The notes under the pieces were generated by a model, which was given only the letters and a program-made list of their open reading frames with translations, ran no database searches and had not been told where the DNA came from. A stretch of 64,000 nucleotides of DNA from a virus: IMG/VR virus record IMGVR_UViG_3300017917_002434, positions 1-64,000 of that record, one strand, 5' to 3'. Below, in pieces: positions 1 through 64,000 of this stretch. Within the stretch, counting starts at the first letter, position 1. Each line of letters begins with the position of its first letter. The position numbers were made by a program, and so were the translations under genes.

Positions 1-6
1 GATTTA

Positions 7-99
7 GGAAGGATGGCTGAGAGGCTGAAGGCAGCGGTTTGCTAAACCGTCGATCTCTGTAAAAGTGGTCCGAGGGTTCGAATCCCTCTCCTTCCACCA
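7..99 (+). tRNA. tRNA-Ser (GCU), CCA encoded
   Basis: The acceptor strands GGAAGGA (7-13) and TCCTTCC (89-95) pair perfectly and are followed by A and an encoded CCA (97-99). The anticodon arm is GCGGT-TTGCTAA-ACCGT, giving anticodon GCU. The T-loop TTCGAAT is standard, and the long variable arm is as expected for a serine tRNA. The following small gene begins 20 bases downstream. Confidence 0.95.
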
Positions 100-118
100 G
101 AATTTAAAAAGGAAACCT

Positions 119-292
119 ATGTTAAAACCCACAGCAAGTTATAGAATGACCAAACAATCAAAGAGACTTCTAGCCACGATTGTCGATCCGATTAAACGCG
201 GAGAATTCAAACAAAGTGCTATTCAGGCTGAACTAGCATCTGCTATTCAACCTAGAATCTCTAAAGGTAAGAGAGACTCTAAGGAGGAATAA
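119..292 (+). CDS. small conserved phage protein, function unknown (57 aa)
   Basis: A 57-residue basic protein that starts MLKPTASY and ends in a charged KRDSKEE tail. I chose the ATG at 119, preceded by AAAAAGGAAACC, because an earlier in-frame start would lie inside tRNA-Ser. It has no Cys, membrane segment or recognisable motif. Short lysine/arginine-rich proteins of this kind are common beside tRNA genes in T4-like marine phages; the family is only a general impression and no function is claimed. It heads a run of three small genes. Confidence 0.7.
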   Translation: MLKPTASYRMTKQSKRLLATIVDPIKRGEFKQSAIQAELASAIQPRISKGKRDSKEE

Positions 293-293
293 C

Positions 294-479
294 ATGGCAG
301 GTAAAGGTTCTAGACCTCGTCCTTTTAGTGTTGATCAAAAAACGTTTGATGCTAATTGGGACAATATTTTTAATAAAAATAAAAAAACCGATGCTGAAAA
401 ATTTGACGAAGCGATAATGAAAGACGAATACTACGATTTAGATAAGGAAGATAAAAATGCAGATCAAAGCGGTTGCTGA
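294..479 (+). CDS. small phage protein, function unknown (61 aa)
   Basis: A 61-residue polar protein with a basic, Pro/Arg-containing start (MAGKGSRPRPFSVDQ) and an acidic second half (DEYYDLDKEDKN). It lies directly after the preceding gene, with AAGGAGG just upstream of the ATG as a strong ribosome binding site. Its 3' end overlaps the next gene by 23 bases. No domain is recognised, and the composition suggests a partly disordered protein. The FSVDQKTFDANWDNIF segment looks like the only part likely to fold. Confidence 0.7.
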   Translation: MAGKGSRPRPFSVDQKTFDANWDNIFNKNKKTDAEKFDEAIMKDEYYDLDKEDKNADQSGC

Positions 480-627
480 AAATGAAGAATTTGGTAAATG
501 TGGATGCGGTCGGTCTCCGACAGGTAAATGTATCGGCTGGCACGGTCTAAGCGAAGAGCAGTTTCGTGAAGAACTAGCTATTTACGAAGCCGATCTTTTA
601 AAAAGTTTTGACGAAGATAAAAATTAA
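457..627 (+). CDS. 56-aa protein with CDGSH-like Cys3-His motif
   Basis: A 56-residue reading frame overlapping the end of the previous gene by 23 bases. It carries C15-x-C17-x2-S20-x4-C25-x-G27-x-H29 (GKCGCGRSPTGKCIGWH). This closely follows the CDGSH iron-sulfur motif C-x-C-x2-[ST]-x3-P-x-C-D-G-x-H, but is one residue shorter between Ser and the third Cys and lacks the Asp. Such a motif could hold a 2Fe-2S cluster or a zinc ion; neither is proven. The helical acidic C-terminus (EEQFREELAIYEADLLKSF) may mediate dimerisation. A strong promoter begins 16 bases after its stop codon, so it probably ends its operon. Confidence 0.65.
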   Translation: MQIKAVAENEEFGKCGCGRSPTGKCIGWHGLSEEQFREELAIYEADLLKSFDEDKN

Positions 628-642
628 CTTTGCCAAAATACG

Positions 643-670
643 TTGACAAATTCGTAAAAGACTGTATAAT
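643..670 (+). promoter_or_regulatory. sigma70-type promoter for the downstream structured RNA
   Basis: Perfect -35 TTGACA (643-648), a 16-base spacer and perfect -10 TATAAT (665-670). Transcription should start at about 677, exactly where a 9-bp hairpin begins. No protein gene follows for almost 300 bases. Confidence 0.8.
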
Positions 671-676
671 TGTTTT

Positions 677-922
677 GTTGAGTTAGAAATAACTCAACCG
701 GTGAAGCGAAAGGTAGATGAGGGTAGACGCTTGTATGGCTCTATGCCGTACAGACTAATTCTGGCAAAGACGCTTGAAACGTCTCCGTGCTTGAGTGTAC
801 CGATTCAAATATCTTTAACTAGACTGTCAGTTGCTGATCGGAAATATTCAGGCCTCTGTAGCCTGTCTATTGCACGTTGCCTAGGATCTAACTGATCCGT
901 TGTCAATTGTCCGGTCTATTAC
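677..922 (+). ncRNA. candidate structured non-coding RNA, family unknown
   Basis: About 250 bases between two sigma70 promoters with no supported protein gene. It opens with a perfect hairpin of GTTGAGTTA (677-685), a GAAA tetraloop and TAACTCAAC (690-698). Further stems visible by eye are TGTA-TGGC/GCC-G-TACA (732-752), AGACG-CTTGAAA-CGTCT (about 768-784), AGGC/GCCT around 850-865 and GGATC-TAACT-GATCC around 885-900. The promoter places the start of the transcript on the first hairpin. I could not match it to tmRNA, RNase P RNA, 6S RNA or a group I intron. The boundaries are approximate. Confidence 0.5.
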
Positions 923-951
923 TTGACCTTTCGTCGACCCGTCACTATAAT
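923..951 (+). promoter_or_regulatory. sigma70-type promoter of the omega-like gene
   Basis: -35 TTGACC (923-928), a 17-base spacer and -10 TATAAT (946-951). The predicted start near 958 lies only about 6 bases before the ATG at 964, so the mRNA would have almost no leader. The AAGGA at 953-957 would then fall upstream of the transcript. Confidence 0.75.
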
Positions 952-963
952 ATAAGGATAGAC

Positions 964-1191
964 ATGGCAAGGATAACTTCTCAAGAGGCAGCGAAAAAAT
1001 ACGGTGGACTATTTGATATGGTTCTAGGGGCCAGTCAACGGGCTAGAGAAATTAAGAATGGATCAATGCCTAAGATTAAAACAGATAATGGGCCTATAGT
1101 TACTGCTTTAAAAGAAATCGAACAAGGTCTTTATACTAAAGAAGATTATCTAAAAAAATTACCACGTAAAGAAAAAGGAAAATGGGAATGA
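964..1191 (+). CDS. rpoZ: RNA polymerase omega subunit homologue
   Basis: A 75-residue protein resembling the bacterial omega subunit. It begins MARITSQEAA and contains FDMVLGASQRAREIKNGS, which aligns with the omega core RFELVLLAAHRARQI, then DNGPIVTALKEIEQG, matching DNDKNPVVALREIA. Omega binds the beta-prime subunit and helps assemble and stabilise RNA polymerase, so a phage copy could replace the host subunit or mark phage-modified polymerase. The length is typical of short omegas. I chose the ATG at 964 because the promoter at 923-951 overlaps any earlier start. Its stop overlaps the next ATG (ATGA), implying co-expression with the following gene. Confidence 0.8.
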   Translation: MARITSQEAAKKYGGLFDMVLGASQRAREIKNGSMPKIKTDNGPIVTALKEIEQGLYTKEDYLKKLPRKEKGKWE

Positions 1192-1760
1192 ACATCACAC
1201 TGAGAAAAGCCAACGCTATCCAGAATTCTATTCTAGAAGCTATTAAAAACATCAAGATCGAAACTAAGATCGAAATCAACGAGTTTCAAACTCCTGAAAA
1301 GGCATTGACCGAAGCCAACGAACTACTGTTCGAAAATGATCGCCGTAGACAGCAACTGCTCGTAGCCTACTATAACATCAGAGGCCTTGTTGGTGCTGCC
1401 AATGCCCAAAGTGGAATCGATATCGCTCTTACCAAAGCTGCCTTTATGGATAAGAGAATCTCCCAACTCGAAGAACTGAATACCGGCGAAGTTCAAACTG
1501 ATCTAACAGTTATCGTTGGGAAACTAGATAAGATTAGAAACCGTAAGGAAGAAAGTCGTGCTAGTCTTTATGGTCGAGACGACACTGTATCTACATCTGT
1601 GTTTCACAAGGAACAACTAGATGGTATCAAAGCCGAGATCTTGAATCTCAAGAAACAGAAGCAAAAGATCAACGACGAAGTCCTTGAACTGAATATCAAG
1701 TCTGAAATTCCGTTGACTGATGAATTGATCAACATTCTTCAGTCAGAGAGTTTGATCTAA
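1188..1760 (+). CDS. conserved phage protein, coiled-coil, unknown function (190 aa)
   Basis: A 190-residue, mostly helical and highly charged protein starting MNITLRKANAIQNSI. Heptad-like stretches (KAEILNLKKQKQKINDEVLELNIKSEIPL near the C-terminus) suggest a coiled coil. The central RKEESRASLYGRDD segment is the most distinctive part. I recognise the general type from T4-like marine phages but no function is known to me. The ATG at 1188 overlaps the omega stop codon in an ATGA junction; an alternative ATG lies 6 bases upstream. It is translationally coupled to the omega-like gene. A structured non-coding region follows. Confidence 0.75.
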   Translation: MNITLRKANAIQNSILEAIKNIKIETKIEINEFQTPEKALTEANELLFENDRRRQQLLVAYYNIRGLVGAANAQSGIDIALTKAAFMDKRISQLEELNTGEVQTDLTVIVGKLDKIRNRKEESRASLYGRDDTVSTSVFHKEQLDGIKAEILNLKKQKQKINDEVLELNIKSEIPLTDELINILQSESLI

Positions 1761-1762
1761 AC

Positions 1763-2143
1763 AGACCCCAGGTTACACTTTTCCTATAAGAAAGTGGGCG
1801 ATTGTCGCAGCCATACTGACACGGTGTACACTGAACTACCGCAAGGCCCGCAGATCATGGGCGACTTGAGAAACTAGTGGGTAAGGTCCGCAGCCTGTGC
1901 CAGAAGAATAAATTGCGTGGACGGAGTAACAGCCCAGTCTAGGGCAGGGAGTAAGGGGCCTGTAGCTAGACACTTTTATTGATAGCACTCTACGGGAATC
2001 GTTTGTGGACGCACAGACTCATGAAGAATAGGGCCATCTTGCTCTTCTGACAAAACCGTGGGCAATGGCTTAGGAAGGGAAGCACCCGACTCCGAAATTC
2101 GCTCGGTCCTATAAGGCCTGAGTACTATCAATAAAAGTTCAGA
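1763..2143 (+). ncRNA. candidate structured non-coding RNA upstream of initiator tRNA
   Basis: About 380 bases with no supported reading frame and a visibly higher GC content than the flanking genes. The most striking element is a perfect 14-bp inverted repeat, ACTTTTATTGATAG (1972-1985) and CTATCAATAAAAGT (2125-2138), extended by four more pairs (ACTC/GAGT) after one mismatch. It encloses about 139 bases with further stems, such as GTTTGTG-GACG-CACAGAC and GAAGA/TCTTC. The 5' half holds CACTTT/AAAGTG, GCGA-TTG-TCGC and GCCC/GGGC hairpins. It ends five bases before the tRNA, so it may be released by tRNA processing. The family is not recognised. Confidence 0.5.
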
Positions 2144-2217
2144 CGCGGATTAGAGAAAAGGTATCTCGAGAGTCTCATAAGCTCTAGTTGGTGGTTCGAT
2201 TCCATCATCCGCAACCA
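2144..2217 (+). tRNA. initiator-type tRNA-Met (CAU), CCA encoded
   Basis: The acceptor strands CGCGGAT (2144-2150) and ATCCGCA (2207-2213) leave a C1:A72 mismatch, the hallmark of bacterial initiator tRNA. A73 and encoded CCA (2215-2217) follow. D-arm GAGA-AAAGGTA-TCTC, anticodon arm AGAGT-CTCATAA-GCTCT and T-arm GGTGG-TTCGATT-CCATC are all complete. The anticodon stem lacks the three G:C pairs (GGG/CCC) of cellular initiator tRNAs. The fMet assignment therefore rests on the C1:A72 mismatch. IF-1 is encoded 760 bases downstream. Confidence 0.85.
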
Positions 2218-2240
2218 AATTTCTAATTAAATATTATCAT

Positions 2241-2314
2241 GCGGGGTTCGTATAGTGGTAATACCTCAGCCTTCCAAGCTGATGCGGAGAGTTCGATTCT
2301 CTTACCCCGCTCCA
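2241..2314 (+). tRNA. tRNA-Gly (UCC), CCA encoded
   Basis: The acceptor GCGGGGT (2241-2247) pairs with ACCCCGC (2304-2310). The anticodon arm TCAGC-CTTCCAA-GCTGA gives anticodon UCC. The T-loop TTCGATT is standard and CCA is encoded at 2312-2314. It lies 23 bases after the initiator-type tRNA and is probably in the same transcript. Confidence 0.95.
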
Positions 2315-2365
2315 AACAACACGGCCTCTGTCAATGAGTTATAAACTTACACAGAGGTTTTTCAA

Positions 2366-2941
2366 ATGAAAGTAATAGATCAAAACAATTTATTTCGAAA
2401 ATACGATTTTAGTTCTGTGATATCTCCCGATGATAATACACAGGCTTGCGATACTATTAGAAATATCATTGAGAATGGTGGTTACTTTACTAATAGTCCT
2501 AAATATCAAACCAAAGAAAATCTGTTCTCTAGACCAGAACCTATCTGGTTAAAGTATAGGATGAGTTTTTTATTCTCTCTGTTCATGTACCTAGGCAGAG
2601 AAGTTAAGGTCTCGAACATGATGGCATGGTCATTTATGACTAACCTAGAGAGTGCCGAAGATCGCGAAAAACTATGGCACAATCACTGGCATCCTCAAAA
2701 CCCAGATGCTAGGATGATGAGCGGTGTATGGTATCTACACATCCCCGATGATGTAAAAGACCGAGATTACGCCGGAACAGAAATGGCACCAAACGGTGTC
2801 AGTGAAGATGGGAAATATTTCGTAAGACCTTCCGACTTCCATTGGTTGATATACCCTAGTAATCAATGGCACAGACCGGGTATAGTCCAAAGTCACCAAT
2901 ATCGATTCGTGCTGGCAGCAGATATCGAATATCAACTGTAA
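2366..2941 (+). CDS. Fe(II)/2-oxoglutarate-dependent oxygenase-like protein
   Basis: A 191-residue protein with the layout of the short phage 2OG-Fe(II) oxygenases. The centre reads HNHWHPQNPDARMMSGVWYL, supplying candidate iron-binding His residues. The end reads SNQWHRPGIVQSHQYRFVLAAD, with the distal His followed by the Arg that would bind the 2-oxoglutarate carboxylate. The SGVWYLHIP stretch recalls the SGVYYL element of the 2OG-FeII_Oxy_5 type. The substrate is unknown; phage members are often suggested to hydroxylate protein, nucleotide or sugar. It follows the tRNAs and precedes the promoter of the IF-1 gene. Confidence 0.7.
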   Translation: MKVIDQNNLFRKYDFSSVISPDDNTQACDTIRNIIENGGYFTNSPKYQTKENLFSRPEPIWLKYRMSFLFSLFMYLGREVKVSNMMAWSFMTNLESAEDREKLWHNHWHPQNPDARMMSGVWYLHIPDDVKDRDYAGTEMAPNGVSEDGKYFVRPSDFHWLIYPSNQWHRPGIVQSHQYRFVLAADIEYQL

Positions 2942-2944
2942 TAC

Positions 2945-2973
2945 TTGACAAGCATCTTTGTTGAGTATATAAT
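2945..2973 (+). promoter_or_regulatory. sigma70-type promoter giving a leaderless IF-1 mRNA
   Basis: Perfect -35 TTGACA (2945-2950), a 17-base spacer and perfect -10 TATAAT (2968-2973). With the usual 6-base distance, transcription starts at about 2980, which is the A of the IF-1 start codon. No Shine-Dalgarno sequence is present between the promoter and the gene. Confidence 0.85.
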
Positions 2974-2979
2974 ATATAA

Positions 2980-3198
2980 ATGTCAAAAGACGATCTAATT
3001 GAACTTACTGGTACAGTAGAAGAAGTACTTCCAGGTAGCATGTTTAGGGTTCGGGTTGAAAATATGCCCAATACTATAATCTGTTACACTGGCGGAAAAC
3101 TTAAACAACATAAAATCAAAATCATCCTTGGTGATCAAGTCAAGATAGAGCTCAGTGCCTATGACTTAACCAAGGGCCGTGTAACCTATCGTTTGTAA
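2980..3198 (+). CDS. infA: translation initiation factor IF-1
   Basis: A 72-residue protein with the exact length and pattern of bacterial IF-1. MSKDDLIELTGTVEEVLPG matches the IF-1 start (MAKEDNIEMQGTVLETLPN), MFRVRVEN matches MFRVELEN, and the end ELSAYDLTKGRVTYRL matches ELTPYDLSKGRIVFR. IF-1 is an OB-fold protein that occupies the ribosomal A site with IF-2 and IF-3 during initiator-tRNA selection. The gene starts immediately at the predicted transcription start, so its own mRNA appears leaderless. An initiator-type tRNA and an omega subunit are encoded within 2.1 kb upstream, suggesting a shared role in redirecting host gene expression. Confidence 0.93.
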   Translation: MSKDDLIELTGTVEEVLPGSMFRVRVENMPNTIICYTGGKLKQHKIKIILGDQVKIELSAYDLTKGRVTYRL

Positions 3199-3207
3199 GG
3201 AGTAGGT

Positions 3208-3792
3208 ATGAATACCAATCAACATTTGGCTCCGTGGATCCAAAATGTAAGCCTCTCCGATATTAGGAAAGGTTTTCACATTGATGCCGGATTTAATTCT
3301 ATGCTGATCCAAATCGTAGATCCGGACATAGAGTTCCCAGAGCCTAAACATCAGTTCCGTGAAACTCATCAGTTCCAGTTTCTGGATGTCGAAGAGAAAG
3401 ATGAGGTGTTAGAAGAATCTATGCGTTGTAGTCAAGAGCAAGCTGATGAACTTGTTAGATTGCTACAACACGCATTAGAACAACGAATGAACGTTGTAGT
3501 CCATTGTCATGCAGGTGTTTGTCGTTCGGGTGCTGTGGCAGAGGTTGGTGTGATGTTGGGCTTCCGCGATGCTGAGGCTTTTCGCTCACCTAACCTACTA
3601 GTCAAGCACAAGATGATGAAATGCCTAGGTTGGACCTATGATGAAAACGAGCCCCACACTATCAACGGCTATACCACTGAAACTGGCATCATAGTTCCGC
3701 CTAAGGCTGTGGATTATAGCAATGACAACGAAAAGGTCTTTACACTTGCGGCAGAACGTCGTGAGCGTAGACAGCGTGAAGGAGATATCTAA
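3208..3792 (+). CDS. protein tyrosine / dual-specificity phosphatase-like
   Basis: A 194-residue protein with the complete Cys-phosphatase loop H99-C100-HAGVC-R106-S107 (HCxxGxxRS). This signature defines the tyrosine and dual-specificity phosphatases: the Cys attacks the phosphate and the Arg binds it. An Asp-rich stretch upstream (FLDVEEKDE) could supply the general acid. The C-terminal 50 residues are charged. Start at 3208 is supported by AAGGAG 8 bases upstream. The gene follows infA by 9 bases and its stop overlaps the next ATG (TAATG), so infA, this gene and the next two form an operon. The target, host or phage protein, is unknown. Confidence 0.85.
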   Translation: MNTNQHLAPWIQNVSLSDIRKGFHIDAGFNSMLIQIVDPDIEFPEPKHQFRETHQFQFLDVEEKDEVLEESMRCSQEQADELVRLLQHALEQRMNVVVHCHAGVCRSGAVAEVGVMLGFRDAEAFRSPNLLVKHKMMKCLGWTYDENEPHTINGYTTETGIIVPPKAVDYSNDNEKVFTLAAERRERRQREGDI

Positions 3793-4199
3793 TGGAATAT
3801 CTCGTACAGGCAAGAAACAAAAGAACTAAAGAGTTTATAGAAGCAATATTGCCTTCGATGATTAAACAACTGAGACTAACGAATAGTAAAAAAGCTCTGT
3901 TCGTTAAAGTCAGTAAGAGTGATATCGAAGGCGATAATATGGGTCAGACTGCTTACATTCATGCCGTGGACGGAATAGTAGTTATAATTAATCCGCAGTC
4001 TAGAGAAAAGATGGGATTGACTCTAGCACATGAAATGGTACATGTTAAACAGATGGCCAAGGGAGTTTTGAAAACTTATAATGGAGTTTCTTATTGGAGA
4101 GGTAAGCGGGTTAACAAGAAAGTAAAATACCTCGATCAGCCTTGGGAAGTGGAAGCATTCTCAAAACAAGAATTAATTTTTCGTAGAGCTATAGAATGA
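3792..4199 (+). CDS. zinc metallopeptidase-like protein (HExxH)
   Basis: A 135-residue protein with the zincin motif H80-E81-M-V-H84 in LTLAHEMVHVKQMAKG. It is followed about 35 residues later by WEVEAFSKQE, where a Glu could be the third zinc ligand, as in gluzincins and SprT-like enzymes. No signal peptide or membrane segment is seen, so it should act in the cytoplasm or in the virion. The start overlaps the phosphatase stop by one base (TAATG). Small HExxH proteins of unknown substrate occur in many T4-like phages. Confidence 0.7.
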   Translation: MEYLVQARNKRTKEFIEAILPSMIKQLRLTNSKKALFVKVSKSDIEGDNMGQTAYIHAVDGIVVIINPQSREKMGLTLAHEMVHVKQMAKGVLKTYNGVSYWRGKRVNKKVKYLDQPWEVEAFSKQELIFRRAIE

Positions 4200-4211
4200 A
4201 AGGAGGGCATT

Positions 4212-4817
4212 ATGCCAAGTGTGTTTTTAGTATCGGACACGCACTTCGGACACGCTGGTGTGTGCCGATTTGTTCGTGACGATGGTTTTACAAAGTTACG
4301 TCCATGGGACGATCCCGAAGAAATGGACGAAGCGATGGTCAAGGCTTGGAACGAACGTGTCAAGCCCACAGACAAAGTCTATCATTTAGGTGACGTGGTT
4401 ATTAACCGTAAGGCATTAGCAACATTACGTAGATTAAATGGTGACAAGGTCTTGATCCGTGGTAATCACGATATTTTTCGTGATACAGAATACGGCCAAT
4501 ACTTTCGTGAATTACGTGCCTATCATGTAATGAACGGAATGATATTAAGTCACATCCCTGTCCACGAAGCATCATTAGGTCGTTTTGGTGTAAACATCCA
4601 CGGACACTTACACGCAAATCGTGTAAAGAAAGCTCGTGGTGTTGATGCTAGAACAGGTGCTGTATTATACGGAGATGAAATTGATCCTCGTTATCACTGC
4701 GTCTGCGTTGAACAAACGCCAGACTTTGCTCCAATACTTTTTGAAGATGTTATAAAGCGTATTCAAGAAGAAGGTGGTGAAGTTGGATTTAGGAACGGCA
4801 ACGGACCTACTATGTAG
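4212..4817 (+). CDS. calcineurin-like metallophosphoesterase
   Basis: A 201-residue protein with all metallophosphoesterase motifs in order: D-x-H (SDTHFGH, residues 8-14), GD (YHLGDV, near 60), GNHD (RGNHDIF), a later His (LSHIPVHE) and GHxH (HGHLHA). These residues bind two metal ions and cleave a phosphoester. The gene is preceded by AAAGGAGG, an excellent ribosome binding site, and is the last of the infA operon. A strong terminator follows 5 bases after the stop. The natural substrate cannot be told from the sequence. Confidence 0.88.
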   Translation: MPSVFLVSDTHFGHAGVCRFVRDDGFTKLRPWDDPEEMDEAMVKAWNERVKPTDKVYHLGDVVINRKALATLRRLNGDKVLIRGNHDIFRDTEYGQYFRELRAYHVMNGMILSHIPVHEASLGRFGVNIHGHLHANRVKKARGVDARTGAVLYGDEIDPRYHCVCVEQTPDFAPILFEDVIKRIQEEGGEVGFRNGNGPTM

Positions 4818-4821
4818 AATA

Positions 4822-4851
4822 AAATAGGGCTCTTCGGAGCCCTATTTTTTT
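4822..4851. terminator. bidirectional intrinsic terminator
   Basis: AAATAGGGCTC-TTCG-GAGCCCTATTT forms an 11-bp stem with a stable cUUCGg tetraloop, followed by a T run (to 4851) on the plus strand. The mirror strand has an A/T-rich tail (TTTTATT), so it can also end the minus-strand radical-SAM operon. It separates the infA operon from the metabolic island. Confidence 0.9.
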
Positions 4852-6461
4852 GGCTGTTGATAACGAGATATGAGTCGTCGACTTCGTTGTTTAGATTTTA
4901 ATTTTTGTATTAACGGTTTTATATAATCTTCTGTAACAGTTTTAATATATAATTCGTATCTATCAATCGACCCTACTAAATTTTTATACTCGTCGTCAGT
5001 CATTGCCATTGTTAGTTTTCTATTCCCTAATATAGGGTGACTAAGTGTAGATTTGTAAAAATCTCCCTTCCATAACTTATTTGAATTCTCTAAATCAACT
5101 TCAGCAGCAATAGCATCTGCGGTTTCTAAATCAGGAATGTCAGTGTCGTCATCTTTACTCCACACCCAAAATAAGTTTGGATCTTTAAAATAATATCCGT
5201 AATTTTGATAATTTTTATCCATATCACTTTTATACATATATTTTGTTGATTCGTGATTGCCGGCTATACTGAGAGGAAACATCCAAGCTTCGTCAATAGG
5301 ACAATCCGGTGCTCTTAACCAGTCGACTGTTTCTTTAATTGATGATGTTGGTTCATGTGGCAAACCAATCATAAATCCTGCTTGAATATGAACTTTATCA
5401 CCCCAGACTTCTTTACATTTATATAAAGTTTCTTTTCTTCGTTCGGCACTCATGCCTTTACCAATAGTCTTTGATGCCTTAGGATGAAATGTTTCTATTC
5501 CTATATAACACTGTTCTAATCCTAGATCCAATAACAAAGGAATATGATCTAAATGAGTAGCTAATAAATCTAATCTAAGATAACACCAAAATTGTATTTT
5601 AAAAGATAGAGAATCTAAAATACGTTTTAACATATCTAATTTTTCTTGACTATCATTAAATGTATCGTCAATGATGTAATATTGTGTTACACCCCATTTC
5701 TCATAATTTTCAATAAGTTCTTCTCTTAAGACTTTCTCATGTTTTAAATAATCAACTGTATTTTTTTGTCCTATCATAGGATACGAACAAAATGTACATT
5801 TAAAACGACAACCCCGTCCTATCTCAAGAGCAAGAGTTTCATTGGGTTTAATAAAATCAAGATCTGTGTACAGTGTCTTACTTTCTCTAAAATCCCAAAC
5901 CGGATCTTTAGCTTTTTGATCATGATCAATAATTTTATTAAAAATTCTTCTAGTCTTTTTTGATAAGCTATCTAACAAATCAATCATCATAGTTTCGCCG
6001 TAGCCAATTATAACATGATCAATATAAGGTTGATCAAGATACATGTCTACTTTAGTTCCACCTAAAATAATTTTTGTCTTAGGATTCTTTGCTTTAATAA
6101 ATTCTAACCACGGATCAGCTCTATTCAAAATAAATGATTGGACTAAAGAATCTCGATCCTGATGTCTAAAAATTCTTTCACCTTCGTCTATATATGATCT
6201 TCCAGGGTCAACTACTTGAGCACCCGTACCCGGAAGTTTGTAAGGTAACCATGTGGTCGAAAATCCTATTGCTAAAGTATTTTCCCCAATTGCCATGTTT
6301 AAAATTTCTATATAATATTTGTAGTTAAGAGCTGAACTAAAATCTATAACTAGGCAAGAATATCCTCTTTCACGTAAGTGACTGGCTAATCGGTGACATC
6401 CATATCCTCTAGTCTTAGAAGCGTATTCTGGTGTGTCAGTGAATAAAATTACATCAAACAT
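4842..6461 (-). CDS. radical SAM protein with B12-binding-like N-terminus (copy 1)
   Basis: A 539-residue protein. Residues 1-160 look like a cobalamin-binding-type Rossmann region (MFDVILFTDTP start, then FSTTWLPYK and IILGGTKVDMYL) but lack the DxHxxG motif. The radical-SAM core begins at GRGCRFKCTFC, with cluster cysteines C218, C222 and C225. The downstream Y-IDDTFNDS and GFMIGLPHE elements are typical of class B radical-SAM enzymes. The last 100 residues have no recognised domain. It overlaps its paralogue upstream by 8 bases and ends at the bidirectional terminator. The reaction is unknown; class B enzymes methylate, cyclise or rearrange unactivated carbons. Confidence 0.85.
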   Translation of the reverse strand: MFDVILFTDTPEYASKTRGYGCHRLASHLRERGYSCLVIDFSSALNYKYYIEILNMAIGENTLAIGFSTTWLPYKLPGTGAQVVDPGRSYIDEGERIFRHQDRDSLVQSFILNRADPWLEFIKAKNPKTKIILGGTKVDMYLDQPYIDHVIIGYGETMMIDLLDSLSKKTRRIFNKIIDHDQKAKDPVWDFRESKTLYTDLDFIKPNETLALEIGRGCRFKCTFCSYPMIGQKNTVDYLKHEKVLREELIENYEKWGVTQYYIIDDTFNDSQEKLDMLKRILDSLSFKIQFWCYLRLDLLATHLDHIPLLLDLGLEQCYIGIETFHPKASKTIGKGMSAERRKETLYKCKEVWGDKVHIQAGFMIGLPHEPTSSIKETVDWLRAPDCPIDEAWMFPLSIAGNHESTKYMYKSDMDKNYQNYGYYFKDPNLFWVWSKDDDTDIPDLETADAIAAEVDLENSNKLWKGDFYKSTLSHPILGNRKLTMAMTDDEYKNLVGSIDRYELYIKTVTEDYIKPLIQKLKSKQRSRRLISRYQQPKK

Positions 6462-8061
6462 TTTTTAATTTATCTATTAGTTTTTTAAAATAATCTTGCT
6501 GTACAGAGTTAAAAAATAAATCTTCAAAATCTATATTCTGTATTCTTTGTAGATATTGTTCTTGTGTTAGATTCAATGTTTCTTCTCTATCTTTCAGCAG
6601 AGGATGATCAAAACTACTAACATAGAAATCCCCTCTCCTTATTTTTTGATAAGGCAATAGCTCTTGTGTAGTTTCATAAGACATTTGTTCTGCTTGTCGG
6701 AAGGATGTAATATCAGTGCCGTCATTTTTTTCCCAGGCTAATATTCCTTCAATCCCTGGATGAGGAAATTCATAACCAAACTGCTCATAGTTTTCATCAA
6801 ACCAGCTAGTTGGAAACCATTTATTTCTATCAGTTTTCTTAACTATGTTGAGAGGATAAACTGTGGAGATATCTAAAGGACAGTCGTCCCTTTTCAACCA
6901 ATCAACCGTCTGTCTCCAGGAAGCCTGAGTTTCGTACGGAAGGCCGATCATGAATCCTCCTTCTATCCATACTCTGTCTCCCCAGATTTCTTTAGCTTTA
7001 TATAGTGTATCCTTTCTTCGACTACTAGGCATACCTTTACCGATTGTTTTACTGCTCTTATCATTAAATGTTTCGAGACCGAAAAATGCTTCTGCTATTC
7101 CTAACTCTTTAAGTAACGTTATTTGCTCAGGATTGGCTGCTAATAAATCTACTCTAGTATAGCACCAAAACTTAATTTTAAACGGGAGGTCGTTTACAAC
7201 TTTTATTAACATCTCTAATTTTTCTGTACTGTCATTAAAAGTATCGTCTACAATAAAGTATTTGGTAGTACCCCAACGTTCATAATTTTCCATCAGCTCA
7301 TCTCTGATGATGTTAGGATATTTGAGATAATCGTTAACGTTCTTTTGCCCTATAAGAGGAAAATTACAGAAGGCACATTTAAATCGACAACCACGACCTA
7401 CTTCTAAATTAAGTGTTTCCTGTGATTGTATAAAATCAAATTCAGTGTATTGTGTTTTAGATTCACGAAAATCCCATGTTGGAGCATGAGCTTTACGATC
7501 GTGATCTATATACTTTCCGAAAATGCGTTTCGACTTGCCAGATAATTTATCTAGTAAATCTATAGTCATAGTTTCGCCTATGCCAAATATTACATGATCA
7601 ACATTTTTTAAATCCATGTAAAAGTCTGCTTTAGCACCACCTAAAACTATTTTCAATTTTGGATTAACTGTCTTAGGATATAATAGCCATTCGTCTACTT
7701 CGTTCTTTCCAAATTTAACTACTAGATTTTCTTTTCGCCAATCATGAATTTCTTCTTTAGCATGGCTCAGTTCTAAATCATCGCCTATGTAATGTCCTGG
7801 AATTTGATTAGTAAATTCTCCAGGTAATTCGGGCCAACGATACGGCAACCATGTAGTACTGAAACCAACCATTAGTGTTTCGGGACCAACTGATAAATCT
7901 ATAATTTCTTTATACTGGTCAAAGGTCAGTGCCGAACTGAAGTCTACCACTAAACAGGTATATCCATTTTGGCGTATATGATTAGCTATACGATGTACAC
8001 CGTAGCCACGAATTTTATGATGAGGATATGGGGCATCGGTAAATAGTATCACATTAAACAT
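6454..8061 (-). CDS. radical SAM protein with B12-binding-like N-terminus (copy 2)
   Basis: A 535-residue paralogue of the downstream gene, colinear over its whole length. It has the same start (MFNVILFTDAPYPHHKIRGYG), the same FSTTWLPYR and GRGCRFKCAFC (C225, C229, C232), and the same IVDDTFNDS and GFMIGLPYE. The two proteins have clearly diverged, so the duplication is not recent. Both may act in sequence or on related substrates. A T4-type late element TAAATA (8066-8071, minus strand) lies 4 bases before the ATG, predicting a transcript start at the start codon. It is divergent from the SGNH-hydrolase gene. Confidence 0.85.
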   Translation of the reverse strand: MFNVILFTDAPYPHHKIRGYGVHRIANHIRQNGYTCLVVDFSSALTFDQYKEIIDLSVGPETLMVGFSTTWLPYRWPELPGEFTNQIPGHYIGDDLELSHAKEEIHDWRKENLVVKFGKNEVDEWLLYPKTVNPKLKIVLGGAKADFYMDLKNVDHVIFGIGETMTIDLLDKLSGKSKRIFGKYIDHDRKAHAPTWDFRESKTQYTEFDFIQSQETLNLEVGRGCRFKCAFCNFPLIGQKNVNDYLKYPNIIRDELMENYERWGTTKYFIVDDTFNDSTEKLEMLIKVVNDLPFKIKFWCYTRVDLLAANPEQITLLKELGIAEAFFGLETFNDKSSKTIGKGMPSSRRKDTLYKAKEIWGDRVWIEGGFMIGLPYETQASWRQTVDWLKRDDCPLDISTVYPLNIVKKTDRNKWFPTSWFDENYEQFGYEFPHPGIEGILAWEKNDGTDITSFRQAEQMSYETTQELLPYQKIRRGDFYVSSFDHPLLKDREETLNLTQEQYLQRIQNIDFEDLFFNSVQQDYFKKLIDKLKNV

Positions 8062-8065
8062 CGAG

Positions 8066-8071
8066 TATTTA
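8066..8071 (-). promoter_or_regulatory. T4-like late promoter element (TAAATA)
   Basis: On the minus strand TTAAATACTCGATG places TAAATA 4 bases before the start codon of the gene ending at 6454. T4 late promoters (TATAAATA) initiate about 6 bases downstream, i.e. at the ATG. The element is short, so it could occur by chance. Confidence 0.45.
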
Positions 8072-8767
8072 ATGAGAAAATTTGAGTCGGTACTAGCATT
8101 TGGAGACAGCCATGTAGCAGGCTGTGAGTTGTCAGATTATTCTTTATTAGAAGATTACCTCACAGGAAAAATAACCATCGAAGAAGCAGATGCTGTAGGT
8201 AAAACTAAAGCATTCCCACAGATAGTAGCAAATCATTTTAATATACCCTGCCATAATTTTGCCATGACAGGCGGAAGCAATGAACGCAGTCTAAGAAAAC
8301 TAGTAGAAGTCATACAACAACATCCAAATAGTTTGGTTCTTTTTGGATACACATGTTCAGATAGAAAAGAATTCTTTTATCCAGACTACGGTAAATTTTT
8401 AGGACGAGATAAAGATAATTTTATACAAGTAGGCTTACAATGGGAAGGAAGAATATCGAACATATCTAAAACTATTGATAATCCCATCAATCAAATTTTT
8501 ATAGATCACATATCTAGACCACACAATAACTTTAAAGAATTAAGTTTTATAGTAGATGCTATCTGTACGTTGTGGGCTAAAAATTTTTTACACCTCCCGT
8601 TGTTTCCAGAGGACATAATACAGATAGATAATTTGTTCAATTTTGAAGGATCTGGTAATTATCTAACGTGGTGTAGAAAAAATAAATTTAATCATGGTCC
8701 TTTTCTTCATTACGGAGAGGACGCACATAAAAAATTAGCAGAATTAATAATAAAGGAGATAGCATGA
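8072..8767 (+). CDS. SGNH/GDSL hydrolase-like protein
   Basis: A 231-residue protein. The N-terminus AFGDSHVAGCE carries the GDS block with the nucleophile Ser13. AMTGGSNERSL provides the G and N blocks. Near the end, GPFLHYGEDAHKKLAELI gives a candidate catalytic His in the position usual for SGNH esterases. These enzymes hydrolyse acyl or acetyl esters on lipids, sugars or small molecules. Phage members may act in glycan or metabolite tailoring. It opens a plus-strand cassette and joins the next gene through an ATGA overlap. No signal peptide is seen, so it should be cytoplasmic. Confidence 0.75.
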   Translation: MRKFESVLAFGDSHVAGCELSDYSLLEDYLTGKITIEEADAVGKTKAFPQIVANHFNIPCHNFAMTGGSNERSLRKLVEVIQQHPNSLVLFGYTCSDRKEFFYPDYGKFLGRDKDNFIQVGLQWEGRISNISKTIDNPINQIFIDHISRPHNNFKELSFIVDAICTLWAKNFLHLPLFPEDIIQIDNLFNFEGSGNYLTWCRKNKFNHGPFLHYGEDAHKKLAELIIKEIA

Positions 8768-9123
8768 GCTATTGGGGTTATCATCTGATGTTAGATTGTA
8801 GCGGCTGCGACATCAGCAAAATATCAAGCCGAGAAAATATTCATCAGTTTATCACTGATCTCGTGAAACGAATCGATATGGTCGCAGCTGGCGAACCGAT
8901 TATTGAACATTTACTTCCTGGGGATCCTAAGCAAGGTTACAGTTTAATGCAGTTAATTACTACATCAAATATCTGTGCCCATTTTATGGAACTAGATGGT
9001 ACTGCTTATTTCGATATCTTTAGTTGTAAAACATTTGATATAGAAACAGCAAAAACAGTAGTAGAGGATTATTTTCGTCCTAAAAAAATGCGAGTAAATT
9101 ATCTTACCAGACATGCTGATTGA
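8764..9123 (+). CDS. speD: S-adenosylmethionine decarboxylase (AdoMetDC, short form)
   Basis: A 119-residue protein with the fold signature of prokaryotic AdoMet decarboxylase: SYWGYHLMLDCSGCDI at the start and AYFDIFSCKTFD near the end. The key residues have the canonical spacing S68-x4-H73-x14-C88. This is identical to the pyruvoyl-forming Ser, processing His and donor Cys of the bacterial class 1B enzymes (Ser63/His68/Cys83 in Thermotoga numbering). The residue before the Ser is Thr rather than Glu and the one after is Asn. The reaction makes decarboxylated SAM for aminopropyl transfer (polyamines). It competes for, or rebalances, the SAM used by the neighbouring radical-SAM enzymes. Confidence 0.82.
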   Translation: MSYWGYHLMLDCSGCDISKISSRENIHQFITDLVKRIDMVAAGEPIIEHLLPGDPKQGYSLMQLITTSNICAHFMELDGTAYFDIFSCKTFDIETAKTVVEDYFRPKKMRVNYLTRHAD

Positions 9124-9838
9124 TTTTGTAAAAACACCTTATACTACAGGTCCTAATATGATAAAAAATACAGGACCTATTTTTAATAAAACTCCAGACA
9201 CATCTTACATGAAAGCTAAGGTAAGAGAATTAGTACAGCCCTACGGAAACGATCTTTGGGGACATACTAAGGAATGTTCAGAAGCTGGACTTGTTAGATT
9301 AGTAGCTGAACGTTTAGAATTAGAACCTTCTTCTAACATCGTTGATCTAGCTATGCAACTAGAAGAAGATATCGCTATAATGTATAAAGGACGCCTAGCT
9401 GCCATTTGTTTTTGTTTTCCTAGTAGCTGGATACCTTACGAAAGGTTAGGAATGGAGCTAGGAGAAATTCACAAGCCTGTTGCCGACGGTGAAACATTGA
9501 TAAAGGCAAGTCCAAAGATAGCAGAAACAATGTGCCAACAATCTAGCATGAAACGTTGGGTATGGACCATAACAAATAATAAAGATCTAAGCAACCATCC
9601 GACTAAAAAGCTAGACATTATTCCCCAATCACTAGACGATTTATTTTTTAGAGTAGAGACCCAAACAACAATGAGTATCGATAATGATACCAGTGTATTC
9701 TTTGTTAAGGTTGAAGTTTGTCCTCTAAAGGATGTTTGGTGTCAACAGATATTAGATAGTGTTAACTCTATGTCAGAAGCTGTGTTAGCCTATAAGAATT
9801 TACATCATATCAAGAAACTTTTAAATCAAGGGTCTTGA
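9113..9838 (+). CDS. heme-dependent oxidative N-demethylase-like protein (DUF3445)
   Basis: A 241-residue protein resembling DUF3445, the alpha-subunit family of heme-dependent oxidative N-demethylase, which removes methyl groups from methylated amines. Matching blocks are LEEDIAIMYKGRLAAICFCFPSSW, LGEIHKPVADGETLI, KRWVWTITNNKDLSNHP and FFRVETQTTMSI...SVFFVKVEV. The His in GEIHKPV is conserved in the family. No partner electron-transfer subunit is seen nearby. The start overlaps speD by 11 bases, so the SGNH hydrolase, speD and this gene form one cassette. Its 3' end overlaps the opposite gene by 13 bases. The match is by family pattern, and the activity is inferred. Confidence 0.68.
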   Translation: MLIDFVKTPYTTGPNMIKNTGPIFNKTPDTSYMKAKVRELVQPYGNDLWGHTKECSEAGLVRLVAERLELEPSSNIVDLAMQLEEDIAIMYKGRLAAICFCFPSSWIPYERLGMELGEIHKPVADGETLIKASPKIAETMCQQSSMKRWVWTITNNKDLSNHPTKKLDIIPQSLDDLFFRVETQTTMSIDNDTSVFFVKVEVCPLKDVWCQQILDSVNSMSEAVLAYKNLHHIKKLLNQGS

Positions 9839-10908
9839 CGCATCGCTTCTCTACTGCGGAATTGATATCGTTCAGGAACAGTATCCCAGAGAGAAAGTCC
9901 TTTGTTTACCGCAGCATCTCTTAATATAATCTGATGTAAAAAATTAGAAATAGGTTTACCAGGTACAAAGTCACACCAAGGACCGCAGCGTAATTCTTCT
10001 AAGTCAATAGTTTTAGGGTCACACCACTGAATAAGTCTATGTGTGATACCATTTATTTTCACCATATAATGATACAAGTTATCATCAGCTGAAATTTTTT
10101 CCCACGACCAACCTTTGCTGTCAACATAGGCCTTAATAGCCTTTACATGGTCACTAAGATACCAGCGGGGTTCATCTGGACTACGGCCAATATCGCTTCC
10201 GGCTCGTATTCTATATTGATAAGCAGTATCGCCTAATTTCTGTATTTCCTCTAATACTTCGGGAATATGATTTGTGTCTTCTAGAGTGTATCCTACATAG
10301 TATACGAAAATGCCGACTTGTTTACAATTATAGATAGCCTGTAGCTGTTTCTCGTGAACCTTTTCGCCTTGATAAGTTTGATGATTCAATCCTATCATTA
10401 CTGCTCGACAACCCGCTTGGTAAATTTCTTTAGCAAATTCTAAATCAGAAAACTTTATACCATTAGTCAGAATAGTCACATCGTTATGCTGTCTATTTTG
10501 ATTTGTCTGTACTATTTTTATTTTTCTTATTAACTCTGCTAGATCTTTTCTTAGAGTAGGTTCAGCTCCAGCTAATATTACAGATCCTGATTCAGCAGGT
10601 AAAGATTCGACCTGGTATAAAATGTAATCTATAGGTTTATCTGTGGCAGCATTTTCTGGTTCGTGATAACAGTGGGGACATTTTAAATTACATCTATCTG
10701 TAACTTCGATCATTACTCCGCTGGGTACGTCATATCCATAGGGATCGAATTTGAGAGTTTCATAAAACTCGGCATCTTTTTCTATTACATATTCGCTGTA
10801 CCCGTGTACCGGGCATTTTTTGCCCATCCAGATTTGACCATCTCGCTTAAACTTAAAAGCAAAGACATGTCTATAACAGTGTTCACATAAACTTAAAGTA
10901 TCTGCCAT
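9826..10908 (-). CDS. radical SAM protein with N-terminal Cys (zinc-like) motif
   Basis: A 360-residue protein starting MADTLSLCEHCYRHV. C8-x2-C11 with C32 (KKCPVHGY) forms a small metal-binding-like knuckle seen ahead of some MoaA-like radical-SAM enzymes. The cluster motif is C73-NLK-C77-PH-C80, followed by SGSVILAGAEPTLRKDL (the GGEP element written as GAEP) and TILTNGIKF. The C-terminal third contains RCGPWCDFVPG but no full SPASM domain. I chose the ATG at 10908; a GTG at 10959 would extend it by 17 residues into the upstream gene. The substrate is unknown. Confidence 0.82.
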   Translation of the reverse strand: MADTLSLCEHCYRHVFAFKFKRDGQIWMGKKCPVHGYSEYVIEKDAEFYETLKFDPYGYDVPSGVMIEVTDRCNLKCPHCYHEPENAATDKPIDYILYQVESLPAESGSVILAGAEPTLRKDLAELIRKIKIVQTNQNRQHNDVTILTNGIKFSDLEFAKEIYQAGCRAVMIGLNHQTYQGEKVHEKQLQAIYNCKQVGIFVYYVGYTLEDTNHIPEVLEEIQKLGDTAYQYRIRAGSDIGRSPDEPRWYLSDHVKAIKAYVDSKGWSWEKISADDNLYHYMVKINGITHRLIQWCDPKTIDLEELRCGPWCDFVPGKPISNFLHQIILRDAAVNKGLSLWDTVPERYQFRSREAMRQDP

Positions 10909-11453
10909 CTTGGATATTTGTTCAACTCTTCGTAAAATTTGCCTGGGAACAATTCCCACACAGTTTGCTTATGACCTCTATATTCTAAATTTTTAACATG
11001 TTTCATTTGTCCAGATTTTTCCATAGCGGGTCCAAAGATTCTGTGAACTAATCTCTGTGTCCCTACTTCACTTTCGTTACTGGTTATAAAAAGTCTGCTA
11101 CCTTTAGGAGCCCACTGTATACAGGTAGGGATTAAAAATTGTGCCGTAGCATGTTGATGTGTAGTTATCTGATTCACAGTACGTAGAGATTGTAAGGGTA
11201 ACATATCTGTGAATACGCAGGTTCTAGCAGCGATACGATAACAGTTTGCTCCCATCTCCGGAAAGCTATGAGCTGCGACTGATCCTACAGCTTTGTTGTT
11301 ATAATATAGAATCCAAACCTGCCATGATTTTTCTTTTTTAAAACTGCCGACTAACATCTGTTCAGATGAGTTGTTTACAAAACCTCTACGGTCTGCTTCG
11401 AAATAGAATTCCGAAAGATCTAAATCAGGACTCCAGGGAATTATTTTATACAT
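10893..11453 (-). CDS. hypothetical protein, weak acetyltransferase (GNAT) resemblance
   Basis: A 186-residue protein starting MYKIIPWSPDLDL. The segment WQVWILYYNNKAVGSVAAHSFPEMG looks like the central beta strands of GNAT acyltransferases, but no clear acetyl-CoA loop (R/Q-x2-G-x-G/A) is visible, so this is tentative. The C-terminal part (RIFGPAMEKSGQMKHV, then KQTVWELFPGKFYEELNKYPRW) resembles the tail of that fold. It overlaps its upstream neighbour by 13 bases and its downstream radical-SAM gene by 16, so the three are probably translated together. Confidence 0.55.
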   Translation of the reverse strand: MYKIIPWSPDLDLSEFYFEADRRGFVNNSSEQMLVGSFKKEKSWQVWILYYNNKAVGSVAAHSFPEMGANCYRIAARTCVFTDMLPLQSLRTVNQITTHQHATAQFLIPTCIQWAPKGSRLFITSNESEVGTQRLVHRIFGPAMEKSGQMKHVKNLEYRGHKQTVWELFPGKFYEELNKYPRWQIL

Positions 11454-12142
11454 TTTGCTTTCTCTATAAAATCTGCTGGATAATTAGTTCTAAAACTTTC
11501 CCAGCATAGATCCTGTAAAAGATCTAATGGCTGCGGTGCTGACCAACTTATACCTAATTTATCCGTATGTTTACGCATTTCCATCTGTCTGTTACTATGT
11601 ATATGGCTTAGATGATCGTTGATAGATATAGGTCCTTCGCTTTCATGATAACAGAAAAAATAGTTTATACTTTTTAACTGCCCATCGACTAAGAAATAAC
11701 TGCTAGGATGCATAGAAAATTTATATAATCCTAACGATCGATGTGCCTGTAATATTCTTAACATCTGCTCTTGCCAATCGGGCAATACTGAATCGTAGTT
11801 TTCTGTTAAACATCCTGCCCTGTTCCAAAAATCTAAACCGTCAATCTCGAGATAAATTTTTTGATTGATGTGATCTATCTCTTTAATCTTAGGAACTTTA
11901 TCTCTGTACTTCCATGCCATCTCTATGAGGTATTTTACTTCCCTGTTCCATTTGGCATTCATCAATATCGGATCAATTACTTCATTTTGTCCTTTATGGT
12001 ATTCGCTATCATTATGAAACCACATAACAAAAGTTTTTTTATCCTGGCTTATCAGACTAGTGTAAATAAGATTGTTCCTACACAGCCCTACACCAGGAAC
12101 GTTGTTATAATAGTATTCGTAATTCATATATTTAATTATCAT
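11441..12142 (-). CDS. hypothetical protein, paralogue of the 12941-13624 product
   Basis: A 233-residue protein with no assigned family. It is a diverged paralogue of the plus-strand gene at 12941: both share the order YY-G-, NREV-YL (KWNREVKYLIEMAWKY), a buried KIYLEIDGLDFW segment, then YKFSMHPSSYFLVDGQLKSINYFFCYHE. The last block, H-P-x-x-x-F-x-x-x-x-G-x-L-K-x-I/A, recalls a worn kinase-like catalytic loop, but no Lys-Glu or DFG pair is evident. The start may instead be the Met at 12127, since an ATG occurs at both. It heads the minus cassette, divergent from the oxygenase gene at 12151. Confidence 0.6.
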   Translation of the reverse strand: MIIKYMNYEYYYNNVPGVGLCRNNLIYTSLISQDKKTFVMWFHNDSEYHKGQNEVIDPILMNAKWNREVKYLIEMAWKYRDKVPKIKEIDHINQKIYLEIDGLDFWNRAGCLTENYDSVLPDWQEQMLRILQAHRSLGLYKFSMHPSSYFLVDGQLKSINYFFCYHESEGPISINDHLSHIHSNRQMEMRKHTDKLGISWSAPQPLDLLQDLCWESFRTNYPADFIEKAKCIK

Positions 12143-12150
12143 AAAAAATA

Positions 12151-12954
12151 ATGATCAAAGGTATAAACGGACAAGCGTATTTCAATATGGAACCTTACTT
12201 AGATATGGTCGAGTTTGAACGCCTCCAACCAGAAATTTTAAAAGGGTTTGCTCTAGCCAGAGATCAAGCTAAAGAAGGTACGTGGATGACTCCGGGATTT
12301 ACTTTCGACAACATGAGCTATACTCCGCATTGGAAACCCATATACAAAGCCATGTCTGAATTTTTAGATCTTCCAAACGACGATCCTATTAAACAAGCCG
12401 GATTGGAACTAATGCCTAAGGATTTTAAAAATTTTCAGGAACGTAATAAATTTACAAGATATATTAAAATGGCTCTAGGAGCCTATGATCCTTATATCTA
12501 TTATTACCTTTGGGAGGAAGGCTCGTGGGATGATAGAACAGCACCACGTAAACTTACTCCAGAGGCTCAACATTTTCCTAATGTAGTTAAATGGGTTGAA
12601 AGTTTAGTAGGCACAGTGTTTGAAGATATTGGTCGTGTTATATTCTTCCACTGTGAGGCAGATGGTATTCCTTTTGAACATCGCGACTTAGATGCTAAGA
12701 ATGGCATCGACGTTGTTAAGCCTCATCGTAATGAATTTATACATATTCGTCCTAATACAAAAAAAGCAATGTATCTTTGGGATCCAGAGTCAAAGAATAA
12801 GACGTATCTAAACACTCGTGCCGCATGGTGGAACGATACTGACTGGCATGGCGGTGAACGTATTATAGAACAGAGTTACAGTCTACGCATTGACGGCAAG
12901 TTTACTGAGAACTTTCGTAAGAAATTAGGAATAGATCACCTTGAATCATACTGA
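12151..12954 (+). CDS. Fe(II)/2-oxoglutarate oxygenase-like protein
   Basis: A 267-residue protein whose C-terminal half has the 2OG-oxygenase triad. FHCEADGIPFEHRDLDAKNG provides H-x-D, WWNDTDWHGGERII provides the distal His, and SYSLRIDGKF provides the Arg that binds 2-oxoglutarate. The N-terminal 130 residues have no recognised domain and contain many aromatic residues (YDPYIYYYLW). The oxygenase would be cytoplasmic and could hydroxylate an amino acid, peptide or metabolite. It is followed by, and overlaps by 14 bases, a gene that starts with TTG. Confidence 0.7.
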   Translation: MIKGINGQAYFNMEPYLDMVEFERLQPEILKGFALARDQAKEGTWMTPGFTFDNMSYTPHWKPIYKAMSEFLDLPNDDPIKQAGLELMPKDFKNFQERNKFTRYIKMALGAYDPYIYYYLWEEGSWDDRTAPRKLTPEAQHFPNVVKWVESLVGTVFEDIGRVIFFHCEADGIPFEHRDLDAKNGIDVVKPHRNEFIHIRPNTKKAMYLWDPESKNKTYLNTRAAWWNDTDWHGGERIIEQSYSLRIDGKFTENFRKKLGIDHLESY

Positions 12955-13624
12955 TTGGTTTCATTATTACGGTATAGACAAAGACGGATATAGAACTAAA
13001 CCCGGAGCTATTTACGAGCCTTTGGTAAACAGAGAACGATCGGAGCTCTGTATGAATTTTAACAATAATAATTATAGAGATTATCCTGTAGACGATGATC
13101 TAATAATAGATTGTTTTAATAGAGAAGTTCGTTACTTAACTCAGTTTCAAAAATATAGTTGGTGTGCTAGATTACGTGATATAGATTTTAAAGGCCGTAA
13201 AATATACATCGAATGGAATAACGTGTGCTGCGAAACATATATCAATTCTAAAGGTTCTCTAGATTCTATCTGTACTAATTGGTCAACACAATTAGAAACT
13301 ATTTGTCGTGATATCAAATCCGAAAGCGTCTATAAGGTAACGATGTATCCTTGTTATCATTTCGTAGACACACAAGGCAGATTAAAAGCATTTGCGTTTT
13401 ATACAGCCAGCGATTACTGCGAACAACCTATAGAAATAGATATGTACAGGCCAGTATTAAATCAAGAAAGATCTGAACTAATAGACAGTATCGTTAGAGA
13501 CAACAAAGTAGACATGGCGTTGGTCAATCAACATAGTTTTTTAAACTATATAAAATGGCCAGGAGATCCGTTACCGAGGATTTACAAAAAACTTTACAGT
13601 ATTGTCGAAAGCAGCAATATTTGA
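12941..13624 (+). CDS. hypothetical protein, paralogue of the 11441-12142 product (TTG start)
   Basis: A 227-residue protein of unknown family. It shares its full layout with the minus-strand gene at 11441-12142: NREVRYLTQFQKYSW, KIYIEWNNVCCETY, VYKVTMYPCYHFVDTQGRLKAFAFY and NQERSEL. The start is probably TTG at 12941, overlapping the preceding stop by 14 bases, because no in-frame ATG exists until about residue 38. The two paralogues flank the oxygenase gene on opposite strands. Its 3' end overlaps the opposing radical-SAM gene by 54 bases, the largest convergent overlap in the window. Confidence 0.62.
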   Translation: MNHTDWFHYYGIDKDGYRTKPGAIYEPLVNRERSELCMNFNNNNYRDYPVDDDLIIDCFNREVRYLTQFQKYSWCARLRDIDFKGRKIYIEWNNVCCETYINSKGSLDSICTNWSTQLETICRDIKSESVYKVTMYPCYHFVDTQGRLKAFAFYTASDYCEQPIEIDMYRPVLNQERSELIDSIVRDNKVDMALVNQHSFLNYIKWPGDPLPRIYKKLYSIVESSNI

Positions 13625-14638
13625 TTTACCTACAGAACAGGCAGCAGAACAAGGGATTAATCTACCTTCAGTAAATTTTTTGTTCCAACTTTTTTGTATA
13701 GTTGAAAAAAATCTTCCGTTGATTATAGTATCCCAATCATTGATATCTAATTTAATATTATCCCCACCCCACTTTTTCCACAATGACTCGTAACCGTCTT
13801 TGTTGTTAGCATCCATAGTCAGTCTAGCACCTGCGGTCATACAACAAGGGAAAAGATGTGTTTCTACATCTATATAGGCTTCTCGATCTTTTTGTGCTTG
13901 ACATTCAATACAGTCATTTTCAGCCATTGTTGCCCATTCAACATCAGTAGATGGCTTCTCATCCATTTTAAACATTTCGAACTGATATTCCTCCATGGGC
14001 GGCACTAGAAGTTTTCCGTTACCTCCTACAGATTTTTTATTGAATAAACTATCTGTCATAAATCGGTTGTTAGCCAGTAAAAAAAAGTTTCTAAATCCCA
14101 TAGTCTGGGAAAACATTCTAGCAGCAGTGATCTGATGTTGATTGTGTTTAAATGGTATAAACTGCCAGTCCGCAACACCTCCCGCACGGATAAAAGATTC
14201 AACATTGTTGATGAGGTTATGCCACTTAACTTTGACCCTATAGATATGATTAGTGTCTTCAAGTCCGTCAATACCAAATATAACTGAATGATTTTTTCCC
14301 AAGGTATGAGCAAGTTCACTCCACCAGTCGGGATCACGCATTCCACCGTTGGTAGAAATTTGTATTTCGATATTAGGATTTTTTTTGTATATAACTTTAA
14401 TAATATCGAGTAGATTCGGTGCCATACACGGATCTCCAACATCACCGCAAAAACTTATTTTTTCTAAGTTATCGTAAACACGTTGGGGAATCCTTGATTC
14501 GTAAAACTCAGTAGGAATGAATGTTTGTTTAAAAAAACTGTAGTCGCCACTCCTCCATTCTCTAAGACACTGAGGACAGGCAGCATTACAAAGACTACTA
14601 GTCTCTATCTGAAGCATTTTTACTGTATCGTAAAACAT
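13571..14638 (-). CDS. radical SAM protein, SPASM-like C-terminus
   Basis: A 355-residue radical-SAM protein with the cluster motif C17-NAA-C21-PQ-C24 close to the N-terminus, then FCGDVGDPCMAPNLLDI in place of the usual GGEP loop, and QISTNGGMRDPDWW. The C-terminal part has a Cys-rich set (NDCIECQAQKDREAYIDVE, LFPCCMT, LIPCSAACSVG) that could hold a second 4Fe-4S cluster as in SPASM enzymes. It is a paralogue of the product at 30621-31733, sharing FCG-GDP, NPN-E and HNQHQ/HNQDQ. Its start codon abuts the halogenase stop, so the two are translationally linked. Confidence 0.83.
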   Translation of the reverse strand: MFYDTVKMLQIETSSLCNAACPQCLREWRSGDYSFFKQTFIPTEFYESRIPQRVYDNLEKISFCGDVGDPCMAPNLLDIIKVIYKKNPNIEIQISTNGGMRDPDWWSELAHTLGKNHSVIFGIDGLEDTNHIYRVKVKWHNLINNVESFIRAGGVADWQFIPFKHNQHQITAARMFSQTMGFRNFFLLANNRFMTDSLFNKKSVGGNGKLLVPPMEEYQFEMFKMDEKPSTDVEWATMAENDCIECQAQKDREAYIDVETHLFPCCMTAGARLTMDANNKDGYESLWKKWGGDNIKLDINDWDTIINGRFFSTIQKSWNKKFTEGRLIPCSAACSVGKSNIAAFDNTVKFFVNPR

Positions 14639-16248
14639 TAAATTTTAATAGAATCCATCCACTCTTGCGGAGTCATACCTTTGAAAATATTGTCTTTGAG
14701 ATAATGATAATATTGTGGAAATTTTTTAGAAGCTAAATTTAAATGATTTCTTAGATAATCAAAATGTAGTTCGGCCATTCGGAGTTCGTCATCGCTGATT
14801 TTTTTAGATGGCCATTTACTCAGATCAATGTTCCAAGTGGCGGCCAATTCTATCCACATGTAGTCTGGAAAGAAACACAGACTCTGGGAAGCACCGTCGA
14901 TAGTATTTTTATAATCGTTATATTTGTCTAACAATAATTCTTCATGTTTTAGTCTGCGACCAATACTACGCATTTCTTCCCAGTATTCATTATCAGTCCT
15001 CGGACTCAGCGTGTAATGTACTAAAATAAAATTAGCCACATCATCAAACGTATGACCTATTTTAGTATTATATCTTGTCCAATCTATATTTCTCGCATCG
15101 AAATTATGATCTTCTAGTACGTGTGTTAGCTCCCATGCTGAATTAGATATTACTCCTAGCATGTTAGCTTCCATAGGCTCAACAAATCCTATGGTCATGC
15201 CTATAGCACAGACATTACCGAACCCGGGATTCATCATACGTTTTTTATCCCATTTGATTCGCCTAGGTTCAAATTTGGGTTTGGTTAAAATTTTACTACG
15301 ATATTCTGCTAAAACTTCGTCGTCGCTGATAAAATCATTGCTGAAAATATATCCAGTACCTCGTCTATGGAATAAGCTGATATCAAAACACCAACCCTTG
15401 TTCATAGCGATAGACTTTGTATAATTTACCATTTCTTTTTCTGGATCGATGTAATCTAACTGACAGACGTAGGCACTGTCTGCTACATTGTTTTCGTACC
15501 ACTTCCATTGAACATTATCAAATTCTTTAATTAATACTCTATGGAAGCCTGAGCAATCTACGTATAGATCCGCGGTTAATTCCGTAGCATCGTCAAATAC
15601 TATTTTTTCAATATTCTGACCAGTTTTAACTATCTGTTTTATATGAGCTATCTTATGAACGACACCGCCGGGGCCAGCTACAAACTCTTTTAGATAATCT
15701 GCGAATCTTTCCGTGTTAATATGATATGCCCAAGCGAGATCGTTTTCGGGTAGATATGATACACCGTCCACGAACGGTGCTTTTAAGTCCTCAGTAAATG
15801 CTGTCCATGCGGTAAAATTCTTACTGAAATTTCTATCAGTTTTTCCTTGTTTAAAAAGTTCTAACCAATAATCAGTTAATCTTGTTTCGTCAACCCGGAC
15901 GTCTCGATGATCGTCCCACGACACTCCTTTGTAAGGAGAAGAATATAAATGACTTTTGCTCTTATTGAAAGCGAATGTAAACAGCTCGTTTTCACCTTTT
16001 CCATGTAACCAATTTATAAAATTATTTCCGTACTTATAGACGCTGCCAGTATGGAACATGAAGTGTTTTTCGTCGATGCCGAGCACTCGGATAAATTCTG
16101 TTAAGTGTACAGTAACAGACTCACCTACTCCGATTCTTGGAACTGCTGGACTTTCAACCAGCGTAATTTTGCTGTTAGGAACAAATTTATTCAACCAACT
16201 CGCAGTCATCCATCCCGAGCTTCCTCCGCCAACAACGATAATTTTCAT
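14638..16248 (-). CDS. flavin-dependent tryptophan halogenase homologue
   Basis: A 536-residue protein of the PrnA/RebH type. The FADH2-binding motif GGGSSG (residues 7-12) and VGESV (41-45) are present. K72 in HTGSVYKYGNNF sits where the catalytic Lys (K79 of PrnA) lies. E360 in IGFVEPMEANML matches the catalytic Glu, but the following Ser is Ala. The family motif WxWxIP appears as WCFDIS (286-291), a weakened form. Such enzymes chlorinate or brominate tryptophan or indolic compounds using HOX made from FADH2, O2 and halide; homologues are known in marine phages. AAGGGG precedes the start. The substrate is unknown. Confidence 0.85.
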   Translation of the reverse strand: MKIIVVGGGSSGWMTASWLNKFVPNSKITLVESPAVPRIGVGESVTVHLTEFIRVLGIDEKHFMFHTGSVYKYGNNFINWLHGKGENELFTFAFNKSKSHLYSSPYKGVSWDDHRDVRVDETRLTDYWLELFKQGKTDRNFSKNFTAWTAFTEDLKAPFVDGVSYLPENDLAWAYHINTERFADYLKEFVAGPGGVVHKIAHIKQIVKTGQNIEKIVFDDATELTADLYVDCSGFHRVLIKEFDNVQWKWYENNVADSAYVCQLDYIDPEKEMVNYTKSIAMNKGWCFDISLFHRRGTGYIFSNDFISDDEVLAEYRSKILTKPKFEPRRIKWDKKRMMNPGFGNVCAIGMTIGFVEPMEANMLGVISNSAWELTHVLEDHNFDARNIDWTRYNTKIGHTFDDVANFILVHYTLSPRTDNEYWEEMRSIGRRLKHEELLLDKYNDYKNTIDGASQSLCFFPDYMWIELAATWNIDLSKWPSKKISDDELRMAELHFDYLRNHLNLASKKFPQYYHYLKDNIFKGMTPQEWMDSIKI

Positions 16249-16258
16249 TATAACCCCT

Positions 16259-16266
16259 TATAAATA
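16259..16266 (+). promoter_or_regulatory. T4-type late promoter, exact TATAAATA
   Basis: The full T4 late consensus TATAAATA lies 6 bases before the ATG at 16273. The predicted start (about 16272) would leave a leader of zero to one base. It drives the plus-strand cassette opposite the halogenase. Confidence 0.7.
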
Positions 16267-16272
16267 TCACTC

Positions 16273-16875
16273 ATGAGCTATATTAATTATCTTGATTTAC
16301 CACCATTGCCTTTAGATATAGAAAGTGATATTTTGGAAACTGTTTCGAAATACGAACACGTTTCTAGAAATGATGAATTATTAATTTCAACTAATTCTAA
16401 TCTTAAAAAAATAATAGAATATTCTGACTATGATCCAAACACTAATATCGGTTATCACTATTCTAGCGGTAAAAAAATATTTCCCGATATAGCCGATTAT
16501 GATTTTCTAGAACCCAGTGACGCTGTAAAAAACTGGGTCGTAAACAATATCAATTTAGATTGTTTGGCATTTATCCAGGTAATGTCAAGTGGCACTGTAG
16601 TTCCTCCGCATATAGACGAAGCTAGATCTAAAGCAATAAATTATCTAATTGAAACAGGCGGTGAAGCCAGCACTACTTTTTATCAACCAAAAAACGAATA
16701 TAAAAAGTTATCTATTACTCCGCAGGTTGTGATTCCTTATACACGTTTAGATGTTATCGAATCAACAGTAATTGAAAAAAAACTATGGCACGAACTAGAT
16801 GTTAAAGTTATACATGGAGTAGAAAATATTTCTTCTAGAAGATTGGCCCTAACATTATGTCCACTAACAAATTAA
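16273..16875 (+). CDS. Fe(II)/2-oxoglutarate oxygenase-like protein
   Basis: A 200-residue protein with the 2OG-oxygenase signature. VPPHIDEARSKAINYL carries H-x-D, KVIHGVENISSRRLALTL carries the distal His and the Arg, and the intervening spacing fits the double-stranded beta-helix fold. It follows an exact late promoter and overlaps the aminotransferase gene by 19 bases, implying that the two act together. It could hydroxylate the amino-containing substrate or product of its partner, which is only a guess. Confidence 0.72.
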   Translation: MSYINYLDLPPLPLDIESDILETVSKYEHVSRNDELLISTNSNLKKIIEYSDYDPNTNIGYHYSSGKKIFPDIADYDFLEPSDAVKNWVVNNINLDCLAFIQVMSSGTVVPPHIDEARSKAINYLIETGGEASTTFYQPKNEYKKLSITPQVVIPYTRLDVIESTVIEKKLWHELDVKVIHGVENISSRRLALTLCPLTN

Positions 16876-18032
16876 TTTTTCCATATGTTACCAATGAGGA
16901 TGTTTCTGTAAGAGAAATTTCGGATTATACCGATTACGGATTTATAGAAAACGGCAAAAGACTACTTGATTTAAGTTTAGGTAATTGTGGTTGCTTTCCT
17001 TTAGGGTTTAAAAGATCAGATATTATCGATCGTGTACAAGAACAAATGAAAACATTACCATTTTGTTCAGGTGAATTCTATACTACTAATTCCGCAGTAC
17101 TTGAACTAAGTCAGCGTCTATATGACCTTAGTGGAGGGTACAGAAGTGTGTTTGCTCTAAGCGGCAGTGATGCGGTCGAAGGTGCTTTAAGATTAGCACA
17201 ACTGTATAACGGTCGCAATAAGTTTTTAGGATTTAAAAAAAGTTATCATGGCAGTACATACCTAAGTTCAAGTGTCAGTGACGCAACATACATGACTGAC
17301 TTCTTTGGCAAGGATCCACGATGTGTAGTCAGTGATTATAACTTAGATATGATTACAGACGACTTGTGTGCTGTGGTCATAGAAACCAGTAGTTGGCAAA
17401 ACGGCTTATATGATCCTGGTCAAGAATTCTGGAACAGCCTGCGTAAGATCTGTACCGATAAGAACATAGTTCTTATTGTCGATGACATCGCTATGTGCGG
17501 TGGGAAGACTGGTACTTTCTTTGGCTGGTCCGGAATAGTCGAACCGGATATATTCACTGTAGGAAAGGCACTATCTTCTGGATACTTTCCTCTCAGTGCT
17601 ACCTTAATTAATGAGAAAATATTTTCTAAAATTAAAGGACAAGTGTTTACCCACGGATTTAGTTATAGTTTTAGTCTAAGTGGAATTTATTCTACCTTGG
17701 CTTATCTTGATATAATAGAAAAAGAAAAATTGTTTGATAACTACCGTGAAATTATGCGAAGAGCATATAGCTTGTTTGACAAATTTGTCGACTGTAAATT
17801 AATAAAAGATTTCAATAATCATGGATTAGTTTTTAATCTACGATTATTGACCGACAAGCCATTAGAAGAAGTGTTTGAAAAATTTCTTTACGAATACGGT
17901 ATCAGTGCTGGAATGTGGAATGAAGGGGGATCTGGTCTATTAGTGGTAATTCCATTAAATGCTCCTGGTTCCTATTTTACAGAGCTAGAATTTAAATTAA
18001 CACAAGCACTAACTGATTATAGATCTCTTTGA
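16857..18032 (+). CDS. class III PLP-dependent aminotransferase
   Basis: A 391-residue protein with class III aminotransferase features: LSGSDAVEGALRLA (phosphate-binding region), SYHGSTYLSSSVS, the metal/PLP-ring Asp in LIVDDIAMCGGKTG, and the Schiff-base Lys in FTVGKALSSGYFPLSA. The length is slightly short for the class (usually 400-450). Relatives transfer amino groups to or from omega-amino acids, ornithine or acetylated intermediates. It shares a cassette with an oxygenase and lies beside the amidinotransferase on the opposite strand (24-base convergent overlap), so it may make an amine that is later amidinated. The substrate is not determinable. Confidence 0.87.
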   Translation: MSTNKLIFPYVTNEDVSVREISDYTDYGFIENGKRLLDLSLGNCGCFPLGFKRSDIIDRVQEQMKTLPFCSGEFYTTNSAVLELSQRLYDLSGGYRSVFALSGSDAVEGALRLAQLYNGRNKFLGFKKSYHGSTYLSSSVSDATYMTDFFGKDPRCVVSDYNLDMITDDLCAVVIETSSWQNGLYDPGQEFWNSLRKICTDKNIVLIVDDIAMCGGKTGTFFGWSGIVEPDIFTVGKALSSGYFPLSATLINEKIFSKIKGQVFTHGFSYSFSLSGIYSTLAYLDIIEKEKLFDNYREIMRRAYSLFDKFVDCKLIKDFNNHGLVFNLRLLTDKPLEEVFEKFLYEYGISAGMWNEGGSGLLVVIPLNAPGSYFTELEFKLTQALTDYRSL

Positions 18033-19049
18033 ACCTTCACGCACTACATCTAAAGTAAGGCAGTGAATACCAGCTTCCCAGAATAGGCCGTGACGTTGAG
18101 GAACCACATGGCAGTTAATTCCATATTTTTCCATCACATTAAAAATCCTCGGTTGATGATTACTGAACAGTACATTATGACTATCTATGACTAGAACATT
18201 GCTGTCAAAAAATACTTCCTGTGCGTAACCTTTCCATTGCGTCAACCATTTGTCTATCCAGGCATCGCTAAATTTGCCGTCAGTGTTTGAATAGTCTGCG
18301 ATAAATTTAACATCGTCGAACGGCTCGAAATAATCTTGTAATTCTACTATCTGTTTATTACGTAAAGGTTCAGGGACCCAATCTGCGTTTACACAAAATA
18401 CTAGTTCGTCGTTGGTCATAAACCATCCGTGATCAATATGACCAAACCCCTGTTGATGTGTGTTACCTACGTCTATAATAGTATCTGCCGGTAAATTACG
18501 TTTCATCCACTCTAATCCTAGACCATTGCCTGGCCCCTTGGTATTTGTAATCAACTTGTCACCGCATTTAAACATAGTAGCAGTATGCCAAAGTATTTGA
18601 TCTTTCAACTGCTCGTGATATACTTGTTCACCGTTGGCCCACCATTTGTCCACTAGAGTTTCTAATCTAGGAGGTGGCATACTGAGCCAATTATATCCTC
18701 GATCAAATAATTCTTTAAAAATATGATTATAATTTACGCTGTCTAAGTACCTATCAGGCATGCTGGTATACGTTTGGTAAACAGTTTCTCCGTATACCAA
18801 ATATTGATCTCGTGGAACAATAGGTGCTGTTGGATTATCAATTTTAAAGTATCCTAAGTCTAAATGGTCATCTATCCTAGATACTGTTGGTCGATGAACA
18901 CGCACACCTAGCTTAGTCAGATAGTCGGCTAGATTATCGAGGTCTTCTTTAGTTTCGCCAAATATCTGAGCTAATTTGTTACTGTAAGCACCTTTAGGGC
19001 AGGTACCTACAATAACCTCTTTTAACGGATCCCAATTAGTCCATGTCAT
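18009..19049 (-). CDS. amidinotransferase family enzyme (glycine amidinotransferase-like)
   Basis: A 346-residue protein of the arginine:glycine amidinotransferase / dimethylarginine hydrolase superfamily. The catalytic Cys is C330 in WEAGIHCLTLDVVREG, matching the family GxHCxT motif. The catalytic His and Asp lie in GFGHIDHGWF (H204, D206). The N-terminus WDPLKEVIVGT is typical of amidinotransferases. The enzyme would move a guanidine group from arginine to an amine or, in a hydrolase role, cut a guanidine. I chose the ATG at 19049, which overlaps the upstream stop codon as ATGA. It is the last of an eleven-gene minus-strand operon. Confidence 0.85.
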   Translation of the reverse strand: MTWTNWDPLKEVIVGTCPKGAYSNKLAQIFGETKEDLDNLADYLTKLGVRVHRPTVSRIDDHLDLGYFKIDNPTAPIVPRDQYLVYGETVYQTYTSMPDRYLDSVNYNHIFKELFDRGYNWLSMPPPRLETLVDKWWANGEQVYHEQLKDQILWHTATMFKCGDKLITNTKGPGNGLGLEWMKRNLPADTIIDVGNTHQQGFGHIDHGWFMTNDELVFCVNADWVPEPLRNKQIVELQDYFEPFDDVKFIADYSNTDGKFSDAWIDKWLTQWKGYAQEVFFDSNVLVIDSHNVLFSNHQPRIFNVMEKYGINCHVVPQRHGLFWEAGIHCLTLDVVREGSKRSIIS

Positions 19050-19477
19050 GCTGATAAAATCTCTTCTAAATATTTTTGATCCCAAAAACTATAATAATTA
19101 GTTTCTGATAATTTTTTTCTAGCACCTTCTAAATTATCTCTCCACTGGCACAATAAAAGATTATGTTTACCATTGTTTGTCTGTACACCGTTTATCTCTG
19201 TATACCTATCCTTGTGATCAGGAAGAAACACTAAAGACGCATATATTTTACTATACTCTTTGGCCAGTTGTACTAGTTCATCTTGAGTCCATTCGGGAGG
19301 AAGTACATATATCAATAATTCAAAATCCCATGGCGGTGGATCGATATTTGTTCCATCAGTTTCGACTATTCCATATTCGGCATTTTTAGCATAAGGGCAA
19401 ACTGAAAATCCACCTAACAGTATCTGTCTAGTGGTCAAACGATCTATCCAATCGATTATGTCTTTTTTAATATCCAT
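19046..19477 (-). CDS. hypothetical protein with CPYAKNA motif (143 aa)
   Basis: A 143-residue protein that I cannot assign. The N-terminal region LLGGFSVCPYAKNAEYGIVE has a single Cys-Pro-Tyr-Ala motif reminiscent of small proteins that bind a cofactor or an anion, but this is not diagnostic. The rest, FELLIYVLPPEWTQDELVQLAKEY, then RYTEINGVQTNNGKHNLLLCQW, suggests an alpha/beta fold of about 130 residues. It is joined at both ends by overlaps: ATGA with the amidinotransferase and 11 bases with the SDR gene, so it belongs to that pathway. Confidence 0.6.
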   Translation of the reverse strand: MDIKKDIIDWIDRLTTRQILLGGFSVCPYAKNAEYGIVETDGTNIDPPPWDFELLIYVLPPEWTQDELVQLAKEYSKIYASLVFLPDHKDRYTEINGVQTNNGKHNLLLCQWRDNLEGARKKLSETNYYSFWDQKYLEEILSA

Positions 19478-20078
19478 TTAACACCGTAATACTAGATATA
19501 AAGTTTCTACCATTTATACTTTGTAAAACAAGATCAACAGTTTTTACAAGATCATCAACAGTGATAACGCTGTTAGTTTCTATGATTTTATTGTAAAGTT
19601 CTATTCCATTCTGTTCTTCAGTATCATAGGGATTATAAAAATTTGTCTGTACGATCCCTGGCATGATTATTATACTTTTACATTTGCTACCGCTGTGATT
19701 AATATCCCAACTTATTTTATTAAGGGCATATTTTTCTTTACCATATTCTGTTAACCAAGGAAACTCTTCTGGTATGTTAGCCAAAGGTTCGGCAGCTATC
19801 GAACTAATATTAACTATAAAATGATTATCACTCCAATGCTGCTGCTGCCATAATCTAGCAAGTTCTACCTGTTGATAATAACAGTAGGCATTGTTAAAAA
19901 ATAAATCGCAGTCTCTGGTAAGTTCGACGATTCTGTCAATATTTTCTCTGTTAGAAATATCAAATCCGTTATCTAAACTAAACCCCTTTACAGAACATCC
20001 CTTAGATAAGAAGTGATCAAACAGTCCTTTTCCGATTCCGCTAGTATGACCAGTGATCGATATTTTTTTAAATGTCAT
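19467..20078 (-). CDS. short-chain dehydrogenase/reductase
   Basis: A 203-residue SDR. The cofactor motif TGHTSGIG near the N-terminus, a DLFFNNAY block in place of NNAG, the catalytic Ser in FIVNISSIAAE and the catalytic Y-x3-K in LTEYGKEKYALNK are present, followed by IIIMPGIVQTNF. It should oxidise or reduce an alcohol/ketone with NAD(P)H. The protein is short for an SDR (usually near 250), lacking part of the C-terminal substrate region. I chose the ATG at 20078, which overlaps the upstream stop (ATGA); another Met lies two codons earlier. Confidence 0.83.
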   Translation of the reverse strand: MTFKKISITGHTSGIGKGLFDHFLSKGCSVKGFSLDNGFDISNRENIDRIVELTRDCDLFFNNAYCYYQQVELARLWQQQHWSDNHFIVNISSIAAEPLANIPEEFPWLTEYGKEKYALNKISWDINHSGSKCKSIIIMPGIVQTNFYNPYDTEEQNGIELYNKIIETNSVITVDDLVKTVDLVLQSINGRNFISSITVLNGY

Positions 20079-21439
20079 AGCCATTCACCGTTAGCATGCC
20101 ATGTAGGAGTTTTTAAAGATTTAATATCAATCTTCCCTACAGTCTGTTCTGTAAATCCTTCACAAGATCTACCCATTAATATATGAGCTTCGGGAACGTA
20201 TTCCTTAAGTTTCTTTAATAATAAATTTTCGTTGTATAATCTATGTTTTAATGGGACAAAGGCTGCGACTGGATCATAATTGAAAATATGGCTGAGATGT
20301 ATTACTGTATTAGACACATTATCTACCCACGACGATACTTCTAATCCCGTGTTCAGCACCAAATCTTCATGCCTAAAATCAAATTTTACTTTTGTTTTGA
20401 TGTCATTCCATACTTGAGGATCTATTTTAACATCCTGGACTTTGACAGAAGGTGCTATCCAATCTCTAGCTTCTTTTCCTACTAGCGAAGCTCTTCCCCC
20501 CACGACCGCAGTAATGAATTGTTCATAGTTTAAACCATTCCATCTCTTTACTATAGTCATCATAGTTTCAACTGCGAACAGATTATAATCTACAAATCGA
20601 ACTGTGGTGTTTTCATCATATCCATATTTGACTAGGTAATCCATCCATTGTAAACCGCTGGCCTGAATAATCAATTGTCGTATAGGACCATTTAAAGTTA
20701 GATCATACATTTCCTCAGTGTTATGAGGATAGAATAATGTTTGACTGGCTACACTTTGTTTTCCGTACAGGTAGGAACTAGCTGGAATAAAACTAGCTTC
20801 GTAATTAGGATAATAAAATTTCTTGTTGTTTCTGAACTCTTCTGGAAAAACGACCAGAGATAAATTATTTTTTAACGCTACTGAAATAATATTCCAACCG
20901 TGCCATTTATGTTTATAAGTTTTTTCGGTACTACCTTGTTTTATCCACAACGGTGTATAATCGTCGTGTATGTTTTCTTGGCTACGTAAGGGCCGGATCT
21001 GTGAATGAGTGTCGTAGTAAGAAAAATCTCCAATCTTAGGAAATCCTAAATTTTTTAATTTTCTTAGATCAATTATGTAACATTGATCGTGAAGTTCATA
21101 GTATCCGTCATCTCTATCGGCGATATGACCCATAATAAAAAAATCTTTATCACTATAAACTAATTTTTCTGTTTCGTGAAAAAATTCGTCACCGTTTATA
21201 AATTCTGTACCGGTACTTAATACCACAGCATGACTGTATTTTTCTGAAGCTTTCTGTAAAAGACTGTCTTCGTCTAAGCCTTGTATAACGTTGAAACCGT
21301 GATTCTGTATATTAACTAGCACGTAATCACTGAGATTCTTCACTAACTCTCGTGACCAATTGCTAGAACATTTTACAGTTCTATCAAGAAAAATAAAAAC
21401 TATATCCGGAGAACCAGATGGTGTATTAAATTCAAGCAT
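20075..21439 (-). CDS. two-part protein: glycosyltransferase-like N-terminus, methyltransferase-like C-terminus
   Basis: A 454-residue protein with no certain family. Residues 1-180 (SDYVLVNIQNHGFNVIQ, AVVLSTGTEFINGDEFF, YYELHDQCYIIDLRKLKNLGFP) resemble nucleotide-diphospho-sugar transferase scaffolds without a clear DxD. Residues 250-420 (SGLQWMDYLVKYGYDENTTVRFVDYNLFAVETM, DLVLNTGLEVSSWVDNV, VIHLSHIFNYDPVAAF) look like a class I methyltransferase-type Rossmann fold with an acidic residue (VDY) ending strand 2. Both calls are weak. It sits between the SDR and the oxygenase block and overlaps both neighbours. Confidence 0.5.
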   Translation of the reverse strand: MLEFNTPSGSPDIVFIFLDRTVKCSSNWSRELVKNLSDYVLVNIQNHGFNVIQGLDEDSLLQKASEKYSHAVVLSTGTEFINGDEFFHETEKLVYSDKDFFIMGHIADRDDGYYELHDQCYIIDLRKLKNLGFPKIGDFSYYDTHSQIRPLRSQENIHDDYTPLWIKQGSTEKTYKHKWHGWNIISVALKNNLSLVVFPEEFRNNKKFYYPNYEASFIPASSYLYGKQSVASQTLFYPHNTEEMYDLTLNGPIRQLIIQASGLQWMDYLVKYGYDENTTVRFVDYNLFAVETMMTIVKRWNGLNYEQFITAVVGGRASLVGKEARDWIAPSVKVQDVKIDPQVWNDIKTKVKFDFRHEDLVLNTGLEVSSWVDNVSNTVIHLSHIFNYDPVAAFVPLKHRLYNENLLLKKLKEYVPEAHILMGRSCEGFTEQTVGKIDIKSLKTPTWHANGEWL

Positions 21440-22076
21440 ATTGTTTATTATAACATCTTACTAGCATATCGCAAAATTCTTCGATTCGATCGCCTACTAT
21501 TATATTAGCGATCATATGAACTCTGTCTTTACTACTTCTATTAAACACCGCATGATTTTTGCTAATGTTTAGCATCATGATTTTTCCCTCTTGCCATGGA
21601 ACTACTCCATGACCTTCGATTTCCATTTCGCAAGATCTAGGATGAATCACAGCAACGTTTATGGGTAATATTGATTGTAAAGGATCGATGTTATCAGGTA
21701 TTGATCCATCGTTGTGCCAATCAATCATCCCGCCAGGACCGACTTTCATAAATCTTATTCTTGTATATCTCTGGGCAGGAAATGTATGTTTCCAAAAATC
21801 AGTTATCACAGGACATCTATATGCCAATTCAGTATATTGATATGGTGCTTGATATTCGTTGTAACCATATGTATCGGCGGTATAAGTTTTATCTATCGAT
21901 AGACCGTGTAGACAGCAGCTACTCCAGTTTTTACTATTTGACTCCCTATATTCCTGATAATGTGCTTCAGCTTCAAGTACCTGCTGTTTCCACACATCAA
22001 TGTCAAAAGGTATATCTAGTTCTAACCAAGGTATTCCAGATCTTAAAATTTCTCGGGCACGAGTTATACTATCCAT
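21432..22076 (-). CDS. Fe(II)/2-oxoglutarate oxygenase, Asp/Asn beta-hydroxylase-like
   Basis: A 214-residue protein. GPGGMIDWHNDGSIPDN supplies H-x-D, ISKNHAVFNRSSKDRVHMI supplies the distal His and Arg, and the INVAVIHPRSCEMEIEG core matches aspartyl/asparaginyl beta-hydroxylase-type folds. These enzymes hydroxylate Asp/Asn side chains in proteins or free amino acids. It is the first of five consecutive oxygenase-like genes read toward lower coordinates and overlaps both neighbours (8 and 13 bases). Confidence 0.77.
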   Translation of the reverse strand: MDSITRAREILRSGIPWLELDIPFDIDVWKQQVLEAEAHYQEYRESNSKNWSSCCLHGLSIDKTYTADTYGYNEYQAPYQYTELAYRCPVITDFWKHTFPAQRYTRIRFMKVGPGGMIDWHNDGSIPDNIDPLQSILPINVAVIHPRSCEMEIEGHGVVPWQEGKIMMLNISKNHAVFNRSSKDRVHMIANIIVGDRIEEFCDMLVRCYNKQYA

Positions 22077-22630
22077 TGTTTAAAAATTTCCTTGGCTTGA
22101 TCCATAGTAAGGCCATCCTCAGGGTTGGACTTTAAACTAATATCGCAACTAAGACACCATCTTGGTTCGTCACCGTAATTGGTTACTTTATGCGGTAACC
22201 CTGTTTGAACTAGACTAGGCCATTTTACTTCCTGACTGTGTAGATGAACTACATGATCTTCTGTATATCTAGTATAAGGAGTTCCTGCTTGAGTGATTTC
22301 TTGATCAGTTATTACAGCATCAGGTGCTAAAGTGTACCAGTGCATCATACTATCTTTACCTTGTATTATCCAATTCATGACAGCACGATCGCAGATGCCT
22401 GCTCCATCTATGTGGAACCCGCACTCTCGTCTAGCAGGAGTATAAAATACTAAAGGAGGATAAGTCATAACCAGACCATGTTGATCCAACCACTGTACAA
22501 AATCCGGATTGACATTTTCAGGATCAGCAAAAAATATTTCAGGGGCATGTCCTGTTTGATTTAACACAGTCGAATCTTTTAACGGGTGTGCTACTGGCAA
22601 CTTTAAATCTACGCAATAATTATTTTTCAT
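22064..22630 (-). CDS. Fe(II)/2-oxoglutarate oxygenase-like protein
   Basis: A 188-residue protein. ECGFHIDGAGICDRAVMNW holds H-x-D, and VQTGLPHKVTNYGDEPRWCLSCDI holds the distal His and the 2-oxoglutarate Arg. The YPPLVFYTPARR segment before the metal site is typical of small phage oxygenases. It overlaps both neighbouring oxygenase genes. It differs strongly in sequence from them, so the block is not a recent tandem duplication. Confidence 0.72.
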   Translation of the reverse strand: MKNNYCVDLKLPVAHPLKDSTVLNQTGHAPEIFFADPENVNPDFVQWLDQHGLVMTYPPLVFYTPARRECGFHIDGAGICDRAVMNWIIQGKDSMMHWYTLAPDAVITDQEITQAGTPYTRYTEDHVVHLHSQEVKWPSLVQTGLPHKVTNYGDEPRWCLSCDISLKSNPEDGLTMDQAKEIFKQWIV

Positions 22631-23153
22631 TTTTTATACCTAAATAATGGAACATAAACTTATCTCTAAGACCGCAGTTAACTCCAGCATGCCAATCTAA
22701 GTAATCGTCCCACAGAACAACTTTACCTCGAGGCTGTAAATGATGTACTTGATCTTTGATTATGAACAGAGCCCCTAGACTCGGTTCGCTGATGAATACA
22801 CTAAATCTAACTAACGAACCTTTAGACAGATATTCTTCAATATTGTCATCTATGTCTTGATGGAATGGTGCCATCTTTCCCGGACGCATTCTACTAATCC
22901 AATTTCTAGCACACTGACTATCAGACCACTTACTAAATTTTTCTGCTACTGTGTCGCTATAATGTTTACCAGGATAATAATTTATCCATTCTACACTATC
23001 GCATTTATCGTAGCCTGCTGTTTTCCATTGTGTGATCAGTGAATTAAATCTGCCGTCGGTGTTTTCATAAAAATCAGCAGATGGGGTTTTATACTCTCCC
23101 TGATCTAAAGGTAGAGATTGTATAAGGGAGTTCCAATCAAAATCGTATAACAT
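22620..23153 (-). CDS. Fe(II)/2-oxoglutarate oxygenase-like protein
   Basis: A 177-residue protein. RPGKMAPFHQDIDDNIEEYL gives H-x-D; DDYLDWHAGVNCGLRDKFMFHYLG gives the distal His and Arg. The N-terminal EWINYYPGKHYSD region may form the substrate lid. It overlaps its neighbours by 11 and 17 bases in the same minus-strand operon. The substrate is unknown. Confidence 0.7.
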   Translation of the reverse strand: MLYDFDWNSLIQSLPLDQGEYKTPSADFYENTDGRFNSLITQWKTAGYDKCDSVEWINYYPGKHYSDTVAEKFSKWSDSQCARNWISRMRPGKMAPFHQDIDDNIEEYLSKGSLVRFSVFISEPSLGALFIIKDQVHHLQPRGKVVLWDDYLDWHAGVNCGLRDKFMFHYLGIKNEK

Positions 23154-23763
23154 AGTCTTTAAATTTTTCTACACTTTTTTGAATAAGATTACGGTGCTTT
23201 TCTTCATCAAGTATACCAGCACATATTAAAATAATTCGATCATCTAATACTATGTCAGCACCGTGATATACTTTGTTGTTACTAAAAGCATAAACTGGGT
23301 AGTCTTTTAAAATTTTAGGATATATTTTTTCGCTGTGTTTTTCTTTACAGATAAAAAAAGAATCTTGTTCATAATGAGGTGTTAAAAGAACATTATATCG
23401 TTCGGGACCTTCTATGTTAAGATTAATAAATTCATCTTGATGCGGTGGCAAATTTTCTTTATGAAGATTTAATACTGCCCCTATTAATTCTTTGTAAGGT
23501 AATTTATTAATAATATCTATAATTTCAGGAAATAATTCAACAACTCCTGGAGCGTAATACAACTGGGTACCCGTATGGTCAGCGAATACTTGATTAGCAT
23601 CACGCCAATCTTTGACAGAATTTCTGCTAATTAAGGCACATAACAGAGATGTATACCCGTAAGTATCCTGTAAATTTGTCATGTAATTATTATTAAAGTA
23701 CTCCTTAACAGTATCAATATTAGGCATATTAACAGATATATCAATCGGTGTGTAAGCAATCAT
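23137..23763 (-). CDS. Fe(II)/2-oxoglutarate oxygenase-like protein
   Basis: A 208-residue protein. LHKENLPPHQDEFINLNIEGP carries H-x-D, and SNNKVYHGADIVLDDRIILICAG carries the distal His and the Arg. The LLTPHYEQDSFFICKE strand between them fits the jelly-roll core. It overlaps the next oxygenase gene upstream by 4 bases (ATGA type) and the downstream one by 17. There is no signal peptide. Confidence 0.7.
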   Translation of the reverse strand: MIAYTPIDISVNMPNIDTVKEYFNNNYMTNLQDTYGYTSLLCALISRNSVKDWRDANQVFADHTGTQLYYAPGVVELFPEIIDIINKLPYKELIGAVLNLHKENLPPHQDEFINLNIEGPERYNVLLTPHYEQDSFFICKEKHSEKIYPKILKDYPVYAFSNNKVYHGADIVLDDRIILICAGILDEEKHRNLIQKSVEKFKDYVIRF

Positions 23764-24428
23764 AAAATCTTCGCTCCGAACGAGTCACCTAATCTCGTCA
23801 CCAGGTCATCTAATTTGATTTTTTCTATAGATAAAATTACTTTATCAGTAGTGTAACTAAAATCAGAAATATAGCCTTGCTTGTTGGCCATATTCAACCA
23901 TGGACTTATCCAATGATCAAACTGATACCTATAATCAAACATTTCTCGTTTACTTGTTATTTCTATAGTAGCAGGATCTACTAATATGTTTTTGTTCAAT
24001 AATTTTCTAACCACTAACTGTCGGCGAGGTATTTGACCAAAATTAGCAGCGGTATGTAAATTACCAGCATTCATCGAATACCATTGACCATCTTGTACTG
24101 TCTCAAACATCTTGTTATTATCTAGATCAATAAGATATGATTGATTTCCGTCAAGGTTAAGATGCCAGCGATCATCAATATCACTATGGCTGTAATAATT
24201 GGTTCCTGGGTCTAGTGTTATTATTCGTGCTTCGCCTATGGGTTCTTTTATCGTTTCTAATATTGCTTGCCAGGCTGTGTTTTTAAATTGTTCTTTCAGC
24301 TCCCATCGATCATAGAAAAAACTACCAACGGGTTGATTCAGTGTTTGTTTAGTATCAATAGAATCTATCGATGTCAAAGCATCGTGGATTAATTTAATAT
24401 CGACTGAATATTCTGTAGATTCTATCAT
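23760..24428 (-). CDS. Fe(II)/2-oxoglutarate oxygenase-like protein
   Basis: A 222-residue protein. TNYYSHSDIDDRWHLNLDGN gives H-x-D and NAGNLHTAANFGQIPRRQLVVRKL gives the distal His and the Arg. The layout resembles aspartyl/asparaginyl hydroxylase-type proteins. A C-terminal 70-residue extension (KREMFDYRYQFDHW onward) is absent from the other members of the block. It is coupled by a 4-base overlap to the radical-SAM gene upstream, so the maturase-like enzyme and the oxygenases are translated together. Confidence 0.7.
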   Translation of the reverse strand: MIESTEYSVDIKLIHDALTSIDSIDTKQTLNQPVGSFFYDRWELKEQFKNTAWQAILETIKEPIGEARIITLDPGTNYYSHSDIDDRWHLNLDGNQSYLIDLDNNKMFETVQDGQWYSMNAGNLHTAANFGQIPRRQLVVRKLLNKNILVDPATIEITSKREMFDYRYQFDHWISPWLNMANKQGYISDFSYTTDKVILSIEKIKLDDLVTRLGDSFGAKIL

Positions 24429-25852
24429 AATAAATGTACTAGTTCCGGAAATGTTAATTTAAAATCTGTACCTCGTTGTCTATCCATTACAGTAATGTAT
24501 TCACGAAAATCAGGGAGTAGATTTGTATGGTCCTCGGCATCCATCCAATCAAGGATACCTTCCCAGCGTTTCCAACCATAAGGATTAGTTTCCCAGAATT
24601 CTTCGTCGTGTGTATAATTGTCCCATAGCCAAGTTTGTAGTTCAGAAAATAATTGCCTAATTTCTTTCTTATCTTCATCGGGCAATACTCTAAGGCTTAG
24701 CCATGTAGGAATCCAAAGTAAGTGAACTCCCATTAGGCCTCCTCCCATAGTTTGACCTGCAGCATTTTTATCAAAGTTAATTTTTTTAAAATTACTACGC
24801 ACCTTCCATTTAATAAAATCAGGAACATGTTTTATGTTCAAAATCTGTACGGCAAATGCTATATTTGTTTGTATGTTGTCCGGAGCAGAATCTAATAATT
24901 TAAGATTCTTCTCTATGGTATCCCAGTCTAACGGATATCTTATATAATGGCCTCGCTGCTCCATACCGTCGAGACTAAACCCAACTTTGACTTTCTTAAA
25001 TTTTTGCCATACAGAAATAATTTCTTCATTGACAAGTAGTCCATTAGTATTATATCTTAAACTAATCTGATCAGCATACCCTCTAACAATAATTTCTTCT
25101 AATAATCTTCGATGCTCTTTTATCAACAAAGGTTCGCCACCGGCGAAATATAGCTGTCGGATATTAGGTATTTGGTCAAACACCTGTTCCCAGAACTGAG
25201 GATTTTCATGCCAGTAATTATTAAACTGACCAGGGGTCCAGTCCATTTGTTTTTTAATTAACGGACTCTGGAATATAGGATATACTTTCTTGTGCTCTGT
25301 TACCCATTGACTACTATCATGAGGGCTACACATGATACATTTCAAATTACAGGTGTGACCTAATCTAAGATCTAGGTATCGCAATTTATAAGGAACAGAC
25401 CCGTCTTCTTCTGTCTCTTTAATTAATTCTTCTATATCTAATTTTTCATTAAGATACCAAGTACCAGTTTCCCATATACGTTTACTAGCGATACCTTGTT
25501 GTTCTTCTTCGTAACATTTTAAACAACTAGCAGGAACTTCCCCTGCCAACATTGTTTTGCGTACACTTTTCATGTAATCGTTATTAAACGCATCAACAGG
25601 TAAGTCCTTACCAAAGTTAGCAGGTTCACCATTTTCTTTTTTGACTAATCCAACTGTGTAGTCTCCACTCTCTGCTCCTGATGCGTTAGCTACGCAACAG
25701 ATCCTCATATCACCGTTAGGTCTAGTGGCTAGATGTATCCAAGGTAATACACAGAAACTATCGGACCCAGTAACATCTTTGATCTGCTTCTGCCATTTAC
25801 CAAGCTGTGTGTCTTGAGATTGTAGCCAAAATACCTTATTTTTTTCTATCAT
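24425..25852 (-). CDS. radical SAM protein with N-terminal SPASM/twitch-like Cys domain
   Basis: A 475-residue protein. The N-terminal 115 residues have a Cys set C34 (FCVLPWIHLATRPNGDMR), C52-C53 and C110-x2-C113 (ASCLKCYEEE), like the SPASM/twitch auxiliary-cluster domains but placed before the core. The radical-SAM motif C168-NLK-C172-IM-C175 follows, with LYFAGGEPLL and RYNTNGLLV. SPASM enzymes mature peptides or modify anaerobic sulfatases. It shares this layout with the product at 27412. I chose the ATG at 25852; a TTG at 25924 would extend it 24 residues into the divergent gene. It heads the eleven-gene operon. Confidence 0.85.
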   Translation of the reverse strand: MIEKNKVFWLQSQDTQLGKWQKQIKDVTGSDSFCVLPWIHLATRPNGDMRICCVANASGAESGDYTVGLVKKENGEPANFGKDLPVDAFNNDYMKSVRKTMLAGEVPASCLKCYEEEQQGIASKRIWETGTWYLNEKLDIEELIKETEEDGSVPYKLRYLDLRLGHTCNLKCIMCSPHDSSQWVTEHKKVYPIFQSPLIKKQMDWTPGQFNNYWHENPQFWEQVFDQIPNIRQLYFAGGEPLLIKEHRRLLEEIIVRGYADQISLRYNTNGLLVNEEIISVWQKFKKVKVGFSLDGMEQRGHYIRYPLDWDTIEKNLKLLDSAPDNIQTNIAFAVQILNIKHVPDFIKWKVRSNFKKINFDKNAAGQTMGGGLMGVHLLWIPTWLSLRVLPDEDKKEIRQLFSELQTWLWDNYTHDEEFWETNPYGWKRWEGILDWMDAEDHTNLLPDFREYITVMDRQRGTDFKLTFPELVHLL

Positions 25853-25894
25853 GAAATATTTATATGCTACTATTTTAGGGTTAAATATTTCATG
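25850..25894. promoter_or_regulatory. palindromic divergent late promoter, 13-bp inverted repeat over both start codons
   Basis: CATGAAATATTTA (25850-25862) and TAAATATTTCATG (25882-25894) are perfect inverted repeats separated by 19 bases. Each arm contains a T4-like TAAATA element 4 bases from the start codon of the gene it faces, so both divergent genes share an identical start context. Both transcripts would begin at or beside their ATG. Confidence 0.65.
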
Positions 25895-26740
25895 ATCCGA
25901 ATAGCACCAGAGTATTCTAGCCAATATTTAGAAATAGAGAGACCTTCTCCGTTAACTGACAATCGTATAGAATCATTGATAGGCGATGTATTAAATGGAA
26001 ATATTGACAAAGATATTTCCGACATCGTATATGATCGATTTAAATCAGAAACAGAACAATGGATTTTATCTTCTAAATTAAATTCTATCAGAGGTCTCGA
26101 ATCTTTTGAACGTAAAGATATTATCATAGGCTGTACTCAGTTTATTGATTCAACTTATATGAACGGGCCAGTACAGACTATTCTAGGTGATTATAGATAT
26201 CATCAACGACTTGGATTATCTTACGTTAGAGAACCGGGTAATCTTATGCCAGGTATTCCGTTATTGATAGCTATGCCTTTCCCTAGCATCGGCACACCTC
26301 ACGAAAAAATGGAGGAGATTTTAAATGAAAGTTTGGAAAAAAATATCCCAGTACATATCGACGGAGCGTGGGTCACGTGTTGCCGCTCTGTTGATTTCAA
26401 TCTTAATCACCCTAGCGTGGTATCTGTGGCAATTAGCCTCTCTAAAGGATTAGGTCTAGGCTGGAACAGGATCGGACTTAGATGGATTAAAAAATTTAAA
26501 CAAGATTCGATCACTATTATGAACGACTTCAATATGAACAATAGAGCGTTGGTAATGATCGGTCTACATTTTATACGTACTTTGCCAAATGATTACCTAT
26601 GGAATACACACGGGGATAGATACTATAAAGTTTGTAGAGATTTCAACCTGACACCCACTAACAGTATCCATCTCGCTCTAAGAGCAGGAGAACCAGTAGG
26701 TGTGAGCCCATTAATTAGATATTTAGAAAACAATGATTGA
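25892..26740 (+). CDS. short PLP-dependent (type I fold) aminotransferase-like protein
   Basis: A 282-residue protein with the PLP-enzyme core. IPVHIDGAWVTCCRS supplies the Asp that pairs with the pyridine nitrogen, and SVAISLSKGLGLGWNRIGLRW supplies the Schiff-base Lys (SLSKG) and the following Arg-binding loop. At 282 residues it is about 100 shorter than class I/II aminotransferases, lacking most of the C-terminal small domain. The N-terminal 60 residues are unusual. It may be a minimal aminotransferase, lyase or racemase, or a degenerate binding protein. It is followed, with an 8-base overlap, by the PP-loop gene. Confidence 0.7.
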   Translation: MIRIAPEYSSQYLEIERPSPLTDNRIESLIGDVLNGNIDKDISDIVYDRFKSETEQWILSSKLNSIRGLESFERKDIIIGCTQFIDSTYMNGPVQTILGDYRYHQRLGLSYVREPGNLMPGIPLLIAMPFPSIGTPHEKMEEILNESLEKNIPVHIDGAWVTCCRSVDFNLNHPSVVSVAISLSKGLGLGWNRIGLRWIKKFKQDSITIMNDFNMNNRALVMIGLHFIRTLPNDYLWNTHGDRYYKVCRDFNLTPTNSIHLALRAGEPVGVSPLIRYLENND

Positions 26741-27464
26741 ACAAGACGGACTTATCATACCCTTTGATCCTGCGTGGAATAGGATAGCCATAAGTGTCAG
26801 TGGTGGTGCTGACAGTGCTTTATTAGCCTATCTTCTCTGCGATTATATAAGAAAAAATGATCTATATCCTTTTAACGTACACATTATAAATCATGTGCGT
26901 TGTTGGAAAACCAAACCTTGGCAACAACATGATGCTCAGAACGTTTATAGATATCTGTTTCAAGAATTTACGCATATTAATTTTAAAAAGCATACAAATT
27001 TTATAGCACCTGAACTAGAGTGGGGAGACCAAGGTCCGACACTGACAGACGAATACGGAAAATCTGTCAGCGGCGATAATATCGAACAACGAGCATTCGC
27101 AGAATATATCTGCCATAGAGAAGATATCGATGCCTACTATAATGCTGTTACTAGAAATCCGAGAGATGTGGATTTTAAAGGTATGCCAACTAGAGATATA
27201 GATGAAACCGATGATAATCAGCATCTACGTCTAATGACACATATGGGTCGCACTGCTGTACATCCTTTTAGATTCATAGAAAAATCTTGGATAGTAAAAC
27301 AATATAAAGATTTAGATTTAAAAAAATTATTTGATATAACTCGTAGTTGCGAGGGAACATTTGAAAATATAGATTATACCAACTATCAACCAGGACAAAA
27401 AGTTCCAGTATGTGGTGAATGTTTTTGGTGTAAAGAAAGAGAGTGGGCACTTGGAAAAAACTAA
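26733..27464 (+). CDS. PP-loop ATP pyrophosphatase, QueC/ExsB-like
   Basis: A 243-residue protein with the PP-loop S23-GGADS motif (ISVSGGADSALLAYLL) and a C-terminal zinc-type Cys set. A first Cys in TRSCEGTF is followed about 25 residues later by VPVCGECFWCKEREW, matching the C-x18-21-C-x2-C-x2-C arrangement of QueC. QueC makes 7-cyano-7-deazaguanine from carboxydeazaguanine. The middle of this protein (HVRCWKTKPWQQHDAQ and onward) is unlike QueC, so it may adenylate another carboxylate. It is in a cassette with a PLP enzyme and radical-SAM genes. A QueD-like gene lies 18 kb away. Confidence 0.72.
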   Translation: MIEQDGLIIPFDPAWNRIAISVSGGADSALLAYLLCDYIRKNDLYPFNVHIINHVRCWKTKPWQQHDAQNVYRYLFQEFTHINFKKHTNFIAPELEWGDQGPTLTDEYGKSVSGDNIEQRAFAEYICHREDIDAYYNAVTRNPRDVDFKGMPTRDIDETDDNQHLRLMTHMGRTAVHPFRFIEKSWIVKQYKDLDLKKLFDITRSCEGTFENIDYTNYQPGQKVPVCGECFWCKEREWALGKN

Positions 27465-28719
27465 TCCTTCGACATTTTGTATGCATCCGTTCACTGGCCT
27501 AGCTACCAGAGAAGATGGTGCGGTTTGTGTTTGTTGTCGTAGCCATCCTATTGGTTGGATACAGGAAAACAGCCTAGAAGAAATCTGGAATAACGATAAT
27601 ATGAAACGTATACGTAAACAGGTACTAGGCGGAGTTCGCCCTCCCGAGTGCGAACCTTGTTTTAGTTTAGAAGATCAAGGTGTAGAAAGTCTACGTCAGA
27701 GACACATCAATGGTAAAATACCCGAGGCACGTATTAGATTATATCCTAACGCAAATCATAAGATTAATAAAGAGTTTGAAATGCCATTTGAAATACCTAC
27801 AATGGAACTTAAACTTAATAATCTTTGTAATCTAAAATGCCGCATGTGTCATCCTATGGACAGTACGTCGTGGAATGATTGGGAACAAGTAGAAGAGTTC
27901 TATGAAAAAGAAAATAACATTATGTTTCATATCGTAAAGAAACATAATCTTAAAGAAAAACCTTTTTTAGATAAATTTCAAGACAACGAGCAATGGTGGT
28001 CTAGTTTAGAAAAAAATTTACCTTACTTCAGACGTGTTGAGTTTGCCGGCGGGGAGCCATTAATGGATCCACAACATTATAAGATTTTAGACATGCTCGC
28101 TCCATACGGTGATCAAATAGAAATTAAGTACGCTACAAATTTAACTATGTTAGGCAAAAGCAATCGTACTATTTGGGAATATTGGCCTAAATTTAAATCA
28201 GTGGCTGTCAATGTCAGTATTGACGGGATTGGCCAGAGCTACGAATATATTAGAGGTAATGCCTCCTGGGCTGAGCTGATCCACAACATCAAACAGATAC
28301 AGACTATATCTAACATTAGTCGTATAGTAGGTGCTGTAACAGTACAAGTCAGTAATGTATTAGTGTTAGATAAGATATGTGAATATTTCCTAGATGATTT
28401 AGGTATAGTATTTCACACCCATAGAGTAGAATACCCTAAGTTACTGTCAGCTCAAGTCTTACCTCACGAATTAAAAAATTTAGCAGTAAAAAGATTACAA
28501 GATCTAAGTTTGCGTGTTAAAGATTTTAAATTGGTTAAAGAACATCCCCAGCTGCTGGAATATACATTAGGGCAGATACAGGATAATATTAACTATATCC
28601 AAGCACGTGATCAAAATGACAAGTGGAATGATTGTGTAGAATTTAATCGTAGACTAGATAAGTCTAGAGATACATGGAAATTTGAAGAAGTCACTCCTGA
28701 ATTTAAACCTTATGTATAA
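27412..28719 (+). CDS. radical SAM protein with N-terminal SPASM/twitch-like Cys domain
   Basis: A 435-residue protein. N-terminal Cys residues C23 (FCMHPFTGLATREDG), C39, C41-C42 and C80-x2-C83 form a SPASM/twitch-like set. The cluster motif C139-NLK-C143-RM-C146 is followed by VEFAGGEPLMDP and KYATNLTM, then NVSIDGIGQSYEYIRG. It is a paralogue of the product at 24425-25852. The ATG at 27412 overlaps the QueC-like gene by 53 bases; a TTG at 27451 (overlap 14 bases) is an alternative start that keeps every Cys. Confidence 0.83.
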   Translation: MVNVFGVKKESGHLEKTNPSTFCMHPFTGLATREDGAVCVCCRSHPIGWIQENSLEEIWNNDNMKRIRKQVLGGVRPPECEPCFSLEDQGVESLRQRHINGKIPEARIRLYPNANHKINKEFEMPFEIPTMELKLNNLCNLKCRMCHPMDSTSWNDWEQVEEFYEKENNIMFHIVKKHNLKEKPFLDKFQDNEQWWSSLEKNLPYFRRVEFAGGEPLMDPQHYKILDMLAPYGDQIEIKYATNLTMLGKSNRTIWEYWPKFKSVAVNVSIDGIGQSYEYIRGNASWAELIHNIKQIQTISNISRIVGAVTVQVSNVLVLDKICEYFLDDLGIVFHTHRVEYPKLLSAQVLPHELKNLAVKRLQDLSLRVKDFKLVKEHPQLLEYTLGQIQDNINYIQARDQNDKWNDCVEFNRRLDKSRDTWKFEEVTPEFKPYV

Positions 28720-29620
28720 CGTAACTTCATCATGGCCACATCAAGATCAGATCAAAGTCGAATGGAACATCGGCAAGAGATGTAATTACGACTGTAGCTA
28801 TTGTCCGGCAAGCATACATGATCATTACAGTCCGCACACTGACATTAATATTTTAGAAAAAACTGTTGATCGTCTCTGCGAATTAGGTAAACCATTACGT
28901 ATCAGTCTAACTGGCGGTGAACCTTGCGTACATCCCGATATAGAAGATCTATTTGAGTATATGAAACGTAAGGATATTTTCTGGATAAACGTAACAACTA
29001 ATGGCACTAGAACTGCTAGATGGTACATAGATAATTCAATATTTTTCAATCATATGGTAGTAAGTTTACATTTTGAATATGACTGGAAGAGAGTATTAGG
29101 CACTATTCATGAACTAAAATTTGCCGCCGCTAACATGGACTTTTTTGTTAATGTCATGGCACATCACAATCATATGGACGATGTTAAGGCCGCTGTTGAG
29201 TTTTTAGACAAAGCCGAAATTAAGTATGCTATTCGAAGAATAAGATGGACCGAAGGCGATCATAATGTGTTCGACGATATGAGGTACGATGGCAAAGACC
29301 TTGAATGGATTCTCTCTAAAGATGCTACAGTAAAACCGAATACAGTAATCACCGAAGATGATGGATCTAAAATCTATCTTCATGCTAATGACATTATTAA
29401 AAAGAAGATGAATAGCTTCAAAAGTTGGAAATGTAACGCAGGAATCGAAAGTCTAATGATTAACTGGGACGGTGAGGTACATCGTGCTACCTGCCGAGTT
29501 GGAGGGAGTTTGGGTAATATCTATACAGGAACCTTCACTGAACAATTACAAGCTGTAACCTGTACTAGAGACTGGTGTACCTGTGCTGCTGATATCCCGT
29601 TAACTAAGTTTAAATTTTGA
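28712..29620 (+). CDS. radical SAM protein (CNYDCSYC)
   Basis: A 302-residue protein with C24-NYD-C28-SY-C31, then ISLTGGEPCVHPDI and NVTTNGTRTARWY. A C-terminal Cys group (WKCNAGIESLMINWDGEV, TCRVGG and DWCTCAADI) may bind a second cluster. I chose the ATG at 28712, which overlaps the upstream stop by 8 bases. It shares the C-terminal N-W-D-G and C-x-C elements with the minus-strand genes at 29600 and 31687, so these three are one subfamily. Its 3' end overlaps the opposing gene by 21 bases. Confidence 0.83.
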   Translation: MYNVTSSWPHQDQIKVEWNIGKRCNYDCSYCPASIHDHYSPHTDINILEKTVDRLCELGKPLRISLTGGEPCVHPDIEDLFEYMKRKDIFWINVTTNGTRTARWYIDNSIFFNHMVVSLHFEYDWKRVLGTIHELKFAAANMDFFVNVMAHHNHMDDVKAAVEFLDKAEIKYAIRRIRWTEGDHNVFDDMRYDGKDLEWILSKDATVKPNTVITEDDGSKIYLHANDIIKKKMNSFKSWKCNAGIESLMINWDGEVHRATCRVGGSLGNIYTGTFTEQLQAVTCTRDWCTCAADIPLTKFKF

Positions 29621-30634
29621 TATATGAGTTTCTGGTTGGCAGAAACAATTATTGATTCCACAGATCACTGGCTTAAAGTCTGGATTAAATTTCTCAACAA
29701 AGTCATGAGAAAGAATATTAAAACTATAATCTAATCCGTAGAGCTTCTGCCAACAAGATCCTATAATAGTACCGTCCCAATGTATGTAGACTCCCTCGAG
29801 TCCTAGATTACACTGCCAACCTTTAAAATTATTCCAATTATTATTGATGTAAGTCTGAGGTCTAGAGTTTATTGTCTTTCCATTCTCTAAGGTAGCCTTG
29901 CTTTCCCAGATTTTTATATTGTTTAAAAACACTTTCCAATTTTTTATGAACCAACTCAGTGTAGGAATTCTTTTAAGTCCCCACTTCATGTATTTCTTTT
30001 GGTCGGGATCATAGCGTCTTTCTGTGCCAGTAACAACTTTGATCTTGTTTAACATCATATGATCGGGTTCAATAACTTCGGCAGTCTGTATAAACCACTT
30101 GTGTTTGCTGTAATCTTTCATGTACTCTATATCTTGTACAGCCTTATCCCAATGATCTGGATCCATCAATACCATGACAGTGGTCTTCTTACCTAGTTCA
30201 AACATGGTATCTGCTACTTCGATATGATGTTCTAGGTTGGCTTGTGCTACATGATAACTTAATGTGACGTTATCGATAAGGTGACCATATTGTTTCCACC
30301 ATCTTAGAGTACGCGAGCCGTTAGAAATCAGTGTTATGTAGACATCATTTTCTTGTTTTATACGATCAATAAACACAGCGAGGTCCCGCCATAGTGTAGG
30401 TTCACCCCCAGCTATCTTAAGATGTACTTTAGTCTTTCCCAATTTTTCTTTATATTGTTTTAAAAAATGATTAAAATTCTTAATAATCAAATCTAAATCT
30501 TTAGGCGATGTATGATCTCCTTCATTAGATCCAGGAAAGCAATATCGACAAGAAAAATTACAGACGTTATTTGGATTCCATCTGACCTCTAAGTAATTAC
30601 TATCTTGTGTGGAAACTATTTTAATTGGTTTCAT
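29600..30634 (-). CDS. radical SAM protein (CNFSCRYC)
   Basis: A 344-residue protein with C25-NFS-C29-RY-C32, LKIAGGEPTLWRDL and TLISNGSRTLRWW. The C-terminal block WQCNLGLEGVYIHWDGTIIGSCW plus CGINNCFCQPETHISKFKL matches its two relatives (28712 and 31687) and probably ligates an auxiliary cluster. All three share a final K-F-K or K-V-K tail. It is in a minus-strand operon of three radical-SAM genes. Confidence 0.83.
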   Translation of the reverse strand: MKPIKIVSTQDSNYLEVRWNPNNVCNFSCRYCFPGSNEGDHTSPKDLDLIIKNFNHFLKQYKEKLGKTKVHLKIAGGEPTLWRDLAVFIDRIKQENDVYITLISNGSRTLRWWKQYGHLIDNVTLSYHVAQANLEHHIEVADTMFELGKKTTVMVLMDPDHWDKAVQDIEYMKDYSKHKWFIQTAEVIEPDHMMLNKIKVVTGTERRYDPDQKKYMKWGLKRIPTLSWFIKNWKVFLNNIKIWESKATLENGKTINSRPQTYINNNWNNFKGWQCNLGLEGVYIHWDGTIIGSCWQKLYGLDYSFNILSHDFVEKFNPDFKPVICGINNCFCQPETHISKFKLS

Positions 30635-31733
30635 TTACTATCTGGTCTCTAGGCCGAGAAAACGTTACTTGATCTGAAACTCCGCAAGTTCTAGCACACA
30701 TTATTAACTTGTCATTGTGCCATCTGTCGAACCAAAGAGTCTGGTATTCGTCAGAATCGATTATTTCTCTAATAGATTTTTTCAAAACATTAACTGTTCC
30801 TAACTTTTCTATTATCTCTTTATCTTGTTGTTTCATTTCTTTTTTAATTTTTCCTGTTATGTCATCAGCTTCGTAAGCATATGGAACACTGGCTAACCAA
30901 CAACAGGGATACAAATTCTTATGTGCGTCAATATATACTTCTTTTTCTTGTAATACTTTACAATCTATACGAGAACTTTCTGTTATTTCTTTGTATGAAA
31001 ATAAAACTTTTTTATCAATAAACGTCAAGGGCATGTCTGAGGGTGGTCTTATCTGATAGGCAGGATAACCATTTTTGTCTTGTACATCGAGATATGGATT
31101 AATCATAAATCTTGATGTGTTCTTTACAGTAAACTTAGCAAACCCTAAATCAGCGGCAATCTGTCTTGCCTGTTCGACCTGATCCTGATTGTGTTGAAAT
31201 CGTATAAACACCCATTCAGCTGTACCTCCCGATTGAATAAAAGCTGTAGCATTGTCTAAGATTTTATTATAATCGGTTCCTATACGATAAATTTGTTGAG
31301 TTTTATCATCTATGCCATCTATTCCGAATATCACCGTATGGTCTTCTGGCAATTTAGGCACTAGGTTACGCCACCATAATGTATTTCGTATGCTGCCGTT
31401 TGTGTGTATTCGTAGTCTTACATTCGGATTTATATTTTTTGTATATTCGCAGAAGGCCGGTAGTTCATTATTGATTACAGGATCACCATAATTTCCACAG
31501 AAATAAATGTCTTCGATTTGTTTTAAAACTTCTTGCGTCATTATAGATTTGTAATCTGACAATGACCAATCAGAATAAGTTAAATTAGGATTTTCGATAC
31601 CGCCGCGAATGTTCCTCGCACACATCGGACAGCTGGCCTGGCAACGATTAGTTATTTCAAGATGTATGGATTTTAATTGAGAAAATTTAAACAATTTTAA
31701 CCTTGGGTATTTTACTATCTGCTGAACTAACAC
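30621..31733 (-). CDS. radical SAM protein (CQASCPMC), SPASM-like C-terminus
   Basis: A 370-residue protein with C31-QAS-C35-PM-C38, FCGNYGDPVINNEL in place of GGEP, and RIHTNGSIRNTLWW. The C-terminus has DCKVLQEKEVYIDAHKNLYPCCWLAS and MCARTCGVSDQV, a SPASM-like Cys set. It is the paralogue of the product at 13571-14638 (beside the halogenase). It overlaps the upstream gene by 47 bases, and no later ATG before the cluster motif is available, so the true start may be a rarer codon. Confidence 0.8.
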   Translation of the reverse strand: MLVQQIVKYPRLKLFKFSQLKSIHLEITNRCQASCPMCARNIRGGIENPNLTYSDWSLSDYKSIMTQEVLKQIEDIYFCGNYGDPVINNELPAFCEYTKNINPNVRLRIHTNGSIRNTLWWRNLVPKLPEDHTVIFGIDGIDDKTQQIYRIGTDYNKILDNATAFIQSGGTAEWVFIRFQHNQDQVEQARQIAADLGFAKFTVKNTSRFMINPYLDVQDKNGYPAYQIRPPSDMPLTFIDKKVLFSYKEITESSRIDCKVLQEKEVYIDAHKNLYPCCWLASVPYAYEADDITGKIKKEMKQQDKEIIEKLGTVNVLKKSIREIIDSDEYQTLWFDRWHNDKLIMCARTCGVSDQVTFSRPRDQIVNETN

Positions 31734-32673
31734 AGCTAGGTGTTGAACAAGTTTTGGGTTCGTTGAATAAATCGAAACCTTCTGTTATAGTTCCTAGCAA
31801 AGGATCATGACAGCTATAAGCTCTTTTAACTTCATTACCTCTTATAACTACACTTTGGTAACCGCTGTTACACCGCCACCCATTAAACTTATTAAAATTA
31901 AAAGCATTAAATCGTTCTGCTTGATCGAGTAGATATTCGTTGTTTTCTTTATCGTACAGTGCTACCTGATAGACTGGTTGATTATCAGATACCTGCGGAA
32001 ATCCTTCACGCATGAGTTTTATCATATGATCAGTGTAACCGCCTATCACTGAACTGGCTGTCGGATCGCTCTGCGGTTTTAATGTTACGTTAATTCCTCT
32101 CTTATAGAATCTTTCGCAGCGGTCATACAACTCATAGAATTGTTCAGGTACCATTACTTGATTAACCGTAACATGAACTAAATCGTAAGTCAGCTGTAAA
32201 CATTTATCACCAAATTCTTGTTCTTTGGCAAATTCGGCATGATAACTGGCAGTGATACTTCTACGCTGTAGCATCTCCGTATTCCTACACCATGTATTCC
32301 ACCATTTACTCCCGGGGCTTAGATTAGTAGTCATGTGAATACTCTGATAAGGTGTCCTTGGGCCGTCATCAAGATGTTTAACTAGATCCAACAGACCTTT
32401 ATAGGCAGTTGGCTCTCCCCCGCTAAAACTCCAATGGAATTCTGTAAAACCATTTTGTCTCGCCTGTCTTTTGATCTCATCTACGGTGTTTTGATAAACA
32501 TCTAAACTTTGAAAATCCACCCTATCAGAATGGGCATATGGCCAGCAATAGGAACAAGAATAATTACAGAAGCGTCCTAGTATCCAGCTTACATTAAAAA
32601 GCGGACGATCCAACATTGTCCTTTGGCCAAATCTTGTTATTGTTTCGAATGGTATTGATTGAAAATCTGACAT
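31687..32673 (-). CDS. radical SAM protein (CNYSCSYC)
   Basis: A 328-residue protein with C36-NYS-C40-SY-C43, FSFSGGEPTAYKGL-type sequence (HWSFSGGEPTAY) and HMTTNLSPGSKWW. The end holds WRCNSGYQSVVIRGNEVKRAYSCHDP and CSTPSCVSS, the same auxiliary-Cys layout as the products at 28712 and 29600. I chose the ATG at 32673; a TTG at 32715 would add 14 residues. A late element TAAATA sits 10 bases upstream, so the leader would be about 5 bases. This is the last gene of the metabolic island. Confidence 0.83.
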   Translation of the reverse strand: MSDFQSIPFETITRFGQRTMLDRPLFNVSWILGRFCNYSCSYCWPYAHSDRVDFQSLDVYQNTVDEIKRQARQNGFTEFHWSFSGGEPTAYKGLLDLVKHLDDGPRTPYQSIHMTTNLSPGSKWWNTWCRNTEMLQRRSITASYHAEFAKEQEFGDKCLQLTYDLVHVTVNQVMVPEQFYELYDRCERFYKRGINVTLKPQSDPTASSVIGGYTDHMIKLMREGFPQVSDNQPVYQVALYDKENNEYLLDQAERFNAFNFNKFNGWRCNSGYQSVVIRGNEVKRAYSCHDPLLGTITEGFDLFNEPKTCSTPSCVSSADSKIPKVKIV

Positions 32674-32683
32674 AAACTGATAA

Positions 32684-32689
32684 TATTTA
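32684..32689 (-). promoter_or_regulatory. T4-like late promoter element (TAAATA)
   Basis: On the minus strand GAGTAAATATTATC precedes the ATG at 32673. Initiation about 6 bases downstream would give a leader of about 5 bases and no Shine-Dalgarno sequence. Confidence 0.45.
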
Positions 32690-32701
32690 CTCGGTAAAAA
32701 C

Positions 32702-32730
32702 TTGATCTTGATCAAAGTTGAGTATATAAT
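32702..32730 (+). promoter_or_regulatory. sigma70-type promoter of the tRNA-like gene
   Basis: -35 TTGATC (32702-32707), a 17-base spacer and -10 TATAAT (32725-32730). The predicted start (32737) is the first base of the tRNA-like acceptor stem, so 5' processing would not be needed. Confidence 0.7.
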
Positions 32731-32736
32731 GTTAAT

Positions 32737-32847
32737 GTGGTCGTGAGTGGAACATGGCAGACCTCCGGTCCGTTGCGAAACGCACTTGGGAACAGGACAT
32801 AGGCATAGCCGCCGTCTTTGTAGGTTCGAATCCTACCGACCACACCA
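32737..32847 (+). tRNA. aberrant tRNA-like gene, anticodon not assignable
   Basis: A perfect acceptor GTGGTCG (32737-32743) / CGACCAC (32837-32843), A73 and encoded CCA (32845-32847), and a perfect T-arm GTAGG-TTCGAAT-CCTAC mark a tRNA. The D region GAG-TGGAACATGGCAGAC-CTC resembles class II (Leu/Ser) tRNAs. Yet the 55 bases before the T-arm give no normal 5-bp stem with 7-base loop: GGTCC/GGACA pair across a 23-base loop holding TGCG-AAA-CGCA, and the candidates TTGCGAA and CTTGGGA have no supporting stem. At 111 bases it is too long for an ordinary tRNA. It may carry an insertion or be a tRNA mimic. Confidence 0.6.
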
Positions 32848-32890
32848 AATTCTATTATAAGTAGAATACTACTAACAAGAGGAAAATATT

Positions 32891-33088
32891 ATGTCAAATA
32901 CAGTAGATCAACTCAAAGAGCATTTCGAAACTTTTCTAGCAGAGGATACAAAATTTACAAACGGTAATTCGGCTGCCGGTACCCGTGCTCGTAAAGCTCT
33001 AGCAGAATTAGCTAAGGTAATCAAAGCTCGTCGTAATGAAATCACAGCAGAAAAGAACGCCCGCAAAGAAGCCAAAGCCAAAGCATAA
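32891..33088 (+). CDS. histone H1-like (Hc1-type) DNA-binding protein
   Basis: A 65-residue basic protein, MSNTVDQLKEHFETFLAEDTKF, then the family-typical NGNSAAGTRARKALAELAKVIKARRNEI, ending in a Lys/Ala tail (KNARKEAKAKA). The GNSAAGTRxRKAL block is the core of the bacterial histone-H1-like Hc1 family, small helical proteins that bind and compact DNA. In a phage it may organise phage DNA or displace host nucleoid proteins. AAGAGGAAAA precedes the start. It is joined to the next gene by a shared base at the stop/start (TAATGA). Confidence 0.75.
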   Translation: MSNTVDQLKEHFETFLAEDTKFTNGNSAAGTRARKALAELAKVIKARRNEITAEKNARKEAKAKA

Positions 33089-33555
33089 TGAGCGACTACG
33101 ATCCCAATCAACTCGATCTAGATTTTGATCCGGATTCGAATATAACGATCTCTTCCGACAGTAGTGGAAGTTACACGTTTACTGTCGACCCAACGATTTA
33201 TACATCCATTTCTTCATCATCAATAACGTCACCTTGTGTGGTAACTTGGGGTACTGGTTCAACTTGTTGGCCTAATTATTCTATAAACAATACCAGCACT
33301 ACCTTTACCAGTGGCGGAGTTGTAAAGATCGATAGTGACGGGATTAAAATGGAGGAAGGAACCGATATCAAAATCGGTGATCATAGCCTATCAGAAGTTT
33401 TAGCTAAACTCGAAGAAAGACTAAACATCCTCCACTATAATAAAGAGCTCGAAGATAAATGGCAAAGTCTTAAAGAGCTCGGTGATCAATATCGACAATT
33501 AGAAAAAGAATTGATCGAAAAAGAAAAAATGTGGAAGATCTTAAAGGACTCATAA
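33088..33555 (+). CDS. conserved T4-like phage protein, unknown function (155 aa)
   Basis: A 155-residue protein. The N-terminal 75 residues are low-complexity, Ser/Thr-rich and beta-prone (SDSSGSYTFTVDPTIYTSISSSSITS). The C-terminal part, DSDGIKMEEGTDIKIGDHSLSEVLAKLEERL, ends in an amphipathic helix (KELEDKWQSLKELGDQYRQLEKEL). This helical C-terminal module recurs in T4-like marine phage proteins, sometimes attached to structural genes, so a virion-linked or assembly role is possible. It overlaps both neighbours by one base. Confidence 0.7.
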   Translation: MSDYDPNQLDLDFDPDSNITISSDSSGSYTFTVDPTIYTSISSSSITSPCVVTWGTGSTCWPNYSINNTSTTFTSGGVVKIDSDGIKMEEGTDIKIGDHSLSEVLAKLEERLNILHYNKELEDKWQSLKELGDQYRQLEKELIEKEKMWKILKDS

Positions 33556-34100
33556 TGATCAAAGTTTGGGATGATTTGATCCCCAAGTATCTTCAAGATT
33601 ATTACGAGCTTATTACATTAGGAGTCAACGGAGACGATTTCATAAATCCAACCGTTGACTTTAGATGTAAGTATGAATCCACCGCCGAAGAAAAAAATCG
33701 AACACATCCTCCGATGTCGTTCGTACATATCTTAAAATCCAGTACCGGAATGTCGCAGCATTTAGATAATTTCGGTATGATTGCCCAAGCAGCATGTTCT
33801 GATAGCAATATTATTTTAAAAGATATAATGGTGGCAAGAATCTATATCACCATACCGTATGATACAGATTTAAAACACTATGCTCCCCATGTTGATTTCC
33901 CGGGCAAACATACCGTAGTAATTTACTATGTTAATGACGCTGACGGTCCTACAGTGTTCTTTGATAAGAATAATAATATTATTCAATCAGTGGAACCAAA
34001 AAAGGGCAGAGTAGTCATGTTCGACGGAGAAATACTACATGGGGGAGGTATCCCTAAACGGGGTCCTCGTTGTATAGTTAACTTTGATTTATGGACTTAA
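33555..34100 (+). CDS. Fe(II)/2-oxoglutarate oxygenase-like protein
   Basis: A 181-residue protein with HYAPHVDFPGKHTVVIYYVN (H-x-D), GEILHGGGIPKRGPRCIVNFDL (distal His and Arg) and a well-formed jelly-roll core VFFDKNNNIIQSVEPKKGRVVMFDG. This is the clearest 2OG-oxygenase of the window and resembles prolyl-4-hydroxylase-type members. I chose the ATG at 33555, sharing its first base with the previous stop (TAATG). It lies outside the metabolic island, in a structural/host-interaction region. Confidence 0.82.
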   Translation: MIKVWDDLIPKYLQDYYELITLGVNGDDFINPTVDFRCKYESTAEEKNRTHPPMSFVHILKSSTGMSQHLDNFGMIAQAACSDSNIILKDIMVARIYITIPYDTDLKHYAPHVDFPGKHTVVIYYVNDADGPTVFFDKNNNIIQSVEPKKGRVVMFDGEILHGGGIPKRGPRCIVNFDLWT

Positions 34101-34118
34101 TTTTTTAAGGAGTTTACA

Positions 34119-34793
34119 ATGGACACAGTCTTATACAGATCAGCTTCGGCAATTAATGAAGCCATGGCTAGAGTTTACAAAAATATGTTTTTAGCGGTTC
34201 TCGTTAGTATGGTAACTGCTTTATTAGTTTCAAGCTCACCTTCGCTGATGACATTTTTCTTTACTGGAATAATGAAGTGGGTGGTTATATTCGCACCACT
34301 GGTGGCTATCTTAATCATGGGTTTCGCACAAGAAAAATTTACGAAATCTCAATTAGAATTATTCCTATATGGGTTTTCAGCCTTGATGGGATTGAGTTTC
34401 AGTAGCATCTTTATTGTCTTTACCTTAGGTAGTATAGTTTCTGCGTTTATGGGCGGTGCTGTATTGTTTGGAACTATGAGTGTCTATGGTTACTTTACTA
34501 AGAAAGATCTAACCAGCATAGGACAATTTTTGTTTATTGGGCTTATTGGTATTGTTATCGCTAGCGTTATTAATGTTTTCATCGGTAGTGATACTGCTAG
34601 TATGGTTATATCAGCATTGGCTATCTTGATTTTCACAGGTCTTACAGCCTACGACACACAGCGTATTAGAGAGATGGTATCAGTTGACAGCGGAGAAGGT
34701 AGAGAAGAAGTGCTAGGTGCTTTGAGTCTATACCTAAACTTTATTAACATTTTCCTAAGTCTTCTACAACTGTTTGGCAATCGTAATGACTGA
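34119..34793 (+). CDS. Bax inhibitor-1 / YccA family membrane protein
   Basis: A 224-residue integral membrane protein with about seven hydrophobic segments, for example LAVLVSMVTALLVSSS, WVVIFAPLVAILIMGF, LMGLSFSSIFIVFTLG and IFTGLTAYDTQRIREM. The end GALSLYLNFINIFLSLLQLFGNR is the diagnostic BI-1/YccA tail. In bacteria, YccA restrains the FtsH protease when the SecY translocon is jammed, and lysogeny regulators meet the same protease. A phage copy could protect phage membrane proteins or delay lysis. AAGGAG precedes the start, and it overlaps the next gene by 8 bases. Confidence 0.85.
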   Translation: MDTVLYRSASAINEAMARVYKNMFLAVLVSMVTALLVSSSPSLMTFFFTGIMKWVVIFAPLVAILIMGFAQEKFTKSQLELFLYGFSALMGLSFSSIFIVFTLGSIVSAFMGGAVLFGTMSVYGYFTKKDLTSIGQFLFIGLIGIVIASVINVFIGSDTASMVISALAILIFTGLTAYDTQRIREMVSVDSGEGREEVLGALSLYLNFINIFLSLLQLFGNRND

Positions 34794-35169
34794 TGATCTT
34801 CCTCAATTCTGTAAGAACTACGAGGTCCGTGTCCTGAACGATCAAAAACGCAGGGCACGGTATCATCCTCCAAAGTTTTTTACAGAACCAGAACGTGCTG
34901 ATATTATAAGAAATGATATCGTCGAATACGAGCATGAGAAGGTAATTACCTTGGAAATACCCGAAGGTAGATTACGGGCTCTTGTAGAAATGGAAAGACG
35001 TTTTTTCAAATGGCACAAGCATAGTTCGGGAGAGATTGACATGTTCCAAACACTCATGGATAAAGAACGTGAAGAATCTTATTATCGACAATCTAATCCA
35101 GCAGTTCAAAAAGCCTATGAACAATATTCAATTATGCTTAACCTAGCAGGATATCAAAGAAAAATATGA
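34786..35169 (+). CDS. hypothetical protein (127 aa)
   Basis: A 127-residue soluble, charged protein starting MTDDLPQFCKNYEVRV. No motif is recognised. The segments VEMERRFFKWHKHSSGEIDMF and QKAYEQYSIMLNLAGY suggest helices. The ATG at 34786 overlaps the BI-1 stop by 8 bases and its own stop overlaps the next ATG (ATGA), so it is co-translated with two membrane proteins and may be their cytoplasmic partner. Confidence 0.62.
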   Translation: MTDDLPQFCKNYEVRVLNDQKRRARYHPPKFFTEPERADIIRNDIVEYEHEKVITLEIPEGRLRALVEMERRFFKWHKHSSGEIDMFQTLMDKEREESYYRQSNPAVQKAYEQYSIMLNLAGYQRKI

Positions 35170-35519
35170 CCTTAGAACAGATAATTTATGCCACGTTAGC
35201 GTGGGCTATTCTAACACACATCGTATACAGTCACTCGAAATGGAGCGAAATCATACGAGTTTACAAGATGTGGTTTACCAAGGAATATTGGACAAACTAT
35301 AATATTGTTGAAGCAGCCAGCTGGTTAACCAAAGCTCTAATCATCGTACCCGGTCTGATTTTCGGAATACAAATTTGGTGGTTCTTTTTCTTTACCTTAT
35401 TGACTAGTCTAACATTAATCTGGGCTAGTAACAAAAAACTATTACCTACGTTGGTTGGATTCAACACACTTTGGGTTTGGATCAGCTGTATGGTACTTGC
35501 TCAGCATTTAGTAAAATAA
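35166..35519 (+). CDS. small membrane protein, three predicted transmembrane segments
   Basis: A 117-residue protein with hydrophobic stretches IIYATLAWAILTHIVY, ALIIVPGLIFGIQIWWFFFF and LVGFNTLWVWISCMVL. The loop YKMWFTKEYWTNYN lies between the first two. No family is recognised. It begins with an ATGA overlap. Position after BI-1 suggests an inner-membrane function, but a holin role cannot be claimed from the sequence alone. Confidence 0.62.
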   Translation: MTLEQIIYATLAWAILTHIVYSHSKWSEIIRVYKMWFTKEYWTNYNIVEAASWLTKALIIVPGLIFGIQIWWFFFFTLLTSLTLIWASNKKLLPTLVGFNTLWVWISCMVLAQHLVK

Positions 35520-35526
35520 TAAGATA

Positions 35527-35555
35527 TTGACAGGTTTTTCTAAAGATCGTATAAT
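35527..35555 (+). promoter_or_regulatory. sigma70-type promoter
   Basis: Perfect -35 TTGACA (35527-35532), a 17-base spacer and perfect -10 TATAAT (35550-35555). The predicted start (about 35562) lies 21 bases before the ATG at 35583. It drives the run of small genes from 35583 to 38594. Confidence 0.85.
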
Positions 35556-35582
35556 TAAAGTGTTCAACAGAGAAAAACTATC

Positions 35583-36407
35583 ATGAGAGATTATTGGACT
35601 TGTTCAAAATTTGCGGATTGGATCCGGGGCACCACTAAGTTAAAGTGCGGTACTGGCAAGGAATGGGCGGAATGGGAAAAGGCTGCTAAAGCCAAATACC
35701 CAATCCGTTGGTGGATTGCTGAAGAAGGATTAGATAAAATCCAAGATGTCTGGTGCTGGATACCAGAAAGGATCAATGATGTTCGATATTACGTTAACAA
35801 CCGTTGGGTTTCTCATACTCATCGTCTTACCGCTCATCCCAGGGATATTAAACCGGGTCAGTGGTGCGACGTGGGGAACCGCTTTTTGCCTTGCCTATTC
35901 AATGAGCTGGTTGATTTTGTTGAGATAGAACAAGCCTGGCATCACTGTATTTGGAGCGACGAGTCTAGAACTAAATTTAATGTTCCGTGGTGGCGAAGCG
36001 GTTGGCTGCGTTGGCGTACTTGGCGTTGCCCAGAAGCTGGCTTAGAATATCTACGCTGGGCGGCAACACTAACTAACGAAGAATTCCTAGACGATGATAA
36101 AAAGCATCTAGCTGAACCAACTTATCAAGCCAAGGCTGCTAAAGAAATTATCGAGCTTTATACTTGGTGGAAAGAAGTTTATCCAAAACGTCCGGACCCA
36201 CATGATGCTGGCGGATGGAGTGCCTACTGCGATCTACGTAGAGCACAGGGGTATCATCTTCTAGACATGGAAGATAAAACTCCAGAAATGGCAGAAATGT
36301 GTCGCACAGCTCTTGACAAGAGCCGAGAAATTGAAGAAGCCTACGATAAAGAAGATGAAGAGATGATGATTCGATTAATCAAAGTTCGTCAATCACTTTG
36401 GACATAA
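35583..36407 (+). CDS. Trp-rich phage protein, unknown function (274 aa)
   Basis: A 274-residue soluble protein unusually rich in tryptophan (for example RWWIAEEGLDKIQDVWCWIP and WWRSGWLRWRTWRCPEAG). It starts MRDYWTCSKFADWIRGT. The N-terminal CSKFADWIRG segment and the acidic C-terminal helix (EIEEAYDKEDEEMMIRLI) are distinctive. I recall proteins of this kind from large marine phages, without a function. It is the first gene after a perfect sigma70 promoter, so probably an early gene. Its stop is 1 base from the next start. Confidence 0.7.
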   Translation: MRDYWTCSKFADWIRGTTKLKCGTGKEWAEWEKAAKAKYPIRWWIAEEGLDKIQDVWCWIPERINDVRYYVNNRWVSHTHRLTAHPRDIKPGQWCDVGNRFLPCLFNELVDFVEIEQAWHHCIWSDESRTKFNVPWWRSGWLRWRTWRCPEAGLEYLRWAATLTNEEFLDDDKKHLAEPTYQAKAAKEIIELYTWWKEVYPKRPDPHDAGGWSAYCDLRRAQGYHLLDMEDKTPEMAEMCRTALDKSREIEEAYDKEDEEMMIRLIKVRQSLWT

Positions 36408-36408
36408 T

Positions 36409-36636
36409 ATGAAAAATTCTAGATTCAGAACTTGGGTTAGAGAACTTTGGTATGAAAATTGCGAGGAGCATTTTGAGATAAACGAACCTAGATATACGCA
36501 CGAAGAATATTTTCAAAAGTTTAAATGGTGGCTGAAAAGAGAATACAAACATAAAATAGCAAAGGAAAAGAAAAGAGATGAATACTCAAGACGAGTTATA
36601 CCATCGGTATATGGCGTTCAACGAGATAATGCTTGA
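36409..36636 (+). CDS. small phage protein, unknown function (75 aa)
   Basis: A 75-residue basic protein with an aromatic N-terminus (FRTWVRELWYENCEEHFE) and a Lys/Arg-rich middle (WWLKREYKHKIAKEKKRDEY). No motif is recognised. It follows the preceding gene almost directly and its last 59 bases are shared, in another frame, with the next gene. Confidence 0.6.
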   Translation: MKNSRFRTWVRELWYENCEEHFEINEPRYTHEEYFQKFKWWLKREYKHKIAKEKKRDEYSRRVIPSVYGVQRDNA

Positions 36637-36793
36637 AGAAAATAAACCTCTGGAAATAGCTGCCATTATGGCCGTACAAGCCCTTAGCATCTATAGGACT
36701 GTTTTACCTGAACAGGATTATCTTAAAATGGTTGATTCAATTTATGAAAATCGTTTCGAAGTTCAAAAAATACAAGGACCAAATTTACAATGA
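36578..36793 (+). CDS. small phage protein, unknown function (71 aa)
   Basis: A 71-residue helical protein, MNTQDELYHRYMAFNEIMLEENKPLEIAAIM..., with a plausible ribosome binding site AAAGGAAAAG just upstream. It overlaps the preceding gene by 59 bases, which is long even here; the strong binding site and the ATGA junction with the next gene argue that it is real. No domain is recognised. Confidence 0.58.
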   Translation: MNTQDELYHRYMAFNEIMLEENKPLEIAAIMAVQALSIYRTVLPEQDYLKMVDSIYENRFEVQKIQGPNLQ

Positions 36794-37179
36794 AATTACA
36801 GACACCAGCAGAAGGTATTCTTAAAAAAGGCGAATGGGGTGATGCGAAATCGTATCACATCGTATGCGACTGTGGATCAGATGATCATACACATAATCTT
36901 TGGGTAGAAGCCGAGAACATAGGTATCACTGTAACTATCTATGCTACAGTAAAATCTCCTTGGTGGTCTATGAATCGATTTAAACAAATTTGGACTCTAT
37001 TGACTAAAGGGTATTTAGAGCATCAAACCGTATTGACAATGAATCAGCAGACCGCATATAATTACGCAGAAACTTTGAAAAATGCTATTAAAGATGTTGA
37101 TCAATTTCGAAAAGAAAAACAAACATCTAAAGAAAGATCTCAAACTGTAAGAGCGGCTCAAGAAGGTGACTGTGTATAA
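36790..37179 (+). CDS. hypothetical phage protein (129 aa)
   Basis: A 129-residue protein. An N-terminal Cys/His group (SYHIVCDCGSDDHTHNLW) could bind a metal. It is followed by beta segments (VEAENIGITVTIYATVKSPWW) and a basic C-terminal helix (FRKEKQTSKERSQT). No family is recognised. The start overlaps the previous stop (ATGA) and the stop overlaps the next ATG by one base. Confidence 0.62.
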   Translation: MKLQTPAEGILKKGEWGDAKSYHIVCDCGSDDHTHNLWVEAENIGITVTIYATVKSPWWSMNRFKQIWTLLTKGYLEHQTVLTMNQQTAYNYAETLKNAIKDVDQFRKEKQTSKERSQTVRAAQEGDCV

Positions 37180-37826
37180 TGGCTACTAAAAAACAAAAAG
37201 AAGAATTGATTGAAGCTCTAAAAGCTGAAAAAAAGATCTATGAAATCATCCTTAGTGGGTACGGCGGCGAAATAGTACTAGGTAGAATCACCAAGGAACA
37301 ATACGAATTCTGGCAAGATCGAGATGATTTTGATGAGCATTGTAATGATTGGGATAACGAATTAGATGTACCTGAAGAACATCGAATCGTCCAAGATGGT
37401 GCTTGGCACGACAACGATAATCTAGCACACGAAACTGGTTGCGAATTTTCAGAACTTAATTACATCACTGTAGTAGATAAGACTACGAATCAAACAGTAT
37501 TCGAATCTCCTTTAGGTTACGAAGCATTAGAAAAACATGGAATTGATCCTGACGGTATCAATTCAGAAGAATATTATATACGATACGATAGCGATGCTGA
37601 ATATGCGTTCTTAGGTCAAAGCGTAGAAAAAGGAACTTTCTATACAGGTGAAGTCGAAGTGTTTGGAAAATTTGATCCTCGTAAACTCAGCTTCAGTCAT
37701 ATCGATGTTGAAGGTTGGGATTTGATCAACGGTGTGAGTTATGAAAGCGAGATCGTCGAAGATACCGGCGGGTATTCTACTACAGGCAAGAGTCTAGAAT
37801 TTAAAATCTTTCAAGTCGAACGATGA
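37179..37826 (+). CDS. hypothetical acidic phage protein (215 aa)
   Basis: A 215-residue acidic protein with a helical start (KKQKEELIEALKAEKKIYEI) and a long Asp/Glu-rich body (DFDEHCNDWDNELDVPEEH, YDSDAEYAFLGQSVEKG). Acidic early phage proteins sometimes mimic DNA or bind basic host proteins; there is no direct evidence for that here. It is coupled to both neighbours by overlaps of one and four bases. Confidence 0.62.
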   Translation: MATKKQKEELIEALKAEKKIYEIILSGYGGEIVLGRITKEQYEFWQDRDDFDEHCNDWDNELDVPEEHRIVQDGAWHDNDNLAHETGCEFSELNYITVVDKTTNQTVFESPLGYEALEKHGIDPDGINSEEYYIRYDSDAEYAFLGQSVEKGTFYTGEVEVFGKFDPRKLSFSHIDVEGWDLINGVSYESEIVEDTGGYSTTGKSLEFKIFQVER

Positions 37827-38377
37827 CTAAAATATCAAAAAGTCCCGACCGGCATACTTTCCAAAAAGAAGGATATGTTAGACGTCAGGAAGAAGCGGGC
37901 GAACCTGTCAACGAAGATTATCTAGATTTTTTTGAAAAGATAATTGATGAACACAAACACAAGTTCGACGACCCCAAAAGCAAAATCAACAATATGGAAT
38001 ACGATCTCCTAACCACTGATTGGATTTTGGAGAAAGTTCGTGCTAACAATGCCTATGCCCAAAACTTATATGCGGCAATGTGTAACAACGGCTTCATCAA
38101 ATTGGATATTATTCCTGTACTCAAAGGTGAGGAATGGGGGTGCTCTTGGCGATATGCTGGCGGCATCGTTGCCGACATGCGACAAGAAGGCGATTATATT
38201 GATTGGTATTGCAGTGGTATTGCGGGCGGTGACGAGCCCGATGTCTATAACGAAGCATGGGATTTGAAGCGTAAAGGATATGTGCCGGAAGGCTGTATAA
38301 CCGACGAGATCCGGACAGATCTCCAACGTCTTGGTTGGGCTATAGCACCCGATGGAGATTGGATTAAATTTGAATAA
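37823..38377 (+). CDS. hypothetical phage protein (184 aa)
   Basis: A 184-residue protein starting MTKISKSPDRHTFQKEGYVRR. The central and C-terminal parts (LDIIPVLKGEEWGCSWRYAGGIVADMRQEGDYIDWYCSGIAGG) are glycine/tryptophan-rich beta segments and end with a helix and GDWIKFE. No family is recognised. It is coupled to the upstream gene by an ATGA overlap. Confidence 0.65.
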   Translation: MTKISKSPDRHTFQKEGYVRRQEEAGEPVNEDYLDFFEKIIDEHKHKFDDPKSKINNMEYDLLTTDWILEKVRANNAYAQNLYAAMCNNGFIKLDIIPVLKGEEWGCSWRYAGGIVADMRQEGDYIDWYCSGIAGGDEPDVYNEAWDLKRKGYVPEGCITDEIRTDLQRLGWAIAPDGDWIKFE

Positions 38378-38402
38378 CCTAATAGGAGAAAAGTAAACTA
38401 AA

Positions 38403-38594
38403 ATGACCTGGGAACTTTACGAGGTCTGGTCCGAAGACGATATCGGCCATCAAGAATTGATCGAGACTACCAAAAGCCTTAAAGAGGCTAGGGCTATCGC
38501 CCAAAAAACTTTGGATGATTATCCAATCGCTGTCATATATAAAGAAACAGAAGACGGCGACACAGAAGAAATTGAGCGGTTGACACTGACTTAA
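38403..38594 (+). CDS. small acidic phage protein (63 aa)
   Basis: A 63-residue acidic protein with a helix KSLKEARAIAQKTLDDYP between two strands, suggesting a small alpha/beta fold. TAGGAGAAAAG lies 12 bases upstream as a ribosome binding site. A promoter for the next gene is embedded in its last codons. Confidence 0.6.
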   Translation: MTWELYEVWSEDDIGHQELIETTKSLKEARAIAQKTLDDYPIAVIYKETEDGDTEEIERLTLT

Positions 38595-38608
38595 TTTGGT
38601 AGTATAAT
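38580..38608 (+). promoter_or_regulatory. sigma70-type promoter inside the end of the preceding gene
   Basis: Perfect -35 TTGACA (38580-38585), a 17-base spacer and perfect -10 TATAAT (38603-38608). The -35 box lies in the last codons of the gene at 38403. The predicted start (about 38615) precedes AAAGGAG and the ATG at 38638. Confidence 0.85.
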
Positions 38609-38637
38609 AAACATATTAACTGTTAAAGGAGCATTCG

Positions 38638-39813
38638 ATGGCTGTTACTAAAAGCAAATCCAAACATTTGACTGAAGCCCGTGCCAACAAAGGTCGTGAT
38701 CTGAGCCCAAAATGGGATGGTCATGAAACTTGGAGCACTGATCAGTTTTATTCGCACTTCCGTCGTAGTATGGATTGGTACCGCATCGAATCTAGCAGTA
38801 AGGACCTTAAACCTAAGGTTATCAATTGGATGGCTCAGGCAGGATATACTAAAGATCAGATCAAGGCATTTAAAGAAACCAAAGACTGGCGTTGTAATGG
38901 AACAATGGGTGCTATTGCCGCTAACCTTCTTAAAGGTATGCCGATCGTTCGTGCTGACTTTAACAACGGTAAAAATATCGCTTCGTGGTTAGGTGAACGT
39001 ATCGCTGAAATTATTGAAGCAGGTAAAAACGACTATGAGCCCGAGGAGCCGGAAGAAGAAAAATCTGCTGTTCCTCAGATCACTATCCAGGATCGTCTGC
39101 GTGAGGCATCCTATAAGATGACTGAAGAACTAGAAGATGCTGTGGAATCTTTCAGCGAAGATCCTGAGGCGTTTGACCCTAAGGCTTTTAAAGTTCTCAA
39201 TCTGCTGAGAGGCAAACAGGTCAAAGCCGCCCATGCCCGTATTATCAAAGACTTGTATGAACGTCAGTATGACGAATATGTAGAATTACAAGAAGGCAAG
39301 TGTGAACAACTCAAGGAAGGCTATAGTCATTTGAGCAAAGCACAGGTTAAAAAGATCGTAGCGTTCTATCAAGATATTCTCAGTGCCTGCGATATGCTGA
39401 TGCAGGAAGCAAAGGTTAATCGTAAGCCACGTGCTAAGAAACCCACAGATAAGGCTAAAGTAGCGGCCAAGGTCAAATACATGAAACAGGATGACAAATT
39501 GAAACTAGTCAGTGTCAATCCTGTGGACATCATCGGTGCTAAAGAACTCTGGGTGTTTAATACTAAGACTCGTAAACTCGGCAAGTATGTTACATCGGAG
39601 TTCAGCGAATTGAATATCAAGGGCACCAGTGTTACTGGATTTGATGAGAATAAGAGCGTACAGAAAACTCTACGTAAGCCAGAAGAACAACTCAAAGAGT
39701 TCAAGGCTGCGGGCAAGGTCGCTCTGCGTAAGTTCCTCGAAGATATCAAAGCAGTTGATATCAAACTTAATGGACGTATCAACGAAGATACTATCCTACT
39801 TAAAGTATCTTAA
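38638..39813 (+). CDS. conserved large-phage protein, unknown function (391 aa)
   Basis: A 391-residue highly charged protein with its own perfect sigma70 promoter and AAAGGAG ribosome binding site, implying strong early expression. Residues 20-120 form a compact region (WDGHETWSTDQFYSHFRRSMDWYRIE, NWMAQAGYTKDQIKAFKE). The middle is acidic and helical (EEPEEEKSAVPQ, ELEDAVESFSEDPEAFDP). A Lys-rich linker (NRKPRAKKPTDKAKVAAKVKY) precedes a final beta domain (LWVFNTKTRKLGKYVTSEFSELN). The Lys-rich stretch suggests nucleic-acid binding. Codon use looks smoother than its neighbours, with more CTG and CGT. Confidence 0.7.
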   Translation: MAVTKSKSKHLTEARANKGRDLSPKWDGHETWSTDQFYSHFRRSMDWYRIESSSKDLKPKVINWMAQAGYTKDQIKAFKETKDWRCNGTMGAIAANLLKGMPIVRADFNNGKNIASWLGERIAEIIEAGKNDYEPEEPEEEKSAVPQITIQDRLREASYKMTEELEDAVESFSEDPEAFDPKAFKVLNLLRGKQVKAAHARIIKDLYERQYDEYVELQEGKCEQLKEGYSHLSKAQVKKIVAFYQDILSACDMLMQEAKVNRKPRAKKPTDKAKVAAKVKYMKQDDKLKLVSVNPVDIIGAKELWVFNTKTRKLGKYVTSEFSELNIKGTSVTGFDENKSVQKTLRKPEEQLKEFKAAGKVALRKFLEDIKAVDIKLNGRINEDTILLKVS

Positions 39814-42800
39814 ATCACTCCACCGACTAGCTGTCCATTGGCGTTGAATACTGTTATTATAGCAGTACCGCCACTGGCGGCTAGCGTCACATTTGTAGCA
39901 GAAACAGCACCTGCCCCAACTGCTAGGTTAACAGCAGCATGACCAGAGGCAGTAGTACTGGCTGTTACGTTAATCTGTCTCGCTGAACCGTTAGTATTTC
40001 TTACATAGACTTGGGCCATTCTTCCAGCAGTTAGATTTGATATAACTAAGTTTCTTGTATTAGTAAGATTAGCTATCCAAGATGCTACTGTAGTAGTTGA
40101 AGCATCAAACGCATAATCTCCATCGCCTGTAACAGAATTATTCTTGAACGTTAGATCTGGTGTTGCGATAGTCGGAGATGTTCCTAATACTACACTACCG
40201 CTGCCTGTAGTCGCTGTCACACTCAGTGTACCGTCACCGCTGGAAGTAGTTACTATACCGTTAGTAGTCAAGCTACCTAATTTCTTATTGGTTAAACTTT
40301 CAGAACCAGCCAGCGTGGCTAGAGTACCTGTAGTCGGTAATGTTACGTTTGTTGATGCTGTTGTTGTTAATGTAAGAGCAAAGTTTCCCGAAGTAGTAAA
40401 CGAGTTGGCTGTTGTTAGATTTCCACCTAAATCAATATTGCCGGCCAATGCTATGGTTCTGTTAGCATTTTCGACATCGATAGTTAATGTTCTATCTGCG
40501 GTGAGTGCCACAGATGAATTAGAAGCAAAGAAAAGGTCGAAAGTAGTTGTAGTAGTGTCTCTTACTTCTAATGTAGTAAACTTGCCTGTGCTAGGTGTAG
40601 TGGCACCTATACTCATATTATTGATAGTGCCCACACCAGTCGATGTTAATGCCAGCGTAGGTGTGTTGCTGGCTGTTAGTGTTATTAAATTAGTATAGGT
40701 TGTGCCGTCTACATCATAAGCAGCTAGCGATAGCGTATTAGTATTTGCTTTAGCAGATTTTAATTGTGTTCCATTAACAAAGAAAGCATTAGCTGTAATG
40801 CTATATGAATCATTGCTACCAAATGTTAGGTTTCCATCTACCTGTAGATTTCCAGTAAGTGTAACCGATGTACCTTTTAACTGTTTGTTTAGATTCCAAC
40901 TGTCGTCTGAACTAGCATAGGTAAATGTAGCACTGGCCCCATCGACGGTTAATCCAGCACCGTTAGCAGCAGAAGCTGATCCAGCACCTTTAGCTACAGT
41001 GATGTTTAAATCTTCAACATCTAATGTTGTAGTGTTTAATGTAACTGTGGTACCGTTTACGATCAAGTTACCTTGTATAGTAGTATTGCCTTGGACTATT
41101 AGATCTTGATCTGCTCTAATATCATTAGCTCTGATATCCGAATTGAATAGCACAGACGGAATAACTGTAATACCAGAAGAGTCGCTGGTATCTAGTGTGT
41201 TACCAGTGAATATTAATGATCCAAAATTGATTGTAGTAGCTGCTCCGAACGCATTAATTGTAGTCGCTGTCGTGTTTAACAGATTAAATGTAGTTTGATC
41301 GGTAGTGATATCACCACCCTTGACCTGTAGATCAAGATCTACAACAAGATTGTTATTGACATTAGTATTGCCTGTTGCCGCACCTATTTCTATAGCAGTT
41401 GCGGCTCCAGCAAAATTTACAGTAGTAGCTACAGAGTTATAAAGATTTTGTGTAGCCTGTGTACCTACCAGTGTTGGATTATTGATAGTAATGGTACCAG
41501 TAGTAGCACCGATATCGATATTAGTAGCAGCACCAAACGCATTGACTGTAGTAGCTACTGTGTCATAGACATTCTGTGTGGTCTGCGTACCTACCAGAGT
41601 AGGATTATTGATAGTAATAGTACCAGTAGAAGCACCGATATCAATAGTTGTAGCTGCTCCGAACGCATTGACCGTAGTAGCCACAGTATCATAGACGTTC
41701 TGTGTGGTCTGCGTACCTACCAGAGTAGGATTTCTCAATGTTACCGTTCCGGAATTTTCTCCGATATTCAAAGTCGCCGCGGCACCAAACGCATTGACTG
41801 TAGTGGCCACTGTATTGTAAACATTTTGAGTAGCTTCGACACCCACTAGGGTTGGATTACGAACTGTTATAGTACCAGAGTTATCACCGATGTTGATCGT
41901 AGCAGCATCACCAAATGCGTTAACGGTTGTAGCTGTAGTATCATAAAGATTCTGTGTCGCTACAGTTCCTACCAATGTAGGATTTTCTATAGTGATAGTA
42001 CCAGTGTTGGCACCCATATTGATTGCTGTGGCAGAACCAAAGGCATTAACTGTAGTCGCAGTATTATCAATAATATTAAATGTGGTTTGATCAGTGTTAA
42101 GGATCTGTGTTCTTAGTTCGACGCCGCCTGTGCCAGCAGGATCAACGATTATATCATCGTTAGAATTTGTGCCTTGTATTACATTCTGATAGATATATAG
42201 GCCGTCAGTGTTTATACGATCACGAATATTGATATCGCCTCTTAGGTATACTTCCCCGTCAATACGACCGAGGTGTAGTTCTCCCGCAGCAGTGTCTGTT
42301 CGTATCATCTCCTGTACATAAATCGGAGATATCTCAAACTGTAGATTGATCGGAAAGTCTACATAACCTGTAGTTAAACCTGTCCAAGACGTAATTATTC
42401 TAAAATTAGTACCTGAAGTATTTGGCTCAGCATAGATATTTTGTATTGTGTAAGCATATCTAGCTGTAGTTCCTGATGCCGAATCTATCGTTACCCAAGT
42501 TCCAGGACTTCCTGGGGTTTCTCTTTGTAATATAACTGATCCTGTAGTCAGAGCAGATTCAGCTTTATAACTAGCAGAATAAGTCAGTGTTCCTGAAACC
42601 GGTAATGTAAAGTTAATCTGTACTGTTTTACTGGCTTCTGTAGTAGATGCTAAATCGATTTCTCCAGGACTATCAAGAGTACCGTCACCTGTTAAGTTTA
42701 TAGGAACGCCTGTAGTTCCCGTGCTTGTGAAGTTAGTAACACCGTCTTCGCCTGGTATACTCTGTATAACTCCTACTTCTAGATTATTCACATAGATAGT

Positions 42801-43487
42801 ATTAGAAGTTAGGGCACCTCTCTCTGTTACAGAATGAAGTGTATCAGTTTCTGTAACTCCTAAACCCTCGAATCTCAGCTCAGTATCGCTGATACGAGTG
42901 ATGTTAATACCTCGATCTACAGAAAATCTAATACTCTGATCGTCAGTAATTGTTGGCCCTACACGACCATATAATCTTAATTCAGTGGTGCCTACTGGTA
43001 CATCGAAATCATATTCAGATCCCGAAATGGTAAATGTGTCCTGATCTTCGCTGGCGTTTTCGAATACTATATTACTACCAGCTACGATAGTTAAACTATC
43101 TCTTACGGAATCAGCTTCTAGTTTGTATCCGCCCGCAGGTGTGCCGTTTCCAAGTAGTCTTACTTTTCTAAAGAAATCATAATAAGCAGCACTATTGGGA
43201 TAGATGTTTGTAGATTCAAAACTGTGGGAAGTTCCTGTTCCTACACTCAGTAGATCTACAGCGGTACTAGTTATAGCATCATCTTCTGTGAGAGCTAGTT
43301 TTATAGAATTTAGGGTAACAACGATAACATAATATTTGTAGCCGTCGACTAGGCCACCGATCGCTGTGCCGCCACCTGAATGATATAACACTCCTTGTCG
43401 GTCTAAGAATCCGTGGGCATTTATTGTTATTGTGTCTGTGCCGATATTGACGGCTGTAGACGGGTTAAAAGTATTAGTTAGCGGCAT
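39810..43487 (-). CDS. long tail-fibre-type structural protein with tandem repeats (1225 aa)
   Basis: A 1225-residue Gly/Thr/Ala-rich beta protein. The N-terminal module (FNPSTAVNIGTDTITINAHGF, then HSGGGTAIGGLVDGYKYYV) is shared with part of the 2841-residue protein. The centre holds six 42-residue repeats of the type NPTLVG-TQNVYDTVATTVNAFGAAT-DIG-TGTITIN. The C-terminal 400 residues are a beta-rich fibre region ending FNANGQLVGGVI. It is expected to be a trimeric fibre or fibre adaptor in the tail. It reads opposite to its neighbours. AAAGGG precedes the ATG, and a late element TAATAAATA lies further upstream. The two stop codons share TTAA with the convergent gene. Confidence 0.8.
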   Translation of the reverse strand: MPLTNTFNPSTAVNIGTDTITINAHGFLDRQGVLYHSGGGTAIGGLVDGYKYYVIVVTLNSIKLALTEDDAITSTAVDLLSVGTGTSHSFESTNIYPNSAAYYDFFRKVRLLGNGTPAGGYKLEADSVRDSLTIVAGSNIVFENASEDQDTFTISGSEYDFDVPVGTTELRLYGRVGPTITDDQSIRFSVDRGINITRISDTELRFEGLGVTETDTLHSVTERGALTSNTIYVNNLEVGVIQSIPGEDGVTNFTSTGTTGVPINLTGDGTLDSPGEIDLASTTEASKTVQINFTLPVSGTLTYSASYKAESALTTGSVILQRETPGSPGTWVTIDSASGTTARYAYTIQNIYAEPNTSGTNFRIITSWTGLTTGYVDFPINLQFEISPIYVQEMIRTDTAAGELHLGRIDGEVYLRGDINIRDRINTDGLYIYQNVIQGTNSNDDIIVDPAGTGGVELRTQILNTDQTTFNIIDNTATTVNAFGSATAINMGANTGTITIENPTLVGTVATQNLYDTTATTVNAFGDAATINIGDNSGTITVRNPTLVGVEATQNVYNTVATTVNAFGAAATLNIGENSGTVTLRNPTLVGTQTTQNVYDTVATTVNAFGAATTIDIGASTGTITINNPTLVGTQTTQNVYDTVATTVNAFGAATNIDIGATTGTITINNPTLVGTQATQNLYNSVATTVNFAGAATAIEIGAATGNTNVNNNLVVDLDLQVKGGDITTDQTTFNLLNTTATTINAFGAATTINFGSLIFTGNTLDTSDSSGITVIPSVLFNSDIRANDIRADQDLIVQGNTTIQGNLIVNGTTVTLNTTTLDVEDLNITVAKGAGSASAANGAGLTVDGASATFTYASSDDSWNLNKQLKGTSVTLTGNLQVDGNLTFGSNDSYSITANAFFVNGTQLKSAKANTNTLSLAAYDVDGTTYTNLITLTASNTPTLALTSTGVGTINNMSIGATTPSTGKFTTLEVRDTTTTTFDLFFASNSSVALTADRTLTIDVENANRTIALAGNIDLGGNLTTANSFTTSGNFALTLTTTASTNVTLPTTGTLATLAGSESLTNKKLGSLTTNGIVTTSSGDGTLSVTATTGSGSVVLGTSPTIATPDLTFKNNSVTGDGDYAFDASTTTVASWIANLTNTRNLVISNLTAGRMAQVYVRNTNGSARQINVTASTTASGHAAVNLAVGAGAVSATNVTLAASGGTAIITVFNANGQLVGGVI
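41360..42095 (-). repeat. 126-nt in-frame tandem repeats in the fibre gene
   Basis: About six imperfect direct repeats of 126 bases encode 42-residue units beginning NPTLVG and containing ATTVNAFGAAT. The third and fourth units (around 41520-41770) are the most alike, so the array has probably changed copy number by unequal recombination. A further diverged unit (LNTTATTINAFGAATTINFG) lies near 41210-41310. Confidence 0.8.
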
Positions 43488-43506
43488 TATTCATCCCTTT
43501 GCTCAG

Positions 43507-43515
43507 TATTTATTA
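43507..43515 (-). promoter_or_regulatory. T4-like late promoter element (TAATAAATA)
   Basis: On the minus strand TAATAAATA precedes CTGAGCAAAGGGATGAATA and the ATG at 43487. A 14-base leader with AAAGGG would result, the conventional arrangement. Confidence 0.55.
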
Positions 43516-43527
43516 CGCCTGCTGTAG

Positions 43528-43535
43528 TATAAATA
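43528..43535 (+). promoter_or_regulatory. T4-type late promoter, exact TATAAATA
   Basis: The exact consensus TATAAATA lies 8 bases before the ATG at 43544. The predicted leader is about 3 bases. It is back to back with the late element of the opposite fibre gene. Confidence 0.68.
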
Positions 43536-43543
43536 TTGATATC

Positions 43544-44983
43544 ATGAAACAAAACCACATCGATCACGTATTAGAATCACTAGGGCAAACGCTGAAAAAT
43601 ATAGAAGCCACTAAGGCTGCTACTCCGTTTGATATCAAAGATGTTACAGATCATATTGGAGATATCGTAAAAGCGATTCCTTACAATAGCATCTCCGGAG
43701 ATCAGATTGCTGGCGGGCGAATCAAAAGTTTCGCAAGTACAGGTATCCAAGACTCCGCAGCAGAAGCGACTCTGTTTGTAAAAAATGGTACAATAGAAGT
43801 ACCAAGTGCTACTATTCCTGCCCTCAAAGGTCGAGTTTTTGTTGAAGAAACATTAATAGCTAACGAACTAACAGTTTTAAAAGATTTAACGGTATCCGGT
43901 GTTCTAAGAGCCAACGTTGAAGTTAACTACGCAGATTTCTTAAAACGCATCCCCAAGCAGGCGATTTCTCAAGATCTTCTAGGACCCGGAACAGTAAGAA
44001 ATTTTGCCAGTACCGGTATTAGAGATCAAAGCACTGGATCTATCAAGATTACTGTCAAAGACGAGGGAGTTTTCGTTGACGCAATATCTATCGCCAAAGT
44101 ATTAGATACACTAACTGTAGAAAAAACTATCCGTGCCGAAAGTGCTGAAATTACTGGAACGATCAAAGCTAAGAGAATAGAAGTCGCAGAAATTAAATCT
44201 GATCTACGTTTAGAAAGAACTTCTAGCCTAGAATTTAAACACGCACCAGACAATCCTATTTTCGGAAAAGGTCTAGCATGGACTGGTATTGGTCCAACAA
44301 AACAGTTTGTTCTCAAAGGCGACGACAGCATATTTTCTACAGAAAATATAGATCTACAACCAGGTAAGAGTTATCTGATTAATAATACTATAGTGATCAG
44401 TGAAAAAGAACTCGGTCCTAGTATTACTAAAAGTCGATTAAGAGAGCTGGGAATACTAAAAGATATCACTGTAATGGGTGATTCGAATCTTTCAAATTTT
44501 GTTTCAATAAACTCAACATCTGAAAGAATGACTGTTGGGCTAGGTGAAGGTAACGGTAAGCTATCAGTATTCGGCAATAACATAGAGATTAAACACGATT
44601 TCGCAGACAATAGAGCAATATTCGGTACACACGGCTATCACGATCTATCATTAGTCACTGATAATACATCGAGAGTCACTGTTCACAATAATGGTGCTAT
44701 CACATTAGGTAATAAAAATACTCCGCCAACCCAAGTACAGATTCATGGTAGATTGGCTATCGGAGTTAACACTCCTGATCCAAGCGTTGACCTTCACGTT
44801 AACGGCTCAGTAAAATTTAACAATCGTCTACATACATACGGTGAAGAGCCACCACAGACTGGAAATTATAACGTCGGCGATATAGTATGGAATTCAAACC
44901 CTAGTCCTAGTCACCCTGTCGGTTGGGTATGCGTGAGATCCGGTAATCCTGGAACCTGGAGACCTTTCGGTATTATCAGCTAA
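43544..44983 (+). CDS. tail-fibre-like virion structural protein (479 aa)
   Basis: A 479-residue structural protein. The N-terminal 45 residues are helical (HIDHVLESLGQTLKNIEATKAA). Two related modules follow (GGRIKSFASTGIQDSAAEATLFVKNG and PGTVRNFASTGIRDQSTGSIKITVKD), then beta-rich repeats and a C-terminal head GNYNVGDIVWNSNPSPSHPVGWVCVRSGNPGTW, a typical fibre tip domain. I chose the ATG at 43544 after the exact late promoter; an earlier ATG at 43499 would lie before the promoter. It should form a trimeric tail or baseplate fibre. Its stop overlaps the next ATG by one base. Confidence 0.78.
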   Translation: MKQNHIDHVLESLGQTLKNIEATKAATPFDIKDVTDHIGDIVKAIPYNSISGDQIAGGRIKSFASTGIQDSAAEATLFVKNGTIEVPSATIPALKGRVFVEETLIANELTVLKDLTVSGVLRANVEVNYADFLKRIPKQAISQDLLGPGTVRNFASTGIRDQSTGSIKITVKDEGVFVDAISIAKVLDTLTVEKTIRAESAEITGTIKAKRIEVAEIKSDLRLERTSSLEFKHAPDNPIFGKGLAWTGIGPTKQFVLKGDDSIFSTENIDLQPGKSYLINNTIVISEKELGPSITKSRLRELGILKDITVMGDSNLSNFVSINSTSERMTVGLGEGNGKLSVFGNNIEIKHDFADNRAIFGTHGYHDLSLVTDNTSRVTVHNNGAITLGNKNTPPTQVQIHGRLAIGVNTPDPSVDLHVNGSVKFNNRLHTYGEEPPQTGNYNVGDIVWNSNPSPSHPVGWVCVRSGNPGTWRPFGIIS

Positions 44984-45573
44984 TGTTGTCCTTAGCTATC
45001 GGTAACGGAGAAAGCCGAGCAGGTATCGATCTCAAAAAAATTTCAAGCGACCTGATTATAGGCTGTAATGCTATCATTAGAGACGATCGTGTAGATCATC
45101 TTATCTGTGTAGATCGTCGAATGGTCAGAGAAGCACTAGAACATCCTAACTGTCCCGAAAATGTTTATACACGACCCGATTGGATCAAGGAATTTAAAAC
45201 TCATCCTTGTGTAAAATTATTACCAAATCTTCCATATTCGGGAGATCAACGAGCAGATGATCCTTTCCATTGGGGCAGCGGACCATATGCTGTATTGCTT
45301 GCCGCAACCATGTCTGATACTGTAACTATGATAGGTTTTGATCTCTGGAGTAAAGATCAACGGATCAATAATATGTACAAAGGTACAAAAAATTATAATA
45401 TTGAAACTCATAGAGCTATAGATCCTAAATATTGGATACATCAGATTTCTAAAGTATTTCAACACTATCAAGATAAGTATTTCATAGTTTACAATGAAGA
45501 ACACTGGTTAATACCAGAAAACTGGAAATTGGCTAATGTATCTTTTAAAAACATTGACATGTTACGTCAGTGA
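44983..45573 (+). CDS. putative glycan-processing / DUF115-like Rossmann protein
   Basis: A 196-residue protein, MLSLAIGNGESRAGIDLKKISSDLIIGCNAIIRD, then VDHLICVDRRMVREAL and WGSGPYAVLLAAT...VTMIGFDLWSK. The IGNGxS start, the GCNA block and the GFD element are those of DUF115/sialyltransferase-like Rossmann folds seen next to phage tail and sugar genes. It may handle a nucleotide sugar or decorate a fibre. Its start overlaps the fibre stop by one base, so the two are translated together. Confidence 0.6.
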   Translation: MLSLAIGNGESRAGIDLKKISSDLIIGCNAIIRDDRVDHLICVDRRMVREALEHPNCPENVYTRPDWIKEFKTHPCVKLLPNLPYSGDQRADDPFHWGSGPYAVLLAATMSDTVTMIGFDLWSKDQRINNMYKGTKNYNIETHRAIDPKYWIHQISKVFQHYQDKYFIVYNEEHWLIPENWKLANVSFKNIDMLRQ

Positions 45574-45618
45574 TAGTAAACTAACATAATAGTGGTCTTC
45601 AATGGCATTCATCCCACT

Positions 45619-45625
45619 CTAAATA
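45619..45625 (+). promoter_or_regulatory. possible late promoter element (CTAAATA)
   Basis: CTAAATA lies in the 98-base gap before the QueD-like gene. A start near 45631 would give a leader of about 40 bases that contains AAAGGAG before the ATG at 45672. This is a weaker match to TATAAATA. Confidence 0.4.
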
Positions 45626-45671
45626 TTCTGCATGTCATCAAACTTGCTACTTTTAATAAAGGAGACTAGAG

Positions 45672-46199
45672 ATGGCAAAATTTTACTCTACAAAAACTTA
45701 CGGTAACGACAGAGGTCTGTCCTGCTGTTTCAGACAATGGCGTGCCACACACAGCCATTGCTCAACTCTACATGGCTACTCAATTGGTATCAAACTTGTG
45801 TTTGAATGCGACACATTAGATGATAAAAATTGGTGTATGGACTTTGGCGGTCTCAAAGAATTCAAAGCGTGGGCTGATCACATGTTTGATCACACTTTGG
45901 TTATTGCCGAAGATGATCCTTTGTTGGATCGTTTCAAAGCAATGAGTGGCTGGAGTTCAAATCCAGAACACGACGGCAATCCAGAACGTGTACAAATAGA
46001 ACCATATCGTAGATCAGGTGTCTGTGACCTGCGTATTGTTCCTGCGGTGGGCTGTGAAATGTTTGCTAAATTGTGCTACGACAAGATGGCGGAACTTTTA
46101 GCTGGCGGCAATATGCGTTATCCAATCAATCCAAGTGTGCGTGTTAAATCAGTTGAAGTATTTGAACACGGTGCTAACTCAGCGACCTACGAAGGATGA
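45672..46199 (+). CDS. QueD / 6-pyruvoyltetrahydropterin synthase-like protein
   Basis: A 175-residue protein of the QueD/PTPS family, which converts dihydroneopterin triphosphate to carboxytetrahydropterin (queuosine path) or related pterins. The candidate catalytic Cys30 lies in THSHCSTLHGYSIGIKL, D57 in WCMDFGGLKEF, D73-H74 in MFDHTLVI and the Glu in VEVFEHGANSA. The usual zinc pair H-G-H is H34-G-Y36, so one zinc ligand is missing unless H27 or H29 compensates. AAAGGAG precedes the start. It is 18 kb from the QueC-like gene. Confidence 0.8.
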   Translation: MAKFYSTKTYGNDRGLSCCFRQWRATHSHCSTLHGYSIGIKLVFECDTLDDKNWCMDFGGLKEFKAWADHMFDHTLVIAEDDPLLDRFKAMSGWSSNPEHDGNPERVQIEPYRRSGVCDLRIVPAVGCEMFAKLCYDKMAELLAGGNMRYPINPSVRVKSVEVFEHGANSATYEG

Positions 46200-46387
46200 A
46201 CAGTTTAGAAAAAATATGGGCCCGGGCAACTGGGCACCTAATGGGGCAAACGGACACCGATCGTCCTGATGTCCCTATTCTAACCGTCCGTGAAGCAAGG
46301 ATAGCACTATTCTTAAAAACATTTTGGGTGATCATTCATGTGATCACCTGTCTTTTCATTATCGCTAATGTAATCAGACACTGGTAA
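46196..46387 (+). CDS. small single-pass membrane protein (63 aa)
   Basis: A 63-residue protein with a polar N-terminal half (MNSLEKIWARATGHLMGQTDTDRPDVP) and one strong transmembrane helix, FWVIIHVITCLFIIANVI. It begins with an ATGA overlap with the QueD-like gene and ends directly before the next gene. Function is unknown; a membrane anchor or toxin-like role cannot be told apart. Confidence 0.6.
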   Translation: MNSLEKIWARATGHLMGQTDTDRPDVPILTVREARIALFLKTFWVIIHVITCLFIIANVIRHW

Positions 46388-47083
46388 ATGCTAAATGTTA
46401 TTTGTTTAAAACACGGTACCAAATACGGTCCAGAATATGTAAACAAGTTGTACAATATGGTACAACGGCATCTACACGTTCAACATCGATTTATCTGTTT
46501 TACTGACAATCCTCAAGATGTTGATCCTAGAGTCGAGATTAAAATACTACCAGTTTCTACTATATCCGGGTGGTGGTGGAAACCATATGTATTCAAAGCC
46601 GATCATTTTCCTCCAGGTGATACTAATCTATTCTTAGATCTAGACACAGTGATAGTGCGAAACTTTACTCAGCTCACAGAATATCTTCCAGGAAAATTCT
46701 TAGGTCTTAGAGATGTAGGCAGAGTTTTCCGTCCTGATTATCAAAAATTAGGCAGTGCTGTTATGCGTTGGCCTGCTGGATATTTTTCTGATATATGGAC
46801 TGATATGGAAAAAAATCCCGGTATCATGAGAAAGTTTCACGGAGATCAAGATTGGATCTGGCACCTACATAAAAATAACATTACATTCTTTCCAGACCCT
46901 TGGATAAGAAGTTATAAATGGGAAATTAGATCTAGAGATGAAATACAAGGTGTTGGTCAACGTGCTAGATTTCTTTCTGTGAGAAATCCTGTAGTTCCCA
47001 CAGACTGTTGTATTTTAGCGTTTCACGGTCATCCTAGGGTAGATCAAGTACAGGATCAGGTTATTCTAGATAATTGGCAATAA
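46388..47083 (+). CDS. glycosyltransferase-like protein (GT8-like)
   Basis: A 231-residue protein. MLNVICLKHGTKYGPEYVNKLYNMVQRH, then RFICFTDNPQDVD, WWWKPYVFKADHFPPGDTNLFLDLDTVIV (D-L-D metal site) and FHGDQDWIWHLH match the sugar-nucleotide transferases of the GT8 type, with the DxD motif and the later H-G-D-Q-D block. It should transfer a sugar onto a lipid, protein or phage component. It follows the small membrane protein directly and its 3' end overlaps the opposite gene by 23 bases. Confidence 0.75.
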   Translation: MLNVICLKHGTKYGPEYVNKLYNMVQRHLHVQHRFICFTDNPQDVDPRVEIKILPVSTISGWWWKPYVFKADHFPPGDTNLFLDLDTVIVRNFTQLTEYLPGKFLGLRDVGRVFRPDYQKLGSAVMRWPAGYFSDIWTDMEKNPGIMRKFHGDQDWIWHLHKNNITFFPDPWIRSYKWEIRSRDEIQGVGQRARFLSVRNPVVPTDCCILAFHGHPRVDQVQDQVILDNWQ

Positions 47084-47873
47084 GTTTTTGAGGAATACCT
47101 TGTTCCATTTCTTGTTGTGTCCATTCAGTCCAACATAGATCATTAAACCATTGTTGTCTATCTGGCCTGTTAGGACTTTCAATAAATCTTAAATCAGTGT
47201 TGGCTACAGGCATAGCTAAACTATTAGCGGCTACAAAAGCTGGAACTCCTTTTATCACAGATTGTATTCCGGGATTTGAATTCCAACCGATCACTGCCCA
47301 GGATTTTTTAATTTCGTGTAAAAAATCTCCTGTGCTTATATTAATTTGATTACGAGGTCTAACCATACATCTAGGATGCGGTCTGAACACTATAGGCCTA
47401 TCAGTATATTTTTTAAGAGCATTGACTGTTTGTTCTACCCATATATTCATGGATGGTTGACCTTCCCATTGTTGACTTTGCTCGTGCTGCCCGCAAATCA
47501 TTATTTGATTTCCGCCCAATGTCCAATCATCTAATTTTAAACCTAACATCTTGGCTCGAGAATCATCATTGCCCTGTTGATAGAAGTAAGAACCTAAATT
47601 GATACCGTTAATACCAATTTTCCATGTTTTATCTCTTATGAGATTTCCTATTTCTAGGACGATAACTGGCTTACCTAGTTCACGATATCTATTCCAGATA
47701 TTTTTGTTAGGTCTCATTCGCCCGTTCCATAGCACACTCCAAATTACCGCTACGTCACCAGCACCGTCTGATAAACCAATTTCTTGTTTGGCTTTTATTA
47801 GGCCTAACCTGAAGCTTTCAAAAATTGGGGGACTATTTAAAGCACCGTATTGAGGATAAAGATCAAATCTCAT
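47061..47873 (-). CDS. putative capsular-polysaccharide-type glycosyl transferase
   Basis: A 270-residue protein. The blocks GDVAVIWSVLWNGRMRPN, then PVIVLEIGNLIRD, IGINGINLG, DRPIVFRPHPR and IGWNSNPGIQSVIKGVPAFV resemble KpsC/KpsS-like or GT-B sugar transferases, where R-x-H-P-R and the N-S-N-P-G-x-Q loop form the active site. No signal peptide or membrane segment is seen. It is convergent with the GT8-like gene and divergent from the SH3-fold gene, so the two sugar genes sit tail to tail. Confidence 0.62.
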   Translation of the reverse strand: MRFDLYPQYGALNSPPIFESFRLGLIKAKQEIGLSDGAGDVAVIWSVLWNGRMRPNKNIWNRYRELGKPVIVLEIGNLIRDKTWKIGINGINLGSYFYQQGNDDSRAKMLGLKLDDWTLGGNQIMICGQHEQSQQWEGQPSMNIWVEQTVNALKKYTDRPIVFRPHPRCMVRPRNQINISTGDFLHEIKKSWAVIGWNSNPGIQSVIKGVPAFVAANSLAMPVANTDLRFIESPNRPDRQQWFNDLCWTEWTQQEMEQGIPQKLIANYLE

Positions 47874-47883
47874 ACATTATATA

Positions 47884-47912
47884 TTGACTTTGTTTATCAT
47901 AGGTGTTATAAT
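47884..47912 (+). promoter_or_regulatory. sigma70-type promoter giving a leaderless mRNA
   Basis: -35 TTGACT (47884-47889), a 17-base spacer and perfect -10 TATAAT (47907-47912). The expected start, 47919, is the A of the next ATG. This geometry repeats that of the infA promoter. Confidence 0.8.
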
Positions 47913-47918
47913 AAGAGT

Positions 47919-48209
47919 ATGACTATTACTAGAGAACAACTATCCGAACTACTACATTCAGGCGAATGCGTAGTAGAATTTACCAAAGTAAACGGTGAGG
48001 TGCGTACAATGCCTTGTACACTCAGCGAATCATTGATTCCGCCTCCTTCTGTACATGTTACCAACACAGATAATCCTGTCGACTTCCCTATGCTTAAAAA
48101 AGAAAAGAAAGTAAATCCAGACGTGATGAGTGTCTGGTGTTTGGACAAAAAGGAATGGCGATCCTTCCGTATTGCCAATGTGATTTCAGCGAAAGCAATT
48201 AATGCCTAA
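47919..48209 (+). CDS. SH3 beta-barrel fold-containing phage protein
   Basis: A 96-residue protein with ECVVEFTKVNGEVRTMPCTLSES near the start and VWCLDKKEWRSFRIANVISA near the end, the pattern of the phage DUF2693 / SH3 beta-barrel family (FTKxdGtxRxMxcT ... WRSFR). The family is widespread in marine T4-like phages but its role is unknown. The ATG at 47919 coincides with the predicted transcription start, giving a leaderless mRNA; an earlier start at 47850 would lie before the promoter. It overlaps the UV endonuclease gene by 8 bases. Confidence 0.8.
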   Translation: MTITREQLSELLHSGECVVEFTKVNGEVRTMPCTLSESLIPPPSVHVTNTDNPVDFPMLKKEKKVNPDVMSVWCLDKKEWRSFRIANVISAKAINA

Positions 48210-49260
48210 ACGTATTGGCTTTGCCTGTAAATGGATTGACCGTCCTGATCAAGTAGACGGCATCAAACCTAAAGATGATTGTAAGAAATACAACACTGGA
48301 TCCACTACTGTCGCTTGGTTAAATAGACAGAGCAAGGATGTAGCTGTAGAAAAACTATGGTCACTGATGGAACAGAATATCGAGTCTATCCGCCTCCTTG
48401 TTGAACGAGTGGGAGCATTAGATGAAGATCTTAGAATGGTACGACTTAGCAGTGATATACTTCCTGTATATACTGAGCCTACTTGGAGCTGGTTTTGGAG
48501 GCAGTCCGATGTCCGAACCTTTTGCGAAAGAAACTTTTCAAGAGTGGGTGAACTGGCCCGTGCGAATAATGTTCGCCTTAGTTTTCATCCTGGTCAATTT
48601 ACTGTCTTGGCTAGCGATAATCCAGATATTGTCAATCGCTCAATAGAGGAATTTGAATATCATGTGGACATGGCTCGTTGGATGGGTTACGGCAAAACGT
48701 TCCAAGACTACAAAATTAACGTCCACATCGCAGGACGACAAGGACCGATGGGCATCGTTGCTGCGTTGGCTAGGATGACGCCAGAAGCACGTAATACACT
48801 AACCATCGAAAATGACGAGATATCATGGGGTATCGATTCTAGTCTAGAACTAGTCAATCATTGTGCCCTTGTTTTAGACATACACCACCATTGGATACAC
48901 ACAGGAGAATATATTGAAGCAAATGATGACCGTGTTAAAAGGATTATTGATAGCTGGCGTGGTGTGCGTCCTGTTATACATTATAGTGTATCACGGGAAG
49001 AGCATCTTGTTGGCCATCCCACAGACACCTTACCCGCCCTTGATACGTTAATAGATCAAGGCCACAAAAAAGCAAAACTCAGAGCACACTCAAACTTCTA
49101 CTGGAATACAGCAGCGAATCAATGGGCTCTGAGTTTTAGGGATAACTTCGATATAATGTGTGAGAGCAAAGCTAAGAATCTAGCTTCTTTCGCACTATAC
49201 GAAGAGACAAAAGCGATTACTTTGTCTTCGGCTTGCGACCGCGTGGTGCTGCCTTCTTAA
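48202..49260 (+). CDS. uvsE: UV damage endonuclease (UvdE/UvsE)
   Basis: A 352-residue protein of the UVDE family. MPKRIGFACKWIDR, then VERVGALDEDLRMVRLSSDILP, LSFHPGQFTVLASDNP, INVHIAGRQGPMG, LTIENDEISWG, LVLDIHHHWIH, VIHYSVSREE and LRAHSNFYW supply the TIM-barrel metal ligands (His, Glu and Asp residues). It nicks DNA 5' to cyclobutane dimers and 6-4 photoproducts, protecting phage DNA in sunlit water. It overlaps the opposite EF-hand-like gene by 44 bases at its 3' end. Confidence 0.92.
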   Translation: MPKRIGFACKWIDRPDQVDGIKPKDDCKKYNTGSTTVAWLNRQSKDVAVEKLWSLMEQNIESIRLLVERVGALDEDLRMVRLSSDILPVYTEPTWSWFWRQSDVRTFCERNFSRVGELARANNVRLSFHPGQFTVLASDNPDIVNRSIEEFEYHVDMARWMGYGKTFQDYKINVHIAGRQGPMGIVAALARMTPEARNTLTIENDEISWGIDSSLELVNHCALVLDIHHHWIHTGEYIEANDDRVKRIIDSWRGVRPVIHYSVSREEHLVGHPTDTLPALDTLIDQGHKKAKLRAHSNFYWNTAANQWALSFRDNFDIMCESKAKNLASFALYEETKAITLSSACDRVVLPS

Positions 49261-49525
49261 CAGTTTCTTTAGCCTTAGCTGTTGTCTTTTTGGCAACTGC
49301 TTTGGCTTTTTCTTTTACAACTGCTACGTCGGCGGCATCTACTTTACCGTCCTTGTTAGCGTCGGCGGTTTCTTTTACGCCGCAGACTACATTTTGAACG
49401 GCAGCTTTTACATCAGCAGAGTCTACTTTGCCATCTTTGTTTACATCCAATCCTTTTGATTGACGGTTGTAATAAATGAAAGCACCAAGTGCTACTGCTA
49501 CTACAGCTACGAGTACGATTTCCAT
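49217..49525 (-). CDS. membrane-anchored protein with two EF-hand/dockerin-like loops
   Basis: A 102-residue protein. The first 20 residues (VLVAVVAVALGAFIYYN) form a single transmembrane anchor. Two calcium-loop motifs follow, LDVNKDGKVDSADVKAAV and ADANKDGKVDAADVAVV, each D-x-N-x-D-G-x-V-D-x-x-D as in dockerin type I repeats. The C-terminus is Lys/Ala-rich (KAKAVAKKTTAKAKETVKK). AAGGAGA precedes the start. The protein may sit in the host membrane and bind calcium or an unknown partner; no cohesin partner is seen in the window. Confidence 0.72.
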   Translation of the reverse strand: MEIVLVAVVAVALGAFIYYNRQSKGLDVNKDGKVDSADVKAAVQNVVCGVKETADANKDGKVDAADVAVVKEKAKAVAKKTTAKAKETVKKAAPRGRKPKTK

Positions 49526-49552
49526 GGTTAAATCTCCTTGTGGTTTATTTAC

Positions 49553-49560
49553 AATAAATA
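49553..49560 (+). promoter_or_regulatory. T4-like late promoter element (AATAAATA)
   Basis: AATAAATA ends 6 bases before the ATG at 49566. Late initiation 6 bases downstream of the element falls exactly on that ATG. It drives the SOD-IscU-IscA cassette. Confidence 0.55.
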
Positions 49561-49565
49561 TGATT

Positions 49566-50132
49566 ATGACATTACATTTTTTGAAATATTTGACTGAAAA
49601 AGCAGATCAACGAGAAATATATCAAAATAAACTAAATTTTGATCGCAAAGATCTCGAACCTGTAATGAGCGAGCAAACCCTAAAATATCATTACGACGGA
49701 CTAGCAGCCAAGTATTTTGATAGGTACAATAAAGGTGAGGGCGATCCCGATTTTAATTACGGGGGAGCGATGTTACATAATATATTTTTCGGAAATCTTA
49801 TCCCGCCTAGAGCAGCTAATAAACCCTCGGGGCTCAGTAACGAAATTATAGAAAAAAAATATGGAAGTTTTGAAAAGTTTAAAGAAGCGTTTGAAAAAGA
49901 GTTCATGGCAGCTCAAGGATCCAATTGGATCTATATGGATCCCTCCGGCGAACTGCACACAATACATAATCACGAATATAAAAAGACGATGAGGATAGTG
50001 CTGCTAGTTGACGCTTGGGAACATGCCTGGGCATTGGATTATCAACAAGACAAGGCCAAATACTTAGAAAATATTTGGCGTATTATAGATTGGGATGTGG
50101 TTAACGATCGTTTAGGTAGTGTAGGAGAATAA
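49566..50132 (+). CDS. Fe/Mn superoxide dismutase
   Basis: A 188-residue protein with all four metal ligands: H42 (LKYHYDGL), H71 (GAMLHNIFF), and D149 and H153 in VDAWEHAWALDY, the family signature D-x-W-E-H-A-[FY]. The KYLENIWRIIDWDVVNDR tail is typical. The second-shell His of FeSOD (HYGKHH) is replaced by LAA, so its activity may differ. It converts superoxide to peroxide and oxygen. The start is the ATG at 49566; another ATG lies 6 bases earlier. The next gene, iscU, follows by one base. Confidence 0.9.
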   Translation: MTLHFLKYLTEKADQREIYQNKLNFDRKDLEPVMSEQTLKYHYDGLAAKYFDRYNKGEGDPDFNYGGAMLHNIFFGNLIPPRAANKPSGLSNEIIEKKYGSFEKFKEAFEKEFMAAQGSNWIYMDPSGELHTIHNHEYKKTMRIVLLVDAWEHAWALDYQQDKAKYLENIWRIIDWDVVNDRLGSVGE

Positions 50133-50133
50133 T

Positions 50134-50523
50134 GTGGCATACAGTGATAAAGTTATAGATCATTATGAAAACCCCAGAAACGTAGGATCATTTGATAAAA
50201 ACGATCCTGAGGTAGGTACCGGTATGGTCGGGGCACCTGCTTGCGGGGATGTTATGAAATTACAGATTAAAGTTAGTGAGGATGGTGTAATTGAGGATGC
50301 AAAGTTTAAGACTTATGGTTGCGGTAGTGCTATTGCCAGTTCTAGTCTTGTCACTGAATGGCTCAAGGGCAAGACACTTGACGAAGCAACTACAATTAAG
50401 AACTCAGATATCGCTACTGAACTGGCGTTACCGCCCGTTAAGATACACTGTTCAATATTGGCAGAAGACGCTATCAAAGCAGCTATAAAAGACTACAAAA
50501 GCAAGCATGATCACATTAACTGA
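50134..50523 (+). CDS. iscU: iron-sulfur cluster scaffold protein IscU
   Basis: A 129-residue IscU. The cluster ligands are fully kept: C37 and D39 (GAPACGDVMK), C63 (TYGCGSAIASSS) and H105-C106 (PPVKIHCSILAEDAIK), at the same numbers as in Escherichia coli IscU. It holds nascent 2Fe-2S clusters for transfer. The start is GTG at 50134, preceded by AGGAGA. It overlaps iscA by 17 bases and follows the SOD gene by one base. No IscS, HscA or ferredoxin gene is seen, so it would rely on the host desulfurase. It could raise Fe-S output for the ten phage radical-SAM enzymes. Confidence 0.95.
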   Translation: MAYSDKVIDHYENPRNVGSFDKNDPEVGTGMVGAPACGDVMKLQIKVSEDGVIEDAKFKTYGCGSAIASSSLVTEWLKGKTLDEATTIKNSDIATELALPPVKIHCSILAEDAIKAAIKDYKSKHDHIN

Positions 50524-50833
50524 ACTAGCAGCAAACAAAGTTAAAAAACAATTAGAACGTAGGGGCAAAGGCCTGGGCATCCGAATAGGTGTAAAAACCA
50601 CGGGATGCTCCGGCCTTTCGTATGTTCTAGAATATGTTGATGTTCAACCAGTAACTAGAGATCAATTTGTCTACGAAAGCCAAGGTATCAAAATTTGGGT
50701 GGACGGTCGCACAGTTCCTTATGTCAATGGACTTACTATGGATTGGCAGAAAAAAGGTCTCAATGAAGGTTTTGATTTTATAAACCCCAACGAAAAAGAT
50801 CGTTGTGGTTGTGGTGAATCGTTTAGAGTTTAA
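50507..50833 (+). CDS. iscA: A-type iron-sulfur carrier IscA/SufA-like
   Basis: A 108-residue A-type carrier with the three ligand cysteines C34 (TTGCSGLSYV) and C100-G-C102 (DRCGCGESF). The TELAANKVKKQLE start and the QKKGLNEGFDFINPNE block are typical. It passes 2Fe-2S or 4Fe-4S clusters from IscU to apoproteins, including radical-SAM enzymes. It is the third gene of the SOD-iscU-iscA cassette, overlapping iscU by 17 bases. A structured intergenic segment follows. Confidence 0.93.
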   Translation: MITLTELAANKVKKQLERRGKGLGIRIGVKTTGCSGLSYVLEYVDVQPVTRDQFVYESQGIKIWVDGRTVPYVNGLTMDWQKKGLNEGFDFINPNEKDRCGCGESFRV

Positions 50834-50835
50834 GA

Positions 50836-50923
50836 ACACCTACCTTAGGACGTTATCGTTACTTTAGGTGTGCCCGGCTGCTGGGCAGGGGATTATGGGA
50901 GTCGTGCCCCGGAATGGTCCCCT
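50836..50923 (+). other. structured intergenic segment (three hairpins), possible RNA element
   Basis: Between iscA and the next gene, ACACCTA (50836-50842) pairs with TAGGTGT (50865-50871), GCCC (50872-50875) with GGGC (50883-50886), and AGGGGA (50887-50892) with TCCCCT (50918-50923). No T-run follows, so it is not a simple terminator. It could be the leader of the amidotransferase-like gene or an mRNA processing site. I could not match it to a known riboswitch. Confidence 0.4.
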
Positions 50924-50948
50924 AAGTGAGCATTTTCTATATTTTTCA

Positions 50949-51587
50949 ATGCCGACTATTGCGATATTTGTACACCATCCGTTATGTGCCGTTGATTCAG
51001 TTAACGGTATAATCGAAGCACTATCACCGCATTACAGATTTAAAATATTCACAAAACACGAAGTAGAAGATACATATTTCGACGATGTAGACATCGTTTG
51101 TTTTCCGGGAGGAATCGGCGATGCCGACAGATTTGATAGCTTGACTGTTCGGCATGTTGACAGCATACGCAAATACGTCTCTAAGGGAGGGCGATACCTT
51201 GGGATTTGTTTAGGGGCTTATTGGGCTGGCAAGTATTTCTTTGATATCCTACAGCCTGGCACTGATATTCACCAGTACATAAAAAGACCTAATACCTGTA
51301 CACGAAGACCACACGCTAAAGCTCAGTTGGTTAATTGGTTAGGCAACGAAGAAAGGATGTATTTTTATGACGGCTGTGCTATTATTGGCAATAATATGGA
51401 TGTTGTGGCTACCTATAGCAACGGTGACGCTATGGCTTCTATACAAGGGAAAGTTGGATTGATCGGCTGTCACCCTGAAAGTACAAAAGTTTGGTACGAT
51501 TATCATTCCTGGATGCCAAAACATTGGCACCAAGGTAAACATCATAAACTGCTACTAGAATTTGTAAACGACCTAATATCTCGCTAA
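50949..51587 (+). CDS. class I glutamine-amidotransferase-like protein
   Basis: A 212-residue protein with a nucleophile elbow GGRYLGICLGAYWAG (C87), an oxyanion-type VCFPGGIGD loop and H175-P-E177 in GLIGCHPES, together the Cys-His-Glu triad of class I glutamine amidotransferases. The FVHHPLCAVDSVNGI start and the lack of a synthetase domain suggest a stand-alone hydrolase or a subunit of an unknown synthase; the biotin-ligase N-terminal-domain family (BPL_N) looks similar. I chose the ATG at 50949 since the sequence before it is structured and not protein-like. Its stop overlaps the opposite gene by 4 bases. Confidence 0.75.
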   Translation: MPTIAIFVHHPLCAVDSVNGIIEALSPHYRFKIFTKHEVEDTYFDDVDIVCFPGGIGDADRFDSLTVRHVDSIRKYVSKGGRYLGICLGAYWAGKYFFDILQPGTDIHQYIKRPNTCTRRPHAKAQLVNWLGNEERMYFYDGCAIIGNNMDVVATYSNGDAMASIQGKVGLIGCHPESTKVWYDYHSWMPKHWHQGKHHKLLLEFVNDLISR

Positions 51588-51844
51588 TATTTGCCTACAG
51601 GTAATGTAGAACTCGCAGGCATATCCCATATCGATCTACGCTCTACAGCTTTTCTTTTAGCGAATCTTTTAGCATCGCAGTTAGCACAAACATGAAAATA
51701 ATTGTTGCTTAACCTGCGATGATCCATGTGTTTTAAATCTCTTTCAAACTTTTCGTCACAGTTGTCGCAACGAAATAGGGCTACGGTTTTGGCCCTTATA
51801 TAAGTATGTTCAACTCCTAATTTACTAGTTCGAACATACTCCAT
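51584..51844 (-). CDS. small zinc-ribbon protein (86 aa)
   Basis: An 86-residue basic protein starting MEYVRTSKLGVEHTYIRAKTVALF. It carries two CxxC pairs (FRCDNCDEKFER and HVCANCDAKRF) separated by about 25 residues that include DHRR, a zinc-ribbon arrangement. Possible nucleic-acid binding is supported by the basic tail KRFAKRKAVERRS. AAAAAGGAAAT precedes the ATG at 51844; ATGs at 51871 and 51916 are alternatives. It is divergent from the giant structural gene. Confidence 0.68.
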   Translation of the reverse strand: MEYVRTSKLGVEHTYIRAKTVALFRCDNCDEKFERDLKHMDHRRLSNNYFHVCANCDAKRFAKRKAVERRSIWDMPASSTLPVGKY

Positions 51845-51905
51845 CTCCCTGATTTCCTTTTTCAAGAACATACAGTTATTTACATTCGGCTTGTAGAATT
51901 TTGGG

Positions 51906-51912
51906 CTAAATA
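51906..51912 (+). promoter_or_regulatory. late promoter-like element (CTAAATA)
   Basis: CTAAATATC lies 31 bases before the ATG at 51943. Initiation near 51918 leaves a 25-base leader containing CGGAG. It would drive the structural operon. Confidence 0.45.
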
Positions 51913-51942
51913 TCAATTATAAGGTATCCACGGAGTCCCCTA

Positions 51943-54900
51943 ATGTCAAGAAAAGAAATTAATATAGGTATCGAAGGTAATGACGGTACAGGCGATAGTA
52001 TTCGCGACTCGTTTCAGAAAGTTAATGAAAACTTCACAGAACTGTATGCCATTCTAGGCCAGGGAGGAAGATTATCGTTTATCGGATTAGACGACGTTGA
52101 AAAAGAAAGAACTGTAAAAGGATACAGAACCTCCGACAATAACAGAGTACTTGTTGTTGATTCCGAAGGGGAACAGATCGTTTTTAAAGAACTTGTTGGT
52201 TCAGAAACTATTATTGTTAATCAAAGTGTTCCTGGTCAAATACGTTTAAGTTCTCTAGCTTCTGCTCTTATCAACGATCCGGATCCTACATTACAGACAA
52301 ATCTAAATGCGAATTTTAAACGTCTAACAAATCTCAGCGAAGCTACAGAAGATGAGGATGCTGCTACTAAGGGGTACGTAGATGAAAAATTAAGTCTAGA
52401 TGGTACTGATTCTATAGACGTTAGTGGTTTTGCTAGACCTGACTGGGGACTAATGCGTGGTCCTTTGGTACTTTCTAGAAACCCGATCGAAGAAGACGAC
52501 TTAGAATACAACGGCCTAATAGCAGCAACTAAGGCTTACGTTGACAGCAAGACATTTAGCAGCGAATATAATATCTATGTCAGTCCAAGAGGCATAGACG
52601 AAAGAACAGATATTCCACAGAATCAGATCGGACGTTCTGAAGCCACAGCATTTGCTACTATCCAAAAGGCCTGCGAAAAAGCAGAAGAACTTGTTAATAA
52701 TGCTCCGTTAGAATTAGGCCCGTATCAAAAAATATTAACCTATGCCAATGGTACTAAATTCTGCGAGATCGTAAGCGTCGAAGAATCAGAATTGTCAGGA
52801 ACAGGATGTACAGCATTGGCTAGAATGGGTATCGACGATGTTGGTTCTCCCATACAGATTTTAATCGCTGGTACTGGTTATCAGAAGGATGATATTCTTA
52901 CTCCTAATGGAGGAACTTATCTAGGACAAGAAACCCAATTCAGAGTAGTTGCTGTTGACTTTGCTGGATCTATTTTACAGTTAGCCATTAACACAGATGC
53001 CGACGGCGTCAAGCAAAGAGGTATCTATAGCATACTACCTCAGTCTCATGTTGACAATGATTTTCTACTGTTAGTGGGCGGTTCGGGATCAGGTACAGCT
53101 CGTGCTAGAGTCAGATGGACTGTCACACAAGTTGATGTTACTGACACTGGTGAAAACTATACTTCTGCTTCTGTTATTTTCACGGGCGGTGGTGGTTCAG
53201 GTACAGAAGCATTTATTACAGAAATCGGTGGGGAGATCAAAGAAGTTACAGTCTCTAAAGGCGGAACTGGTTATACAGGGGTGCCCGCTGTAGCAGTTTA
53301 TCTACCACGAATGCTGTTGTCAACTGAACGACTTAATACAGATTACTTAGACGATATTCGAGAAGGTCAAGCTCTGCGAGGAGAAACTTCCGGTGCGTTA
53401 GCTAGAATCGTACAACAAGATGGTTCTCTAAACGAAGACGGCGATGAAATATTTGAAATCGAAGTATTAAGCGGAGTATTTCAAATAGGTGAAAGAGTAA
53501 GTTATGCTGACCTAACAAAAAATATTCAGGTTACTATTCATGTTGAGACTGGAATCTACTACGAAAACTATCCTCTGCGACTAGCAGAAAACGTAACACT
53601 CCGTGGTGATGATTTACGTAGAACTATCGTAAGACCAAAACCAGGAATAAGTCAATCTCCCTGGGTCCGTGTATTCTTCCGTCGAGATCGCGTTATTGAT
53701 GATTTACGTGTTACAAACCACGAATTCGGTTATCAATACCTAACTGATCCGTTAGATTATTCTAGTCAACCAAAAAATAACGACGAAATAGATGTGTGCC
53801 TCTGTAATGATGCTACACGACTTTCAGAAATTTCTTTCCAAGGTCATGGCGGCTTTGTTATGGTCTTAGACCCTAACGGACAGATTCTTTCTAAGTCTCC
53901 ATATTTCCAAACTGGTACTAGTTTTGCGAAAAGTATTAACGAACATCAGTTCGCTGGAGGACAATTCATCGACGGCTTCTCTGGTAACCTAGAGGGCGTG
54001 TTGTTAAGACAGAGAGAAGTAGATCCTAGCGATCCTGCCTATATCCCTTCTGATCCTACTACATTTAAAGAATATGAAAAAGTAATTATTGGTGGTTTGA
54101 TGAGACCGCCAAGTTTGCCAACTTCATTTAACATAGGCGAAAATCTTTATAGAATTACATTATCTAATAGAATAGAAACTGGTTATTTCGATACCAAGAT
54201 TCTTTTAGAGAGAAACAGACGATTTATACAAACCGAAGTAGTCTCCTTTGTAAACGGAGAATTTCCTACTTTAGATTTCAATGAAGATAAATGTTTCAGA
54301 GATGTTGGTCTACTAGTCGATGCTGTGATCCAGGACGTATTGTATGGCGGGTATTTAAATTCTACAGAAGCTGCTAGACTTTATTTCATTGGCGGTAACA
54401 CTGTAATATCTGGCCAAGTAGCAGAAACTGTAGCTGCTATTGTTAAGGCTAAAGAAGTAGCGGTCGCTGTTATCACACAGGATCCAGATTACGAACGTGT
54501 AGGTACAGTAGATCAAATATTCCTACCGGCTTATCCCGATGGTGGTGATGCTCAAACAGAAGTAGAGACCGCGTTCGATCTGATAGCAAACATCGTAGAA
54601 TACGGTGAAACTATCTATAAAGCCAAAGATCTACTACAGATCAACAAAGAGATAATCCAGGCAGAGACTATCGCTTACTTAGATGCGATCTATCCTTCAT
54701 TGAATTATGATAGAGATACCTGCTATAGAGATGTTGGATTTATCGTCGACGCTTGGTCCATTGATATATTCGGAGATTTTAATAACACAGTACGGGCCGG
54801 ATACTCATACTACAAACAAGGCGGAAGAATTATTCCCGACTCTGGCCCAACAAGTCAGCTAGCGGAAACTATCGATGGTATCGAGTATGCTGCTCTGTTA

Positions 54901-57900
54901 GCGAAGAGAATCGTAAAGAATCAAGCATTAGGTGGTTTAGTAAGAACAACTAAAACATTTAATCCAAGTGCTAACATCGATATCACTGCTAACACTATTA
55001 CTATTTTAGATCATGGATTTAAGAGCGGATCTAGAGTTATCTATAGCAGCGGTGGCGGTAATTCTATTGTTGTTGATAATTTAGATGACGAGGATGGCGA
55101 TCCGATCGCAGACCTAAACGGATTAGTATTCTATGTCTATGTAGTCGACGGTGACAATATCCAATTAGTTGAAAACTTACCTCTACTGATCGCTAAAGAA
55201 AAAGGTGTCAGTACATCTATTGAATTAAACATCGTAGGTACAGGTAGTGGTACTTCCCACACACTGGCTTTCTATCAGATCACTGATCCAGAACTTGTAG
55301 TTGGAGACATCGTAGATTCTGGAGTTGAAGCTAACATCGATGCTGGAACAAACTATATCACTACATTAATTTCCGGTGAAACCGCAGGTGTTCCTGGAAT
55401 TTATCCGCAATATGAATGTGTGTTAGACAGTCCTTACTATGGCAATGGTTTATTCAATCAAGCAAAGTGTGCTCGAGATGTTGGGTTGATACTAGATGCT
55501 GTAAACTACGACATGGTTTTGGGATCAAATTACCAATCAGTAAAAGCTGGATTGTCATATCTGAGATCTTATTCGAGTGTCGTTATCGACGAACAGAAAC
55601 AACCTACCATCAACGGTATTACTAAAGCTGAAGTAGAAGCATTAGCACTAATACCTGAAGCACCTTATTCTGCGGCTAGAAGTGCCTACTCAAATAGATT
55701 TGAGATTATAAGAAACATCATACGTAATGGTGTAACTGCTGCTCCAGCAATAACCTATCCTTTACCGGCAGGGGTGTCGGCAGGCTCTAATAAAGCCAAA
55801 GCTGTTGATGTGCTGGTTGCTAATAGAGAATTTATTAAGACAGAAATCGTAGCGTGGGTGACGGAAAACAATCCCGGATTTGAGTATGATATTGCTAAGT
55901 GTGCTAGAGACGTGGGTTATCTCCTCGATGGCATGATCTACGACTTACTCTACGGTGGTAATAGTCAGACTAAGAACAATGCCGAAACTTATTATCTTGA
56001 CGGAGAGAGCTTCGTTCCAGATCAAGAGGTAATAACAGCTTCTGCATTCACTAGATTAAGAACCGTACTATTTTATGTTGTACAAAATAATACAAGTTCG
56101 TGGACAAAATCCTCTAGTAACACATTAACACAGAATACCAGCAACCCTGCTGCTACAGCTACAGAAGGTACAACATTACAAAATCTAACAGACATCTTGA
56201 TAGATTACGTAGCAGATGAAGACTATGATACACCTGTTACAGAAGTGTTACCGACCATAGTTGGGCAAAACGCTGACCTATTAGCAGCTAGATTAGAAGT
56301 ACTGGCAGCTAAAGAAACTATTAAAACTTCTGTATTAGAGTTCTTAGAGAATGTAGCAGGTAAAGTCGTTCTCAGTACAGCAGGTAATAAATCTATGTTA
56401 GGTAATGACTTTACACAGGTCAACGACATGGGCTATGGTATCTTCTGTACTAATAACGGCCTATCTGAACAAGTATCTGTGTTTACCTACTATTGTTATA
56501 CAGCATTCTATTCTCTCAACGGTGCTCAGATTAGATCATTAAACGGATCATCTGCTCACGGTGTGATAGGTCTTAAGGCCGAAGGTGCTGACCCTAACGA
56601 AATCCCAGATTCTGTATCGTTGAAATTCCCGATGATACAGATAGCACAGGCCTATGAAAACATACCTTTAGAAATCGAGAACGATCGAAACGGTGATGCT
56701 ATTTGGGTGTCTGGTTATCAATATTTGCCTAGAGCTGGTTGTATTGTTGATATCGACCACACAGGGGATAGAACAGACACGATCAATCCCGCCAATGGTC
56801 TTCAGATCGGTACTAGGTATCAGATTGCTACGCTCGGAACAACTGATTGGAATACCGCAGCCGGAACAGTAGGTATAGTATATGCCGTAGGTGATAAGTT
56901 TGTAGCTGCCAACGCTGGTAACGGCGATGGTACGATTTATACACTGACTACTATCGGTCAGAGGTCCTATGTTGTTGAAACCGTGACTACTTCTGGATTG
57001 CCAGAAGGTGTAGCTAAATTACAGTTGAGTACTGTAGCTGCTAATGCTGGTCTAGCAGTTTACGTAGCACCAGGTAAGAATTTAGTCATAAGAAGCAACG
57101 AGGAATTCGTATTATCCGATAAAGAAGAAGTCGTGGCTGTTCGACCATCTACCGCTCTTATCTTTGACGAGAATACCGGAACAGCCATACGTCTATTAAG
57201 TTTTAACCAATACGACGATATCGATGCTCTAGTAGATGATCAGATTATCACTACAAGAGACGGTTATCAGTACGTTAAATTAACAATTTTAAAAGATACA
57301 CCAGAATTTGATATCCCTACTGGATTCAGTGACGAAGGTGACGATAGAGTAATAGTACAGGCTCTAAACTTTAGAGATAGCAAACGTGTGGTGTTCCCAA
57401 CTACGGGAGCAATGATCTATGACGGATCTACTATAGGTACTGGAGGTATGATCTTCGGTTTCCAAGATTCGATGTATGAAATTACTGATTATGAAGTTAA
57501 CAACTTAGATCCGAATAATATTTTCGGTATTATTACATTTAGAAACGTAACCCAGCCTCTCGTTGAAAGCTCTAGAATATACACATTCTCAGTCACTGGA
57601 TCATCACCAGCACAATTATTATTAACCGCTGACCATAATCTATCAGACGGCAGAAGAGTTAAGATCGACGGTTCGAACTATTATGTTAAGAATGTAATTA
57701 GTAACGTTAATCACGGACCGTTAAGCGGAACCAACGTAGTTCCTGCCACGGGCGGCGGTGTTGGTGCTACGTTTACTATAACTAGAACTAATAGTATTGT
57801 ATATTCAAACATACAGGTTAACGCTGCTGGTACTGGATACGATATCGGTGACACTATTAGAATCTTAGGTACCAGCTTAGGTGGTACATCTCCTACCAAT

Positions 57901-60468
57901 GATATTATTATCACTGTTAATGAAGTAGGTGGCAGTGGCGACATTACCGAAGCTATTATATCTAGAGGTGTAGCAAAACAAGTACGAATGGAGCTACAGC
58001 TTTATTCCAACGAAGATTTAACGCTAGGTGTAAATTCATCGGCCCTAGGCAGTGCTACTACACTCACTGTGTTAGGTGGTTTGACTTATTCACCGTTAGA
58101 AACCAACGGTACTAATGTATCATTCGATGCTGGTATCAGGGCAGGAGCCACAGGTACTGTTACTGTTAATATCTCGACTATGCGAGCCACTGGTCACGAC
58201 TTCCTTGATATCGGTACTGGTTCGTATGCCGATACTAACTATCCAAGTAATATTTTCGGAGAGCCAGCTAACGAGCCCGATGTCGAAGCACAGGTTGTTG
58301 AAGTCACAACCGGACGTGTATTCTATGTAAGTACTGACCAAAACGGTAACTTTAAAGTAGGTGACTTCTTTGCTGTTGACCAAGGTACTGGTAAACTTAC
58401 CTTAGATGCTAAAATTGACTTGAAAGGTATTGATTCTCTCAAGTTACGCTCTGGTAATGAGATTTTTGAATTCACCAACGACATTACTATGGGTGGTGAA
58501 GGTGCTGCGGATCCACAGGCTGTACCTACAGAATATGCTATCAGAAGTTATATCGATAAACGCCTTGGATTAAATCACTTTGGTGTAAGGGTAACTGACG
58601 GTCTAAGAGGTCCAGGCTACCTAGCATTAGATGGTTCTCTAGCAGTCAAAGGCACCATCGAGATGGACGGCAATACCCTGCGTAACCTACCTGCTCCAAG
58701 AAGAGGTGCTGTGGGCGACACTGAAGCTGTACCTAAGTTCTATATGAAACTAGGTAACGTAGAAGATGGTCCAAGTTATTGGAGACCGGCACTAGGTGCT
58801 CCTAATTATCAGATACAGAGAGCAGATATCCTAGCATTTACTGGTACTGATAGTCAGTTCAGCCATGCCACAATGACTGGTGCGTTGACATTTACGCTAA
58901 ACACTACTACGCCAACTGATCCATTCATTGTGTCGACTATCAACGACAATGTTATAGTCAACGACGATATAAATTACGATGCTGCTATTTTACAGCATAA
59001 GTTAAATTTAAATTATATTCGAGACACAGCAGCAGATGGATTTGTTATTACTGCTTATACTACAACAGGTGTACCATCAGGATTTACAAGATTCACTGCT
59101 AACAATCATGGTATTGCTGAAAATGATAGTATCGAAATTCTAGGTGAAACTACAGGTACGTTAACTGGTATTAATAAACGCTGGAGAGCTGTAAACATCA
59201 CTACGAATACATTTGATATTCCTATTACAGGTCTAACAGGTGTTCTCAGTGGTAATGCTCGAGTTAGAGAACCTGGTATACTCAGCGGTGCTAGAACTAC
59301 AGAGTTCCAGATTTCTAGTACTGGATTCTTACAGCTAAGACCATCGAGCAGTGTGTCAACAGGTGTTACATTTGACAAACTGGCCTATATCGATCCAGCT
59401 GTCTATGATCCTACTGATGAAACTACCTATGCGGGTGGTGGAACTAAACTATTAGGTCGACGTGCCCTACCAACAGCAGGTTCTGTAATTGGTCAACCTG
59501 TGCCAATCGATGCTAGAACAGTTATCAGAGATGGATTCGGTTTATCAAAGTTTGATGTACCTAACGAGGGTGTTCTTGCTAGAATAGATCTAAGCAATGA
59601 TCCAGAAGACGATAGTTTTACTTCTATCGGTTATGGTTCTGCTAACAGCGGTAACGATCTAGTTCAACGAGATGCTAGCGGTAATTTCTCTGCTAATGTT
59701 ATTACCATGAACGGTATGATAACCAACGATAATATAACTATCGTTACAGATCCCGCTAATGTCTCGAACCCCAAAGGTATACGGGCAACTATTAGTAGTA
59801 CTACTGCTACAATATTACAGAGAGCTGTTGAAAGCACTGGTGACAACGCCTTTAAGACTATCCTTAGAAACGGTAACGGCGGAACCGGTATCGTACTAGT
59901 AGACGGAAATAGTACTGTTAACAAGAGAACAGAGTATTATGCATTAGAACATAGATTCTATAATGCCACAGGCGGCGGGGGAGTTGTTAATATTTCAGGT
60001 GGTACTCTCAAAGCTGGAACAGGAGGAGCGGGTAGTAGTATTCAAGGTGCCTGGACTCTAGATTCTGGAGCTAGTTTCCAAGCAACATGGGCCGACTTAG
60101 CAGAATGGTATAGCTCTGATCGAGAATACGAACCAGGAACTGTGCTAGAATTTGGTGGCGATGCTGAAGTACGTGCTTCAACTAAACAAGGTACTACTAG
60201 AGTAGCTGGCGTAGTTACTACAAATCCAGCATACGTAATGAATCAAGGACTCGAAGGAACTAGAACCTGTGTAGCTCTCCAAGGACGAGTACCATGTAAA
60301 GTAGTGGGAAAAGTAGAAAAAGGAGACTTAATAATCACAAGTTCGATATCCGGAGTTGCTATTTCAGCAGGAGAAACAGCACAGCCTGGAACTATCATCG
60401 GAAAAGCATTACAAAATTATAACAGCGATCATATCGGCCTGATAGAAGTTGCTGTAGGGAGATTATAA
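51943..60468 (+). CDS. giant virion structural protein, fibre/baseplate type (2841 aa)
   Basis: A 2841-residue protein. The start SRKEINIGIEGNDGTGDSIR, then DSFQKVNENFTELY is the attachment module common to several fibre genes here. Around residues 200-700 are beta-helix or lectin-like regions (GIYYENYPLRLAENVTLRGDDLRRT). Four copies of a C-x-RDVG-x3-DA module lie near residues 784, 927, 1176 and 1320 (for example KCARDVGLILDAVNYDMVLG). A block near 1005-1100 matches the N-terminus of the 1225-residue fibre. The last 130 residues (WADLAEWYSSDREYEPGTVLEFGG, then AGVVTTNPAYVMN) resemble an intramolecular chaperone/peptidase_G2-like tail. It should be a major adhesin or baseplate-attached fibre. 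Confidence 0.88.
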   Translation: MSRKEINIGIEGNDGTGDSIRDSFQKVNENFTELYAILGQGGRLSFIGLDDVEKERTVKGYRTSDNNRVLVVDSEGEQIVFKELVGSETIIVNQSVPGQIRLSSLASALINDPDPTLQTNLNANFKRLTNLSEATEDEDAATKGYVDEKLSLDGTDSIDVSGFARPDWGLMRGPLVLSRNPIEEDDLEYNGLIAATKAYVDSKTFSSEYNIYVSPRGIDERTDIPQNQIGRSEATAFATIQKACEKAEELVNNAPLELGPYQKILTYANGTKFCEIVSVEESELSGTGCTALARMGIDDVGSPIQILIAGTGYQKDDILTPNGGTYLGQETQFRVVAVDFAGSILQLAINTDADGVKQRGIYSILPQSHVDNDFLLLVGGSGSGTARARVRWTVTQVDVTDTGENYTSASVIFTGGGGSGTEAFITEIGGEIKEVTVSKGGTGYTGVPAVAVYLPRMLLSTERLNTDYLDDIREGQALRGETSGALARIVQQDGSLNEDGDEIFEIEVLSGVFQIGERVSYADLTKNIQVTIHVETGIYYENYPLRLAENVTLRGDDLRRTIVRPKPGISQSPWVRVFFRRDRVIDDLRVTNHEFGYQYLTDPLDYSSQPKNNDEIDVCLCNDATRLSEISFQGHGGFVMVLDPNGQILSKSPYFQTGTSFAKSINEHQFAGGQFIDGFSGNLEGVLLRQREVDPSDPAYIPSDPTTFKEYEKVIIGGLMRPPSLPTSFNIGENLYRITLSNRIETGYFDTKILLERNRRFIQTEVVSFVNGEFPTLDFNEDKCFRDVGLLVDAVIQDVLYGGYLNSTEAARLYFIGGNTVISGQVAETVAAIVKAKEVAVAVITQDPDYERVGTVDQIFLPAYPDGGDAQTEVETAFDLIANIVEYGETIYKAKDLLQINKEIIQAETIAYLDAIYPSLNYDRDTCYRDVGFIVDAWSIDIFGDFNNTVRAGYSYYKQGGRIIPDSGPTSQLAETIDGIEYAALLAKRIVKNQALGGLVRTTKTFNPSANIDITANTITILDHGFKSGSRVIYSSGGGNSIVVDNLDDEDGDPIADLNGLVFYVYVVDGDNIQLVENLPLLIAKEKGVSTSIELNIVGTGSGTSHTLAFYQITDPELVVGDIVDSGVEANIDAGTNYITTLISGETAGVPGIYPQYECVLDSPYYGNGLFNQAKCARDVGLILDAVNYDMVLGSNYQSVKAGLSYLRSYSSVVIDEQKQPTINGITKAEVEALALIPEAPYSAARSAYSNRFEIIRNIIRNGVTAAPAITYPLPAGVSAGSNKAKAVDVLVANREFIKTEIVAWVTENNPGFEYDIAKCARDVGYLLDGMIYDLLYGGNSQTKNNAETYYLDGESFVPDQEVITASAFTRLRTVLFYVVQNNTSSWTKSSSNTLTQNTSNPAATATEGTTLQNLTDILIDYVADEDYDTPVTEVLPTIVGQNADLLAARLEVLAAKETIKTSVLEFLENVAGKVVLSTAGNKSMLGNDFTQVNDMGYGIFCTNNGLSEQVSVFTYYCYTAFYSLNGAQIRSLNGSSAHGVIGLKAEGADPNEIPDSVSLKFPMIQIAQAYENIPLEIENDRNGDAIWVSGYQYLPRAGCIVDIDHTGDRTDTINPANGLQIGTRYQIATLGTTDWNTAAGTVGIVYAVGDKFVAANAGNGDGTIYTLTTIGQRSYVVETVTTSGLPEGVAKLQLSTVAANAGLAVYVAPGKNLVIRSNEEFVLSDKEEVVAVRPSTALIFDENTGTAIRLLSFNQYDDIDALVDDQIITTRDGYQYVKLTILKDTPEFDIPTGFSDEGDDRVIVQALNFRDSKRVVFPTTGAMIYDGSTIGTGGMIFGFQDSMYEITDYEVNNLDPNNIFGIITFRNVTQPLVESSRIYTFSVTGSSPAQLLLTADHNLSDGRRVKIDGSNYYVKNVISNVNHGPLSGTNVVPATGGGVGATFTITRTNSIVYSNIQVNAAGTGYDIGDTIRILGTSLGGTSPTNDIIITVNEVGGSGDITEAIISRGVAKQVRMELQLYSNEDLTLGVNSSALGSATTLTVLGGLTYSPLETNGTNVSFDAGIRAGATGTVTVNISTMRATGHDFLDIGTGSYADTNYPSNIFGEPANEPDVEAQVVEVTTGRVFYVSTDQNGNFKVGDFFAVDQGTGKLTLDAKIDLKGIDSLKLRSGNEIFEFTNDITMGGEGAADPQAVPTEYAIRSYIDKRLGLNHFGVRVTDGLRGPGYLALDGSLAVKGTIEMDGNTLRNLPAPRRGAVGDTEAVPKFYMKLGNVEDGPSYWRPALGAPNYQIQRADILAFTGTDSQFSHATMTGALTFTLNTTTPTDPFIVSTINDNVIVNDDINYDAAILQHKLNLNYIRDTAADGFVITAYTTTGVPSGFTRFTANNHGIAENDSIEILGETTGTLTGINKRWRAVNITTNTFDIPITGLTGVLSGNARVREPGILSGARTTEFQISSTGFLQLRPSSSVSTGVTFDKLAYIDPAVYDPTDETTYAGGGTKLLGRRALPTAGSVIGQPVPIDARTVIRDGFGLSKFDVPNEGVLARIDLSNDPEDDSFTSIGYGSANSGNDLVQRDASGNFSANVITMNGMITNDNITIVTDPANVSNPKGIRATISSTTATILQRAVESTGDNAFKTILRNGNGGTGIVLVDGNSTVNKRTEYYALEHRFYNATGGGGVVNISGGTLKAGTGGAGSSIQGAWTLDSGASFQATWADLAEWYSSDREYEPGTVLEFGGDAEVRASTKQGTTRVAGVVTTNPAYVMNQGLEGTRTCVALQGRVPCKVVGKVEKGDLIITSSISGVAISAGETAQPGTIIGKALQNYNSDHIGLIEVAVGRL

Positions 60469-60470
60469 GC

Positions 60471-61376
60471 ATGGCACAACAGAGCATCAGTATATCACCT
60501 CCGTTGACATGGGAAAAGTTCGGTGGAGAGACTCAATCTATCTTTGCTAAGATAAATGACAATTTTACAGAACTTTACCTAAGCATAGGAGGGTCGGGAG
60601 CGGACCTTACAGCATTAGGATCAAGTTTAATTCCAGACTTTGATGAAGATCACAATCTAGGGTCGCCAGCTAAAAAATGGAACAATCTATATGTAAGTTC
60701 AACAGGGTTGTATGTAGGTACAGCGGTTATTACATCTTCTGGTAGTATTATAGATCTGCCGGCTGGTTCAACTATTGGTGGTATTCCTCCACAAGTTCCT
60801 AGTGTACTGTCAGTTACTTCTATAGAATTAGATTCTGGAGTGTCTGTCGACAACATCAGTACCGATTCTACATTTGCTGTTGATAACGATAATTCCACAC
60901 TGGCTACTAAATTAGCTATAAAAACTTATGTTGATAATCAAATACCCACAGACATTAATCAATTGTCAGACACTGGAAATCTTCTCGGAGCAGGTTTAGA
61001 AACCAGAACAACCGCTTCCGGCACTACAGGAAGTTTAGCAACCAATGCCTCAGAAAATTTAGATCTAGTAGGTTTTAAAAGTTATGCCTTGTTGAAAATA
61101 CTAACAAACAGAGCAGCATGGGTTCGAGTATATACATCACAGGCTGCTAGGTCTGCCGATACTTCAAGATTAATCACCGACGATCCTTTGCCGGGGTCTG
61201 GTGTCATAGCTGAAGTAATTACTGACGGTACTAATCCGGTTTTAATAACTCCAAGTATTATTGGTTTTAATGATGAGACTGTTCCTACGACCGATATCTA
61301 TGTAAGGGTAACTAACACTGCCGTTGCCACTGGAACTGTAGCAGTGACATTATCTTTAATAAAGTTAGAGGCTTAA
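60471..61376 (+). CDS. fibre-like structural protein (301 aa)
   Basis: A 301-residue protein. TWEKFGGETQSIFAKINDNFTELY repeats the attachment module of the giant protein. It is followed by a beta region (LGSPAKKWNNLYVSSTGLYVG) and a C-terminal domain (FKSYALLKILTNRAAWVRVYTSQAARSAD) typical of phage structural receptors. It is 2 bases after the giant gene and 1 base before the protease gene, one transcription unit. It probably joins the same tail structure. Confidence 0.75.
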   Translation: MAQQSISISPPLTWEKFGGETQSIFAKINDNFTELYLSIGGSGADLTALGSSLIPDFDEDHNLGSPAKKWNNLYVSSTGLYVGTAVITSSGSIIDLPAGSTIGGIPPQVPSVLSVTSIELDSGVSVDNISTDSTFAVDNDNSTLATKLAIKTYVDNQIPTDINQLSDTGNLLGAGLETRTTASGTTGSLATNASENLDLVGFKSYALLKILTNRAAWVRVYTSQAARSADTSRLITDDPLPGSGVIAEVITDGTNPVLITPSIIGFNDETVPTTDIYVRVTNTAVATGTVAVTLSLIKLEA

Positions 61377-61377
61377 T

Positions 61378-63036
61378 ATGTCTGAAATAGATCGTTATGA
61401 ATATATAGTAACTCTTAAAAATAAAGAGGATCTGCCTCAATTCTATAACGATATGGAAACTCCGGGCGGCGATCTGTATATCCCAGATCGAGCTGTAGCG
61501 GTAGCCAGTAGAAGACACATTAGTAGAAATACTCACTACTATCTTACAGATCAAGAAGCAGATTTATTAAAAAATGACCCCCGTGTAGCAGCAGTTTCTA
61601 GATTGCCTAGAGACCTTGGCATGGAGCCAATTTCATTCTGGCGTCAAACTGGAAAATTTGAAAAGGGTACAGCTATACAATCCACTGATAAAAACTGGGG
61701 ATTGGCTAGAATTGTGAATGGTGTTCAAACTAACGATTGGGGCACAAATGGATTATTCAACGAACTAGAAACTTCTATATCTACAGATTCGTCGGGCGAA
61801 CATGTAGATGTTGTAATTATTGATGCCCATATAAATCCCGATCATCCCGAGTTTGCTCTCAATGAAGACGGCTCGGGCGGTACTAGGGTTATTCAATACA
61901 ATTGGTTTCAACACCAGGCAGAAGTAGGCCTAAGTGGACTCGGTACTTACAGCTATAATAGTATCAGTAGTAATCACGGTACGCATGTAGCAGGCACCGT
62001 AGCCGGCAACACTCAAGGCTGGGCTAGAAAGTCCAACATTTATTATATGGAATTTAATTATCCCGGATGGAGTCAACCGCAGGGATGGGCACTATATCTA
62101 TTTGATTTTGTTAGAGCGTGGCACAACAGTAAACCGATCAATCCGCTTACTGGTCGTAGAAACCCCACGGTCACAAACAATAGTTGGGGATATAGTTACG
62201 GCGGCATATCGCTTCCAAGCATTAACGAAGTTACATATCGAGGTAACACAACTAATTTAGTTGGACAAACCAACGCAGCTAAAAGAGTTGTGTTAGAAAA
62301 CAACGGTGTTCCGGTGCCAAATGGAACTTCTCTTTTTAGGACACCGGCAAGGGTTCCGGCGTTAGATGCTGATATCGCCGATGCTATTGATGACGGGATT
62401 ATTGTTGTAGCTTCAGCAGGAAATAGTTATTGGTATGTTACCGACGATCCCGGACACCCGGATTACAATAATAGTGTTACACTTTCTAGCGGTCTTTTAT
62501 ATCATTCTAATGGTTCTAGTCCGGGATCAGCTCCCGGAGCAATATGTGTGGGGGCATTAAGTACATCCACTCAAGAATATAAAACAAATTTTAGTAATTA
62601 CGGTGACAGAATAGATATTTGGGCACCTGGACAAAACATAATATCAGCTGTTTTTAATTCTACAGCATCTAGTGAATTTGGTATTTCATTGGCGGACGAT
62701 CCAAGAAACCCCACTTTTAAGCTAGGATCGATATCAGGAACTAGTATGTCGGGTCCTCAAGTAGCAGGAGTAATCGCCTGTATCATGAGTAGATATCCTA
62801 ATTTTACTCCGCAGGATTTGTATGATTATCTAATCGCTAAATCTAAAACCGGTCAAATAGGAACTACTAGCGGAAATTACGGAGATTTTACTAATCTTAG
62901 AGATAGTAAAAACAAATATCTGTATTTTCCAGTAGAAAGATCACAGCAAGGCTCGGCGTTTCCAGACACTAGTTACAATTTACGCCCGGCTACAGGAAAC
63001 GTATATCCTCGACTACGTATTAGAAGACGCGGATAA
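61378..63036 (+). CDS. subtilisin-like serine protease (S8), virion-associated candidate
   Basis: A 552-residue protein with the full subtilisin triad: D149 (VVIIDAHIN), H200 (NHGTHVAGTVAG) and S456 (GTSMSGPQVAGV), with the oxyanion N349 (SAGNSYWY). Residues 1-120 could be an inhibitor-like pro-domain (MSEIDRYEYIVTLKNKEDLP, then RRHISRNTHYYLTDQEADLL). There is no Sec signal peptide, so it would be carried in the virion or act in the cytoplasm. It lies inside the fibre operon. Possible roles are processing of fibre proteins or digestion of host surface proteins at infection; neither is shown. Confidence 0.9.
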   Translation: MSEIDRYEYIVTLKNKEDLPQFYNDMETPGGDLYIPDRAVAVASRRHISRNTHYYLTDQEADLLKNDPRVAAVSRLPRDLGMEPISFWRQTGKFEKGTAIQSTDKNWGLARIVNGVQTNDWGTNGLFNELETSISTDSSGEHVDVVIIDAHINPDHPEFALNEDGSGGTRVIQYNWFQHQAEVGLSGLGTYSYNSISSNHGTHVAGTVAGNTQGWARKSNIYYMEFNYPGWSQPQGWALYLFDFVRAWHNSKPINPLTGRRNPTVTNNSWGYSYGGISLPSINEVTYRGNTTNLVGQTNAAKRVVLENNGVPVPNGTSLFRTPARVPALDADIADAIDDGIIVVASAGNSYWYVTDDPGHPDYNNSVTLSSGLLYHSNGSSPGSAPGAICVGALSTSTQEYKTNFSNYGDRIDIWAPGQNIISAVFNSTASSEFGISLADDPRNPTFKLGSISGTSMSGPQVAGVIACIMSRYPNFTPQDLYDYLIAKSKTGQIGTTSGNYGDFTNLRDSKNKYLYFPVERSQQGSAFPDTSYNLRPATGNVYPRLRIRRRG

Positions 63037-63039
63037 ATA
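63032..63039 (+). promoter_or_regulatory. T4-like late promoter element (GATAAATA)
   Basis: GATAAATA overlaps the stop codon of the protease gene and lies 19 bases before the ATG at 63059. It predicts a leader of about 14 bases without a Shine-Dalgarno sequence. Confidence 0.5.
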
Positions 63040-63058
63040 TTAGATAGAAACAAAAATT

Positions 63059-63778
63059 ATGGCTATAGAAACAGTAAACATTGGAAATTTAGTAAACGAC
63101 GGCCTCGGGGACGATCTACGCACGGCGTTTCAAAAGGTTAATAACAGCCTACAATCGTTAAACAACGAACTTGTATTAACGGGCCGAAACTTGGGCGACG
63201 GTGCTAATTTGTTTAAAAGAAAAGCAAATGCGTTAGGTACCGAAACTATAGTTCCAGAATCCGATGCTGATCGATTAGAATTTAGATCTATAAAAGGATC
63301 AGCAAATATTATAGTAACTGAGAACGCTAATGATATTACGATCGCTACTCCTTTACAAAATGTTTTTACTAAGATTTCTGTTCCCGAAGCTAGTGTAATT
63401 ATTGGAGCCGATACTGCTGATACAACATTAACTTTAGTAGGCGGAGTTAACACCAACTTAAACGTTAACGGAAAAACAATAACAATTAATACCGATCCTG
63501 TAGGAAATATTTTGTTACAGAATCTAGATTTAAACACAAACAATATTATCGGTACTGGTAATATAACAATTAACGGAAACATTACTGCTAACAATTTTAA
63601 TGGAGATCTTTGGGGCTACGATGGTTTTGAATCGGTGAGTGCTTTGTATTCTTTTGATTTTGGAACTTATACAAATATATTCAACAATGCTCTACAATTT
63701 CTTGTTTCCAACAGTGATTTTGATATGGGAACGATAGTAGTCCCAACTGATCTAGAAATAGATCTCGGAACGTTTTAA
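63059..63778 (+). CDS. fibre-like structural protein (239 aa)
   Basis: A 239-residue protein starting IETVNIGNLVNDGLGDDLR, then TAFQKVNNSLQSLNNEL, the third copy of the attachment module. The body is beta-rich with Asn/Thr/Ile repeats (NVNGKTITINTDPVGNILLQNLDLNTNNIIGTG), as in fibre stems. It ends with a short domain SVSALYSFDFGTYTNIFNNALQF. A late element precedes it, and AACGGAGAATT leads into the next gene. Confidence 0.75.
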   Translation: MAIETVNIGNLVNDGLGDDLRTAFQKVNNSLQSLNNELVLTGRNLGDGANLFKRKANALGTETIVPESDADRLEFRSIKGSANIIVTENANDITIATPLQNVFTKISVPEASVIIGADTADTTLTLVGGVNTNLNVNGKTITINTDPVGNILLQNLDLNTNNIIGTGNITINGNITANNFNGDLWGYDGFESVSALYSFDFGTYTNIFNNALQFLVSNSDFDMGTIVVPTDLEIDLGTF

Positions 63779-63791
63779 CGGAGAATTATAA

Positions 63792-64000
63792 ATGGCTCTA
63801 AGATTAAAAAGAGGAACCACAGCTGAAAGATTAACCTATACTCCACTCAATGGAGAATTGGTCTATGACACGGATCAGAAAGCGATCTATATAGGAGACG
63901 GAGCCGTAGTCGGCGGAAAACTATTAGCCAGCGGTGGAACGATTATTGACGATATCATCCTTAACGGGAATGATATTACAGGCACAGGTAATATAGATAT
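63792..64000 (+). CDS. tail fibre-type structural protein, 3' truncated by window end
   Basis: The first 69 codons of a fibre gene: MALRLKRGTTAERLTYTPLN, then GELVYDTDQKAIYIGDGAVVGGKLL, the 'RLKRGT-ER---P--GEL-YDTD-K--YIGDG' start common to phage fibre proteins. It is preceded by GGAGAATTATAA as a ribosome binding site and runs off the window. Total length is unknown. Confidence 0.8.
   Translation, partial: MALRLKRGTTAERLTYTPLNGELVYDTDQKAIYIGDGAVVGGKLLASGGTIIDDIILNGNDITGTGNID

Follow-up and report, generated by a model that had tools for sequence, protein, structure and literature searches.

A conserved island of radical-SAM and oxygenase genes in an uncultured T4-like phage and its possible part in virion fibre decoration

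Gene content and layout of the island

The window analysed here is a stretch of 64,000 nucleotides (positions 1 to 64,000 of IMG/VR record IMGVR_UViG_3300017917_002434) from a 269.7-kb uncultured T4-like phage (gp23), a virus of bacteria. Gene content was established from open reading frame calls combined with Pfam and NCBIfam profiles, PHROG and PDB-structure matches. An enzyme island occupies positions 4842-32715 and comprises 31 overlapping genes with a coding density of 99.7% and intergenic gaps of just 8, 10, 24 and 39 nt. This bears out the tight, overlapping packing reported in a preliminary description of this DNA, although the right border given there, 32673, has to be moved to 32715. 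A nucleotide search gave 0 matches in 50,697 phage records. Its features and flanks are as follows.

4818-4852, no strand: terminator-like hairpin AAATAGGGCTCTTCGGAGCCCTATTTTTTT, convergent left border, between genes ending at 4817 (plus) and 4842 (minus)
4842-6461, minus: rSB12a, B12-binding/radical-SAM protein (PF04055 66 bits; B12-binding weak)
6454-8061, minus: rSB12b, B12-binding/radical-SAM paralogue of rSB12a (PF04055 62.6 bits)
8072-8767, plus: SGNH/GDSL-type hydrolase (PF00657 weak)
8764-9123, plus: SpeD-family putative pyruvoyl decarboxylase (PF02675, AdoMet_dc, 70 bits)
9113-9838, plus: heme-dependent oxidative N-demethylase-like protein (PF11927, HODM_asu, 81 bits)
9826-10959, minus: rSTes, radical SAM with N-terminal zinc ribbon (PF04055, PF23545)
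10893-11453, minus: u1, conserved protein that resembles a GNAT acyltransferase only by eye (matches in neither Pfam nor PHROG)
11441-12142, minus: kinA, protein-kinase-fold protein (profile vs PDB kinases E 2e-4)
12151-12954, plus: u2, HxD protein, probable 2OG oxygenase (HRD at 177; no Pfam match)
12941-13624, plus: kinB, kinA paralogue (27% identity across 159 aa)
13571-14638, minus: rS1, radical SAM, rS4 paralogue (PF04055 28 bits, slightly below cut-off)
14638-16248, minus: flavin-dependent halogenase (PF04820 281 bits, cut-off 21)
16259-16266, plus: late-promoter-like TATAAATA, halogenase/ox1 divergent junction, 6 nt upstream of the ox1 ATG
16273-16875, plus: ox1, probable 2OG oxygenase (HID at 113; motif, size, context)
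16857-18032, plus: AT3, class-III aminotransferase (PF00202, Aminotran_3, 152 bits)
18009-19085, minus: AMT, amidinotransferase (structure match 1bwd E 8e-24; HsvA 3e-21)
19046-19477, minus: u3, conserved phage protein (phrog_10325 E 4e-22)
19467-20084, minus: short-chain dehydrogenase-like protein (PF00106/PF01370 weak, under cut-off)
20075-21439, minus: u4, predicted GT-A-like N-terminal domain (Foldseek E 3e-4 to 8e-4)
21432-22076, minus: oxAsp1, Asp/Asn beta-hydroxylase-like 2OG oxygenase (PF05118 48.8 bits, over cut-off)
22064-22630, minus: ox2, probable 2OG oxygenase (HID at 73)
22620-23153, minus: ox3, probable 2OG oxygenase (HQD at 98)
23137-23763, minus: ox4, probable 2OG oxygenase (HQD at 108)
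23760-24428, minus: oxAsp2, Asp/Asn beta-hydroxylase-like 2OG oxygenase (PF05118 21.6 bits, slightly below cut-off)
24425-25852, minus: rSTwiA, twitch-domain radical SAM (NF033640 399 bits)
25857-25864, minus: late-promoter-like TATAAATA, 4 nt upstream of the rSTwiA ATG
25892-26740, plus: PLP2, conserved enzyme-like protein (no Pfam or PHROG match)
26733-27464, plus: PP-loop enzyme with QueC-like four-Cys motif, core marker (SGGADS, four Cys)
27412-28719, plus: rSTwiB, twitch-domain radical SAM (NF033640 330 bits)
28682-29620, plus: rS2, radical SAM (PF04055 50.7 bits)
29600-30634, minus: rS3, radical SAM (PF04055 50.3 bits)
30621-31733, minus: rS4, radical SAM (PF04055 31.2 bits; family common to CP220)
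31687-32715, minus: rS5, radical SAM, island end (PF04055 41.5 bits)
32737-32847, plus: tRNA-like RNA at the right border (covariation with controls)

All ten radical-SAM genes counted in the preliminary description were verified, each with an intact CX3CX2C motif. The adjoining rSB12a and rSB12b share 50% identity, and rS1 and rS4 share 29% across 347 aa; because the B12 radical-SAM gave no matches in IMG/VR and phages, it was dropped as a marker. rSTes resembles tetraether lipid synthase/TrsS (7tol, E 3e-19) and scores 84 bits against NF045702, under its cut-off of 450. Both rSTwiA, which starts better at the ATG at 25852 than at the earlier call of 25924, and rSTwiB pass the curated NF033640 (N-twitch radical SAM) cut-off of 170 bits. 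Twitch radical SAMs above cut-off occur in 2/396 Bacteroidota genomes, and no informative cellular operon was obtained.

Several other early assignments hold: the halogenase (Trp_halogenase family), the amidinotransferase (1bwd being its best solved-structure match), SpeD, and the N-demethylase-like protein, which covers only the C-terminal part of its profile (positions 82-270 of 273). The seven proposed 2OG-oxygenase-like proteins were found again as HxD proteins, two matching PF05118 and the other five being assigned by HxD motif, size and context; u2 is strongly conserved (about 41-86% identity among relatives), with no homologue matched among cultured phages. For the dehydrogenase and the SGNH hydrolase Pfam support is weak, and only the class-III aminotransferase stands out of two proposed PLP enzymes, the second being PLP2. 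The enzyme called QueC-like has the PP-loop and the four-Cys motif, but at 18.2 and 13.8 bits it misses the PF06508 (QueC) cut-off of 22.

In an alignment of ten SpeD members, the equivalents of pyruvoyl Ser S63, catalytic H68 and C83 (as named in PMC10407285) are kept. Since phage SpeD homologues active on Arg or Orn exist (PMC9992855), its substrate may be AdoMet, Arg or Orn; no spermidine synthase (SpeE) was found in the record. The amidinotransferase stretches HIDHGW and GIHCLTLD are invariant or almost so in 25 members. The halogenase substrate class is uncertain because its WxWxIP stretch reads, by eye, GWCFDIS. The kinA model has a pLDDT of 88.5 and a best Foldseek E of 2e-7, but a TM of just ~0.46, and its catalytic motifs look replaced.

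The preliminary description expected late action from late promoters, and a late-promoter-like element indeed precedes four island genes. Of 30 occurrences of TAAATA 2-9 nt upstream of an ATG, 20 coincide with gene starts, compared to at most 11 for permuted hexamers, and the starts bearing it include those of terminase, other late genes and the four in the island; rSB12b and PLP2 both have TTAAATA 4 nt upstream of their ATG. TATAAATA itself is depleted in the window (3 occurrences vs 9.4 expected), and the useful motif is TAAATA at this spacing. The tRNA-like RNA scores 25.8 bits against Rfam tRNA, below 29; it is conserved, shows covariation and is present in at least 120 viral stretches. 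As 13/79 loci carry it without island genes in the sequence examined, it is treated as a flank and not as part of the pathway.

Conservation of the core and linkage to glycosyltransferase-like genes

The core of the island consists of the PP-loop enzyme, the twitch-type and other radical SAMs, the Asp/Asn-hydroxylase-like oxygenases, the GT-A-fold protein and the kinase-fold proteins. At least 250-325 IMG/VR stretches contain this core with its neighbours conserved. Gene presence and adjacency were counted in 81 relative loci, in which rSTwiB (69/81), oxAsp2 (66/81), ox3 (49/81) and PLP2 (32/81) recur. The preliminary description had named scattering of the genes without fixed neighbours in related phages as its refutation; instead, u4 adjoins the hydroxylase-like oxAsp1 in 29/29 loci, AT3 adjoins the amidinotransferase in 17/18, ox2 adjoins ox3 in 17/17, the SGNH hydrolase adjoins SpeD in 7/7 and rSTwiB is followed by rS2 in 46/62. 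The island genes are a conserved, co-inherited set and no random pile, and this conservation in relatives rules out a chance gathering. The halogenase, amidinotransferase and SpeD are variable accessories that differ among relatives, where accessories also include FkbM-type methyltransferase, sugar-epimerase and SGNH-like genes.

SGGADS, C206, C227, C230 and C233 are invariant in the PP-loop family, which is present in at least 251 viral stretches, had no match among cultured phages and gave one clear distant match among 84,980 cellular genomes. The contig of this lone match (L101) was assigned to a Muricauda MAG, looks phage-like in its gene content and also encodes a u1 homologue.

u4 has at least 325 viral relatives, and its N-terminal domain is predicted to be GT-A-like, with the lysyl hydroxylase LH3, the collagen galactosyltransferase COLGALT1 and a PBCV-1 capsid GT as Foldseek neighbours. 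Inside the island no GT with clear sequence support was found, u4 being assigned to GT-A by its model alone (pTM 0.53), at weak E-values. About 50 marine contigs carry an unbroken order, with small variations, of p111-GTa-GTb-p198-GTc-GTd-rS5-rS4-F7-oxAsp1-u4-rSTwiB-rS2-rS3-rSTwiA-SGNH-like-PP-loop-oxAsp2-F18-ox3, in which F7 is methyltransferase-like; in marine relatives rS5 comes directly after the GT-like block, with GTd as the preceding gene in 55/55 cases. Directly upstream of p111 stands a beta-rich structural-type gene, which composition and paralogy, rather than a database name, suggest to be fibre-like.

In this phage the GT-like half is separated from the island by 79 kb (record positions 110.4-115.9 kb), so that the "complete pathway" first proposed is not supported for the island itself. 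Homologues of p111, GTa, GTb, GTc and GTd are found there at 111.8-115.9 kb, beside a twitch radical SAM and directly behind fibre-like genes. The GTc/GTd pair is also present in 6/19 other records and had no match in the remaining 13, fragments of 191 and 169 kb included. GTa and GTb match glycogenin (profile vs PDB, E 1e-5) and have an invariant DxD; GTc and GTd are GT-like by DxD alone, with no PDB match. A Pfam search of the block returned nothing, and GTc had no match among cultured phages.

Possible fibre decoration and the alternatives

Our best explanation, held tentatively, is that the island forms the C-H-functionalising half of a late phage decoration pathway, with the GT-like block behind the fibre-like genes as its partner and fibre or tail proteins of the phage itself as its likeliest target. 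The radical-SAM and 2OG enzymes would hydroxylate, methylate or rearrange a residue or sugar, to which the GT-A enzymes (u4 and the block) would attach sugars, while the halogenase, the amidinotransferase with the aminotransferase, SpeD, the N-demethylase and the SGNH hydrolase would alter end groups phage by phage. With fibre or tail proteins as the likeliest acceptor, the virion surface would be varied. Gene content, conserved order, the linkage to GTs in relatives, K566 and CP220 and the late-promoter-like motif are observations; we infer the shared substrate, the direction of the pathway and the fibre as acceptor. Arguing for this reading are the contiguous order in marine contigs, the fibre-like genes ahead of the GT-like block, the u4-oxAsp1 pairing, the late-promoter-like starts, the pairing of radical SAMs with GTs in the cultured phages K566 and CP220, and an amidinotransferase with KdsA, KdsB, GT and 2OG neighbours in phage S-SCSM2R. 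Against it stand the 79 kb between the two halves in this phage, the 13 records that gave no GTc/GTd match and the lack of a GT with clear sequence support in the island; SpeD and the amidinotransferase are, moreover, just as compatible with small-molecule chemistry.

The same chemistry might instead act on a host surface glycan (LPS/capsule), remodelling the envelope to block superinfection or free progeny. The phage carries heptose-like and nucleotide-sugar-like genes, a carbamoyltransferase and many GT-like genes elsewhere, the amidinotransferase of phage S-SCSM2R has KdsA and KdsB as neighbours, the methyltransferase, epimerase and SGNH-like accessories of relatives fit as well, and the authors of PMC7029224 read pelagimyophage GTs near tail fibres in this way. 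Late-promoter-like starts are nevertheless late for exclusion, export, lipid-carrier and polymerase genes were not seen, and the tie to structural genes is tighter than that to sugar-nucleotide genes, which makes a glycan target unlikely, and less likely than fibres.

Equally unlikely, in our view, is the main idea of the preliminary description, namely a natural product formed late in infection, be it a free amino acid, a peptide or another small molecule. SPASM/twitch and B12 radical SAMs, Asp/Asn hydroxylase, halogenase, aminotransferase, amidinotransferase and SpeD are typical tailoring enzymes. However, NRPS, PKS, adenylation, cyclodehydratase and transporter genes were not seen in the island, and a peptide product loses ground in particular, as no precursor gene is visible in or beside the island: the gaps do not exceed 39 nt and clustering gave no precursor-like small conserved family.

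That the locus is a hot spot gathering unrelated auxiliary genes, each acting separately on host metabolism, is improbable. Relatives differ strongly in island content, contigs without island genes in the sequence examined share its border genes, accessories are individually widespread and no N-demethylase-like (HODM) homologue was found in the first 99 relative loci, but adjacency and core are conserved in hundreds of contigs and proteins of the core, the PP-loop family among them, are virus-restricted. Hypermodification of a DNA or tRNA base, also raised initially, is very improbable: the PP-loop protein is QueC-like, the phage carries folE, queD and queE, and 2OG and radical-SAM enzymes are known from base-modification systems, but the reading is disfavoured because neither a thymidylate-synthase-family (PF00303, hydroxymethylase) nor a TGT-family (PF01702, transglycosylase) gene was found in the record, and the starts are late-promoter-like and the neighbours GT-like and structural.

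Fibre decoration could also be generalised to a widespread phage system in which radical-SAM and 2OG enzymes hydroxylate or remodel fibre residues post-translationally, followed by glycosylation, with swappable enzymes for the end groups (halogen, guanidine, amine), a proposal that we consider speculative and rather doubtful. If true, the virion surface would be varied by chemistry instead of fibre sequence, with implications for host range, immunity and ecology. Ten radical-SAM enzymes in a single phage are an extreme investment. Hundreds of contigs from aquatic T4-like phages share the conserved core, the best marker family of which is nearly missing from cellular genomes, and the island supplies many candidate enzymes with built-in partner information.

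Comparison with known systems

The pairing of a hydroxylase-like protein with a GT-A-fold protein, as in oxAsp1/u4, recalls collagen-type LH3/COLGALT1, a weak fold similarity from which we claim no membership. Halogenases of cyanophages and pelagiphages belong to PF04820 like the one described here (about 25-31% identity) and are not reported in a comparable radical-SAM/2OG island. Vibrio phage K566 (OZ196521.1, 161.5-170.3 kb) has twitch-type radical SAMs, two of them above the NF033640 cut-off, among GT8/GT4 genes; unlike in the island, no 2OG, halogenase or amidinotransferase gene was seen in that block.

Small cassettes, homologous or related, have been published in Campylobacter phages and pelagimyophages, so that the pathway is only partly "undescribed", although no function was given in either case. 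In the marine T4-like pelagimyophages, a hypervariable host-recognition cluster holds tail fibres, GTs and radical-SAM cassettes, the last of these mentioned only descriptively (PMC7029224). Another close counterpart was reported in 2010 from the Campylobacter phages CP220 and CPt10, in which radical-SAM genes and an amidinotransferase form an interchangeable module (Timms et al. 2010, PMC2853527). These phages are also T4-like and combine several radical SAMs (five) with an amidinotransferase in one exchangeable block. CP220 proteins are homologous to the rS1/rS4 and rS2/rS3 families and to the amidinotransferase (E 5e-42), the HMM matches ranging from E 1e-31 to 5e-42. The module has 10-12 genes compared to 31 here and, as annotated, is without the 2OG set, PP-loop enzyme, twitch radical SAM and halogenase. 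Its nucleotide-sugar-transferase-fold genes lie within the block; in the island the predicted GT-A protein u4 is the only candidate of this kind, and the GT-like block is 79 kb away in this phage and contiguous in marine relatives. The Campylobacter phage module of 2010 can now be placed in a system with a testable prediction.

Composition and modularity of the enzyme island

The virus record comprises 269,730 bases, of which the window covers bases 1-64000. Its major capsid gene is of the T4 type, and the nearest isolates, at ~68-73% capsid identity, are jumbo T4-like phages infecting Sinorhizobium, Vibrio, Pseudomonas and Cronobacter. In the island at 4842-32715, 31 genes, which switch strand after short runs, take up 99.7% of the sequence; the local G+C content is ~35-37%, compared to ~38-44% across most of the remaining window. 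Ten island proteins contain a CX3CX2C motif, nine of which reach or exceed the PF04055 cut-off, the tenth (rS1) falling marginally under it. Two of the radical-SAM proteins are twitch-type and far over the NF033640 cut-off, two are B12-type paralogues and one bears a zinc ribbon and has a core similar to tetraether lipid synthase. This confirms the enzyme-rich island proposed in the preliminary description, the remaining enzymes named there being present with caveats.

Scanning IMG/VR with the amidinotransferase yielded 19 loci and with the QueC-like four-Cys PP-loop protein at least 251 stretches. All 31 island proteins were searched against the loci from both scans, and dropping duplicate contigs left 81 loci for counts, with a median of 13 island-family genes per locus. 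The core consists of the twitch-type rSTwiB (69 of 81), the Asp/Asn-hydroxylase-like oxAsp2 (66), the radical-SAM rS2 (62), the twitch-type rSTwiA (60), the radical-SAM rS4 (59), the PP-loop protein (51) and the 2OG-oxygenase-type u2 (51), all these counts being conditional on the two baits used to fetch the loci, the PP-loop protein and the amidinotransferase. Some neighbours are near-fixed, namely u4 (with a predicted GT-A-like N-terminal domain) and oxAsp1 (29/29), the oxygenase-type ox2 and ox3 (17/17), the class-III aminotransferase and the amidinotransferase (17/18), and SGNH and SpeD (7/7); other pairs are rearranged among loci, and the heme-dependent N-demethylase-like gene was not found in the relatives' loci fetched by these baits. 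The set is therefore modular, with a stable core and swappable accessories, and co-inheritance of the island genes is strong. Accessories in relatives are mainly further 2OG oxygenases and methyltransferases, along with single FkbM-type and sugar-epimerase genes and several SGNH-like genes, which fits tailoring and leaves the acceptor undecided.

Flanking RNA and late-promoter-like motif

The island is flanked by a conserved RNA of ~100-119 nt, present in at least 120 viral stretches:

32737-32847, plus strand, tRNA-like RNA

It combines a 7-bp acceptor with compensatory changes, a T arm, a discriminator A and CCA with a long hairpin in the place of the anticodon arm, frequently capped by a UUCG or GNRA-type loop. 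ARAGORN makes no call on it and its Rfam tRNA score is under gathering. Across its 26 pairs, 94.5% of cells are paired and 11 pairs changed on both sides, a covariation level reached in none of 500 shuffles. In 78 of 79 loci the RNA is immediately preceded by a TATAAT-like box; the divergent 5' neighbour is the radical-SAM gene rS5 in 61, and 13 have no island gene in the stretch covered. Elsewhere in the window, a 72-aa protein (2980-3198, plus strand), by eye resembling translation initiation factor IF-1, is kept in 17 related loci.

Of 30 occurrences of TAAATA positioned 2-9 nt 5' of an ATG, 20 coincided with a gene start, compared to at most 11 for permuted hexamers. Its carriers include the terminase, genes 229765 and 234986, and four island starts:

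8061, minus strand
16273, plus strand
25852, minus strand
25892, plus strand

At the level of this motif, shared with the terminase, the late expression suggested earlier for the island is supported.

Glycosyltransferase-like genes and candidate products

For u4, at least 325 viral relatives were found. In marine loci the order around it is p111-GTa-GTb-p198-GTc-GTd (the GT-like block), followed by rS5-rS4-F7 (methyltransferase-like)-oxAsp1-u4-rSTwiB-rS2-rS3 and then rSTwiA, an SGNH-like gene, the PP-loop gene, oxAsp2, the kinase-fold family F18 and ox3. A beta-rich structural-type protein is encoded directly upstream of p111 in all loci read, and rS5 directly follows GTd in 55 of 55. GTa and GTb match glycogenin; a DxD motif is invariant in both, as it is in GTc and GTd, for which a PDB search gave no match. 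The studied phage carries homologues as follows:

111,775-115,858, minus strand, p111, GTa, GTb, GTc and GTd homologues
110,412-111,800, twitch radical-SAM gene beside the block

Its block lies directly downstream of fibre-like genes (115,898 onward). One of these fibre-like proteins, whose PA5oct homologues are annotated as virion structural protein, has a domain in common with a 2841-aa protein (51943-60468) for which PHROG matches are to tail fibres. The GTc/GTd pair occurs in 6 of 19 other large records searched, non-detection carrying little weight since most of these are fragments.

The u4 model is moderate (pTM 0.53) and its best matches, which are weak, are glycosyltransferases including LH3 and COLGALT1, enzymes that hydroxylate and/or glycosylate collagen lysine. 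Because of this resemblance and the constant adjacency of oxAsp1 in the first set of loci, a natural guess is that oxAsp1 would hydroxylate one residue that u4 would then glycosylate. For kinA, modelling was confident (pLDDT 88.5) and the structural neighbours have a kinase fold; since its HRD and DFG positions, judged by eye, are replaced, kinA may be a pseudokinase. The products of 11441-12142 and 12941-13624 and F18 in relatives form a family of small proteins with a kinase fold whose catalytic motifs look lost, possibly the island's substrate-binding pseudokinases.

A late decoration pathway linked to the GT-like and fibre-like genes is the best-supported reading. Alternatively, the island may make a free small molecule or may act on a host-surface glycan. 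For a ribosomal peptide, no precursor gene is in sight. A modified nucleic-acid base, put forward initially, is disfavoured because PF00303 and PF01702 genes are both absent from the record, despite these 7-deazaguanine pathway genes; neither canonical queC nor TGT was found in the record:

99094-99918 (whole record), folE
45672-46199 (window), queD
104643-105494 (whole record), queE

Elsewhere in the record, Nol/NodU-like carbamoyltransferase genes lie at 204151-206897 and 258019-260559, the latter adjoining a twitch radical-SAM and an SGNH-like gene.

Viral distribution and related modules

In 84,980 cellular genomes the PP-loop family had two candidate matches, only one of which (23% identity) spans the protein. 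It sits on contig NHBR02000105.1, which also encodes radical-SAM, GT-like, kinase-like and structural-type genes and is probably of phage origin, having been mis-binned with metagenome contigs; at the sensitivity of these searches the system thus appears essentially viral. The contig, binned as a Muricauda MAG, has IMPDH-like, class-IV aminotransferase-like and AMP-ligase-like genes with its island-like cluster. Searching cultured phages gave no match for the PP-loop protein or u2.

Related clusters do occur in cultured phages. Vibrio phage K566 (OZ196521.1) has twitch radical-SAM genes interspersed with GT8 and GT4 genes, and in Synechococcus phage S-SCSM2R an amidinotransferase adjoins KdsA, KdsB, GTs and 2OG genes. 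A block in Campylobacter phage CP220 combines radical-SAM proteins homologous to rS1/rS4 and rS2/rS3 with an amidinotransferase homologue and nucleotide-diphospho-sugar-transferase-fold genes. According to their authors, CP220 and CPt10 each carry a version of one functional module, the two versions being unrelated, and no function was assigned to it (PMC2853527). The island is a much enlarged variant of this module, already noticed, unexplained, in Campylobacter phages.
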